Source of the DNA: Ascidia mentula
Taxonomy: Eukaryota; Chordata; Ascidiacea; Phlebobranchia; Ascidiidae
Assembly (NCBI GenBank): GCA_947561715.1
Contig: OX387197.1
Span: forward strand, 16,117,001 to 16,181,000
Reading direction: 5' to 3'
Length of the DNA stretch: 64,000 bases
Position 1 is the first letter of the stretch, and the number at the start of each line of letters is the position of its first letter. Made by a program: the position numbers and the translations under genes. Shown here piece after piece: positions 1 through 64,000 of this stretch. A model generated the notes under the pieces. It had not been told where the DNA came from and did no database searches. It saw only the letters and a list, made by a program, of their open reading frames with translations.

Positions 1-38
1 GCTTGGGGCTCGAAAAAAACAGAGTCCAGCCTATCCCA

Positions 39-81
39 CCCAGTCTTAACTTCGGCCCTATCTCGCCCATTGTTAAGTGGG
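39..81 (+). other. Inverted repeat inside A monomer (potential hairpin)
   Basis: cccagtcttaac (39-50) can pair with gttaagtggg (72-81). Six pairs form between cttaac and gttaag and four between ccca and tggg, with a two-base gt bulge on the left arm and a 21-base loop. The arms are kept in nearly all A copies, though some variants hit them, for example cttaacatcgg beside the left arm, cccaccaag within it, and gttaagttgg in the right arm. Function is unknown; the arrangement may simply be fixed by homogenisation. Confidence 0.6.
66..81 (+). other. 16-bp imperfect palindrome shared by A and B
   Basis: cccattgttaagtggg occurs once per monomer of either type (66-81 in A, 113-128 in B). Pairing the ends gives ccca/tggg, then a T-G and a T-A pair around a gtta loop. 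It is the most conserved element common to both monomers besides the A-run head, so it would suit a protein-binding site if the satellite has one. I do not recognise it as a known binding motif. Confidence 0.5.
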
Positions 82-87
82 TCGCGA
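82..87. other. tcgcga palindrome at A-to-next junctions
   Basis: The end of A (tcg) and the next head (cga) form tcgcga, the recognition sequence of NruI. It occurs in most A monomers and is lost as tggcga in the gtggcg variant. Together with ctcgaa (a TaqI site) at B-to-A junctions it gives regular CpG sites that a methylation or digestion assay would report. This is a descriptive landmark, not a proposed regulatory site. Confidence 0.7.
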
Positions 88-137
88 AAAAAACAGAGTC
101 CAGCCTATGTCTCCCATTGTTAAGTGGGCTTGGGGCT
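85..137 (+). repeat. Type B monomer (53 bp), reference copy
   Basis: The short monomer has the same 24-bp head as A (85-108), then gtct or gtcg (109-112), the shared motif cccattgttaagtggg (113-128) and a 9-bp tail, cttggggct. Common variants are cctggggctag and cttggggctag at the tail/next-head boundary, gttgg in place of gtggg, gtgagc in place of gtgggc, and ccaatg in place of cctatg. A and B normally alternate strictly. Confidence 0.95.
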
Positions 138-465
138 CGAAAAAAACAGAGTCCAGCCTATCCCACCCAGTCTTAACTTCGGCCCTATCTCGCCCATTGT
201 TAAGTGGGTCGCGAAAAAAACAGAGTCCAGCCTATGTCTCCCATTGTTAAGTGGGCTTTGGGCTCGAAAAAAACAGAGTCCAGCCTATCCCACCCAGTCT
301 TAACTTCGGCCCTATCTAGCCCATTGTTAAGTGGGTCGCGAAAAAAACAGAGTCCAGCCTATGTCTCCCATTGTTAAGTGGGCTTTGGGCTCGAAAAAAA
401 CAGAGTCCAGCCTATCCCACCCAGTCTTAACTTCGGCCCTATCTAGCCCATTGTTAAGTGGGTCG

Positions 466-571
466 CGAAAAAAAAAGAGTCCAGCCTATGTCTCCCATTG
501 TTAAGTTGGCTTGGGGCTCGAAAAAAACAGAGTCCAGCCAATGTCTCCCATTGTTAAGTGGGCTTGGGGCT
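466..571 (+). repeat. B-B doublet (two 53-bp monomers in a row)
   Basis: Two B monomers (466-518 and 519-571) are adjacent with no A between them. The first ends in the gttggcttggggct variant and the second carries ccaatg in place of cctatg. The ccaatg change nearly always marks the second B of such a doublet through the window, so it works as a tag. Later doublets with a gtatgg tail occur near 9,750, 11,760, 18,140, 22,760, 23,450, 27,960, 31,755, 33,450, 35,150, 36,720, 42,930 and 44,500. From 39.5 kb on there is also a ccaatgtcg/ccaatgtct pair. Each doublet adds 53 bp to the local higher-order period. Confidence 0.85.
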
Positions 572-1281
572 CGAAAAAAACAGAGTCCAGCCTATCCCAC
601 CCAGTCTTTACTTCGGCCCTATCTAGCCCATTGTTAAGTGGGTGGCGAAAAAAACAGAGTTCAGCCTATGTCTCCCATTGTTAAGTGGGCTTGGGGCTAG
701 AAAAAAAACAGAGTCCAGCCTATCTCACCCAGTCTTAACTTCGGCCCTATCTCGCCCATTGTTAAGTGGGTCGCGAAAAAAACAGAGTCCAGCCTATGTC
801 TCCCATTGTTAAGTGGGCTTGGGGCTCGAAAAAAACAGAGTCCAGCCTATCCCACCCAGTCTTAACTTCGGCCCTATCTCGCCCATTGTTAAGTGGGTCG
901 CGAAACAAACAGAGTCCAGCCTATGTCGCCCATTGTTAAGTGGGCTTGGGGCTCGAAAAAAACGGAGTCCAGCCTATCCCACCCAGTCTTAACTTCGGCC
1001 CTATCTAGCCCATTGTTAAGTGGGTGGCGAAAAAAACAGAGTTCAGCCTATGTCTCCCATTGTTAAGTGGGCTTGGGGCTCGAAAAAAACAGAGTCCAGC
1101 CTATCCCACCCAGTCTTAACTTCGGCCCTATCTCGCCCATTGTTAAGTGGGTCGCGAAAAAAACAGAGTCCAGCCTATGTCGCCCATTGTTAAGTGGGCT
1201 TGGGGCTCGAAAAAAACAGAGTCCAGCCTATCCCACCCAGTCTTAACTTCGGCCCTATCTAGCCCATTGTTAAGTGGGTCG

Positions 1282-1348
1282 CGATAAAAACAGCCTATCC
1301 CACCCAGTCTTAACTTCGGCCCTACCTAGCCCATTGTTAAGTGGGTCG
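1282..1348 (+). repeat. Type A' monomer (67 bp), first of 41 copies located
   Basis: A' begins cgataaaaacagcctat: an A monomer with a 7-bp deletion in the head and an a-to-t change in the A-run. It follows a complete A directly, so it marks a break in the A-B alternation. Copies start at 1282, 3308, 5588, 7510, 11118, 14193, 17494, 19500, 20838, 21286, 21861, 25209, 27056, 28626, 31235, 32424, 34122, 35693, 38789, 40052, 41899, 43596, 47073, 48336, 48911, 49486, 51130, 51705, 53805, 55068, 55262, 56398, 56973, 57548, 59065, 59640, 60903, 61351, 61545, 62120 and 63563. Density is much higher in the last 17 kb than in the first 20 kb. Confidence 0.93.
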
Positions 1349-1647
1349 CGAAAAAAACAGAGTCCAGCCTATGTCGCCCATTGTTAAGTGGGCTTGGGGC
1401 TCGAAAAAAACAGAGTCCAGCCTATCCCACCCAGTCTTAACTTCGGCCCTATCTAGCCCATTGTTAAGTGGGTCGCGAAAAAAACAGAGTCCAGCCTATG
1501 TCTCCCATTGTTAAGTGGGCTTGGGGCTCGAAAAAAACAGAGTCCAGCCTATCCCACCCAGTCTTAACTTCGGCCCTATCTCGCCCATTGTTAAGTGGGT
1601 CGCGAAAAAAACAGAGTCCAGCCTATGTCTCCCATTGTTAAGTGGGC

Positions 1648-4600
1648 TTGGGGCTCGAAAAAAACAGAGTCCAGCCTATCCCACCCAGTCTTAACTTCGG
1701 CCCTATCTCGCCCATTGTTAAGTGGGTCGCGAAAAAAACAGAGTCCAGCCTATGTCTCCCATTGTTAAGTGGGCTTGGGGCTCGAAAAAAACAGAGTCCA
1801 GCCTATCCCACCCAGTCTTAACTTCGGCCCTATCTCGCCCATTGTTAAGTGGGTCGCGAAAAAAACAGAGTCCAGCCTATGTCTCCCATTGTTAAGTGGG
1901 CTTTGGGCTCGAAAAAAACAGAGTCCAGCCTATCCCACCCAGTCTTAACTTCGGCCCTATCTAGCCCATTGTTAAGTGGGTCGCGAAAAAAACAGAGTCC
2001 AGCCTATGTCTCCCATTGTTAAGTGGGCTTGGGGCTCGAAAAAAACAGAGTCCAGCCTATAACACCCAGTCTTAACTTCGGCCCTATTTCGCCCATTGTT
2101 AAGTGGGTCGCGAAAAAAACAGAGTCCAGCCTATGTCTCCCATTGTTAAGTGGGCTTGGGGCTCGAAAAAAACAGAGTCCAGCCTATAACACCCAGTCTT
2201 AACTTCGGCCCTATCTCGCCCATTGTTAAGTGGGTCGCGAAAAAAACAGAGTCCAGCCTATGTCTCCCATTGTTAAGTGGGCTTGGGGCTCGAAAAAAAC
2301 AGAGTCCAGCCTATCCCACCCAGTCTTAACTTCGGCCCTATCTAGCCCATTGTTAAGTGGGTCGCGAAAAAAACAGAGTCCAGCCTATGTCGCCCATTGT
2401 TAAGTGGGCTTGGGGCTCGAAAAAAACAGAGTCCAGCCTATCCCACCCAGTCTTAACTTCGGTCCTATCTCGCCCATTGTTAAGTGGGTCGCGAAAAAAA
2501 AAGAGTCCAGCCTATGTCTCCCATTGTTAAGTTGGCTTGGGGCTCGAAAAAAACAGAGTCCAGCCAATGTCTCCCATTGTTAAGTGGGCTTGGGGCTCGA
2601 AAAAAACAGAGTCCAGCCTATCCCACCCAGTCTTAACTTCGGCCCTATCTAGCCCATTGTTAAGTGGGTGGCGAAAAAAACAGAGTTCAGCCTATGTCTC
2701 CCATTGTTAAGTGGGCTTGGGGCTAGAAAAAAAACAGAGTCCAGCCTATCTCACCCAGTCTTAACTTCGGCCCTATCTCGCCCATTGTTAAGTGGGTCGC
2801 GAAAAAAACAGAGTCCAGCCTATGTCTCCCATTGTTAAGTGGGCTTGGGGCTCGAAAAAAACAGAGTCCAGCCTATCCCACCCAGTCTTAACTTCGGCCC
2901 TATCTCGCCCATTGTTAAGTGGGTCGCGAAACAAACAGAGTCCAGCCTATGTCGCCCATTGTTAAGTGGGCTTGGGGCTCGAAAAAAACGGAGTCCAGCC
3001 TATCCCACCCAGTCTTAACTTCGGCCCTATCTAGCCCATTGTTAAGTGGGTGGCGAAAAAAACAGAGTTCAGCCTATGTCTCCCATTGTTAAGTGGGCTT
3101 GGGGCTCGAAAAAAACAGAGTCCAGCCTATCCCACCCAGTCTTAACTTCGGCCCTATCTCGCCCATTGTTAAGTGGGTCGCGAAAAAAACAGAGTCCAGC
3201 CTATGTCGCCCATTGTTAAGTGGGCTTGGGGCTCGAAAAAAACAGAGTCCAGCCTATCCCACCCAGTCTTAACTTCGGCCCTATCTAGCCCATTGTTAAG
3301 TGGGTCGCGATAAAAACAGCCTATCCCACCCAGTCTTAACTTCGGCCCTACCTAGCCCATTGTTAAGTGGGTCGCGAAAAAAACAGAGTCCAGCCTATGT
3401 CGCCCATTGTTAAGTGGGCTTGGGGCTCGAAAAAAACAGAGTCCAGCCTATCCCACCCAGTCTTAACTTCGGCCCTATCTAGCCCATTGTTAAGTGGGTC
3501 GCGAAAAAAACAGAGTCCAGCCTATGTCTCCCATTGTTAAGTGGGCTTGGGGCTCGAAAAAAACAGAGTCCAGCCTATCCCACCCAGTCTTAACTTCGGC
3601 CCTATCTCGCCCATTGTTAAGTGGGTCGCGAAAAAAACAGAGTCCAGCCTATGTCTCCCATTGTTAAGTGAGCTTGGGGCTCGAAAAAAACAGAGTCCAG
3701 CCTATCCCACCCAGTCTTAACTTCGGCCCTATCTCGCCCATTGTTAAGTGGGTCGCGAAAAAAACAGAGTCCAGCCTATGTCTCCCATTGTTAAGTGGGC
3801 TTGGGGCTCAAAAAAAACAGAGTCCAGCCTATCCCACCCAGTCTTAACTTCGGCCCTATCTCGCCCATTGTTAAGTGGGTCGCGAAAAAAACAGAGTCCA
3901 GCCTATGTCTCCCATTGTTAAGTGGGCTTGGGGCTCGAAAAAAACAGAGTCCAGCCTATCCCACCCAGTCTTAACTTCGGCCCTATCTCGCCCATTGTTA
4001 AGTGGGTCGCGAAAAAAACAGAGTCCAGCCTATGTCTCCCATTGTTAAGTGGGCTTGGGGCTCGAAAAAAACAGAGTCCAGCCTATCCCACCCAGTCTTA
4101 ACTTCGGCCCTATCTCGCCCATTGTTAAGTGGGTCGCGAAAAAAACAGAGTCCAGCCTATGTCTCCCATTGTTAAGTGGGCTTTGGGCTCGAAAAAAACA
4201 GAGTCCAGCCTATCCCACCCAGTCTTAACTTCGGCCCTATCTAGCCCATTGTTAAGTGGGTCGCGAAAAAAACAGAGTCCAGCCTATGTCTCCCATTGTT
4301 AAGTGGGCTTGGGGCTCGAAAAAAACAGAGTCCAGCCTATAACACCCAGTCTTAACTTCGGCCCTATTTCGCCCATTGTTAAGTGGGTCGCGAAAAAAAC
4401 AGAGTCCAGCCTATGTCTCCCATTGTTAAGTGGGCTTGGGGCTCGAAAAAAACAGAGTCCAGCCTATAACACCCAGTCTTAACTTCGGCCCTATCTCGCC
4501 CATTGTTAAGTGGGTCGCGAAAAAAACAGAGTCCAGCCTATGTCTCCCATTGTTAAGTGGGCTTGGGGCTCGAAAAAAACAGAGTCCAGCCTATCCCACC

Positions 4601-6207
4601 CAGTCTTAACTTCGGTCCTATCTCGCCCATTGTTAAGTGGGTCGCGAAAAAAACAGAGTCCAGCCTATGTCGCCCATTGTTAAGTGGGCTTGGGGCTCGA
4701 AAAAAACAGAGTCCAGCCTATCCCACCCAGTCTTAACTTCGGTCCTATCTCGCCCATTGTTAAGTGGGTCGCGAAAAAAAAAGAGTCCAGCCTATGTCTC
4801 CCATTGTTAAGTTGGCTTGGGGCTCGAAAAAAACAGAGTCCAGCCAATGTCTCCCATTGTTAAGTGGGCTTGGGGCTCGAAAAAAACAGAGTCCAGCCTA
4901 TCCCACCCAGTCTTAACTTCGGCCCTATCTAGCCCATTGTTAAGTGGGTGGCGAAAAAAACAGAGTTCAGCCTATGTCTCCCATTGTTAAGTGGGCTTGG
5001 GGCTAGAAAAAAAACAGAGTCCAGCCTATCTCACCCAGTCTTAACTTCGGCCCTATCTCGCCCATTGTTAAGTGGGTCGCGAAAAAAACAGAGTCCAGCC
5101 TATGTCTCCCATTGTTAAGTGGGCTTGGGGCTCGAAAAAAACAGAGTCCAGCCTATCCCACCCAGTCTTAACTTCGGCCCTATCTCGCCCATTGTTAAGT
5201 GGGTCGCGAAACAAACAGAGTCCAGCCTATGTCGCCCATTGTTAAGTGGGCTTGGGGCTCGAAAAAAACGGAGTCCAGCCTATCCCACCCAGTCTTAACT
5301 TCGGCCCTATCTAGCCCATTGTTAAGTGGGTGGCGAAAAAAACAGAGTTCAGCCTATGTCTCCCATTGTTAAGTGGGCTTGGGGCTCGAAAAAAACAGAG
5401 TCCAGCCTATCCCACCCAGTCTTAACTTCGGCCCTATCTCGCCCATTGTTAAGTGGGTCGCGAAAAAAACAGAGTCCAGCCTATGTCGCCCATTGTTAAG
5501 TGGGCTTGGGGCTCGAAAAAAACAGAGTCCAGCCTATCCCACCCAGTCTTAACTTCGGCCCTATCTAGCCCATTGTTAAGTGGGTCGCGATAAAAACAGC
5601 CTATCCCACCCAGTCTTAACTTCGGCCCTACCTAGCCCATTGTTAAGTGGGTCGCGAAAAAAACAGAGTCCAGCCTATGTCGCCCATTGTTAAGTGGGCT
5701 TGGGGCTCGAAAAAAACAGAGTCCAGCCTATCCCACCCAGTCTTAACTTCGGCCCTATCTAGCCCATTGTTAAGTGGGTCGCGAAAAAAACAGAGTCCAG
5801 CCTATGTCTCCCATTGTTAAGTGGGCTTGGGGCTCGAAAAAAACAGAGTCCAGCCTATCCCACCCAGTCTTAACTTCGGCCCTATCTCGCCCATTGTTAA
5901 GTGGGTCGCGAAAAAAACAGAGTCCAGCCTATGTCTCCCATTGTTAAGTGAGCTTGGGGCTCGAAAAAAACAGAGTCCAGCCTATCCCACCCAGTCTTAA
6001 CTTCGGCCCTATCTCGCCCATTGTTAAGTGGGTCGCGAAAAAAACAGAGTCCAGCCTATGTCTCCCATTGTTAAGTGGGCTTGGGGCTCAAAAAAAACAG
6101 AGTCCAGCCTATCCCACCCAGTCTTAACTTCGGCCCTATCTCGCCCATTGTTAAGTGGGTCGCGAAAAAAACAGAGTCCAGCCTATGTCTCCCATTGTTA
6201 AGTGGGC
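1648..6207 (+). repeat. Two tandem copies of a 2,280-bp higher-order repeat
   Basis: Copies about 1648-3927 and 3928-6207. Matching markers at offset 2,280 are ctttgggctc (1901/4181), ctataacaccc (about 2059/4339), the altered head lacking cag after the A-run (gcg at 2491/4771), A' (3307/5587), gtgagc (about 3671/5951) and ggctcaaaa (about 3808/6088). A related copy to the left (465-1645) matches 2491-3671 at offset 2,026, which is 2,280 minus two 127-bp units. Confidence 0.85.
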
Positions 6208-8668
6208 TTTGGGCTCGAAAAAAACAGAGTCCAGCCTATCCCACCCAGTCTTAACTTCGGCCCTATCTAGCCCATTGTTAAGTGGGTCGCGAAAAAAACA
6301 AGAGTCCAGCCTATGTCTCCCATTGTTAAGTGGGCTTGGGGCTCGAAAAAAACAGAGTCCAGCCTATAACACCCAGTCTTAACTTCGGCCCTATTTCGCC
6401 CATTGTTAAGTGGGTCGCGAAAAAAACAGAGTCCAGCCTATGTCTCCCATTGTTAAGTGGGCTTGGGGCTCGAAAAAAACAGAGTCCAGCCTATCCCACC
6501 CAGTCTTAACTTCGGCCCTATCTCGCCCATTGTTAAGTGGGTCGCGAAAAAAAACAGAGTCCAGCCTATCCCACCCAGTCTTAACTTCGGCCCTATCTCG
6601 CCCATTGTTAAGTTGGTCGCGAAAAAAACAGAGTCCAGCCTATGTCTCCCATTGTTAAGTGGGCTTGGGGCTCGAAAAAAACAGAGTCCAGCCTATCCCA
6701 CCCAGTCTTAACTTCGGCCCTATCTCGCCCATTGTTAAGTTGGTCGCGAAAAAAACAGAGTCCAGCCAATGTCTCCCATTGTTAAGTGGGCTTGGGGCTC
6801 GAAAAAAACAGAGTCCAGCCTATCCCACCCAGTCTTAACTTCGGCCCTATCTAGCCCATTGTTAAGTGGGTGGCGAAAAAAACAGAGTTCAGCCTATGTC
6901 TCCCATTGTTAAGTGGGCTTGGGGCTAGAAAAAAAACAGAGTCCAGCCTATCTCACCCAGTCTTAACTTCGGCCCTATCTCGCCCATTGTTAAGTGGGTC
7001 GCGAAAAAAACAGAGTCCAGCCTATGTCTCCCATTGTTAAGTGGGCTTGGGGCTCGAAAAAAACAGAGTCCAGCCTATCCCACCCAGTCTTAACTTCGGC
7101 CCTATCTCGCCCATTGTTAAGTGGGTCGCGAAACAAACAGAGTCCAGCCTATGTCGCCCATTGTTAAGTGGGCTTGGGGCTCGAAAAAAACGGAGTCCAG
7201 CCTATCCCACCCAGTCTTAACTTCGGCCCTATCTAGCCCATTGTTAAGTGGGTGGCGAAAAAAACAGAGTTCAGCCTATGTCTCCCATTGTTAAGTGGGC
7301 TTGGGGCTCGAAAAAAACAGAGTCCAGCCTATCCCACCCAGTCTTAACTTCGGCCCTATCTCGCCCATTGTTAAGTGGGTCGCGAAAAAAACAGAGTCCA
7401 GCCTATGTCGCCCATTGTTAAGTGGGCTTGGGGCTCGAAAAAAACAGAGTCCAGCCTATCCCACCCAGTCTTAACTTCGGCCCTATCTAGCCCATTGTTA
7501 AGTGGGTCGCGATAAAAACAGCCTATCCCACCCAGTCTTAACTTCGGCCCTACCTAGCCCATTGTTAAGTGGGTCGCGAAAAAAACAGAGTCCAGCCTAT
7601 GTCGCCCATTGTTAAGTGGGCTTGGGGCTCGAAAAAAACAGAGTCCAGCCTATCCCACCCAGTCTTAACTTCGGCCCTATCTAGCCCATTGTTAAGTGGG
7701 TCGCGAAAAAAACAGAGTCCAGCCTATGTCTCCCATTGTTAAGTGGGCTTGGGGCTCGAAAAAAACAGAGTCCAGCCTATCCCACCCAGTCTTAACTTCG
7801 GCCCTATCTCGCCCATTGTTAAGTGGGTCGCGAAAAAAACAGAGTCCAGCCTATGTCTCCCATTGTTAAGTGAGCTTGGGGCTCGAAAAAAACAGAGTCC
7901 AGCCTATCCCACCCAGTCTTAACTTCGGCCCTATCTCGCCCATTGTTAAGTGGGTCGCGAAAAAAACAGAGTCCAGCCTATGTCTCCCATTGTTAAGTGG
8001 GCTTGGGGCTCAAAAAAAACAGAGTCCAGCCTATCCCACCCAGTCTTAACTTCGGCCCTATCTCGCCCATTGTTAAGTGGGTCGCGAAAAAAACAGAGTC
8101 CAGCCTATGTCTCCCATTGTTAAGTGGGCTTTGGGCTCGAAAAAAACAGAGTCCAGCCTATCCCACCCAGTCTTAACTTCGGCCCTATCTAGCCCATTGT
8201 TAAGTGGGTCGCGAAAAAAACAAGAGTCCAGCCTATGTCTCCCATTGTTAAGTGGGCTTGGGGCTCGAAAAAAACAGAGTCCAGCCTATAACACCCAGTC
8301 TTAACTTCGGCCCTATTTCGCCCATTGTTAAGTGGGTCGCGAAAAAAACAGAGTCCAGCCTATGTCTCCCATTGTTAAGTGGGCTTGGGGCTCGAAAAAA
8401 ACAGAGTCCAGCCTATCCCACCCAGTCTTAACTTCGGCCCTATCTCGCCCATTGTTAAGTGGGTCGCGAAAAAAAACAGAGTCCAGCCTATCCCACCCAG
8501 TCTTAACTTCGGCCCTATCTCGCCCATTGTTAAGTTGGTCGCGAAAAAAACAGAGTCCAGCCTATGTCTCCCATTGTTAAGTGGGCTTGGGGCTCGAAAA
8601 AAACAGAGTCCAGCCTATCCCACCCAGTCTTAACTTCGGCCCTATCTCGCCCATTGTTAAGTGGGTCG
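4825..8668 (+). repeat. Two tandem copies of a 1,922-bp segment
   Basis: Copies 4825-6746 and 6747-8668. Markers at offset 1,922 include A' (5587/7509), gtgagc (5951/7873), ggctcaaaa (about 6088/8010) and the A-A doublet (6471/8393). The join at 6,746/6,747 puts an A with a gttggtcgcg tail directly before the ccaatg-type B, which elsewhere follows another B. That is the expected scar of an unequal exchange. Confidence 0.8.
6471..6619 (+). repeat. A-A doublet (full-length long monomers in a row)
   Basis: A 74-bp A (6471-6544) is followed directly by a 75-bp A (6545-6619) with an eight-A run. The second has the gttggtcgcg tail variant. The same doublet occurs about 1,922 bp later (near 8,393-8,541) and again at about 15,076-15,224. 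It shows the A-A junction without the 7-bp deletion that defines A'. Confidence 0.85.
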
Positions 8669-11600
8669 CGAAAAAAAACAGAGTCCAGCCTATGTCTCCC
8701 ATTGTTAAGTGGGCTTGGGGCTCGAAAAAAACAGAGTCCAGCCTATCCCACCCAGTCTTAACTTCGGCCCTATCTCGCCCATTGTTAAGTGGGTCGCGAA
8801 AAAAACAGAGTCCAGCCTATGTCTCCCATTGTTAAGTGGGCTTTGGGCTCGAAAAAAACAGAGTCCAGCCTATCCCACCCAGTCTTAACTTCGGCCCTAT
8901 CTAGCCCATTGTTAAGTGGGTCGCGAAAAAAACAGAGTCCAGCCTATGTCTCCCATTGTTAAGTGGGCTTGGGGCTCGAAAAAAACAGAGTCCAGCCTAT
9001 AACACCCAGTCTTAACTTCGGCCCTATTTCGCCCATTGTTAAGTGGGTCGCGAAAAAAACAGAGTCCAGCCTATGTCTCCCATTGTTAAGTGGGCTTGGG
9101 GCTCGAAAAAAACAGAGTCCAGCCTATAACACCCAGTCTTAACTTCGGCCCTATCTCGCCCATTGTTAAGTGGGTCGCGAAAAAAACAGAGTCCAGCCTA
9201 TGTCTCCCATTGTTAAGTGGGCTTGGGGCTCGAAAAAAACAGAGTCCAGCCTATCCCACCCAGTCTTAACTTCGGCCCTATCTCGCCCATTGTTAAGTGG
9301 GTCGCGAAAAAAAACAGAGTCCAGCCTATGTCTCCCATTGTTAAGTGGGCTTGGGGCTCGAAAAAAACAGAGTCCAGCCCATCCCACCCAGTCTTAACTT
9401 CGGCCCTATCTCGCCCATTGTTAAGTGGGTCGCGAAAAAAACAGAGTCCAGCCTATGTCGCCCATTGTTAAGTGGGCTTGGGGCTCGAAAAAAACAGAGT
9501 CCAGCCTATCCCACCCAGTCTTAACTTCGGCCCTATCTAGCCCATTGTTAAGTGGGTCGCGAAAAAAACAGAGTCCAGCCTATGTCGCCCATTGTTAAGT
9601 GGGCTTGGGGCTCGAAAAAAACAGAGTCCAGCCTATCCCACCCAGTCTTAACTTCGGCCCTATCTCGCCCATTGTTAAGTGGGTCGCGAAAAAAACAGAG
9701 TCCAGCCTATGTCTCCCATTGTTAAGTGGGCTTGGGGCTCGAAAAAAACAGAGTCCAGCCAATGTCTCCCATTGTTAAGTGGGTATGGGGCTCGAAAAAA
9801 ACAGAGTCCAGCCTATCCCACCCAGTCTTAACTTCGGCCCTATCTAGCCCATTGTTAAGTGGGTCGCGAAAAAAACAGAGTCCAGCCTATGTCGCCCATT
9901 GTTAAGTGGGCTTGGGGCTCGAAAAAAACAGAGTCCAGCCTATCCCACCCAGTCTTAACTTCGGCCCTATCTCGCCCATTGTTAAGTGGGTCGCGAAAAA
10001 AACAGAGTCCAGCCTATGTCTCCCATTGTTAAGTTGGCTTGGGGCTCGAAAAAAACAGAGTCCAGCCAATGTCTCCCATTGTTAAGTGGGCTTGGGGCTC
10101 GAAAAAAACAGAGTCCAGCCTATCCCACCCAGTCTTAACTTCGGCCCTATCTAGCCCATTGTTAAGTGGGTGGCGAAAAAAACAGAGTTCAGCCTATGTC
10201 TCCCATTGTTAAGTGGGCTTGGGGCTAGAAAAAAAACAGAGTCCAGCCTATCTCACCCAGTCTTAACTTCGGCCCTATCTCGCCCATTGTTAAGTGGGTC
10301 GCGAAAAAAACAGAGTCCAGCCTATGTCTCCCATTGTTAAGTTGGCTTGGGGCTCGAAAAAAACAGAGTCCAGCCAATGTCTCCCATTGTTAAGTGGGCT
10401 TGGGGCTCGAAAAAAACAGAGTCCAGCCTATCCCACCCAGTCTTAACTTCGGCCCTATCTAGCCCATTGTTAAGTGGGTGGCGAAAAAAACAGAGTTCAG
10501 CCTATGTCTCCCATTGTTAAGTGGGCTTGGGGCTAGAAAAAAAACAGAGTCCAGCCTATCTCACCCAGTCTTAACTTCGGCCCTATCTCGCCCATTGTTA
10601 AGTGGGTCGCGAAAAAAACAGAGTCCAGCCTATGTCGCCCATTGTTAAGTGGGCTTGGGGCTCGAAAAAAACGGAGTCCAGCCTATCCCACCCAGTCTTA
10701 ACTTCGGCCCTATCTAGCCCATTGTTAAGTGGGTGGCGAAAAAAACAGAGTTCAGCCTATGTCTCCCATTGTTAAGTGGGCTTGGGGCACGAAAAAAACA
10801 GAGTCCAGCCTATCCCACCCAGTCTTAACTTCGGCCCTATCTCGCCCATTGTTAAGTGGGTCGCGAAAAAAACAGAGTCCAGCCTATGTCTCCCATTGTT
10901 AAGTGGGCTTGGGGCTCGAAAAAAACAGAGTCCAGCCTATCCCACCCAGTCTTAACTTCGGCCCTATCTCGCCCATTGTTAAGTGGGTCGCGAAAAAAAC
11001 AGAGTCCAGCCTATGTCGCCCATTGTTAAGTGGGCTTGGGGCTCGAAAAAAACAGAGTCCAGCCTATCCCACCCAGTCTTAACTTCGGCCCTATCTAGCC
11101 CATTGTTAAGTGGGTCGCGATAAAAACAGCCTATCCCACCCAGTCTTAACTTCGGCCCTATCTAGCCCATTGTTAAGTGGGTCGCGAAAAAAACAGAGTC
11201 CAGCCTATGTCTCCCATTGTTAAGTGGGCTTGGGGCTCGAAAAAAACAGAGTCCAGCCTATCCCACCCAGTCTTAACTTCGGCCCTATCTCGACCATTGT
11301 TAAGTGGGTCGCGAAAAAAACAGAGTCCAGCCTATGTCTCCCATTGTTAAGTGGGCCTGGGGCTAGAAAAAAACAGAGTCCAGCCTATCCCACCCAGTCT
11401 TAACTTCGGCCCTATCTAGCCCATTGTTAAGTGGGTCGCGAAAAAAACAGAGTCCAGCCTATGTCTCCCATTGTTAAGTGGGCTTGGGGCTCGAAAAAAA
11501 CAGAGTCCAGCCTATCCCACCCAGTCTTAACTTCGGCCCTATCTCGCCCATTGTTAAGTGGGTCGCGAAAAAAACAGAGTCCAGCCTATGTCTCCCATTG

Positions 11601-12485
11601 TTAAGTGAGCTTGGGGCTCGAAAAAAACAGAGTCCAGCCTATCCCACCCAGTCTTAACTTCGGCCCTATCTCGCCCATTGTTAAGTGGGTCGCGAAAAAA
11701 ACAGAGTCCAGCCTATGTCTCCCATTGTTAAGTGGGCTTGGGGCTCGAAAAAAACAGAGTCCAGCCAATGTCTCCCATTGTTAAGTGGGTATGGGGCTCG
11801 AAAAAAACAGAGTCCAGCCTATCCCACCCAGTCTTAACTTCGGCCCTATCTAGCCCATTGTTAAGTGGGTCGCGAAAAAAACAGAGTCCAGCCTATGTCG
11901 CCCATTGTTAAGTGGGCTTGGGGCTCGAAAAAAACAGAGTCCAGCCTATCCCACCCAGTCTTAACTTCGGCCCTATCTCGCCCATTGTTAAGTGGGTCGC
12001 GAAAAAAACAGAGTCCAGCCTATGTCTCCCATTGTTAAGTTGGCTTGGGGCTCGAAAAAAACAGAGTCCAGCCAATGTCTCCCATTGTTAAGTGGGCTTG
12101 GGGCTCGAAAAAAACAGAGTCCAGCCTATCCCACCCAGTCTTAACTTCGGCCCTATCTAGCCCATTGTTAAGTGGGTGGCGAAAAAAACAGAGTTCAGCC
12201 TATGTCTCCCATTGTTAAGTGGGCTTGGGGCTAGAAAAAAAACAGAGTCCAGCCTATCTCACCCAGTCTTAACTTCGGCCCTATCTCGCCCATTGTTAAG
12301 TGGGTCGCGAAAAAAACAGAGTCCAGCCTATGTCTCCCATTGTTAAGTTGGCTTGGGGCTCGAAAAAAACAGAGTCCAGCCAATGTCTCCCATTGTTAAG
12401 TGGGCTTGGGGCTCGAAAAAAACAGAGTCCAGCCTATCCCACCCAGTCTTAACTTCGGCCCTATCTAGCCCATTGTTAAGTGGGT
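6747..12485 (+). repeat. 5.7-kb segmental duplication, left copy
   Basis: Positions 6747-9727 match 13430-16410 at offset 6,683, and 10035-12485 match 16411-18861 at offset 6,376. Shared markers include A' at 7509/14192 and 11117/17493, the A-A doublet, tagged B doublets and the ctcgacc variant. The left copy has 307 bp (two dimers plus one B) that the right copy lacks. A few single-base differences exist, for example ccagcctatg versus ccagtctatg near 16,007. Confidence 0.85.
8581..9045 (+). repeat. About 465-bp cassette that recurs outside its home domain
   Basis: The ordered run of variants (eight-A head, ctttggg tail, ctag A, ataacaccc A with ttcg linker) is repeated at about 15,264-15,728, 25,824-26,288, 30,003-30,467, 40,794-41,130 (one dimer shorter), 45,968-46,432 and 52,700-53,164. 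In the five copies right of 25 kb, the sequence switches straight after the ttcg A to a gttcag B with a ctag tail, whereas the 9-kb copy continues with a normal gtccag B. Confidence 0.75.
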
Positions 12486-13429
12486 CGCGAAAAAAACAGA
12501 GTCCAGCCTATGTCTCCCATTGTTAAGTGGGCTTGGGGCTCGAAAAAAACAGAGTCCAGCCTATCCCACCCAGTCTTAACTTCGGCCCTATCTCGCCCAT
12601 TGTTAAGTGGGTCGCGAAAAAAACAGAGTCCAGCCTATGTCTCCCATTGTTAAGTGGGCTTGGGGCTCGAAAAAAACAGAGTCCAGCCTATCCCACCCAG
12701 TCTTAACTTCGGCCCTATCTCGCCCATTGTTAAGTGGGTCGCGAAAAAAACAGAGTCCAGCCTATGTCTCCCATTGTTAAGTGGGCTTGGGGCTCGAAAA
12801 AAACAGAGTCCAGCCTATCCCACCCAGTCTTAACTTCGGCCCTATCTCGCCCATTGTTAAGTGGGTCGCGAAAAAAACAGAGTCCAGCCTATGTCTCCCA
12901 TTGTTAAGTGGGCTTTGGGCTCGAAAAAAACAGAGTCCAGCCTATCCCACCCAGTCTTAACTTCGGCCCTATCTAGCCCATTGTTAAGTGGGTCGCGAAA
13001 AAAACAGAGTCCAGCCTATGTCTCCCATTGTTAAGTGGGCTTGGGGCTCGAAAAAAACAGAGTCCAGCCTATAACACCCAGTCTTAACTTCGGCCCTATC
13101 TCGCCCATTGTTAAGTGGGTCGCGAAAAAAACAGAGTCCAGCCTATGTCTCCCATTGTTAAGTGGGCTTGGGGCTCGAAAAAAACAGAGTCCAGCCTATC
13201 CCACCCAGTCTTAACTTCGGCCCTATCTAGCCCATTGTTAAGTGGGTCGCGAAAAAAACAGAGTCCAGCCTATGTCGCCCATTGTTAAGTGGGCTTGGGG
13301 CTCGAAAAAAACAGAGTCCAGCCTATCCCACCCAGTCTTAACTTCGGTCCTATCTCGCCCATTGTTAAGTGGGTCGCGAAAAAAAAAGAGTCCAGCCTAT
13401 GTCTCCCATTGTTAAGTTGGCTTGGGGCT

Positions 13430-16400
13430 CGAAAAAAACAGAGTCCAGCCAATGTCTCCCATTGTTAAGTGGGCTTGGGGCTCGAAAAAAACAGAGTCCA
13501 GCCTATCCCACCCAGTCTTAACTTCGGCCCTATCTAGCCCATTGTTAAGTGGGTGGCGAAAAAAACAGAGTTCAGCCTATGTCTCCCATTGTTAAGTGGG
13601 CTTGGGGCTAGAAAAAAAACAGAGTCCAGCCTATCTCACCCAGTCTTAACTTCGGCCCTATCTCGCCCATTGTTAAGTGGGTCGCGAAAAAAACAGAGTC
13701 CAGCCTATGTCTCCCATTGTTAAGTGGGCTTGGGGCTCGAAAAAAACAGAGTCCAGCCTATCCCACCCAGTCTTAACTTCGGCCCTATCTCGCCCATTGT
13801 TAAGTGGGTCGCGAAACAAACAGAGTCCAGCCTATGTCGCCCATTGTTAAGTGGGCTTGGGGCTCGAAAAAAACGGAGTCCAGCCTATCCCACCCAGTCT
13901 TAACTTCGGCCCTATCTAGCCCATTGTTAAGTGGGTGGCGAAAAAAACAGAGTTCAGCCTATGTCTCCCATTGTTAAGTGGGCTTGGGGCTCGAAAAAAA
14001 CAGAGTCCAGCCTATCCCACCCAGTCTTAACTTCGGCCCTATCTCGCCCATTGTTAAGTGGGTCGCGAAAAAAACAGAGTCCAGCCTATGTCGCCCATTG
14101 TTAAGTGGGCTTGGGGCTCGAAAAAAACAGAGTCCAGCCTATCCCACCCAGTCTTAACTTCGGCCCTATCTAGCCCATTGTTAAGTGGGTCGCGATAAAA
14201 ACAGCCTATCCCACCCAGTCTTAACTTCGGCCCTACCTAGCCCATTGTTAAGTGGGTCGCGAAAAAAACAGAGTCCAGCCTATGTCGCCCATTGTTAAGT
14301 GGGCTTGGGGCTCGAAAAAAACAGAGTCCAGCCTATCCCACCCAGTCTTAACTTCGGCCCTATCTAGCCCATTGTTAAGTGGGTCGCGAAAAAAACAGAG
14401 TCCAGCCTATGTCTCCCATTGTTAAGTGGGCTTGGGGCTCGAAAAAAACAGAGTCCAGCCTATCCCACCCAGTCTTAACTTCGGCCCTATCTCGCCCATT
14501 GTTAAGTGGGTCGCGAAAAAAACAGAGTCCAGCCTATGTCTCCCATTGTTAAGTGAGCTTGGGGCTCGAAAAAAACAGAGTCCAGCCTATCCCACCCAGT
14601 CTTAACTTCGGCCCTATCTCGCCCATTGTTAAGTGGGTCGCGAAAAAAACAGAGTCCAGCCTATGTCTCCCATTGTTAAGTGGGCTTGGGGCTCAAAAAA
14701 AACAGAGTCCAGCCTATCCCACCCAGTCTTAACTTCGGCCCTATCTCGCCCATTGTTAAGTGGGTCGCGAAAAAAACAGAGTCCAGCCTATGTCTCCCAT
14801 TGTTAAGTGGGCTTTGGGCTCGAAAAAAACAGAGTCCAGCCTATCCCACCCAGTCTTAACTTCGGCCCTATCTAGCCCATTGTTAAGTGGGTCGCGAAAA
14901 AAACAAGAGTCCAGCCTATGTCTCCCATTGTTAAGTGGGCTTGGGGCTCGAAAAAAACAGAGTCCAGCCTATAACACCCAGTCTTAACTTCGGCCCTATT
15001 TCGCCCATTGTTAAGTGGGTCGCGAAAAAAACAGAGTCCAGCCTATGTCTCCCATTGTTAAGTGGGCTTGGGGCTCGAAAAAAACAGAGTCCAGCCTATC
15101 CCACCCAGTCTTAACTTCGGCCCTATCTCGCCCATTGTTAAGTGGGTCGCGAAAAAAAACAGAGTCCAGCCTATCCCACCCAGTCTTAACTTCGGCCCTA
15201 TCTCGCCCATTGTTAAGTTGGTCGCGAAAAAAACAGAGTCCAGCCTATGTCTCCCATTGTTAAGTGGGCTTGGGGCTCGAAAAAAACAGAGTCCAGCCTA
15301 TCCCACCCAGTCTTAACTTCGGCCCTATCTCGCCCATTGTTAAGTGGGTCGCGAAAAAAAACAGAGTCCAGCCTATGTCTCCCATTGTTAAGTGGGCTTG
15401 GGGCTCGAAAAAAACAGAGTCCAGCCTATCCCACCCAGTCTTAACTTCGGCCCTATCTCGCCCATTGTTAAGTGGGTCGCGAAAAAAACAGAGTCCAGCC
15501 TATGTCTCCCATTGTTAAGTGGGCTTTGGGCTCGAAAAAAACAGAGTCCAGCCTATCCCACCCAGTCTTAACTTCGGCCCTATCTAGCCCATTGTTAAGT
15601 GGGTCGCGAAAAAAACAGAGTCCAGCCTATGTCTCCCATTGTTAAGTGGGCTTGGGGCTCGAAAAAAACAGAGTCCAGCCTATAACACCCAGTCTTAACT
15701 TCGGCCCTATTTCGCCCATTGTTAAGTGGGTCGCGAAAAAAACAGAGTCCAGCCTATGTCTCCCATTGTTAAGTGGGCTTGGGGCTCGAAAAAAACAGAG
15801 TCCAGCCTATAACACCCAGTCTTAACTTCGGCCCTATCTCGCCCATTGTTAAGTGGGTCGCGAAAAAAACAGAGTCCAGCCTATGTCTCCCATTGTTAAG
15901 TGGGCTTGGGGCTCGAAAAAAACAGAGTCCAGCCTATCCCACCCAGTCTTAACTTCGGCCCTATCTCGCCCATTGTTAAGTGGGTCGCGAAAAAAAACAG
16001 AGTCCAGTCTATGTCTCCCATTGTTAAGTGGGCTTGGGGCTCGAAAAAAACAGAGTCCAGCCCATCCCACCCAGTCTTAACTTCGGCCCTATCTCGCCCA
16101 TTGTTAAGTGGGTCGCGAAAAAAACAGAGTCCAGCCTATGTCGCCCATTGTTAAGTGGGCTTGGGGCTCGAAAAAAACAGAGTCCAGCCTATCCCACCCA
16201 GTCTTAACTTCGGCCCTATCTAGCCCATTGTTAAGTGGGTCGCGAAAAAAACAGAGTCCAGCCTATGTCGCCCATTGTTAAGTGGGCTTGGGGCTCGAAA
16301 AAAACAGAGTCCAGCCTATCCCACCCAGTCTTAACTTCGGCCCTATCTCGCCCATTGTTAAGTGGGTCGCGAAAAAAACAGAGTCCAGCCTATGTCTCCC

Positions 16401-18861
16401 ATTGTTAAGTTGGCTTGGGGCTCGAAAAAAACAGAGTCCAGCCAATGTCTCCCATTGTTAAGTGGGCTTGGGGCTCGAAAAAAACAGAGTCCAGCCTATC
16501 CCACCCAGTCTTAACTTCGGCCCTATCTAGCCCATTGTTAAGTGGGTGGCGAAAAAAACAGAGTTCAGCCTATGTCTCCCATTGTTAAGTGGGCTTGGGG
16601 CTAGAAAAAAAACAGAGTCCAGCCTATCTCACCCAGTCTTAACTTCGGCCCTATCTCGCCCATTGTTAAGTGGGTCGCGAAAAAAACAGAGTCCAGCCTA
16701 TGTCTCCCATTGTTAAGTTGGCTTGGGGCTCGAAAAAAACAGAGTCCAGCCAATGTCTCCCATTGTTAAGTGGGCTTGGGGCTCGAAAAAAACAGAGTCC
16801 AGCCTATCCCACCCAGTCTTAACTTCGGCCCTATCTAGCCCATTGTTAAGTGGGTGGCGAAAAAAACAGAGTTCAGCCTATGTCTCCCATTGTTAAGTGG
16901 GCTTGGGGCTAGAAAAAAAACAGAGTCCAGCCTATCTCACCCAGTCTTAACTTCGGCCCTATCTCGCCCATTGTTAAGTGGGTCGCGAAAAAAACAGAGT
17001 CCAGCCTATGTCGCCCATTGTTAAGTGGGCTTGGGGCTCGAAAAAAACGGAGTCCAGCCTATCCCACCCAGTCTTAACTTCGGCCCTATCTAGCCCATTG
17101 TTAAGTGGGTGGCGAAAAAAACAGAGTTCAGCCTATGTCTCCCATTGTTAAGTGGGCTTGGGGCACGAAAAAAACAGAGTCCAGCCTATCCCACCCAGTC
17201 TTAACTTCGGCCCTATCTCGCCCATTGTTAAGTGGGTCGCGAAAAAAACAGAGTCCAGCCTATGTCTCCCATTGTTAAGTGGGCTTGGGGCTCGAAAAAA
17301 ACAGAGTCCAGCCTATCCCACCCAGTCTTAACTTCGGCCCTATCTCGCCCATTGTTAAGTGGGTCGCGAAAAAAACAGAGTCCAGCCTATGTCGCCCATT
17401 GTTAAGTGGGCTTGGGGCTCGAAAAAAACAGAGTCCAGCCTATCCCACCCAGTCTTAACTTCGGCCCTATCTAGCCCATTGTTAAGTGGGTCGCGATAAA
17501 AACAGCCTATCCCACCCAGTCTTAACTTCGGCCCTATCTAGCCCATTGTTAAGTGGGTCGCGAAAAAAACAGAGTCCAGCCTATGTCTCCCATTGTTAAG
17601 TGGGCTTGGGGCTCGAAAAAAACAGAGTCCAGCCTATCCCACCCAGTCTTAACTTCGGCCCTATCTCGACCATTGTTAAGTGGGTCGCGAAAAAAACAGA
17701 GTCCAGCCTATGTCTCCCATTGTTAAGTGGGCCTGGGGCTAGAAAAAAACAGAGTCCAGCCTATCCCACCCAGTCTTAACTTCGGCCCTATCTAGCCCAT
17801 TGTTAAGTGGGTCGCGAAAAAAACAGAGTCCAGCCTATGTCTCCCATTGTTAAGTGGGCTTGGGGCTCGAAAAAAACAGAGTCCAGCCTATCCCACCCAG
17901 TCTTAACTTCGGCCCTATCTCGCCCATTGTTAAGTGGGTCGCGAAAAAAACAGAGTCCAGCCTATGTCTCCCATTGTTAAGTGAGCTTGGGGCTCGAAAA
18001 AAACAGAGTCCAGCCTATCCCACCCAGTCTTAACTTCGGCCCTATCTCGCCCATTGTTAAGTGGGTCGCGAAAAAAACAGAGTCCAGCCTATGTCTCCCA
18101 TTGTTAAGTGGGCTTGGGGCTCGAAAAAAACAGAGTCCAGCCAATGTCTCCCATTGTTAAGTGGGTATGGGGCTCGAAAAAAACAGAGTCCAGCCTATCC
18201 CACCCAGTCTTAACTTCGGCCCTATCTAGCCCATTGTTAAGTGGGTCGCGAAAAAAACAGAGTCCAGCCTATGTCGCCCATTGTTAAGTGGGCTTGGGGC
18301 TCGAAAAAAACAGAGTCCAGCCTATCCCACCCAGTCTTAACTTCGGCCCTATCTCGCCCATTGTTAAGTGGGTCGCGAAAAAAACAGAGTCCAGCCTATG
18401 TCTCCCATTGTTAAGTTGGCTTGGGGCTCGAAAAAAACAGAGTCCAGCCAATGTCTCCCATTGTTAAGTGGGCTTGGGGCTCGAAAAAAACAGAGTCCAG
18501 CCTATCCCACCCAGTCTTAACTTCGGCCCTATCTAGCCCATTGTTAAGTGGGTGGCGAAAAAAACAGAGTTCAGCCTATGTCTCCCATTGTTAAGTGGGC
18601 TTGGGGCTAGAAAAAAAACAGAGTCCAGCCTATCTCACCCAGTCTTAACTTCGGCCCTATCTCGCCCATTGTTAAGTGGGTCGCGAAAAAAACAGAGTCC
18701 AGCCTATGTCTCCCATTGTTAAGTTGGCTTGGGGCTCGAAAAAAACAGAGTCCAGCCAATGTCTCCCATTGTTAAGTGGGCTTGGGGCTCGAAAAAAACA
18801 GAGTCCAGCCTATCCCACCCAGTCTTAACTTCGGCCCTATCTAGCCCATTGTTAAGTGGGT
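13430..18861 (+). repeat. 5.7-kb segmental duplication, right copy (307 bp shorter)
   Basis: Partner of the 6,747-12,485 block. The missing 307 bp would lie at 16,410/16,411. Immediately upstream (about 13.0-13.43 kb) the sequence instead matches the region before 4.8 kb, with the cag-less head at gcg 13376 corresponding to 4771. So the right copy reflects the arrangement without the 1,922-bp tandem duplication seen on the left. Confidence 0.82.
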
Positions 18862-20146
18862 GGCGAAAAAAACAGAGTTCAGCCTATGTCTCCCATTGTT
18901 AAGTGGGCTTGGGGCTAGAAAAAAAACAGAGTCCAGCCTATCTCACCCAGTCTTAACTTCGGCCCTATCTCGCCCATTGTTAAGTGGGTCGCGAAAAAAA
19001 CAGAGTCCAGCCTATGTCGCCCATTGTTAAGTGGGCTTGGGGCTCGAAAAAAACGGAGTCCAGCCTATCCCACCCAGTCTTAACTTCGGCCCTATCTAGC
19101 CCATTGTTAAGTGGGTGGCGAAAAAAACAGAGTTCAGCCTATGTCTCCCATTGTTAAGTGGGCTTGGGGCTAGAAAAAAACAGAGTCCAGCCTATCCCAC
19201 CCAGTCTTAACTTCGGCCCTATCTCGCCCATTGTTAAGTGGGTCGCAAAAAAAACAGAGTCCAGCCTATGTCTCCCATTGTTAAGTGGGCTTGGGGCTCG
19301 AAAAAAACAGAGTCCAGCCTATCCCACCCAGTCTTAACTTCGGCCCTATCTCGCCCATTGTTAAGTGGGTCGCGAAAAAAACAGAGTCCAGCCTATGTCG
19401 CCCATTGTTAAGTGGGCTTGGGGCTCGAAAAAAACAGAGTCCAGCCTATCCCACCCAGTCTTAACTTCGGCCCTATCTAGCCCATTGTTAAGTGGGTCGC
19501 GATAAAAACAGCCTATCCCACCCAGTCTTAACTTCGGCCCTATCTAGCCCATTGTTAAGTGGGTCGCGAAAAAAACAGAGTCCAGCCTATGTCGCCCATT
19601 GTTAAGTGGGCTTGGGGCTCGAAAAAAACAGAGTCCAGCCTATCCCACCCAGTCTTAACTTCGGCCCTATCTCGACCATTGTTAAGTGGGTCGCGAAAAA
19701 AACAGAGTCCAGCCTATGTCTCCCATTGTTAAGTGGGCCTGGGGCTAGAAAAAAACAGAGTCCAGCCTATCCCACCCAGTCTTAACTTCGGCCCTATCTA
19801 GCCCATTGTTAAGTGGGTCGCGAAAAAAACAGAGTCCAGCCTATGTCTCCCATTGTTAAGTGGGCTTGGGGCTCGAAAAAAACAGAGTCCAGCCTATCCC
19901 ACCCAGTCTTAACTTCGGCCCTATCTCGCCCATTGTTAAGTGGGTCGCGAAAAAAACAGAGTCCAGCCTATGTCTCCCATTGTTAAGTGAGCTTGGGGCT
20001 CGAAAAAAACAGAGTCCAGCCTATCCCACCCAGTCTTAACTTCGGCCCTATCTCGCCCATTGTTAAGTGGGTCGCGAAAAAAACAGAGTCCAGCCTATGT
20101 CTCCCATTGTTAAGTGGGCTTGGGGCTCGAAAAAAACAGAGTCCAG
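16160..20146 (+). repeat. Two tandem copies of a 2,006-bp higher-order repeat
   Basis: Markers at offset 2,006 are A' (17493/19499), the gttgg B doublets, ctcgacc (about 17,667/19,673) and cctggggctag (about 17,731/19,737). The same offset links 9759 to 11765 in the left copy of the 5.7-kb block, so this period predates or took part in that duplication. Single-base differences (gggcacg versus gggctag, gtct versus gtcg) show the copies are not fresh. Edges are approximate. Confidence 0.75.
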
Positions 20147-22339
20147 CCCATCCCACCCAGTCTTAACTTCGGCCCTATCTCGCCCATTGTTAAGTGGGTC
20201 GCGAAAAAAACAGAGTCCAGCCTATGTCGCCCATTGTTAAGTGGGCTTGGGGCTAGAAAAAAAACAGAGTCCAGCCTATCTCACCCAGTCTTAACTTCGG
20301 CCCTATCTCGCCCATTGTTAAGTGGGTCGCGAAAAAAACAGAGTCCAGCCTATGTCGCCCATTGTTAAGTGGGCTTGGGGCTCGAAAAAAACGGAGTCCA
20401 GCCTATCCCACCCAGTCTTAACTTCGGCCCTATCTAGCCCATTGTTAAGTGGGTGGCGAAAAAAACAGAGTTCAGCCTATGTCTCCCATTGTTAAGTGGG
20501 CTTGGGGCTAGAAAAAAACAGAGTCCAGCCTATCCCACCCAGTCTTAACTTCGGCCCTATCTCGCCCATTGTTAAGTGGGTCGCGAAAAAAACAGAGTCC
20601 AGCCTATGTCTCCCATTGTTAAGTGGGCTTGGGGCTCGAAAAAAACAGAGTCCAGCCTATCCCACCCAGTCTTAACTTCGGCCCTATCTCGCCCATTGTT
20701 AAGTGGGTCGCGAAAAAAACAGAGTCCAGCCTATGTCGCCCATTGTTAAGTGGGCTTGGGGCTCGAAAAAAACAGAGTCCAGCCTATCCCACCCAGTCTT
20801 AACTTCGGCCCTATCTAGCCCATTGTTAAGTGGGTCGCGATAAAAACAGCCTATCCCACCCAGTCTTAACTTCGGCCCTATCTAGCCCATTGTTAAGTGG
20901 GTCGCGAAAAAAACAGAGTCCAGCCTATGTCTCCCATTGTTAAGTGGGCCTGGGGCTAGAAAAAAACAGAGTCCAGCCTATCCCACCCAGTCTTAACTTC
21001 GGCCCTATCTAGCCCATTGTTAAGTGGGTTGCGAAAAAAACAGAGTCCAGCCTATGTCTCCCATTGTTAAGTGGGCTTGGGGCTCGAAAAAAACAGAGTC
21101 CAGCCTATCCCACCCAGTCTTAACTTCGGCCCTATCTCGCCCATTGTTAAGTGGGTCGCGAAAAAAACAGAGTCCAGCCTATGTCGCCCATTGTTAAGTG
21201 GGCTTGGGGCTCGAAAAAAACAGAGTCCAGCCTATCCCACCCAGTCTTAACTTCGGCCCTATCTAGCCCATTGTTAAGTGGGTCGCGATAAAAACAGCCT
21301 ATCCCACCCAGTCTTAACTTCGGCCCTATCTCGCCCATTGTTAAGTGGGTCGCGAAAAAAACAGAGTCCAGCCTATGTCTCCCATTGTTAAGTGGGCCTG
21401 GGGCTAGAAAAAAACAGAGTCCAGCCTATCCCACCCAGTCTTAACTTCGGCCCTATCTAGCCCATTGTTAAGTGGGTGGCGAAAAAAACAGAGTTCAGCC
21501 TATGTCTCCCATTGTTAAGTGGGCTTGGGGCTAGAAAAAAACAGAGTCCAGCCTATCCCACCCAGTCTTAACTTCGGCCCTATCTCGCCCATTGTTAAGT
21601 GGGTCGCGAAAAAAACAGAGTCCAGCCTATGTCTCCCATTGTTAAGTGGGCTTGGGGCTCGAAAAAAACAGAGTCCAGCCTATCCCACCCAGTCTTAACT
21701 TCGGCCCTATCTCGCCCATTGTTAAGTGGGTCGCGAAAAAAACAGAGTCCAGCCTATGTCGCCCATTGTTAAGTGGGCTTGGGGCTCGAAAAAAACAGAG
21801 TCCAGCCTATCCCACCCAGTCTTAACTTCGGCCCTATCTAGCCCATTGTTAAGTGGGTCGCGATAAAAACAGCCTATCCCACCCAGTCTTAACTTCGGCC
21901 ATATCTAGCCCATTGTTAAGTGGGTCGCGAAAAAAACAGAGTCCAGCCTATGTCGCCCATTGTTAAGTGGGCTTGGGGCTCGAAAAAAACAGAGTCCAGC
22001 CTATCCCACCCAGTCTTAACTTCGGCCCTATCTCGCCCATTGTTAAGTGGGTCGCGAAAAAAACAGAGTCCAGCCTATGTCTCCCATTGTTAAGTGGGCC
22101 TGGGGCTAGAAAAAAACAGAGTCCAGCCTATCCCACCCAGTCTTAACTTCGGCCCTATCTCGCCCATTGTTAAGTGGGTCGCGAAAAAAACAGAGTCCAG
22201 CCTATGTCTCCCATTGTTAAGTGGGCCTGGGGCTAGAAAAAAACAGAGTCCAGCCTATCCCACCCAGTCTTAACTTCGGCCCTATCTAGCCCATTGTTAA
22301 GTGGGTCGCGAAAAAAACAGAGTCCAGCCTATGTCGCCC

Positions 22340-23873
22340 ATTGTTAAGTGGGCTTGGGGCTCGAAAAAAACAGAGTCCAGCCTATCCCACCCAGTCTTAA
22401 CTTCGGCCCTATCTCGCCCATTGTTAAGTGGGTCGCGAAAAAAACAGAGTCCAGCCTATGTCGCCCATTGTTAAGTGGGCTTGGGGCTCGAAAAAAACAG
22501 AGTCCAGCCTATCCCACCCAGTCTTAACTTCGGCCCTATCTAGCCCATTGTTAAGTGGGTCGCGAAAAAAACAGAGTCCAGCCTATGTCGCCCATTGTTA
22601 AGTGGGCTTGGGGCTCGAAAAAAACAGAGTCCAGCCTATCCCACCCAGTCTTAACTTCGGCCCTATCTCGCCCATTGTTAAGTGGGTCGCGAAAAAAACA
22701 GAGTCCAGCCTATGTCTCCCATTGTTAAGTGGGCTTGGGGCTCGAAAAAAACAGAGTCCAGCCAATGTCTCCCATTGTTAAGTGGGTATGGGGCTCGAAA
22801 AAAACAGAGTCCAGCCTATCCCACCCAGTCTTAACTTCGGCCCTATCTAGCCCATTGTTAAGTGGGTCGCGAAAAAAACAGAGTCCAGCCTATGTCTCCC
22901 ATTGTTAAGTTGGCTTGGGGCTCGAAAAAAACAGAGTCCAGCCTATCTCACCCAGTCTTAACTTCGGCCCTATCTCGCCCATTGTTAAGTGGGTCGCGAA
23001 AAAAACAGAGTCCAGCCTATGTCTCCCATTGTTAAGTGGGCTTGGGGCTCGAAAAAAACAGAGTCCAGCCTATCCCACCCAGTCTTAACTTCGGCCCTAT
23101 CTCGCCCATTGTTAAGTGGGTCGCGAAAAAAACAGAGTCCAGCCTATGTCGCCCATTGTTAAGTGGGCTTGGGGCTCGAAAAAAACAGAGTCCAGCCTAT
23201 CCCACCCAGTCTTAACTTCGGCCCTATCTAGCCCATTGTTAAGTGGGTCGCGAAAAAAACAGAGTCCAGCCTATGTCGCCCATTGTTAAGTGGGCTTGGG
23301 GCTCGAAAAAAACAGAGTCCAGCCTATCCCACCCAGTCTTAACTTCGGCCCTATCTCGCCCATTGTTAAGTGGGTCGCGAAAAAAACAGAGTCCAGCCTA
23401 TGTCTCCCATTGTTAAGTGGGCTTGGGGCTCGAAAAAAACAGAGTCCAGCCAATGTCTCCCATTGTTAAGTGGGTATGGGGCTCGAAAAAAACAGAGTCC
23501 AGCCTATCCCACCCAGTCTTAACTTCGGCCCTATCTAGCCCATTGTTAAGTGGGTCGCGAAAAAAACAGAGTCCAGCCTATGTCTCCCATTGTTAAGTTG
23601 GCTTGGGGCTCGAAAAAAACAGAGTCCAGCCTATCTCACCCAGTCTTAACTTCGGCCCTATCTCGCCCATTGTTAAGTGGGTCGCGAAAAAAACAGAGTC
23701 CAGCCTATGTCTCCCATTGTTAAGTGGGCTTGGGGCTCGAAAAAAACAGAGTCCAGCCTATCCCACCCAGTCTTAACTTCGGCCCTATCTCGCCCATTGT
23801 TAAGTGGGTCGCGAAAAAAACAGAGTCCAGCCTATGTCGCCCATTGTTAAGTGGGCTTGGGGCTCGAAAAAAA
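22340..23873 (+). repeat. 688-bp tandem duplication
   Basis: Five dimers plus one B (5x127+53 = 688) are repeated. The tagged ccaatg/gtatgg doublet is at 22762 and 23450. The gttgg B, the tctcaccc A and the gtcg B markers keep the same offset. The match stops near 23,185/23,873, where the second copy has an aacggag head instead of aacagag. Confidence 0.75.
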
Positions 23874-25208
23874 CGGAGTCCAGCCTATCCCACCCAGTCT
23901 TAACTTCGGCCCTATCTAGCCCATTGTTAAGTGGGTGGCGAAAAAAACAGAGTTCAGCCTATGTCTCCCATTGTTAAGTGGGCTTGGGGCTAGAAAAAAA
24001 CAGAGTCCAGCCTATCCCACCCAGTCTTAACTTCGGCCCTATCTCGCCCATTGTTAAGTGGGTCGCGAAAAAAACAGAGTCCAGCCTATGTCTCCCATTG
24101 TTAAGTGGGCCTGGGGCTAGAAAAAAACAGAGTCCAGCCTATCCCACCCAGTCTTAACTTCGGCCCTATCTAGCCCATTGTTAAGTGGGTCGCGAAAAAA
24201 ACAGAGTCCAGCCTATGTCTCCCATTGTTAAGTGGGCTTGGGGCTCGAAAAAAACAGAGTCCAGCCTATCCCACCCAGTCTTAACTTCGGCCCTATCTCG
24301 CCCATTGTTAAGTGGGTCGCGAAAAAAACAGAGTCCAGCCTATGTCTCCCATTGTTAAGTGAGCTTGGGGCTCGAAAAAAACAGAGTCCAGCCTATCCCA
24401 CCCAGTCTTAACTTCGGCCCTATCTCGCCCATTGTTAAGTGGGTCGCGAAAAAAACAGAGTCCAGCCTATGTCTCCCATTGTTAAGTGGGCCTGGGGCTA
24501 GAAAAAAACAGAGTCCAGCCTATCCCACCCAGTCTTAACTTCGGCCCTATCTCGCCCATTGTTAAGTGGGTCGCGAAAAAAACAGAGTCCAGCCTATGTC
24601 TCCCATTGTTAAGTGGGCTTGGGGCTCGAAAAAAACAGAGTCCAGCCTATCCCACCCAGTCTTAACTTCGGCCCTATCTCGCCCATTGTTAAGTGGGTCG
24701 CGAAAAAAACAGAGTCCAGCCTATGTCGCCCATTGTTAAGTGGGCTTGGGGCTCGAAAAAAACGGAGTCCAGCCTATCCCACCCAGTCTTAACTTCGGCC
24801 CTATCTAGCCCATTGTTAAGTGGGTGGCGAAAAAAACAGAGTTCAGCCTATGTCTCCCATTGTTAAGTGGGCTTGGGGCTAGAAAAAAACAGAGTCCAGC
24901 CTATCCCACCCAGTCTTAACTTCGGCCCTATCTCGCCCATTGTTAAGTGGGTCGCGAAAAAAACAGAGTCCAGCCTATGTCTCCCATTGTTAAGTGGGCT
25001 TGGGGCTCGAAAAAAACAGAGTCCAGCCTATCCCACCCAGTCTTAACTTCGGCCCTATCTCGCCCATTGTTAAGTGGGTCGCGAAAAAAACAGAGTCCAG
25101 CCTATGTCGCCCATTGTTAAGTGGGCTTGGGGCTCGAAAAAAACAGAGTCCAGCCTATCCCACCCAGTCTTAACTTCGGCCCTATCTAGCCCATTGTTAA
25201 GTGGGTCG

Positions 25209-28200
25209 CGATAAAAACAGCCTATCCCACCCAGTCTTAACTTCGGCCCTATCTAGCCCATTGTTAAGTGGGTGGCGAAAAAAACAGAGTTCAGCCTATG
25301 TCTCCCATTGTTAAGTGGGCTTGGGGCTAGAAAAAAACAGAGTCCAGCCTATCCCACCCAGTCTTAACTTCGGCCCTATCTCGCCCATTGTTAAGTGGGT
25401 CGCGAAAAAAACAGAGTCCAGCCTATGTCTCCCATTGTTAAGTGGGCCTGGGGCTAGAAAAAAACAGAGTCCAGCCTATCCCACCCAGTCTTAACTTCGG
25501 CCCTATCTAGCCCATTGTTAAGTGGGTCGCGAAAAAAACAGAGTCCAGCCTATGTCTCCCATTGTTAAGTGGGCTTGGGGCTCGAAAAAAACAGAGTCCA
25601 GCCTATCCCACCCAGTCTTAACTTCGGCCCTATCTCGCCCATTGTTAAGTGGGTCGCGAAAAAAACAGAGTCCAGCCTATGTCTCCCATTGTTAAGTGAG
25701 CTTGGGGCTCGAAAAAAACAGAGTCCAGCCTATCCCACCCAGTCTTAACTTCGGCCCTATCTCGCCCATTGTTAAGTGGGTCGCGAAAAAAAACAGAGTC
25801 CAGCCTATGTCTCCCATTGTTAAGTGGGCTTGGGGCTCGAAAAAAACAGAGTCCAGCCTATCCCACCCAGTCTTAACTTCGGCCCTATCTCGCCCATTGT
25901 TAAGTGGGTCGCGAAAAAAAACAGAGTCCAGCCTATGTCTCCCATTGTTAAGTGGGCTTGGGGCTCGAAAAAAACAGAGTCCAGCCTATCCCACCCAGTC
26001 TTAACTTCGGCCCTATCTCGCCCATTGTTAAGTGGGTCGCGAAAAAAACAGAGTCCAGCCTATGTCTCCCATTGTTAAGTGGGCTTTGGGCTCGAAAAAA
26101 ACAGAGTCCAGCCTATCCCACCCAGTCTTAACTTCGGCCCTATCTAGCCCATTGTTAAGTGGGTCGCGAAAAAAACAGAGTCCAGCCTATGTCTCCCATT
26201 GTTAAGTGGGCTTGGGGCTCGAAAAAAACAGAGTCCAGCCTATAACACCCAGTCTTAACTTCGGCCCTATTTCGCCCATTGTTAAGTGGGTCGCGAAAAA
26301 AACAGAGTTCAGCCTATGTCTCCCATTGTTAAGTGGGCTTGGGGCTAGAAAAAAACAGAGTCCAGCCTATCCCACCCAGTCTTAACTTCGGCCCTATCTC
26401 GCCCATTGTTAAGTGGGTCGCGAAAAAAACAGAGTCCAGCCTATGTCTCCCATTGTTAAGTGGGCTTGGGGCTCGAAAAAAACAGAGTCCAGCCTATCCC
26501 ACCCAGTCTTAACTTCGGCCCTATCTCGCCCATTGTTAAGTGGGTCGCGAAAAAAACAGAGTCCAGCCTATGTCGCCCATTGTTAAGTGGGCTTGGGGCT
26601 CGAAAAAAACGGAGTCCAGCCTATCCCACCCAGTCTTAACTTCGGCCCTATCTAGCCCATTGTTAAGTGGGTGGCGAAAAAAACAGAGTTCAGCCTATGT
26701 CTCCCATTGTTAAGTGGGCTTGGGGCTAGAAAAAAACAGAGTCCAGCCTATCCCACCCAGTCTTAACTTCGGCCCTATCTCGCCCATTGTTAAGTGGGTC
26801 GCGAAAAAAACAGAGTCCAGCCTATGTCTCCCATTGTTAAGTGGGCTTGGGGCTCGAAAAAAACAGAGTCCAGCCTATCCCACCCAGTCTTAACTTCGGC
26901 CCTATCTCGCCCATTGTTAAGTGGGTCGCGAAAAAAACAGAGTCCAGCCTATGTCGCCCATTGTTAAGTGGGCTTGGGGCTCGAAAAAAACAGAGTCCAG
27001 CCTATCCCACCCAGTCTTAACTTCGGCCCTATCTAGCCCATTGTTAAGTGGGTCGCGATAAAAACAGCCTATCCCACCCAGTCTTAACTTCGGCCCTATC
27101 TAGCCCATTGTTAAGTGGGTCGCGAAAAAAACAGAGTCCAGCCTATGTCGCCCATTGTTAAGTGGGCTTGGGGCTCGAAAAAAACAGAGTCCAGCCTATC
27201 CCACCCAGTCTTAACTTCGGCCCTATCTCGCCCATTGTTAAGTGGGTCGCGAAAAAAACAGAGTCCAGCCTATGTCTCCCATTGTTAAGTGGGCCTGGGG
27301 CTAGAAAAAAACAGAGTCCAGCCTATCCCACCCAGTCTTAACTTCGGCCCTATCTAGCCCATTGTTAAGTGGGTCGCGAAAAAAACAGAGTCCAGCCTAT
27401 GTCTCCCATTGTTAAGTGGGCTTGGGGCTCGAAAAAAACAGAGTCCAGCCTATCCCACCCAGTCTTAACTTCGGCCCTATCTCGCCCATTGTTAAGTGGG
27501 TCGCGAAAAAAACAGAGTCCAGCCTATGTCTCCCATTGTTAAGTGGGCTTGGGGCTCGAAAAAAACAGAGTCCAGCCCATCCCACCCAGTCTTAACTTCG
27601 GCCCTATCTCGCCCATTGTTAAGTGGGTCGCGAAAAAAACAGAGTCCAGCCTATGTCGCCCATTGTTAAGTGGGCTTGGGGCTCGAAAAAAACAGAGTCC
27701 AGCCTATCCCACCCAGTCTTAACTTCGGCCCTATCTAGCCCATTGTTAAGTGGGTCGCGAAAAAAACAGAGTCCAGCCTATGTCGCCCATTGTTAAGTGG
27801 GCTTGGGGCTCGAAAAAAACAGAGTCCAGCCTATCCCACCCAGTCTTAACTTCGGCCCTATCTCGCCCATTGTTAAGTGGGTCGCGAAAAAAACAGAGTC
27901 CAGCCTATGTCTCCCATTGTTAAGTGGGCTTGGGGCTCGAAAAAAACAGAGTCCAGCCAATGTCTCCCATTGTTAAGTGGGTATGGGGCTCGAAAAAAAC
28001 AGAGTCCAGCCTATCCCACCAAGTCTTAACTTCGGCCCTATCTAGCCCATTGTTAAGTGGGTCGCGAAAAAAACAGAGTCCAGCCTATGTCGCCCATTGT
28101 TAAGTGGGCTTGGGGCTCGAAAAAAACAGAGTCCAGCCTATCCCACCCAGTCTTAACTTCGGCCCTATCTCGCCCATTGTTAAGTGGGTCGCGAAAAAAA

Positions 28201-29432
28201 CAGAGTCCAGCCTATGTCTCCCATTGTTAAGTTGGCTTGGGGCTCGAAAAAACAGAGTCCAGCCAATGTCTCCCATTGTTAAGTGGGCTTGGGGCTCGAA
28301 AAAAACAGAGTCCAGCCTATCCCACCCAGTCTTAACTTCGGCCCTATCTAGCCCATTGTTAAGTGGGTGGCGAAAAAAACAGAGTTCAGCCTATGTCTCC
28401 CATTGTTAAGTGGGCTTGGGGCTAGAAAAAAAACAGAGTCCAGCCTATCTCACCCAGTCTTAACTTCGGCCCTATCTCGCCCATTGTTAAGTGGGTCGCG
28501 AAAAAAACAGAGTCCAGCCTATGTCGCCCATTGTTAAGTGGGCTTGGGGCTCGAAAAAAACAGAGTCCAGCCTATCCCACCCAGTCTTAACTTCGGCCCT
28601 ATCTAGCCCATTGTTAAGTGGGTCGCGATAAAAACAGCCTATCCCACCCAGTCTTAACTTCGGCCCTATCTAGCCCATTGTTAAGTGGGTCGCGAAAAAA
28701 ACAGAGTCCAGCCTATGTCGCCCATTGTTAAGTGGGCTTGGGGCTCGAAAAAAACAGAGTCCAGCCTATCCCACCCAGTCTTAACTTCGGCCCTATCTCG
28801 CCCATTGTTAAGTGGGTCGCGAAAAAAACAGAGTCCAGCCTATGTCTCCCATTGTTAAGTGGGCCTGGGGCTAGAAAAAAACAGAGTCCAGCCTATCCCA
28901 CCCAGTCTTAACTTCGGCCCTATCTAGCCCATTGTTAAGTGGGTCGCGAAAAAAACAGAGTCCAGCCTATGTCTCCCATTGTTAAGTGGGCTTGGGGCTC
29001 GAAAAAAACAGAGTCCAGCCTATCCCACCCAGTCTTAACTTCGGCCCTATCTCGCCCATTGTTAAGTGGGTCGCGAAAAAAACAGAGTCCAGCCTATGTC
29101 TCCCATTGTTAAGTGAGCTTGGGGCTCGAAAAAAACAGAGTCCAGCCTATCCCACCCAGTCTTAACTTCGGCCCTATCTCGCCCATTGTTAAGTGGGTCG
29201 CGAAAAAAACAGAGTCCAGCCTATGTCTCCCATTGTTAAGTGGGCTTGGGGCTCGAAAAAAACAGAGTCCAGCCCATCCCACCCAGTCTTAACTTCGGCC
29301 CTATCTCGCCCATTGTTAAGTGGGTCGCGAAAAAAACAGAGTCCAGCCTATGTCGCCCATTGTTAAGTGGGCTTGGGGCTCGAAAAAAACAGAGTCCAGC
29401 CTATCCCACCCAGTCTTAACTTCGGCCCTATC
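25209..29432 (+). repeat. 4.2-kb segmental duplication, left copy
   Basis: Corresponds to about 40,052-44,402. The offset is 14,843 or 14,970 depending on position, the difference being gained or lost 127-bp units. Shared markers: A' at 25208/40051, 27055/41898 and 28625/43595; the gtggcg head at 25272/40242; the six-A head near 28,247/43,217; cccaccaag at 28021/42991; agcccatccc at 29271/44241. The first 2 kb of it (25,272-27,273) also matches 29,451-31,452 at offset 4,179. Confidence 0.8.
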
Positions 29433-29450
29433 TAGCCCATTGTTAAGTGG

Positions 29451-31452
29451 GTGGCGAAAAAAACAGAGTTCAGCCTATGTCTCCCATTGTTAAGTGGGCT
29501 TGGGGCTAGAAAAAAACAGAGTCCAGCCTATCCCACCCAGTCTTAACTTCGGCCCTATCTCGCCCATTGTTAAGTGGGTCGCGAAAAAAACAGAGTCCAG
29601 CCTATGTCTCCCATTGTTAAGTGGGCCTGGGGCTAGAAAAAAACAGAGTCCAGCCTATCCCACCCAGTCTTAACTTCGGCCCTATCTAGCCCATTGTTAA
29701 GTGGGTCGCGAAAAAAACAGAGTCCAGCCTATGTCTCCCATTGTTAAGTGGGCTTGGGGCTCGAAAAAAACAGAGTCCAGCCTATCCCACCCAGTCTTAA
29801 CTTCGGCCCTATCTCGCCCATTGTTAAGTGGGTCGCGAAAAAAACAGAGTCCAGCCTATGTCTCCCATTGTTAAGTGAGCTTGGGGCTCGAAAAAAACAG
29901 AGTCCAGCCTATCCCACCCAGTCTTAACTTCGGCCCTATCTCGCCCATTGTTAAGTGGGTCGCGAAAAAAAACAGAGTCCAGCCTATGTCTCCCATTGTT
30001 AAGTGGGCATGGGGCTCGAAAAAAACAGAGTCCAGCCTATCCCACCCAGTCTTAACTTCGGCCCTATCTCGCCCATTGTTAAGTGGGTCGCGAAAAAAAA
30101 CAGAGTCCAGCCTATGTCTCCCATTGTTAAGTGGGCTTGGGGCTCGAAAAAAACAGAGTCCAGCCTATCCCACCCAGTCTTAACTTCGGCCCTATCTCGC
30201 CCATTGTTAAGTGGGTCGCGAAAAAAACAGAGTCCAGCCTATGTCTCCCATTGTTAAGTGGGCTTTGGGCTCGAAAAAAACAGAGTCCAGCCTATCCCAC
30301 CCAGTCTTAACTTCGGCCCTATCTAGCCCATTGTTAAGTGGGTCGCGAAAAAAACAGAGTCCAGCCTATGTCTCCCATTGTTAAGTGGGCTTGGGGCTCG
30401 AAAAAAACAGAGTCCAGCCTATAACACCCAGTCTTAACTTCGGCCCTATTTCGCCCATTGTTAAGTGGGTCGCGAAAAAAACAGAGTTCAGCCTATGTCT
30501 CCCATTGTTAAGTGGGCTTGGGGCTAGAAAAAAACAGAGTCCAGCCTATCCCACCCAGTCTTAACTTCGGCCCTATCTCGCCCATTGTTAAGTGGGTCGC
30601 GAAAAAAACAGAGTCCAGCCTATGTCTCCCATTGTTAAGTGGGCTTGGGGCTCGAAAAAAACAGAGTCCAGCCTATCCCACCCAGTCTTAACTTCGGCCC
30701 TATCTCGCCCATTGTTAAGTGGGTCGCGAAAAAAACAGAGTCCAGCCTATGTCGCCCATTGTTAAGTGGGCTTGGGGCTCGAAAAAAACGGAGTCCAGCC
30801 TATCCCACCCAGTCTTAACTTCGGCCCTATCTAGCCCATTGTTAAGTGGGTGGCGAAAAAAACAGAGTTCAGCCTATGTCTCCCATTGTTAAGTGGGCTT
30901 GGGGCTAGAAAAAAACAGAGTCCAGCCTATCCCACCCAGTCTTAACTTCGGCCCTATCTCGCCCATTGTTAAGTGGGTCGCGAAAAAAACAGAGTCCAGC
31001 CTATGTCTCCCATTGTTAAGTGGGCTTGGGGCTCGAAAAAAACAGAGTCCAGCCTATCCCACCCAGTCTTAACTTCGGCCCTATCTCGCCCATTGTTAAG
31101 TGGGTCGCGAAAAAAACAGAGTCCAGCCTATGTCGCCCATTGTTAAGTGGGCTTGGGGCTCGAAAAAAACAGAGTCCAGCCTATCCCACCCAGTCTTAAC
31201 TTCGGCCCTATCTAGCCCATTGTTAAGTGGGTCGCGATAAAAACAGCCTATCCCACCCAGTCTTAACTTCGGCCCTATCTAGCCCATTGTTAAGTGGGTC
31301 GCGAAAAAAACAGAGTCCAGCCTATGTCGCCCATTGTTAAGTGGGCTTGGGGCTCGAAAAAAACAGAGTCCAGCCTATCCCACCCAGTCTTAACTTCGGC
31401 CCTATCTCGCCCATTGTTAAGTGGGTCGCGAAAAAAACAGAGTCCAGCCTAT
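29451..31452 (+). repeat. Third copy of the 2-kb left part of the 4.2-kb block
   Basis: Matches 25,272-27,273 at offset 4,179, with A' at 27055/31234 and the gtggcg head at 25272/29451. It diverges near 31,453, where gtcgccc replaces gtctccc. A private base change gives gggcatggggctcg near 30,009. Beyond it the sequence rejoins the 4.2-kb block at offset 3,798 (A' 28625/32423), three dimers shorter. Confidence 0.75.
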
Positions 31453-34400
31453 GTCGCCCATTGTTAAGTGGGCTTGGGGCTCGAAAAAAACAGAGTCCAG
31501 CCTATCCCACCCAGTCTTAACTTCGGCCCTATCTAGCCCATTGTTAAGTGGGTCGCGAAAAAAACAGAGTCCAGCCTATGTCGCCCATTGTTAAGTGGGC
31601 TTGGGGCTCGAAAAAAACAGAGTCCAGCCTATCCCACCCAGTCTTAACTTCGGCCCTATCTCGCCCATTGTTAAGTGGGTCGCGAAAAAAACAGAGTCCA
31701 GCCTATGTCTCCCATTGTTAAGTGGGCTTGGGGCTCGAAAAAAACAGAGTCCAGCCAATGTCTCCCATTGTTAAGTGGGTATGGGGCTCGAAAAAAACAG
31801 AGTCCAGCCTATCCCACCAAGTCTTAACTTCGGCCCTATCTAGCCCATTGTTAAGTGGGTCGCGAAAAAAACAGAGTCCAGCCTATGTCGCCCATTGTTA
31901 AGTGGGCTTGGGGCTCGAAAAAAACAGAGTCCAGCCTATCCCACCCAGTCTTAACTTCGGCCCTATCTCGCCCATTGTTAAGTGGGTCGCGAAAAAAACA
32001 GAGTCCAGCCTATGTCTCCCATTGTTAAGTTGGCTTGGGGCTCGAAAAAACAGAGTCCAGCCAATGTCTCCCATTGTTAAGTGGGCTTGGGGCTCGAAAA
32101 AAACAGAGTCCAGCCTATCCCACCCAGTCTTAACTTCGGCCCTATCTAGCCCATTGTTAAGTGGGTGGCGAAAAAAACAGAGTTCAGCCTATGTCTCCCA
32201 TTGTTAAGTGGGCTTGGGGCTAGAAAAAAAACAGAGTCCAGCCTATCTCACCCAGTCTTAACTTCGGCCCTATCTCGCCCATTGTTAAGTGGGTCGCGAA
32301 AAAAACAGAGTCCAGCCTATGTCGCCCATTGTTAAGTGGGCTTGGGGCTCGAAAAAAACAGAGTCCAGCCTATCCCACCCAGTCTTAACTTCGGCCCTAT
32401 CTAGCCCATTGTTAAGTGGGTCGCGATAAAAACAGCCTATCCCACCCAGTCTTAACTTCGGCCCTATCTAGCCCATTGTTAAGTGGGTCGCGAAAAAAAC
32501 AGAGTCCAGCCTATGTCGCCCATTGTTAAGTGGGCTTGGGGCTCGAAAAAAACAGAGTCCAGCCTATCCCACCCAGTCTTAACTTCGGCCCTATCTCGCC
32601 CATTGTTAAGTGGGTCGCGAAAAAAACAGAGTCCAGCCTATGTCTCCCATTGTTAAGTGGGCCTGGGGCTAGAAATAAACAGAGTCCAGCCTATCCCACC
32701 CAGTCTTAACTTCGGCCCTATCTAGCCCATTGTTAAGTGGGTCGCGAAAAAAACAGAGTCCAGCCTATGTCTCCCATTGTTAAGTGGGCTTGGGGCTCGA
32801 AAAAAACAGAGTCCAGCCTATCCCACCCAGTCTTAACTTCGGCCCTATCTCGCCCATTGTTAAGTGGGTCGCGAAAAAAACAGAGTCCAGCCTATGTCTC
32901 CCATTGTTAAGTGAGCTTGGGGCTCGAAAAAAACAGAGTCCAGCCTATCCCACCCAGTCTTAACTTCGGCCCTATCTCGCCCATTGTTAAGTGGGTCGCG
33001 AAAAAAACAGAGTCCAGCCTATGTCTCCCATTGTTAAGTGGGCTTGGGGCTCGAAAAAAACAGAGTCCAGCCCATCCCACCCAGTCTTAACTTCGGCCCT
33101 ATCTCGCCCATTGTTAAGTGGGTCGCGAAAAAAACAGAGTCCAGCCTATGTCGCCCATTGTTAAGTGGGCTTGGGGCTCGAAAAAAACAGAGTCCAGCCT
33201 ATCCCACCCAGTCTTAACTTCGGCCCTATCTAGCCCATTGTTAAGTGGGTCGCGAAAAAAACAGAGTCCAGCCTATGTCGCCCATTGTTAAGTGGGCTTG
33301 GGGCTCGAAAAAAACAGAGTCCAGCCTATCCCACCCAGTCTTAACTTCGGCCCTATCTCGCCCATTGTTAAGTGGGTCGCGAAAAAAACAGAGTCCAGCC
33401 TATGTCTCCCATTGTTAAGTGGGCTTGGGGCTCGAAAAAAACAGAGTCCAGCCAATGTCTCCCATTGTTAAGTGGGTATGGGGCTCGAAAAAAACAGAGT
33501 CCAGCCTATCCCACCAAGTCTTAACTTCGGCCCTATCTAGCCCATTGTTAAGTGGGTCGCGAAAAAAACAGAGTCCAGCCTATGTCGCCCATTGTTAAGT
33601 GGGCTTGGGGCTCGAAAAAAACAGAGTCCAGCCTATCCCACCCAGTCTTAACTTCGGCCCTATCTCGCCCATTGTTAAGTGGGTCGCGAAAAAAACAGAG
33701 TCCAGCCTATGTCTCCCATTGTTAAGTTGGCTTGGGGCTCGAAAAAAACAGAGTCCAGCCAATGTCTCCCATTGTTAAGTGGGCTTGGGGCTCGAAAAAA
33801 ACAGAGTCCAGCCTATCCCACCCAGTCTTAACTTCGGCCCTATCTAGCCCATTGTTAAGTGGGTGGCGAAAAAAACAGAGTTCAGCCTATGTCTCCCATT
33901 GTTAAGTGGGCTTGGGGCTAGAAAAAAAACAGAGTCCAGCCTATCTCACCCAGTCTTAACTTCGGCCCTATCTCGCCCATTGTTAAGTGGGTCGCGAAAA
34001 AAACAGAGTCCAGCCTATGTCGCCCATTGTTAAGTGGGCTTGGGGCTCGAAAAAAACAGAGTCCAGCCTATCCCACCCAGTCTTAACTTCGGCCCTATCT
34101 AGCCCATTGTTAAGTGGGTCGCGATAAAAACAGCCTATCCCACCCAGTCTTAACTTCGGCCCTATCTAGCCCATTGTTAAGTGGGTCGCGAAAAAAACAG
34201 AGTCCAGCCTATGTCGCCCATTGTTAAGTGGGCTTGGGGCTCGAAAAAAACAGAGTCCAGCCTATCCCACCCAGTCTTAACTTCGGCCCTATCTCGCCCA
34301 TTGTTAAGTGGGTCGCGAAAAAAACAGAGTCCAGCCTATGTCTCCCATTGTTAAGTGGGCCTGGGGCTAGAAAAAAACAGAGTCCAGCCTATCCCACCCA

Positions 34401-37200
34401 GTCTTAACTTCGGCCCTATCTAGCCCATTGTTAAGTGGGTCGCGAAAAAAACAGAGTCCAGCCTATGTCTCCCATTGTTAAGTGGGCTTGGGGCTCGAAA
34501 AAAACAGAGTCCAGCCTATCCCACCCAGTCTTAACTTCGGCCCTATCTCGCCCATTGTTAAGTGGGTCGCGAAAAAAACAGAGTCCAGCCTATGTCTCCC
34601 ATTGTTAAGTGAGCTTGGGGCTCGAAAAAAACAGAGTCCAGCCTATCCCACCCAGTCTTAACTTCGGCCCTATCTCGCCCATTGTTAAGTGGGTCGCGAA
34701 AAAAACAGAGTCCAGCCTATGTCTCCCATTGTTAAGTGGGCTTGGGGCTCGAAAAAAACAGAGTCCAGCCCATCCCACCCAGTCTTAACTTCGGCCCTAT
34801 CTCGCCCATTGTTAAGTGGGTCGCGAAAAAAACAGAGTCCAGCCTATGTCGCCCATTGTTAAGTGGGCTTGGGGCTCGAAAAAAACAGAGTCCAGCCTAT
34901 CCCACCCAGTCTTAACTTCGGCCCTATCTAGCCCATTGTTAAGTGGGTCGCGAAAAAAACAGAGTCCAGCCTATGTCGCCCATTGTTAAGTGGGCTTGGG
35001 GCTCGAAAAAAACAGAGTCCAGCCTATCCCACCCAGTCTTAACTTCGGCCCTATCTCGCCCATTGTTAAGTGGGTCGCGAAAAAAACAGAGTCCAGCCTA
35101 TGTCTCCCATTGTTAAGTGGGCTTGGGGCTCGAAAAAAACAGAGTCCAGCCAATGTCTCCCATTGTTAAGTGGGTATGGGGCTCGAAAAAAACAGAGTCC
35201 AGCCTATCCCACCAAGTCTTAACTTCGGCCCTATCTAGCCCATTGTTAAGTGGGTCGCGAAAAAAACAGAGTCCAGCCTATGTCGCCCATTGTTAAGTGG
35301 GCTTGGGGCTCGAAAAAAACAGAGTCCAGCCTATCCCACCCAGTCTTAACTTCGGCCCTATCTCGCCCATTGTTAAGTGGGTCGCGAAAAAAACAGAGTC
35401 CAGCCTATGTCTCCCATTGTTAAGTTGGCTTGGGGCTCGAAAAAAACAGAGTCCAGCCAATGTCTCCCATTGTTAAGTGGGCTTGGGGCTAGAAAAAAAA
35501 CAGAGTCCAGCCTATCTCACCCAGTCTTAACTTCGGCCCTATCTCGCCCATTGTTAAGTGGGTCGCGAAAAAAACAGAGTCCAGCCTATGTCGCCCATTG
35601 TTAAGTGGGCTTGGGGCTCGAAAAAAACAGAGTCCAGCCTATCCCACCCAGTCTTAACTTCGGCCCTATCTAGCCCATTGTTAAGTGGGTCGCGATAAAA
35701 ACAGCCTATCCCACCCAGTCTTAACTTCGGCCCTATCTAGCCCATTGTTAAGTGGGTCGCGAAAAAAACAGAGTCCAGCCTATGTCGCCCATTGTTAAGT
35801 GGGCTTGGGGCTCGAAAAAAACAGAGTCCAGCCTATCCCACCCAGTCTTAACTTCGGCCCTATCTCGCCCATTGTTAAGTGGGTCGCGAAAAAAACAGAG
35901 TCCAGCCTATGTCTCCCATTGTTAAGTGGGCCTGGGGCTAGAAAAAAACAGAGTCCAGCCTATCCCACCCAGTCTTAACTTCGGCCCTATCTAGCCCATT
36001 GTTAAGTGGGTCGCGAAAAAAACAGAGTCCAGCCTATGTCTCCCATTGTTAAGTGGGCTTGGGGCTCGAAAAAAACAGAGTCCAGCCTATCCCACCCAGT
36101 CTTAACTTCGGCCCTATCTCGCCCATTGTTAAGTGGGTCGCGAAAAAAACAGAGTCCAGCCTATGTCTCCCATTGTTAAGTGAGCTTGGGGCTCGAAAAA
36201 AACAGAGTCCAGCCTATCCCACCCAGTCTTAACTTCGGCCCTATCTCGCCCATTGTTAAGTGGGTCGCGAAAAAAACAGAGTCCAGCCTATGTCTCCCAT
36301 TGTTAAGTGGGCTTGGGGCTCGAAAAAAACAGAGTCCAGCCCATCCCACCCAGTCTTAACTTCGGCCCTATCTCGCCCATTGTTAAGTGGGTCGCGAAAA
36401 AAACAGAGTCCAGCCTATGTCGCCCATTGTTAAGTGGGCTTGGGGCTCGAAAAAAACAGAGTCCAGCCTATCCCACCCAGTCTTAACTTCGGCCCTATCT
36501 AGCCCATTGTTAAGTGGGTCGCGAAAAAAACAGAGTCCAGCCTATGTCGCCCATTGTTAAGTGGGCTTGGGGCTCGAAAAAAACAGAGTCCAGCCTATCC
36601 CACCCAGTCTTAACTTCGGCCCTATCTCGCCCATTGTTAAGTGGGTCGCGAAAAAAACAGAGTCCAGCCTATGTCTCCCATTGTTAAGTGGGCTTGGGGC
36701 TCGAAAAAAACAGAGTCCAGCCAATGTCTCCCATTGTTAAGTGGGTATGGGGCTCGAAAAAAACAGAGTCCAGCCTATCCCACCAAGTCTTAACTTCGGC
36801 CCTATCTAGCCCATTGTTAAGTGGGTCGCGAAAAAAACAGAGTCCAGCCTATGTCGCCCATTGTTAAGTGGGCTTGGGGCTCGAAAAAAACAGAGTCCAG
36901 CCTATCCCACCCAGTCTTAACTTCGGCCCTATCTCGCCCATTGTTAAGTGGGTCGCGAAAAAAACAGAGTCCAGCCTATGTCTCCCATTGTTAAGTTGGC
37001 TTGGGGCTCGAAAAAAACAGAGTCCAGCCAATGTCTCCCATTGTTAAGTGGGCTTGGGGCTCGAAAAAAACAGAGTCCAGCCTATCCCACCCAGTCTTAA
37101 CTTCGGCCCTATCTAGCCCATTGTTAAGTGGGTGGCGAAAAAAACAGAGTTCAGCCTATGTCTCCCATTGTTAAGTGGGCTTGGGGCTAGAAAAAAAACA
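31440..37200 (+). repeat. Tandem copies of a 1.57-1.70 kb higher-order repeat
   Basis: The cccaccaag variant recurs at 31819, 33516, 35214 and 36785, and A' at 32423, 34121 and 35692, giving spacings of 1,697, 1,698 and 1,571. The 1,571 copy has lost one 127-bp dimer, the one with the gtggcg/gttcag head, near 35,480. 1,698 resolves as one A', twelve dimers, two extra B monomers and one extra A base. The last copy is partial. Confidence 0.8.
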
Positions 37201-38788
37201 GAGTCCAGCCTATCTCACCCAGTCTTAACTTCGGCCCTATCTCGCCCATTGTTAAGTGGGTCGCGAAAAAAACAGAGTCCAGCCTATGTCTCCCATTGTT
37301 AAGTGGGCTTGGGGCTCGAAAAAAACAGAGTCCAGCCTATCCCACCCAGTCTTAACTTCGGCCCTATCTCGCCCATTGTTAAGTGGGTCGCGAAAAAAAC
37401 AGAGTCCAGCCTATGTCGCCCATTGTTAAGTGGGCTTGGGGCTCGAAAAAAACGGAGTCCAGCCTATCCCACCCAGTCTTAACTTCGGCCCTATCTAGCC
37501 CATTGTTAAGTGGGTGGCGAAAAAAACAGAGTTCAGCCTATGTCTCCCATTGTTAAGTGGGCTTGGGGCTAGAAAAAAACAGAGTCCAGCCTATCCCACC
37601 CAGTCTTAACTTCGGCCCTATCTCGCCCATTGTTAAGTGGGTCGCGAAAAAAACAGAGTCCAGTCTATGTCTCCCATTGTTAAGTGGGCTTGGGGCTCGA
37701 AAAAAACAGAGTCCAGCCTATCCCACCCAGTCTTAACTTCGGCCCTATCTCGCCCATTGTTAAGTGGGTCGCGAAAAAAACAGAGTCCAGCCTATGTCGC
37801 CCATTGTTAAGTGGGCTTGGGGCTCGAAAAAAACAGAGTCCAGCCTATCCCACCCAGTCTTAACTTCGGCCCTATCTCGCCCATTGTTAAGTGGGTCGCG
37901 AAAAAAACAGAGTCCAGCCTATGTCTCCCATTGTTAAGTGGGCCTGGGGCTAGAAAAAAACAGAGTCCAGCCTATCCCACCCAGTCTTAACTTCGGCCAT
38001 ATCTAGCCCATTGTTAAGTGGGTCGCGAAAAAAACAGAGTCCAGCCTATGTCGCCCATTGTTAAGTGGGCTTGGGGCTCGAAAAAAACAGAGTCCAGCCT
38101 ATCCCACCCAGTCTTAACTTCGGCCCTATCTCGCCCATTGTTAAGTGGGTCGCGAAAAAAACAGAGTCCAGCCTATGTCTCCCATTGTTAAGTGAGCTTG
38201 GGGCTCGAAAAAAACAGAGTCCAGCCTATCCCACCCAGTCTTAACTTCGGCCCTATCTCGCCCATTGTTAAGTGGGTCGCGAAATAAACAGAGTCCAGCC
38301 TATGTCTCCCATTGTTAAGTGGGCTTGGGGCTCGAAAAAAACAGAGTCCAGCCTATCCCACCCAGTCTTAACTTCGGCCCTATCTCGCCCATTGTTAAGT
38401 GGGTCGCGAAAAAAAACAGAGTTCAGCCTATGTCTCCCATTGTTAAGTGGGCTTGGGGCTAGAAAAAAACAGAGTCCAGCCTATCCCACCCAGTCTTAAC
38501 TTCGGCCCTATCTCGCCCATTGTTAAGTGGGTCGCGAAAAAAACAGAGTCCAGCCTATGTCTCCCATTGTTAAGTGGGCTTGGGGCTCGAAAAAAACAGA
38601 GTCCAGCCTATCCCACCCAGTCTTAACTTCGGCCCTATCTCGCCCATTGTTAAGTGGGTCGCGAAAAAAACAGAGTCCAGCCTATGTCGCCCATTGTTAA
38701 GTGGGCTTGGGGCTCGAAAAAAACAGAGTCCAGCCTATCCCACCCAGTCTTAACTTCGGCTCTATCTAGCCCATTGTTAAGTGGGTCG

Positions 38789-40051
38789 CGATAAAAACAG
38801 CCTATCCCACCCAGTCTTAACTTCGGCCCTATCTAGCCCATTGTTAAGTGGGTCGCGAAAAAAACAGAGTCCAGCCTATGTCGCCCATTGTTAAGTGGGC
38901 TTGGGGCTCGAAAAAAACAGAGTCCAGCCTATCCCACCCAGTCTTAACTTCGGCCCTATCTCGCCCATTGTTAAGTGGGTCGCGAAAAAAACAGAGTCCA
39001 GCCTATGTCTCCCATTGTTAAGTGGGCCTGGGGCTAGAAAAAAACAGAGTCCAGCCTATCCCACCCAGTCTTAACTTCGGCCCTATCTAGCCCATTGTTA
39101 AGTGGGTCGCGAAAAAAACAGAGTCCAGCCTATGTCTCCCATTGTTAAGTGGGCTTGGGGCTCGAAAAAAACAGAGTCCAGCCTATCCCACCCAGTCTTA
39201 ACTTCGGCCCTATCTCGCCCATTGTTAAGTGGGTCGCGAAAAAAACAGAGTCCAGCCTATGTCTCCCATTGTTAAGTGAGCTTGGGGCTCGAAAAAAACA
39301 GAGTCCAGCCTATCCCACCCAGTCTTAACTTCGGCCCTATCTCGCCCATTGTTAAGTGGGTCGCGAAAAAAACAGAGTCCAGCCTATGTCTCCCATTGTT
39401 AAGTGGGCTTGGGGCTCGAAAAAAACAGAGTCCAGCCTATCCCACCCAGTCTTAACTTCGGCCCTATCTCGCCCATTGTTAAGTGGGTCGCGAAAAAAAC
39501 AGAGTCCAGCCAATGTCGCCCATTGTTAAGTGGGCTTGGGGCTCGAAAAAAACAGAGTCCAGCCAATGTCTCCCATTGTTAAGTGGGCTTGGGGCTCGAA
39601 AAAAACAGAGTCCAGCCTATCCCACCCAGTCTTAACTTCGGCCCTATCTAGCCCATTGTTAAGTGGGTGGCGAAAAAAACAGAGTTCAGCCTATGTCTCC
39701 CATTGTTAAGTGGGCTTGGGGCTAGAAAAAAACAGAGTCCAGCCTATCCCACCCAGTCTTAACTTCGGCCCTATCTCGCCCATTGTTAAGTGGGTCGCGA
39801 AAAAAACAGAGTCCAGCCTATGTCTCCCATTGTTAAGTGGGCTTGGGGCTCGAAAAAAACAGAGTCCAGCCTATCCCACCCAGTCTTAACTTCGGCCCTA
39901 TCTCGCCCATTGTTAAGTGGGTCGCGAAAAAAAAAGAGTCCAGCCTATGTCGCCCATTGTTAAGTGGGCTTGGGGCTCGAAAAAAACAGAGTCCAGCCTA
40001 TCCCACCCAGTCTTAACTTCGGCCCTATCTAGCCCATTGTTAAGTGGGTCG
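38789..40051 (+). repeat. 1,263-bp higher-order repeat (20 monomers), first copy
   Basis: One A', nine A and ten B monomers (67+9x127+53 = 1,263). Further copies of the same length lie at 47073-48335, 53805-55067 and 59640-60902. Internal order includes a cctggggctag B, a gtgagc B, a ccaatgtcg/ccaatgtct B doublet, then the gtggcg-gttcag B and a final ctag A before the next A'. The copy at 62,120-63,562 is 180 bp longer (one dimer plus one B). Confidence 0.85.
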
Positions 40052-43000
40052 CGATAAAAACAGCCTATCCCACCCAGTCTTAACATCGGCCCTATCTAGC
40101 CCATTGTTAAGTGGGTCGCGAAAAAAACAGAGTCCAGCCTATGTCGCCCATTGTTAAGTGGGCTTGGGGCTCGAAAAAAACAGAGTCCAGCCTATCCCAC
40201 CCAGTCTTAACTTCGGCCCTATCTAGCCCATTGTTAAGTGGGTGGCGAAAAAAACAGAGTTCAGCCTATGTCTCCCATTGTTAAGTGGGCTTGGGGCTAG
40301 AAAAAAACAGAGTCCAGCCTATCCCACCCAGTCTTAACTTCGGCCCTATCTCGCCCATTGTTAAGTGGGTCGCGAAAAAAACAGAGTCCAGCCTATGTCT
40401 CCCATTGTTAAGTGGGCCTGGGGCTAGAAAAAAACAGAGTCCAGCCTATCCCACCCAGTCTTAACTTCGGCCCTATCTAGCCCATTGTTAAGTGGGTCGC
40501 GAAAAAAACAGAGTCCAGCCTATGTCTCCCATTGTTAAGTGGGCTTGGGGCTCGAAAAAAACAGAGTCCAGCCAATCCCACCCAGTCTTAACTTCGGCCC
40601 TATCTCGCCCATTGTTAAGTGGGTCGCGAAAAAAACAGAGTCCAGCCTATGTCTCCCATTGTTAAGTGAGCTTGGGGCTCGAAAAAAACAGAGTCCAGCC
40701 TATCCCACCCAGTCTTAACTTCGGCCCTATCTCGCCCATTGTTAAGTGGGTCGCGAAAAAAAACAGAGTCCAGCCTATGTCTCCCATTGTTAAGTGGGCT
40801 TGGGGCTCGAAAAAAACAGAGTCCAGCCTATCCCACCCAGTCTTAACTTCGGCCCTATCTCGCCCATTGTTAAGTGGGTCGCGAAAAAAAACAGAGTCCA
40901 GCCTATGTCTCCCATTGTTAAGTGGGCTTGGGGCTCGAAAAAAACAGAGTCCAGCCTATCCCACCCAGTCTTAACTTCGGCCCTATCTCGCCCATTGTTA
41001 AGTGGGTCGCGAAAAAAACAGAGTCCAGCCTATGTCTCCCATTGTTAAGTGGGCTTGGGGCTCGAAAAAAACAGAGTCCAGCCTATAACACCCAGTCTTA
41101 ACTTCGGCCCTATTTCGCCCATTGTTAAGTGGGTCGCGAAAAAAACAGAGTTCAGCCTATGTCTCCCATTGTTAAGTGGGCTTGGGGCTAGAAAAAAACA
41201 GAGTCCAGCCTATCCCACCCAGTCTTAACTTCGGCCCTATCTCGCCCATTGTTAAGTGGGTCGCGAAAAAAACAGAGTCCAGCCTATGTCTCCCATTGTT
41301 AAGTGGGCTTGGGGCTCGAAAAAAACAGAGTCCAGCCTATCCCACCCAGTCTTAACTTCGGCCCTATCTCGCCCATTGTTAAGTGGGTCGCGAAAAAAAC
41401 AGAGTCCAGCCTATGTCGCCCATTGTTAAGTGGGCTTGGGGCTCGAAAAAAACGGAGTCCAGCCTATCCCACCCAGTCTTAACTTCGGCCCTATCTAGCC
41501 CATTGTTAAGTGGGTGGCGAAAAAAACAGAGTTCAGCCTATGTCTCCCATTGTTAAGTGGGCTTGGGGCTAGAAAAAAACAGAGTCCAGCCTATCCCACC
41601 CAGTCTTAACTTCGGCCCTATCTCGCCCATTGTTAAGTGGGTCGCGAAAAAAACAGAGTCCAGCCTATGTCTCCCATTGTTAAGTGGGCTTGGGGCTCGA
41701 AAAAAACAGAGTCCAGCCTATCCCACCCAGTCTTAACTTCGGCCCTATCTCGCCCATTGTTAAGTGGGTCGCGAAAAAAACAGAGTCCAGCCTATGTCGC
41801 CCATTGTTAAGTGGGCTTGGGGCTCGAAAAAAACAGAGTCCAGCCTATCCCACCCAGTCTTAACTTCGGCCCTATCTAGCCCATTGTTAAGTGGGTCGCG
41901 ATAAAAACAGCCTATCCCACCCAGTCTTAACTTCGGCCCTATCTAGCCCATTGTTAAGTGGGTCGCGAAAAAAACAGAGTCCAGCCTATGTCGCCCATTG
42001 TTAAGTGGGCTTGGGGCTCGAAAAAAACAGAGTCCAGCCTATCCCACCCAGTCTTAACTTCGGCCCTATCTCGCCCATTGTTAAGTGGGTCGCGAAAAAA
42101 ACAGAGTCCAGCCTATGTCTCCCATTGTTAAGTGGGCCTGGGGCTAGAAAAAAACAGAGTCCAGCCTATCCCACCCAGTCTTAACTTCGGCCCTATCTAG
42201 CCCATTGTTAAGTGGGTCGCGAAAAAAACAGAGTCCAGCCTATGTCTCCCATTGTTAAGTGGGCTTGGGGCTCGAAAAAAACAGAGTCCAGCCTATCCCA
42301 CCCAGTCTTAACTTCGGCCCTATCTCGCCCATTGTTAAGTGGGTCGCGAAAAAAACAGAGTCCAGCCTATGTCTCCCATTGTTAAGTGAGCTTGGGGCTC
42401 GAAAAAAACAGAGTCCAGCCTATCCCACCCAGTCTTAACTTCGGCCCTATCTCGCCCATTGTTAAGTGGGTCGCGAAAAAAACAGAGTCCAGCCTATGTC
42501 TCCCATTGTTAAGTGGGCTTGGGGCTCGAAAAAAACAGAGTCCAGCCCATCCCACCCAGTCTTAACTTCGGCCCTATCTCGCCCATTGTTAAGTGGGTCG
42601 CGAAAAAAACAGAGTCCAGCCTATGTCGCCCATTGTTAAGTGGGCTTGGGGCTCGAAAAAAACAGAGTCCAGCCTATCCCACCCAGTCTTAACTTCGGCC
42701 CTATCTAGCCCATTGTTAAGTGGGTCGCGAAAAAAACAGAGTCCAGCCTATGTCGCCCATTGTTAAGTGGGCTTGGGGCTCGAAAAAAACAGAGTCCAGC
42801 CTATCCCACCCAGTCTTAACTTCGGCCCTATCTCGCCCATTGTTAAGTGGGTCGCGAAAAAAACAGAGTCCAGCCTATGTCTCCCATTGTTAAGTGGGCT
42901 TGGGGCTCGAAAAAAACAGAGTCCAGCCAATGTCTCCCATTGTTAAGTGGGTATGGGGCTCGAAAAAAACAGAGTCCAGCCTATCCCACCAAGTCTTAAC

Positions 43001-44402
43001 TTCGGCCCTATCTAGCCCATTGTTAAGTGGGTCGCGAAAAAAACAGAGTCCAGCCTATGTCGCCCATTGTTAAGTGGGCTTGGGGCTCGAAAAAAACAGA
43101 GTCCAGCCTATCCCACCCAGTCTTAACTTCGGCCCTATCTCGCCCATTGTTAAGTGGGTCGCGAAAAAAACAGAGTCCAGCCTATGTCTCCCATTGTTAA
43201 GTTGGCTTGGGGCTCGAAAAAACAGAGTCCAGCCAATGTCTCCCATTGTTAAGTGGGCTTGGGGCTCGAAAAAAACAGAGTCCAGCCTATCCCACCCAGT
43301 CTTAACTTCGGCCCTATCTAGCCCATTGTTAAGTGGGTGGCGAAAAAAACAGAGTTCAGCCTATGTCTCCCATTGTTAAGTGGGCTTGGGGCTAGAAAAA
43401 AAACAGAGTCCAGCCTATCTCACCCAGTCTTAACTTCGGCCCTATCTCGCCCATTGTTAAGTGGGTCGCGAAAAAAACAGAGTCCAGCCTATGTCGCCCA
43501 TTGTTAAGTGGGCTTGGGGCTCGAAAAAAACAGAGTCCAGCCTATCCCACCCAGTCTTAACTTCGGCCCTATCTAGCCCATTGTTAAGTGGGTCGCGATA
43601 AAAACAGCCTATCCCACCCAGTCTTAACTTCGGCCCTATCTAGCCCATTGTTAAGTGGGTCGCGAAAAAAACAGAGTCCAGCCTATGTCGCCCATTGTTA
43701 AGTGGGCTTGGGGCTCGAAAAAAACAGAGTCCAGCCTATCCCACCCAGTCTTAACTTCGGCCCTATCTCGCCCATTGTTAAGTGGGTCGCGAAAAAAACA
43801 GAGTCCAGCCTATGTCTCCCATTGTTAAGTGGGCCTGGGGCTAGAAAAAAACAGAGTCCAGCCTATCCCACCCAGTCTTAACTTCGGCCCTATCTAGCCC
43901 ATTGTTAAGTGGGTCGCGAAAAAAACAGAGTCCAGCCTATGTCTCCCATTGTTAAGTGGGCTTGGGGCTCGAAAAAAACAGAGTCCAGCCTATCCCACCC
44001 AGTCTTAACTTCGGCCCTATCTCGCCCATTGTTAAGTGGGTCGCGAAAAAAACAGAGTCCAGCCTATGTCTCCCATTGTTAAGTGAGCTTGGGGCTCGAA
44101 AAAAACAGAGTCCAGCCTATCCCACCCAGTCTTAACTTCGGCCCTATCTCGCCCATTGTTAAGTGGGTCGCGAAAAAAACAGAGTCCAGCCTATGTCTCC
44201 CATTGTTAAGTGGGCTTGGGGCTCGAAAAAAACAGAGTCCAGCCCATCCCACCCAGTCTTAACTTCGGCCCTATCTCGCCCATTGTTAAGTGGGTCGCGA
44301 AAAAAACAGAGTCCAGCCTATGTCGCCCATTGTTAAGTGGGCTTGGGGCTCGAAAAAAACAGAGTCCAGCCTATCCCACCCAGTCTTAACTTCGGCCCTA
44401 TC
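40052..44402 (+). repeat. 4.2-kb segmental duplication, right copy
   Basis: Partner of 25,209-29,432. It has an extra dimer before 40,666, lacks the ctttggg dimer present at 26,041-26,170, and has one dimer restored between 41,898 and 43,595. Its A' at 40,052 carries the taacatcgg variant, which the left copy lacks, so that base change arose after the duplication or came in by exchange from the right-hand domain. Confidence 0.78.
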
Positions 44403-45424
44403 TCGCCCATTGTTAAGTGGGTCGCGAAAAAAACAGAGTCCAGCCTATGTCTCCCATTGTTAAGTGGGCTTGGGGCTCGAAAAAAACAGAGTCCAGCCAA
44501 TGTCTCCCATTGTTAAGTGGGTATGGGGCTCGAAAAAAACAGAGTCCAGCCTATCCCACCAAGTCTTAACTTCGGCCCTATCTAGCCCATTGTTAAGTGG
44601 GTCGCGAAAAAAACAGAGTCCAGCCTATGTCGCCCATTGTTAAGTGGGCTTGGGGCTCGAAAAAAACAGAGTCCAGCCTATCCCACCCAGTCTTAACTTC
44701 GGCCCTATCTCGCCCATTGTTAAGTGGGTCGCGAAAAAAACAGAGTCCAGCCTATGTCTCCCATTGTTAAGTTGGCTTGGGGCTCGAAAAAAACAGAGTC
44801 CAGCCAATGTCTCCCATTGTTAAGTGGGCTTGGGGCTCGGAAAAAACAGAGTCCAGCCTATCCCACCCAGTCTTAACTTCGGCCCTATCTAGCCCATTGT
44901 TAAGTGGGTGGCGAAAAAAACAGAGTTCAGCCTATGTCTCCCATTGTTAAGTGGGCTTGGGGCTAGAAAAAAAACAGAGTCCAGCCTATCTCACCCAGTC
45001 TTAACTTCGGCCCTAACTCGCCCATTGTTAAGTGGGTCGCGAAAAAAACAGAGTCCAGCCTATGTCTCCCATTGTTAAGTGGGCTTGGGGCTCGAAAAAA
45101 ACAGAGTCCAGCCTATCCCACCCAGTCTTAACTTCGGCCCTATCTCGCCCATTGTTAAGTGGGTCGCGAAAAAAACAGAGTCCAGCCTATGTCGCCCATT
45201 GTTAAGTGGGCTTGGGGCTCGAAAAAAACGGAGTCCAGCCTATCCCACCCAGTCTTAACTTCGGCCCTATCTAGCCCATTGTTAAGTGGGTGGCGAAAAA
45301 AACAGAGTTCAGCCTATGTCTCCCATTGTTAAGTGGGCTTGGGGCTAGAAAAAAACAGAGTCCAGCCTATCCCACCCAGTCTTAACTTCGGCCCTATCTC
45401 GCCCATTGTTAAGTGGGTCGCGAA

Positions 45425-48400
45425 AAAAACAGAGTCCAGCCTATGTCGCCCATTGTTAAGTGGGCTTGGGGCTCGAAAAAAACAGAGTCCAGCCTATCCC
45501 ACCCAGTCTTAACTTCGGCCCTATCTCGCCCATTGTTAAGTGGGTCGCGAAAAAAACAGAGTCCAGCCTATGTCTCCCATTGTTAAGTGGGCCTGGGGCT
45601 AGAAAAAAACAGAGTCCAGCCTATCCCACCCAGTCTTAACTTCGGCCATATCTAGCCCATTGTTAAGTGGGTCGCGAAAAAAACAGAGTCCAGCCTATGT
45701 CGCCCATTGTTAAGTGGGCTTGGGGCTCGAAAAAAACAGAGTCCAGCCTATCCCACCCAGTCTTAACTTCGGCCCTATCTCGCCCATTGTTAAGTGGGTC
45801 GCGAAAAAAACAGAGTCCAGCCTATGTCTCCCATTGTTAAGTGAGCTTGGGGCTCGAAAAAAACAGAGTCCAGCCTATCCCACCCAGTCTTAACTTCGGC
45901 CCTATCTCGCCCATTGTTAAGTGGGTCGCGAAATAAACAGAGTCCAGCCTATGTCTCCCATTGTTAAGTGGGCTTGGGGCTCGAAAAAAACAGAGTCCAG
46001 CCTATCCCACCCAGTCTTAACTTCGGCCCTATCTCGCCCATTGTTAAGTGGGTCGCGAAAAAAAACAGAGTCCAGCCTATGTCTCCCATTGTTAAGTGGG
46101 CTTGGGGCTCGAAAAAAACAGAGTCCAGCCTATCCCACCCAGTCTTAACTTCGGCCCTATCTCGCCCATTGTTAAGTGGGTCGCGAAAAAAACAGAGTCA
46201 AGCCTATGTCTCCCATTGTTAAGTGGGCTTTGGGCTCGAAAAAAACAGAGTCCAGCCTATCCCACCCAGTCTTAACTTCGGCCCTATCTAGCCCATTGTT
46301 AAGTGGGTCGCGAAAAAAACAGAGTCCAGCCTATGTCTCCCATTGTTAAGTGGGCTTGGGGCTCGAAAAAAACAGAGTCCAGCCTATAACACCCAGTCTT
46401 AACTTCGGCCCTATTTCGCCCATTGTTAAGTGGGTCGCGAAAAAAACAGAGTTCAGCCTATGTCTCCCATTGTTAAGTGGGCTTGGGGCTAGAAAAAAAC
46501 AGAGTCCAGCCTATCCCACCCAGTCTTAACTTCGGCCCTATCTCGCCCATTGTTAAGTGGGTCGCGAAAAAAACAGAGTCCAGCCTATGTCTCCCATTGT
46601 TAAGTGGGCTTGGGGCTCGAAAAAAACAGAGTCCAGCCTATCCCACCCAGTCTTAACTTCGGCCCTATCTAGCCCATTGTTAAGTGGGTGGCGAAAAAAA
46701 CAGAGTTCAGCCTATGTCTCCCATTGTTAAGTGGGCTTGGGGCTAGAAAAAAACAGAGTCCAGCCTATCCCACCCAGTCTTTACTTCGGCCCTATCTCGC
46801 CCATTGTTAAGTGGGTCGCGAAAAAAACAGAGTCCAGCCTATGTCTCCCATTGTTAAGTGGGCTTGGGGCTCGAAAAAAACAGAGTCCAGCCTATCCCAC
46901 CCAGTCTTAACTTCGGCCCTATCTCGCCCATTGTTAAGTGGGTCGCGAAAAAAACAGAGTCCAGCCTATGTCGCCCATTGTTAAGTGGGCTTGGGGCTCG
47001 AATAAAACCGAGTCCAGCCTATCCCACCCAGTCTTAACTTCGGCCCTATCTAGCCCATTGTTAAGTGGGTCGCGATAAAAACAGCCTATCCCACCCAGTC
47101 TTAACTTCGGCCCTATCTAGCCCATTGTTAAGTGGGTCGCGAAAAAAACAGAGTCCAGCCTATGTCGCCCATTGTTAAGTGGGCTTGGGGCTCGAAAAAA
47201 ACAGAGTCCAGCCTATCCCACCCAGTCTTAACTTCGGCCCTATCTCGCCCATTGTTAAGTGGGTCGCGAAAAAAACAGAGTCCAGCCTATGTCTCCCATT
47301 GTTAAGTGGGCCTGGGGCTAGAAAAAAACAGAGTCCAGCCTATCCCACCCAGTCTTAACTTCGGCCCTATCTAGCCCATTGTTAAGTGGGTCGCGAAAAA
47401 AACAGAGTCCAGCCTATGTCTCCCATTGTTAAGTGGGCTTGGGGCTCGAAAAAAACAGAGTCCAGCCTATCCCACCCAGTCTTAACTTCGGCCCTATCTC
47501 GCCCATTGTTAAGTGGGTCGCGAAAAAAACAGAGTCCAGCCTATGTCTCCCATTGTTAAGTGAGCTTGGGGCTCGAAAAAAACAGAGTCCAGCCTATCCC
47601 ACCCAGTCTTAACTTCGGCCCTATCTCGCCCATTGTTAAGTGGGTCGCGAAAAAAACAGAGTCCAGCCTATGTCTCCCATTGTTAAGTGGGCTTGGGGCT
47701 CGAAAAAAACAGAGTCCAGCCTATCCCACCCAGTCTTAACTTCGGCCCTATCTCGCCCATTGTTAAGTGGGTCGCGAAAGAAACAGAGTCCAGCCAATGT
47801 CGCCCATTGTTAAGTGGGCTTGGGGCTCGAAAAAAACAGAGTCCAGCCAATGTCTCCCATTGTTAAGTGGGCTTGGGGCTCGAAAAAAACAGAGTCCAGC
47901 CTATCCCACCCAGTCTTAACTTCGGCCCTATCTAGCCCATTGTTAAGTGGGTGGCGAAAAAAACAGAGTTCAGCCTATGTCTCCCATTGTTAAGTGGGCT
48001 TGGGGCTAGAAAAAAACAGAGTCCAGCCTATCCCACCCAGTCTTAACTTCGGCCCTATCTCGCCCATTGTTAAGTGGGTCGCGAAAAAAACAGAGTCCAG
48101 CCTATGTCTCCCATTGTTAAGTGGGCTTGGGGCTCGAAAAAAACAGAGTCCAGCCTATCCCACCCAGTCTTAACTTCGGCCCTATCTCGCCCATTGTTAA
48201 GTGGGTCGCGAAAAAAACAGAGTCCAGCCTATGTCGCCCATTGTTAAGTGGGCTTGGGGCTCGAAAAAAACAGAGTCCAGCCTATCCCACCCAGTCTTAA
48301 CTTCGGCCCTATCTAGCCCATTGTTAAGTGGGTCGCGATAAAAACAGCCTATCCCACCCAGTCTTAACATCGGCCCTATCTAGCCCATTGTTAAGTGGGT

Positions 48401-48528
48401 CGCGAAAAAAACAGAGTCCAGCCTATGTCGCCCATTGTTAAGTGGGCTTGGGGCTCGAAAAAAACAGAGTCCAGCCTATCCCACCCAGTCTTAACTTCGG
48501 CCCTATCTAGCCCATTGTTAAGTGGGTG
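45425..48528 (+). repeat. 3.1-kb segmental duplication (partner at 52,157-55,260)
   Basis: At offset 6,732 the markers ggccatatctag (about 45,647/52,379), gaaataaac (about 45,931/52,663), A' (47072/53804 and 48335/55067), gaaagaaac (about 47,776/54,508) and taacatcgg all coincide. The match stops where one side has gtggcg and the other a second A'. Part of it (gaaataaac, ggccatatc) also matches the 37.8-38.4 kb region at offset 7,649. Confidence 0.8.
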
Positions 48529-51500
48529 GCGAAAAAAACAGAGTTCAGCCTATGTCTCCCATTGTTAAGTGGGCTTGGGGCTAGAAAAAAACAGAGTCCA
48601 GCCTATCCCACCCAGTCTTAACTTCGGCCCTATCTCGCCCATTGTTAAGTGGGTCGCGAAAAAAACAGAGTCCAGCCTATGTCTCCCATTGTTAAGTGGG
48701 CTTGGGGCTCGAAAAAAACAGAGTCCAGCCTATCCCACCCAGTCTTAACTTCGGCCCTATCTCGCCCATTGTTAAGTGGGTCGCGAAAAAAACAGAGTCC
48801 AACCTATGTCGCCCATTGTTAAGTGGGCTTGGGGCTCGAAAAAAACAGAGTCCAGCCTATCCCACCCAGTCTTAACTTCGGCCCTATCTAGCCCATTGTT
48901 AAGTGGGTCGCGATAAAAACAGCCTATCCCACCCAGTCTTAACTTCGGCCCTATCTAGCCCATTGTTAAGTGGGTCGCGAAAAAAACAGAGTCCAGCCTA
49001 TGTCGCCCATTGTTAAGTGGGCTTGGGGCTCGAAAAAAACAGAGTCCAGCCTATCCCACCCAGTCTTAACTTCGGCCCTATCTAGCCCATTGTTAAGTGG
49101 GTGGCGAAAAAAACAGAGTTCAGCCTATGTCTCCCATTGTTAAGTGGGCTTGGGGCTAGAAAAAAACAGAGTCCAGCCTATCCCACCCAGTCTTAACTTC
49201 GGCCCTATCTCGCCCATTGTTAAGTTGGTCGCGAAAAAAACAGAGTCCAGCCTATGTCTCCCATTGTTAAGTGGGCTTGGGGCTCGAAAAAAACAGAGTC
49301 CAGCCTATCCCACCCAGTCTTAACTTCGGCCCTATCTCGCCCATTGTTAAGTGGGTCGCGAAAAAAACAGAGTCCAGCCTATGTCGCCCATTGTTAAGTG
49401 GGCTTGGGGCTCGAAAAAAACAGAGTCCAGCCTATCCCACCCAGTCTTAACTTCGGCCCTATCTAGCCCATTGTTAAGTGGGTCGCGATAAAAACAGCCT
49501 ATCCCACCCAGTCTTAACTTCGGCCCTATCTAGCCCATTGTTAAGTGGGTCGCGAAAAAAACAGAGTCCAGCCTATGTCGCCCATTGTTAAGTGGGCTTG
49601 GGGCTCGAAAAAAACAGAGTCCAGCCTATCCCACCCAGTCTTAACTTCGGCCCTATCTCGCCCATTGTTAAGTGGGTCGCGAAAAAAACAGAGTCCAGCC
49701 TATGTCTCCCATTGTTAAGTGGGCCTGGGGCTAGAAAAAAACAGAGTCCAGCCTATCCCACCCAGTCTTAACTTCGGCCCTATCTAGCCCATTGTTAAGT
49801 GGGTCGCGAAAAAAACAGAGTCCAGCCTATGTCTCCCATTGTTAAGTGGGCTTGGGGCTCGAAAAAAACAGAGTCCAGCCTATCCCACCCAGTCTTAACT
49901 TCGGCCCTATCTCGCCCATTGTTAAGTGGGTCGCGAAAAAAACAGAGTCCAGCCTATGTCTCCCATTGTTAAGTGAGCTTGGGGCTCGAAAAAAACAGAG
50001 TCCAGCCTATCCCACCCAGTCTTAACTTCGGCCCTATCTCGCCCATTGTTAAGTGGGTCGCGAAAAAAACAGAGTCCAGCCTATGTCTCCCATTGTTAAG
50101 TGGGCTTGGGGCTCGAAAAAAACAGAGTCCAGCCTATCCCACCCAGTCTTAACTTCGGCCCTATCTCGCCCATTGTTAAGTGGGTCGCGAAAAAAACAGA
50201 GTCCAGCCAATGTCGCCCATTGTTAAGTGGGCTTGGGGCTCGAAAAAAACAGAGTCCAGCCAATGTCTCCCATTGTTAAGTGGGCTTGGGGCTCGAAAAA
50301 AACAGAGTCCAGCCTATCCCACCCAGTCTTAACTTCGGCCCTATCTAGCCCATTGTTAAGTGGGTGGCGAAAAAAACAGAGTTCAGCCTATGTCTCCCAT
50401 TGTTAAGTGGGCTTGGGGCTAGAAAAAAACAGAGTCCAGCCTATCCCACCCAGTCTTAACTTCGGCCCTATCTCGCCCATTGTTAAGTGGGTCGCGAAAA
50501 AAACAGAGTCCAGCCTATGTCTCCCATTGTTAAGTGGGCTTGGGGCTCGAAAAAAACAGAGTCCAGCCTATCCCACCCAGTCTTAACTTCGGCCCTATCT
50601 CGCCCATTGTTAAGTGGGTCGCGAAAAAAACAGAGTCCAGCCTATGTCGCCCATTGTTAAGTGGGCTTGGGGCTCGAAAAAAACAGAGTCCAGCCTATCC
50701 CACCCAGTCTTAACTTCGGCCCTATCTCGCCCATTGTTAAGTGGGTCGCGAAAAAAACAGAGTCCAGCCTATGTCTCCCATTGTTAAGTGAGCTTGGGGC
50801 TCGAAAAAAACAGAGTCCAGCCTATCCCACCCAGTCTTAACTTCGGCCCTATCTCGCCCATTGTTAAGTGGGTCGCGAAAAAAACAGAGTCCAGCCTATG
50901 TCTCCCATTGTTAAGTGGGCTTGGGGCTCGAAAAAAACAGAGTCCAGCCTATCCCACCCAGTCTTAACTTCGGCCCTATCTCGCCCATTGTTAAGTGGGT
51001 CGCGAAAAAAACAGAGTCCAGCCTATGTCTCCCATTGTTAAGTGGGCTTGGGGCTCGAAAAAAACAGAGTCCAGCCTATCCCACCCAGTCTTAACTTCGG
51101 CCCTATCTAGCCCATTGTTAAGTGGGTCGCGATAAAAACAGCCTATCCCACCCAGTCTTAACATCGGCCCTATCTAGCCCATTGTTAAGTGGGTCGCGAA
51201 AAAAACAGAGTCCAGCCTATGTCGCCCATTGTTAAGTGGGCTTGGGGCTCGAAAAAAACAGAGTCCAGCCTATCCCACCCAGTCTTAACTTCGGCCCTAT
51301 CTAGCCCATTGTTAAGTGGGTGGCGAAAAAAACAGAGTTCAGCCTATGTCTCCCATTGTTAAGTGGGCTTGGGGCTAGAAAAAAACAGAGTCCAGCCTAT
51401 CCCACCCAGTCTTAACTTCGGCCCTATCTCGCCCATTGTTAAGTGGGTCGCGAAAAAAACAGAGTCCAGCCTATGTCTCCCATTGTTAAGTGGGCTTGGG

Positions 51501-52150
51501 GCTCGAAAAAAACAGAGTCCAGCCTATCCCACCCAGTCTTAACTTCGGCCCTATCTCGCCCATTGTTAAGTGGGTCGCGAAAAAAACAGAGTCCAGCCTA
51601 TGTCGCCCATTGTTAAGTGGGCTTGGGGCTCGAAAAAAACAGAGTCCAGCCTATCCCACCCAGTCTTAACTTCGGCCCTATCTAGCCCATTGTTAAGTGG
51701 GTCGCGATAAAAACAGCCTATCCCACCCAGTCTTAACTTCGGCCCTATCTAGCCCATTGTTAAGTGGGTCGCGAAAAAAACAGAGTCCAGCCTATGTCGC
51801 CCATTGTTAAGTGGGCTTGGGGCTCGAAAAAAACAGAGTCCAGCCTATCCCACCCAGTCTTAACTTCGGCCCTATCTCGCCCATTGTTAAGTGGGTCGCG
51901 AAAAAAACAGGGTCCAGCCTATGTCTCCCATTGTTAAGTGGGCCTGGGGCTAGAAAAAAACAGAGTCCAGCCTATCCCACCCAGTCTTAACTTCGGCCCT
52001 ATCTAGCCCATTGTTAAGTGGGTCGCGAAAAAAACAGAGTCCAGCCTATGTCTCCCATTGTTAAGTGGGCTTGGGGCTCGAAAAAAACAGAGTCCAGCCT
52101 ATCCCACCCAGTCTTAACTTCGGCCCTATCTCGCCCATTGTTAAGTGGGT
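47270..52150 (+). repeat. 4.9-kb segmental duplication (partner at about 55,330-60,090)
   Basis: Offset 8,062 holds for A' at 48335, 48910 and 49485 and for the rare ccaacctatg variant (48,800/56,862). After one dimer is lost in the right copy the offset becomes 7,935, for A' at 51129 and 51704, ccaatg at 50207 and gtgagc at about 50,789. Divergence begins near 52,150/60,085. Two private changes in the left copy (cagggtcc near 51,910 and gttgccc near 52,180) lie at its end. Confidence 0.8.
48336..49485 (+). repeat. Two tandem 575-bp higher-order repeats (9 monomers each)
   Basis: 48336-48910 and 48911-49485. Each is A' followed by four B-A pairs (67+4x127 = 575). The same period occurs in tandem at 56398-57547 and singly at 21286-21860, 51130-51704, 59065-59639 and 61545-62119. 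Compared with the 1,263-bp repeat, it lacks 688 bp (five A and six B) right after the first B. 448 and 194 bp spacings elsewhere are the same repeat short of one and three dimers. Confidence 0.85.
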
Positions 52151-53999
52151 CGCGAAAAAAACAGAGTCCAGCCTATGTTGCCCATTGTTAAGTGGGCTTG
52201 GGGCTCGAAAAAAACAGAGTCCAGCCTATCCCACCCAGTCTTAACTTCGGCCCTATCTCGCCCATTGTTAAGTGGGTCGCGAAAAAAACAGAGTCCAGCC
52301 TATGTCTCCCATTGTTAAGTGGGCCTGGGGCTAGAAAAAAACAGAGTCCAGCCTATCCCACCCAGTCTTAACTTCGGCCATATCTAGCCCATTGTTAAGT
52401 GGGTCGCGAAAAAAACAGAGTCCAGCCTATGTCGCCCATTGTTAAGTGGGCTTGGGGCTCGAAAAAAACAGAGTCCAGCCTATCCCACCCAGTCTTAACT
52501 TCGGCCCTATCTCGCCCATTGTTAAGTGGGTCGCGAAAAAAACAGAGTCCAGCCTATGTCTCCCATTGTTAAGTGAGCTTGGGGCTCGAAAAAAACAGAG
52601 TCCAGCCTATCCCACCCAGTCTTAACTTCGGCCCTATCTCGCCCATTGTTAAGTGGGTCGCGAAATAAACAGAGTCCAGCCTATGTCTCCCATTGTTAAG
52701 TGGGCTTGGGGCTCGAAAAAAACAGAGTCCAGCCTATCCCACCCAGTCTTAACTTCGGCCCTATCTCGCCCATTGTTAAGTGGGTCGCGAAAAAAAACAG
52801 AGTCCAGCCTATGTCTCCCATTGTTAAGTGGGCTTGGGGCTCGAAAAAAACAGAGTCCAGCCTATCCCACCCAGTCTTAACTTCGGCCCTATCTCGCCCA
52901 TTGTTAAGTGGGTCGCGAAAAAAACAGAGTCCAGCCTATGTCTCCCATTGTTAAGTGGGCTTTGGGCTCGAAAAAAACAGAGTCCAGCCTATCCCACCCA
53001 GTCTTAACTTCGGCCCTATCTAGCCCATTGTTAAGTGGGTCGCGAAAAAAACAGAGTCCAGCCTATGTCTCCCATTGTTAAGTGGGCTTGGGGCTCGAAA
53101 AAAACAGAGTCCAGCCTATAACACCCAGTCTTAACTTCGGCCCTATTTCGCCCATTGTTAAGTGGGTCGCGAAAAAAACAGAGTTCAGCCTATGTCTCCC
53201 ATTGTTAAGTGGGCTTGGGGCTAGAAAAAAACAGAGTCCAGCCTATCCCACCCAGTCTTAACTTCGGCCCTATCTCGCCCATTGTTAAGTGGGTCGCGAA
53301 AAAAACAGAGTCCAGCCTATGTCTCCCATTGTTAAGTGGGCTTGGGGCTCGAAAAAAACAGAGTCCAGCCTATCCCACCCAGTCTTAACTTCGGCCCTAT
53401 CTAGCCCATTGTTAAGTGGGTGGCGAAAAAAACAGAGTTCAGCCTATGTCTCCCATTGTTAAGTGGGCTTGGGGCTAGAAAAAAACAGAGTCCAGCCTAT
53501 CCCACCCAGTCTTAACTTCGGCCCTATCTCGCCCATTGTTAAGTGGGTCGCGAAAAAAACAGAGTCCAGCCTATGTCTCCCATTGTTAAGTGGGCTTGGG
53601 GCTCGAAAAAAACAGAGTCCAGCCTATCCCACCCAGTCTTAACTTCGGCCCTATCTCGCCCATTGTTAAGTGGGTCGCGAAAAAAACAGAGTCCAGCCTA
53701 TGTCGCCCATTGTTAAGTGGGCTTGGGGCTCGAAAAAAACAGAGTCCAGCCTATCCCACCCAGTCTTAACTTCGGCCCTATCTAGCCCATTGTTAAGTGG
53801 GTCGCGATAAAAACAGCCTATCCCACCCAGTCTTAACTTCGGCCCTATCTAGCCCATTGTTAAGTGGGTCGCGAAAAAAACAGAGTCCAGCCTATGTCGC
53901 CCATTGTTAAGTGGGCTTGGGGCTCGAAAAAAACAGAGTCCAGCCTATCCCACCCAGTCTTAACTTCGGCCCTATCTCGACCATTGTTAAGTGGGTCGC

Positions 54000-56588
54000 G
54001 AAAAAAACAGAGTCCAGCCTATGTCTCCCATTGTTAAGTGGGCCTGGGGCTAGAAAAAAACAGAGTCCAGCCTATCCCACCCAGTCTTAACTTCGGCCCT
54101 ATCTAGCCCATTGTTAAGTGGGTCGCGAAAAAAACAGAGTCCAGCCTATGTCTCCCATTGTTAAGTGGGCTTGGGGCTCGAAAAAAACAGAGTCCAGCCT
54201 ATCCCACCCAGTCTTAACTTCGGCCCTATCTCGCCCATTGTTAAGTGGGTCGCGAAAAAAACAGAGTCCAGCCTATGTCTCCCATTGTTAAGTGAGCTTG
54301 GGGCTCGAAAAAAACAGAGTCCAGCCTATCCCACCCAGTCTTAACTTCGGCCCTATCTCGCCCATTGTTAAGTGGGTCGCGAAAAAAACAGAGTCCAGCC
54401 TATGTCTCCCATTGTTAAGTGGGCTTGGGGCTCGAAAAAAACAGAGTCCAGCCTATCCCACCCAGTCTTAACTTCGGCCCTATCTCGCCCATTGTTAAGT
54501 GGGTCGCGAAAGAAACAGAGTCCAGCCAATGTCGCCCATTGTTAAGTGGGCTTGGGGCTCGAAAAAAACAGAGTCCAGCCAATGTCTCCCATTGTTAAGT
54601 GGGCTTGGGGCTCGAAAAAAACAGAGTCCAGCCTATCCCACCCAGTCTTAACTTCGGCCCTATCTAGCCCATTGTTAAGTGGGTGGCGAAAAAAACAGAG
54701 TTCAGCCTATGTCTCCCATTGTTAAGTGGGCTTGGGGCTAGAAAAAAACAGAGTCCAGCCTATCCCACCCAGTCTTAACTTCGGCCCTATCTCGCCCATT
54801 GTTAAGTGGGTCGCGAAAAAAACAGAGTCCAGCCTATGTCTCCCATTGTTAAGTGGGCTTGGGGCTCGAAAAAAACAGAGTCCAGCCTATCCCACCCAGT
54901 CTTAACTTCGGCCCTATCTCGCCCATTGTTAAGTGGGTCGCGAAAAAAACAGAGTCCAGCCTATGTCGCCCATTGTTAAGTGGGCTTGGGGCTCGAAAAA
55001 AACAGAGTCCAGCCTATCCCACCCAGTCTTAACTTCGGCCCTATCTAGCCCATTGTTAAGTGGGTCGCGATAAAAACAGCCTATCCCACCCAGTCTTAAC
55101 ATCGGCCCTATCTAGCCCATTGTTAAGTGGGTCGCGAAAAAAACAGAGTCCAGCCTATGTCGCCCATTGTTAAGTGGGCTTGGGGCTCGAAAAAAACAGA
55201 GTCCAGCCTATCCCACCCAGTCTTAACTTCGGCCCTATCTAGCCCATTGTTAAGTGGGTCGCGATAAAAACAGCCTATCCCACCCAGTCTTAACATCGGC
55301 CCTATCTAGCCCATTGTTAAGTGGGTCGCGAAAAAAACAGAGTCCAGCCTATGTCTCCCATTGTTAAGTGGGCCTGGGGCTAGAAAAAAACAGAGTCCAG
55401 CCTATCCCACCCAGTCTTAACTTCGGCCCTATCTAGCCCATTGTTAAGTGGGTCGCGAAAAAAACAGAGTCCAGCCTATGTCTCCCATTGTTAAGTGGGC
55501 TTGGGGCTCGAAAAAAACAGAGTCCAGCCTATCCCACCCAGTCTTAACTTCGGCCCTATCTCGCCCATTGTTAAGTGGGTCGCGAAAAAAACAGAGTCCA
55601 GCCTATGTCTCCCATTGTTAAGTGAGCTTGGGGCTCGAAAAAAACAGAGTCCAGCCTATCCCACCCAGTCTTAACTTCGGCCCTATCTCGCCCATTGTTA
55701 AGTGGGTCGCGAAAAAAACAGAGTCCAGCCTATGTCTCCCATTGTTAAGTGGGCTTGGGGCTCGAAAAAAACAGAGTCCAGCCTATCCCACCCAGTCTTA
55801 ACTTCGGCCCTATCTCGCCCATTGTTAAGTGGGTCGCGAAAGAAACAGAGTCCAGCCAATGTCGCCCATTGTTAAGTGGGCTTGGGGCTCGAAAAAAACA
55901 GAGTCCAGCCAATGTCTCCCATTGTTAAGTGGGCTTGGGGCTCGAAAAAAACAGAGTCCAGCCTATCCCACCCAGTCTTAACTTCGGCCCTATCTAGCCC
56001 ATTGTTAAGTGGGTGGCGAAAAAAACAGAGTTCAGCCTATGTCTCCCATTGTTAAGTGGGCTTGGGGCTAGAAAAAAACAGAGTCCAGCCTATCCCACCC
56101 AGTCTTAACTTCGGCCCTATCTCGCCCATTGTTAAGTGGGTCGCGAAAAAAACAGAGTCCAGCCTATGTCTCCCATTGTTAAGTGGGCTTGGGGCTCGAA
56201 AAAAACAGAGTCCAGCCTATCCCACCCAGTCTTAACTTCGGCCCTATCTCGCCCATTGTTAAGTGGGTCGCGAAAAAAACAGAGTCCAGCCTATGTCGCC
56301 CATTGTTAAGTGGGCTTGGGGCTCGAAAAAAACAGAGTCCAGCCTATCCCACCCAGTCTTAACTTCGGCCCTATCTAGCCCATTGTTAAGTGGGTCGCGA
56401 TAAAAACAGCCTATCCCACCCAGTCTTAACATCGGCCCTATCTAGCCCATTGTTAAGTGGGTCGCGAAAAAAACAGAGTCCAGCCTATGTCGCCCATTGT
56501 TAAGTGGGCTTGGGGCTCGAAAAAAACAGAGTCCAGCCTATCCCACCCAGTCTTAACTTCGGCCCTATCTAGCCCATTGTTAAGTGGG
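54000..56588 (+). repeat. 1,330-bp tandem duplication
   Basis: About 54,000-55,258 matches 55,330-56,588. gaaagaaac (54,509/55,839), gtgagc (about 54,294/55,624) and A' (55067/56397) share the offset. Between the copies an extra A-A' pair (A' 55068 and 55262, only 194 bp apart) marks the join. Confidence 0.78.
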
Positions 56589-59064
56589 TGGCGAAAAAAA
56601 CAGAGTTCAGCCTATGTCTCCCATTGTTAAGTGGGCTTGGGGCTAGAAAAAAACAGAGTCCAGCCTATCCCACCCAGTCTTAACTTCGGCCCTATCTCGC
56701 CCATTGTTAAGTGGGTCGCGAAAAAAACAGAGTCCAGCCTATGTCTCCCATTGTTAAGTGGGCTTGGGGCTCGAAAAAAACAGAGTCCAGCCTATCCCAC
56801 CCAGTCTTAACTTCGGCCCTATCTCGCCCATTGTTAAGTGGGTCGCGAAAAAAACAGAGTCCAACCTATGTCGCCCATTGTTAAGTGGGCTTGGGGCTCG
56901 AAAAAAACAGAGTCCAGCCTATCCCACCCAGTCTTAACTTCGGCCCTATCTAGCCCATTGTTAAGTGGGTCGCGATAAAAACAGCCTATCCCACCCAGTC
57001 TTAACTTCGGCCCTATCTAGCCCATTGTTAAGTGGGTCGCGAAAAAAACAGAGTCCAGCCTATGTCGCCCATTGTTAAGTGGGCTTGGGGCTCGAAAAAA
57101 ACAGAGTCCAGCCTATCCCACCCAGTCTTAACTTCGGCCCTATCTAGCCCATTGTTAAGTGGGTGGCGAAAAAAACAGAGTTCAGCCTATGTCTCCCATT
57201 GTTAAGTGGGCTTGGGGCTAGAAAAAAACAGAGTCCAGCCTATCCCACCCAGTCTTAACTTCGGCCCTATCTCGCCCATTGTTAAGTTGGTCGCGAAAAA
57301 AACAGAGTCCAGCCTATGTCTCCCATTGTTAAGTGGGCTTGGGGCTCGAAAAAAACAGAGTCCAGCCTATCCCACCCAGTCTTAACTTCGGCCCTATCTC
57401 GCCCATTGTTAAGTGGGTCGCGAAAAAAACAGAGTCCAGCCTATGTCGCCCATTGTTAAGTGGGCTTGGGGCTCGAAAAAAACAGAGTCCAGCCTATCCC
57501 ACCCAGTCTTAACTTCGGCCCTATCTAGCCCATTGTTAAGTGGGTCGCGATAAAAACAGCCTATCCCACCCAGTCTTAACTTCGGCCCTATCTCGCCCAT
57601 TGTTAAGTGGGTCGCGAAAAAAACAGAGTCCAGCCTATGTCTCCCATTGTTAAGTGGGCCTGGGGCTAGAAAAAAACAGAGTCCAGCCTATCCCACCCAG
57701 TCTTAACTTCGGCCCTATCTAGCCCATTGTTAAGTGGGTCGCGAAAAAAACAGAGTCCAGCCTATGTCTCCCATTGTTAAGTGGGCTTGGGGCTCGAAAA
57801 AAACAGAGTCCAGCCTATCCCACCCAGTCTTAACTTCGGCCCTATCTCGCCCATTGTTAAGTGGGTCGCGAAAAAAACAGAGTCCAGCCTATGTCTCCCA
57901 TTGTTAAGTGAGCTTGGGGCTCGAAAAAAACAGAGTCCAGCCTATCCCACCCAGTCTTAACTTCGGCCCTATCTCGCCCATTGTTAAGTGGGTCGCGAAA
58001 AAAACAGAGTCCAGCCTATGTCTCCCATTGTTAAGTGGGCTTGGGGCTCGAAAAAAACAGAGTCCAGCCTATCCCACCCAGTCTTAACTTCGGCCCTATC
58101 TCGCCCATTGTTAAGTGGGTCGCGAAAAAAACAGAGTCCAGCCAATGTCGCCCATTGTTAAGTGGGCTTGGGGCTCGAAAAAAACAGAGTCCAGCCAATG
58201 TCTCCCATTGTTAAGTGGGCTTGGGGCTGGAAAAAAACAGAGTCCAGCCTATCCCACCCAGTCTTAACTTCGGCCCTATCTAGCCCATTGTTAAGTGGGT
58301 GGCGAAAAAAACAGAGTTCAGCCTATGTCTCCCATTGTTAAGTGGGCTTGGGGCTAGAAAAAAACAGAGTCCAGCCTATCCCACCCAGTCTTAACTTCGG
58401 CCCTATCTCGCCCATTGTTAAGTGGGTCGCGAAAAAAACAGAGTCCAGCCTATGTCTCCCATTGTTAAGTGGGCTTGGGGCTCGAAAAAAACAGAGTCCA
58501 GCCTATCCCACCCAGTCTTAACTTCGGCCCTATCTCGCCCATTGTTAAGTGGGTCGCGAAAAAAACAGAGTCCAGCCTATGTCGCCCATTGTTAAGTGGG
58601 CTTGGGGCTCGAAAAAAACAGAGTCCAGCCTATCCCACCCAGTCTTAACTTCGGCCCTATCTCGCCCATTGTTAAGTGGGTCGCGAAAAAAACAGAGTCC
58701 AGCCTATGTCTCCCATTGTTAAGTGAGCTTGGGGCTCGAAAAAAACAGAGTCCAGCCTATCCCACCCAGTCTTAACTTCGGCCCTATCTCGCCCATTGTT
58801 AAGTGGGTCGCGAAAAAAACAGAGTCCAGCCTATGTCTCCCATTGTTAAGTGGGCTTGGGGCTCGAAAAAAACAGAGTCCAGCCTATCCCACCCAGTCTT
58901 AACTTCGGCCCTATCTCGCCCATTGTTAAGTGGGTCGCGAAAAAAACAGAGTCCAGCCTATGTCTCCCATTGTTAAGTGGGCTTGGGGCTCGAAAAAAAC
59001 AGAGTCCAGCCTATCCCACCCAGTCTTAACTTCGGCCCTATCTAGCCCATTGTTAAGTGGGTCG

Positions 59065-62000
59065 CGATAAAAACAGCCTATCCCACCCAGTCTTAACATC
59101 GGCCCTATCTAGCCCATTGTTAAGTGGGTCGCGAAAAAAACAGAGTCCAGCCTATGTCGCCCATTGTTAAGTGGGCTTGGGGCTCGAAAAAAACAGAGTC
59201 CAGCCTATCCCACCCAGTCTTAACTTCGGCCCTATCTAGCCCATTGTTAAGTGGGTGGCGAAAAAAACAGAGTTCAGCCTATGTCTCCCATTGTTAAGTG
59301 GGCTTGGGGCTAGAAAAAAACAGAGTCCAGCCTATCCCACCCAGTCTTAACTTCGGCCCTATCTCGCCCATTGTTAAGTGGGTCGCGAAAAAAACAGAGT
59401 CCAGCCTATGTCTCCCATTGTTAAGTGGGCTTGGGGCTCGAAAAAAACAGAGTCCAGCCTATCCCACCCAGTCTTAACTTCGGCCCTATCTCGCCCATTG
59501 TTAAGTGGGTCGCGAAAAAAACAGAGTCCAGCCTATGTCGCCCATTGTTAAGTGGGCTTGGGGCTCGAAAAAAACAGAGTCCAGCCTATCCCACCCAGTC
59601 TTAACTTCGGCCCTATCTAGCCCATTGTTAAGTGGGTCGCGATAAAAACAGCCTATCCCACCCAGTCTTAACTTCGGCCCTATCTAGCCCATTGTTAAGT
59701 GGGTCGCGAAAAAAACAGAGTCCAGCCTATGTCGCCCATTGTTAAGTGGGCTTGGGGCTCGAAAAAAACAGAGTCCAGCCTATCCCACCCAGTCTTAACT
59801 TCGGCCCTATCTCGCCCATTGTTAAGTGGGTCGCGAAAAAAACAGAGTCCAGCCTATGTCTCCCATTGTTAAGTGGGCCTGGGGCTAGAAAAAAACAGAG
59901 TCCAGCCTATCCCACCCAGTCTTAACTTCGGCCCTATCTAGCCCATTGTTAAGTGGGTCGCGAAAAAAACAGAGTCCAGCCTATGTCTCCCATTGTTAAG
60001 TGGGCTTGGGGCTCGAAAAAAACAGAGTCCAGCCTATCCCACCCAGTCTTAACTTCGGCCCTATCTCGCCCATTGTTAAGTGGGTCGCGAAAAAAACAGA
60101 GTCCAGCCTATGTCTCCCATTGTTAAGTGAGCTTGGGGCTCGAAAAAAACAGAGTCCAGCCTATCCCACCCAGTCTTAACTTCGGCCCTATCTCGCCCAT
60201 TGTTAAGTGGGTCGCGAAAAAAACAGAGTCCAGCCTATGTCTCCCATTGTTAAGTGGGCTTGGGGCTCGAAAAAAACAGAGTCCAGCCTATCCCACCCAG
60301 TCTTAACTTCGGCCCTATCTCGCCCATTGTTAAGTGGGTCGCGAAAAAAACAGAGTCCAGCCAATGTCGCCCATTGTTAAGTGGGCTTGGGGCTCGAAAA
60401 AAACAGAGTCCAGCCAATGTCTCCCATTGTTAAGTGGGCTTGGGGCTCGAAAAAAACAGAGTCCAGCCTATCCCACCCAGTCTTAACTTCGGCCCTATCT
60501 AGCCCATTGTTAAGTGGGTGGCGAAAAAAACAGAGTTCAGCCTATGTCTCCCATTGTTAAGTGGGCTTGGGGCTAGAAAAAAACAGAGTCCAGCCTATCC
60601 CACCCAGTCTTAACTTCGGCCCTATCTCGCCCATTGTTAAGTGGGTCGCGAAAAAAACAGAGTCCAGCCTATGTCTCCCATTGTTAAGTGGGCTTGGGGC
60701 TCGAAAAAAACAGAGTCCAGCCTATCCCACCCAGTCTTAACTTCGGCCCTATCTCGCCCATTGTTAAGTGGGTCGCGAAAAAAACAGAGTCCAGCCTATG
60801 TCGCCCATTGTTAAGTGGGCTTGGGGCTCGAAAAAAACAGAGTCCAGCCTATCCCACCCAGTCTTAACTTCGGCCCTATCTAGCCCATTGTTAAGTGGGT
60901 CGCGATAAAAACAGCCTATCCCACCCAGTCTTAACATCGGCCCTATCTAGCCCATTGTTAAGTGGGTCGCGAAAAAAACAGAGTCCAGCCTATGTCGCCC
61001 ATTGTTAAGTGGGCTTGGGGCTCGAAAAAAACAGAGTCCAGCCTATCCCACCCAGTCTTAACTTCGGCCCTATCTCGCCCATTGTTAAGTGGGTCGCGAA
61101 AAAAACAGAGTCCAGCCTATGTCTCCCATTGTTAAGTGGGCCTGGGGCTAGAAAAAAACAGAGTCCAGCCTATCCCACCCAGTCTAAACTTCGGCCCTAT
61201 CTAGCCCATTGTTAAGTGGGTCGCGAAAAAAACAGAGTCCAGCCTATGTCTCCCATTGTTAAGTGGGCTTGGGGCTCGAAAAAAACAGAGTCCAGCCTAT
61301 CCCACCCAGTCTTAACTTCGGCCCTATCTAGCCCATTGTTAAGTGGGTCGCGATAAAAACAGCCTATCCCACCCAGTCTTAACATCGGCCCTATCTAGCC
61401 CATTGTTAAGTGGGTCGCGAAAAAAACAGAGTCCAGCCTATGTCTCCCATTGTTAAGTGGGCTTGGGGCTCGAAAAAAACAGAGTCCAGCCTATCCCACC
61501 CAGTCTTAACTTCGGCCCTATCTCGCCCATTGTTAAGTGGGTCGCGATAAAAACAGCCTATCCCACCCAGTCTTAACATCGGCCCTATCTAGCCCATTGT
61601 TAAGTGGGTCGCGAAAAAAACAGAGTCCAGCCTATGTCGCCCATTGTTAAGTGGGCTTGGGGCTCGAAAAAAACAGAGTCCAGCCTATCCCACCCAGTCT
61701 TAACTTCGGCCCTATCTAGCCCATTGTTAAGTGGGTGGCGAAAAAAACAGAGTTCAGCCTATGTCTCCCATTGTTAAGTGGGCTTGGGGCTAGAAAAAAA
61801 CAGAGTCCAGCCTATCCCACCCAGTCTTAACTTCGGCCCTATCTCGCCCATTGTTAAGTGGGTCGCGAAAAAAACAGAGTCCAGCCTATGTCTCCCATTG
61901 TTAAGTGGGCTTGGGGCTCGAAAAAAACAGAGTCCAGCCTATCCCACCCAGTCTTAACTTCGGCCCTATCTCGCCCATTGTTAAGTGGGTCGCGAAAAAA

Positions 62001-63340
62001 ACAGAGTCCAGCCTATGTCGCCCATTGTTAAGTGGGCTTGGGGCTCGAAAAAAACAGAGTCCAGCCTATCCCACCCAGTCTTAACTTCGGCCCTATCTAG
62101 CCCATTGTTAAGTGGGTCGCGATAAAAACAGCCTATCCCACCCAGTCTTAACTTCGGCCCTATCTAGCCCATTGTTAAGTGGGTCGCGAAAAAAACAGAG
62201 TCCAGCCTATGTCGCCCATTGTTAAGTGGGCTTGGGGCTCGAAAAAAACAGAGTCCAGCCTATCCCACCCAGTCTTAACTTCGGCCCTATCTCGCCCATT
62301 GTTAAGTGGGTCGCGAAAAAAACAGAGTCCAGCCTATGTCTCCCATTGTTAAGTGGGCCTGGGGCTAGAAAAAAACAGAGTCCAGCCTATCCCACCCAGT
62401 CTTAACTTCGGCCCTATCTAGCCCATTGTTAAGTGGGTCGCGAAAAAAACAGAGTCCAGCCTATGTCTCCCATTGTTAAGTGGGCTTGGGGCTCGAAAAA
62501 AACAGAGTCCAGCCTATCCCACCCAGTCTTAACTTCGGCCCTATCTCGCCCATTGTTAAGTGGGTCGCGAAAAAAACAGAGTCCAGCCTATGTCTCCCAT
62601 TGTTAAGTGAGCTTGGGGCTCGAAAAAAACAGAGTCCAGCCTATCCCACCCAGTCTTAACTTCGGCCCTATCTCGCCCATTGTTAAGTGGGTCGCGAAAA
62701 AAACAGAGTCCAGCCTATGTCTCCCATTGTTAAGTGGGCTTGGGGCTCGAAAAAAACAGAGTCCAGCCTATCCCACCCAGTCTTAACTTCGGCCCTATCT
62801 CGCCCATTGTTAAGTGGGTCGCGAAAAAAACAGAGTCCAGCCAATGTCGCCCATTGTTAAGTGGGCTTGGGGCTCGAAAAAAACAGAGTCCAGCCAATGT
62901 CTCCCATTGTTAAGTGGGCTTGGGGCTCGAAAAAAACAGAGTCCAGCCTATCCCACCCAGTCTTAACTTCGGCCCTATCTAGCCCATTGTTAAGTGGGTG
63001 GCGAAAAAAACAGAGTTCAGCCTATGTCTCCCATTGTTAAGTGGGCTTGGGGCTAGAAAAAAACAGAGTCCAGCCTATCCCACCCAGTCTTAACTTCGGC
63101 CCTATCTCGCCCATTGTTAAGTGGGTCGCGAAAAAAACAGAGTCCAGCCTATGTCTCCCATTGTTAAGTGGGCTTGGGGCTCGAAAAAAACAGAGTCCAG
63201 CCTATCCCACCCAGTCTTAACTTCGGCCCTATCTCGCCCATTGTTAAGTGGGTCGCGAAAAAAACAGAGTCCAGCCTATGTCGCCCATTGTTAAGTGGGC
63301 TTGGGGCTCGAAAAAAACAGAGTCCAGCCTATCCCACCCA
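59065..63340 (+). repeat. 2,480-bp tandem duplication
   Basis: 59,065-60,860 matches 61,545-63,340. A' at 59064/61544 and 59639/62119, gtgagc near 60,128/62,608 and the ccaatgtcg doublet at 60361/62841 share the offset. The middle (60.9-61.5 kb) has closely spaced A' copies at 60903, 61351 and 61545. The right copy then diverges with a ctcgacc A and a second ccaatg doublet. Confidence 0.78.
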
Positions 63341-63809
63341 GTCTTAACTTCGGCCCTATCTCGACCATTGTTAAGTGGGTCGCGAAAAAAACAGAGTCCA
63401 GCCAATGTCGCCCATTGTTAAGTGGGCTTGGGGCTCGAAAAAAACAGAGTCCAGCCAATGTCTCCCATTGTTAAGTGGGCTTGGGGCTCGAAAAAAACAG
63501 AGTCCAGCCTATCCCACCCATTCTTAACTTCGGCCCTATCTAGCCCATTGTTAAGTGGGTCGCGATAAAAACAGCCTATCCCACCCAGTCTTAACTTCGG
63601 CCCTATCTAGCCCATTGTTAAGTGGGTCGCGAAAAAAACAGAGTCCAGCCTATGTCTCCCATTGTTAAGTGGGCTTGGGGCTCGAAAAAAACAGAGTCCA
63701 GCCTATCCCACCCAGTCTTAACTTCGGCCCTATCTCGCCCATTGTTAAGTGGGTCGCGAAAAAAACAGAGTCCAGCCTATGTCGCCCATTGTTAAGTGGG
63801 CTTGGGGCT

Positions 63810-63957
63810 CGAAAAAAACAGAGTCCAGCCTATCCCACCCAGTCTTAACTTCGGCCCTATCTAGCCCATTGTTAAGTGGGTCGCGAAAAAAACAGAGTCC
63901 AGCCTATCCCACCCAGTCTTAACTTCGGCCCTATCTCGCCCATTGTTAAGTGGGTCG
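63810..63957 (+). repeat. A-A doublet without the A' deletion, near right edge
   Basis: An A monomer ending near 63,883 is followed by another complete 74-bp A (63884-63957) with a normal seven-A run and an intact head. This is the structure expected for an ancestor of the A-A' pair, or for an independent loss of one B. It lies outside the A-A doublet family of the 6-15 kb region. Confidence 0.8.
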
Positions 63958-64000
63958 CGAAAAAAACAGAGTCCAGCCTATGTCTCCCATTGTTAAGTGG

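What the first reader, a model, noticed from the sequence alone, without database searches (positions are those of the whole stretch)
1..64000. Unrecognised 127-bp dimeric satellite (74+53 bp) filling at least 64 kb
The array has no interruption, no inversion and no inserted transposon in about 500 dimers, and I cannot assign the unit to a named satellite family. A strict alternation of two unequal monomers that share head and core is a clear, describable architecture. Uninterrupted homogeneity is typical of a young or actively homogenised array. A centromeric role is possible but is only inference.
Basis: partly seen in the sequence, partly recalled or inferred. Interest (0 to 1): 0.7.

Follow-up and report, generated by a model that had tools for sequence, protein, structure and literature searches.

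The report
Chromosome-specific satellite repeat in sea squirt
A two-megabase block of an apparently undescribed 127-base repeat sits on one chromosome of the sea squirt Ascidia mentula; it is ordinary satellite DNA and probably not the centromere, because a different repeat was found in one region on every chromosome.

Summary
The window is a 127-bp tandem satellite throughout, as reported, but it does not alternate strictly: 85 of 1005 core-to-core steps break the A-B order. The host contig is 27,920,005 bp, exactly the longest published scaffold of the ascidian Ascidia mentula, and COX1 reads with the ascidian code; so this is chromosome 1. Samples put the array at about 15.43-17.50 Mb, with orientation switches and insertions outside the window. 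A fully listed rare-variant probe has 68 of 68 hits on chromosome 1. Spliced-leader RNA gene arrays flank and interrupt the block. Sampling exposed an unrelated AT-rich 138-bp satellite, found in one region on each of nine chromosomes, including 12.50-13.10 Mb on chromosome 1, about 2.3 Mb away. By distribution that repeat is the centromere candidate; the 127-bp repeat is a chromosome-1-specific, probably heterochromatic satellite. I found neither described in the held library. New member of a known kind, modest interest; the 138-bp repeat is the better lead.

The parts
1..64000 (+). 127-bp dimeric satellite array, uninterrupted in the window; part of a block of about 2.07 Mb on chromosome 1
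   Evidence: 99.7% covered by common 12-mers, one orientation; longest uncovered run 7 bp; period 127
2..29 (+). Module L2 of the first dimer (CTTGGGGCTCG-A7-CAGAGTCCAG), 28 bp
   Evidence: sequence; module split
30..56 (+). Module M1 of the first dimer, 27 bp, a diverged copy of M2/M3
57..81 (+). Module M2 of the first dimer, 25 bp, with core CCCATTGTTAAGTGGG
82..103 (+). Module L1 of the first dimer (TCGCG-A7-CAGAGTCCAG), 22 bp
104..128 (+). Module M3 of the first dimer, 25 bp
459..592 (+). Example of broken alternation: consecutive 53-bp B monomers
   Evidence: Tandem Repeats Finder period 53, 2.5 copies; 40 such steps in the window
1224..1360 (+). Example of broken alternation: A followed by A through a 67-bp step (linker short by 7 bp)
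   Evidence: Tandem Repeats Finder period 67, 2.0 copies; 41 such steps in the window; their sequences
9786..12485 (+). 2,700-bp segment repeated without a difference at 16162-18861
   Evidence: longest exact direct repeat in the window
16162..18861 (+). Second copy of the 2,700-bp exact repeat

Best explanation
This is a chromosome-1-specific satellite family of the ascidian Ascidia mentula. Shown by sampling: a block of about 2.07 Mb of 127-bp dimers in both orientations, flanked on the left and interrupted by spliced-leader RNA gene arrays, about 2.3 Mb from the chromosome-1 array of a 138-bp satellite that is found on all nine chromosomes. Inferred: it arose when a 53-bp unit (M+L) gained a second, now diverged M module, giving a 74-bp unit. 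The pair then spread by unequal sister-chromatid exchange or a similar recombination process, which explains the kilobase-scale exact copies and the out-of-register joins (BB, AA). Inversions and insertions followed. It most likely codes for nothing and is packed as constitutive heterochromatin; it is probably not the kinetochore site.
For: Tandem structure. Extent and orientation. Chromosome-1 specificity: 68 of 68 hits of a fully listed probe; 0 of 50 readable grid samples on chromosome 9. Exact repeats up to 2,700 bp and out-of-register joins fit unequal exchange. Longest stop-free stretch in the window 102 codons. Unrelated 138-bp satellite in one region on nine of nine chromosomes. Module similarity.
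Against: No chromatin, cytological or expression data. Centromeres can be epigenetic and chromosome-specific, so distribution alone does not settle function. The genome copy held is 195.84 Mb against 196.98 Mb published, and some stretches read N. Exact or near-exact probes cannot see strongly diverged relatives on other chromosomes. Divergence is higher at one edge (2.7-4.0% in three samples of 300-500 bp at 17.3-17.5 Mb, against 0.4-2.8% in the others), which resembles layered centromere expansion. The Rfam scan is weak evidence against an RNA role: it gave 0 matches although two of its loci (L009, L022) hold many SL RNA genes.
Confidence: 0.78

Rival explanations
1. The 127-bp block is the functional centromere of chromosome 1, a chromosome-specific centromeric satellite, while the 138-bp array on that chromosome is inactive.
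For: It is a large homogeneous array inside chromosome 1 (15.43-17.50 of 27.92 Mb) and larger than the sampled span of the 138-bp array there (about 0.6 Mb).
Against: Chromosome 1 carries the 138-bp satellite found on all nine chromosomes. Close copies of the 127-bp repeat were not found on any other chromosome. No CENP-B-box-like motif in the window (0 matches); this is weak, since the 138-bp sample L066 has none either.
Confidence: 0.12
2. The block is heterochromatin that grew as part of the spliced-leader RNA locus and helps keep that gene array in place or homogeneous.
For: SL gene arrays lie left of the block (listed copies from 15.24 Mb, samples to 15.415 Mb) and inside it (samples from 15.985 to 16.03 Mb). 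At about 16.0368 Mb satellite follows SL-repeat sequence directly in L023.
Against: No local match between the 127-bp unit and the SL loci searched. On the left, the sample at 15.430 Mb is neither SL repeat nor satellite, so contact there is not shown. The right flank sampled at 17.525, 17.550 and 17.575 Mb has no SL repeat. Adjacency of tandem arrays may only reflect low recombination.
Confidence: 0.1
3. The apparent array is largely an assembly artefact.
For: Megabase satellites are hard to assemble, and samples at 16.62, 16.64 and 16.66 Mb read N in the copy held, as withheld sequence or a gap.
Against: The published assembly used 74-fold HiFi reads with QV 64.9. The window has no N. Monomer order and variants are irregular rather than one collapsed or expanded unit.
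Confidence: 0.03

Closest known systems
Chromosome-specific and pericentromeric satellite DNAs of animals and plants (general class, from general knowledge; listing seen only)
   Same: Megabase tandem array, short unit, local homogenisation, inversions, insertions, close copies on one chromosome
   Different: Sequence matched nothing found here; the modular M-M-L-M-L unit is particular to this family
Primate alpha satellite (recalled, not compared by sequence)
   Same: Related but distinct monomers in a multi-monomer unit
   Different: No regular higher-order repeat seen: ungapped identity falls from 127 to 254, 381 and 508 bp. Close copies on one chromosome only. No CENP-B-box-like motif
138-bp AT-rich satellite of the same genome (found here)
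   Same: Tandem, large, in both orientations
   Different: Unrelated sequence (longest shared match 8 bp, in an A run), 35% against 50% GC, one region on each of nine chromosomes
Ciona SL RNA gene clusters (PMC6836712 passages and section 20; PMC7986045 passages)
   Same: The same 16-nt leader ATTCTATTTGAATAAG in a clustered gene array; this array neighbours the satellite and is not the satellite itself
   Different: Here a unit of about 719 bp holds two SL genes about 284 and 435 bp apart, one with leader ATTCTGTTTGAATAAG

Membership tests
Satellite DNA | Long head-to-tail array of a non-coding unit | tested here: met
   longest stop-free stretch in the window 102 codons
Satellite DNA | Evidence of concerted evolution or homogenisation | tested here: met
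   1.3% mean divergence over 376 of 412 dimers; exact repeats up to 2,700 bp
Karyotype-wide centromeric satellite | Present at one site on every chromosome | tested here: not met
   68 of 68 hits of a fully listed probe on chromosome 1; 0 of 50 readable grid samples on chromosome 9; the 138-bp repeat meets this instead. Strongly diverged copies would be missed
Karyotype-wide centromeric satellite | CENP-A (CENH3) chromatin | not testable with these tools
   needs ChIP or CUT&RUN
Alpha-satellite-like higher-order repeat | Regular multi-monomer unit more alike than its monomers | tested here: not met
   identity falls from 0.82 at 127 to 0.70, 0.60 and 0.50 at 254, 381 and 508 bp (ungapped, so indels add to the fall); monomer order irregular
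CENP-B-box satellite | NTTCGNNNNANNCGGGN in some units (motif recalled) | tested here: not met
   0 matches on both strands of the window
Spliced-leader RNA gene array | Contains the SL sequence | tested here: not met
   0 copies of ATTTGAATAAG on both strands of the window

The most novel reading that the evidence does not exclude
Chromosome 1 may carry two centromere-competent satellite blocks about 2.3 Mb apart: the general 138-bp array and a chromosome-private 127-bp array that is a nascent, shifted or relic centromere lodged beside the spliced-leader RNA locus. That would catch centromere replacement in progress in an invertebrate chordate.
Probability: 0.08. Interest if true: 0.7.

Novelty: new member of a known kind. 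Interest (0 to 1): 0.35.

Why it matters
The satellite itself is a routine kind of sequence, although its assembled 2-Mb block shows unit evolution and array inversion in detail. The larger value lies in the comparison it forced: a separate 138-bp repeat in one region on every chromosome is a concrete centromere candidate for an ascidian. The searches made here found no earlier description of one (listings), and the Oikopleura telomere-to-telomere paper says that its authors could not find centromeric high-copy tandem repeats in that tunicate (PMC8008620, passages). The neighbouring spliced-leader RNA arrays are assembled on a chromosome, whereas in Ciona those clusters are only partly placed.

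Tried and rejected
Centromere reading of the 127-bp repeat: considered first because of the internal position and size, and set aside after the 138-bp repeat was found. Regular higher-order repeat: not seen. CENP-B box: none. Strong single-strand folding of the unit: not above shuffles (z -0.57). Origin from the SL repeat or from the sampled SL island: no local match; hits to L014 and L015, which contain the satellite, were filtered out of that listing. Known RNA family: none at gathering score in the window plus five loci, but this scan also missed the SL RNA genes in L009 and L022. Viral contigs: no exact match to a 23-mer (that collection may leave out this genome). Folding of two SL RNA stretches was not clearly above shuffles (z -1.25 and 0.44). 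Incomplete maps: probes had 198, 446 and 260 hits, of which only the first 100 are listed, all on C1. The SL probe has 1,661 hits, of which the first 100 are listed (C1, 15.24-15.33 Mb); two SL variant probes found 1 copy, on C71, and 0 copies, so most SL copies remain unplaced. The SSU rRNA search did not complete and was dropped once COX1 succeeded. The tandem-repeat survey PMC4053949 holds no mention of tunicates by the six words tried.

Full report
Observation. The window is a single-orientation tandem array. 12-mers seen at least 20 times in the window cover 99.7% of it, with no reverse-strand coverage, and the longest stretch not so covered is 7 bp. The ungapped shift identity is 0.82 at 127 bp, 0.70 at 254, 0.60 at 381 and 0.50 at 508, so 127 bp is the repeat unit and no regular higher-order repeat is seen. 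The 74- and 53-bp monomers are real, but their alternation is broken in 85 of 1005 core-to-core steps: 40 B-B, 41 A-A through a 67-bp step whose linker is 7 bp short, and 4 A-A of 74/75 bp; five further spacings of 127 bp are cores that the anchor missed. The 376 dimers of exactly 127 bp (of 412 found) differ from their consensus by 1.3% on average. Exact direct repeats reach 2,700 bp.

Unit anatomy. The dimer reads M1-M2-L1-M3-L2. The M modules share CCTAT and a CCCA-TTAA-GG pattern, and the L modules share CG-A7-CAGAGTCCAG. For each of the four module pairs tested, none of 5,000 single-letter shuffles reached the observed score. The 74-bp monomer can be read as the 53-bp monomer with one extra, diverged M module. 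This history is inference.

Host. G000 has 195,842,439 bases in 79 contigs and the window is C1:16117001-16181000. COX1 on contig C79 carries five TGA codons, and of the four codes tried (4, 5, 9, 13) only the ascidian mitochondrial code, with AGR as glycine, gives glycines at places where I recall COX1 having them. C1 is 27,920,005 bp, identical to the longest scaffold of the published Ascidia mentula assembly kaAscMent1.1 (PMC11109543, first of three parts of the text read). Eight further contig lengths (C2, C52, C67, C69-C73) agree with its chromosome table within 0.01 Mb. The window therefore lies on A. mentula chromosome 1.

Extent. Sampling puts the left edge between 15.430 and 15.433 Mb and the right edge between 17.500 and 17.525 Mb, about 2.07 Mb. 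Orientation switches at 15.485 and 15.502 Mb. In the samples and listed probe hits, the reverse strand is seen from 15.55 to 15.98 Mb and from about 16.81 Mb to the right edge, and the forward strand from 16.037 to 16.80 Mb, with reverse hits at 16.624-16.627 Mb. Interruptions include 1,056 bp at 15.672 Mb, at least 973 bp at 15.700 Mb, a readable non-satellite sample at 16.65 Mb, and an island from about 15.985 to 16.037 Mb with SL gene repeats and a reverse-transcriptase ORF scoring just below Pfam's cut-offs. Substitution rates against the window consensus are 0.4-2.8% in samples from 15.44 to 17.1 Mb and 2.7-4.0% in the three samples at 17.3-17.5 Mb (33 loci, those over 4 kb cut to 4 kb, plus five window segments; 16 of the 33 were of only 300-500 bp).

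Distribution. A 38-bp core occurs 7,332 times exactly in the genome. A rarer 27-mer variant, whose full list is shown, has 68 of 68 hits on C1 between 15.48 and 17.13 Mb. Three other probes gave lists cut at 100 places, all on C1, so they are weaker support. None of these probes would see strongly diverged relatives.

A better centromere candidate. I sampled chromosome 9 (C73) at 52 points of 300 bp, of which 50 were readable. None held the 127-bp satellite. Two, together with one earlier sample at 7.00 Mb, held a different 138-bp tandem repeat of about 35% GC at 6.88-7.18 Mb. A DNA search put that repeat on C73, C52, C69 and C1 (40 of 340 candidates scored). A rare-variant probe gave 46 hits, all listed, on eight contigs and in one region on each: C1 6, C2 1, C67 8, C69 1, C70 4, C71 3, C72 5, C73 18. 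C52 completes nine of nine chromosomes. Being a rare variant, the probe could miss small secondary arrays. Direct sampling at chosen places found the repeat in 16 of 20 further stretches, with at least one on every chromosome. On chromosome 1 the positive samples run from 12.50 to 13.10 Mb, with one negative sample at 12.60 Mb and negatives at 12.40 and 13.60 Mb; a sample at 11.50 Mb on C71 was also negative. The two units share nothing beyond an 8-bp match in an A run. A repeat in one region on every chromosome is what a centromeric satellite is expected to look like, and the 127-bp repeat does not fit that. CENP-A data are needed to prove it.

Neighbours. The 719-bp repeat beside and inside the block contains ATTCTATTTGAATAAG followed by GTAAG, and a second copy with ATTCTGTTTGAATAAG. 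The first is the 16-nt Ciona spliced leader (PMC7986045, passages read). The genome has 1,661 exact copies of a 25-mer with that leader (first 100 listed). For Ciona the literature gives at least 670 copies, of which the reference genome holds at most 15; [quoted passage not shown]

Mechanism. The kilobase-scale exact repeats and out-of-register joins fit unequal exchange or a similar recombination-driven amplification. With no stop-free stretch longer than 102 codons in the window a coding role is unlikely. The Rfam scan found no known RNA, but it also missed the SL RNA genes, so it says little. Heterochromatin packaging is inferred from what is generally known of satellites and was not tested.

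Literature. Searches for the repeat length, and for tunicate or ascidian satellites and centromeres, returned no paper that describes either repeat, judged from search listings and abstract starts. Of the papers listed I looked by word into two: the Oikopleura assembly paper, which reports no centromeric tandem repeats found (PMC8008620, passages), and the tandem-repeat survey PMC4053949, which mentions no tunicate by the six words tried. The library holds open-licence PMC papers only, so this is not proof of absence from print. One search was a general search on chromosome-specific satellites, of which I saw the listing only.

Noticed in passing
C73 6.79-7.24 Mb (L066, L100, L101, L157); C1 12.50-13.10 Mb (L139, L141-L145); one region each on C2, C52, C67, C69, C70, C71, C72: An unrelated AT-rich 138-bp satellite found in one region on each of the nine A. 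mentula chromosomes is the best centromere candidate by sequence distribution.
   Followed up: partly
C1 from 15.24 to about 15.415 Mb and 15.985-16.03 Mb (L009, L022, L023, L047, L056, L058, L136): Spliced-leader RNA gene arrays in a 719-bp unit with two SL genes per unit flank and interrupt the satellite; 1,661 exact 25-mer SL copies genome-wide, nearly equal on both strands (832 and 829), most of them not placed; one variant copy is on C71 at 12.92 Mb.
   Followed up: partly
L009 (27 SL genes): Two leader variants occur about equally, ATTCTATTTGAATAAG (13) and ATTCTGTTTGAATAAG (14), whereas Ciona is reported to use a single SL; whether the second is used is unknown.
   Followed up: no
L014 (15671833-15672888) and L015 (15700001-15700973) on C1: Two similar-looking AT-rich insertions of about 1 kb, with internal TTTTGTTTCGAAAACAAATTTTG-like repeats, interrupt the satellite; family not identified.
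   Followed up: no
L022 7956-9344 (-) and L022 55-993 (+): A LINE-like ORF with reverse-transcriptase and zf-RVT matches just below Pfam's cut-offs, and another ORF without a Pfam match at E up to 0.001, inside the SL island.
   Followed up: partly
window, tracts of 6 to 9 A: Spacings between successive A tracts are mainly 53 and 74 bp (464 and 385 of 956), close to 5 and 7 helical turns, so the tracts may bend the DNA in phase; not tested further.
   Followed up: no
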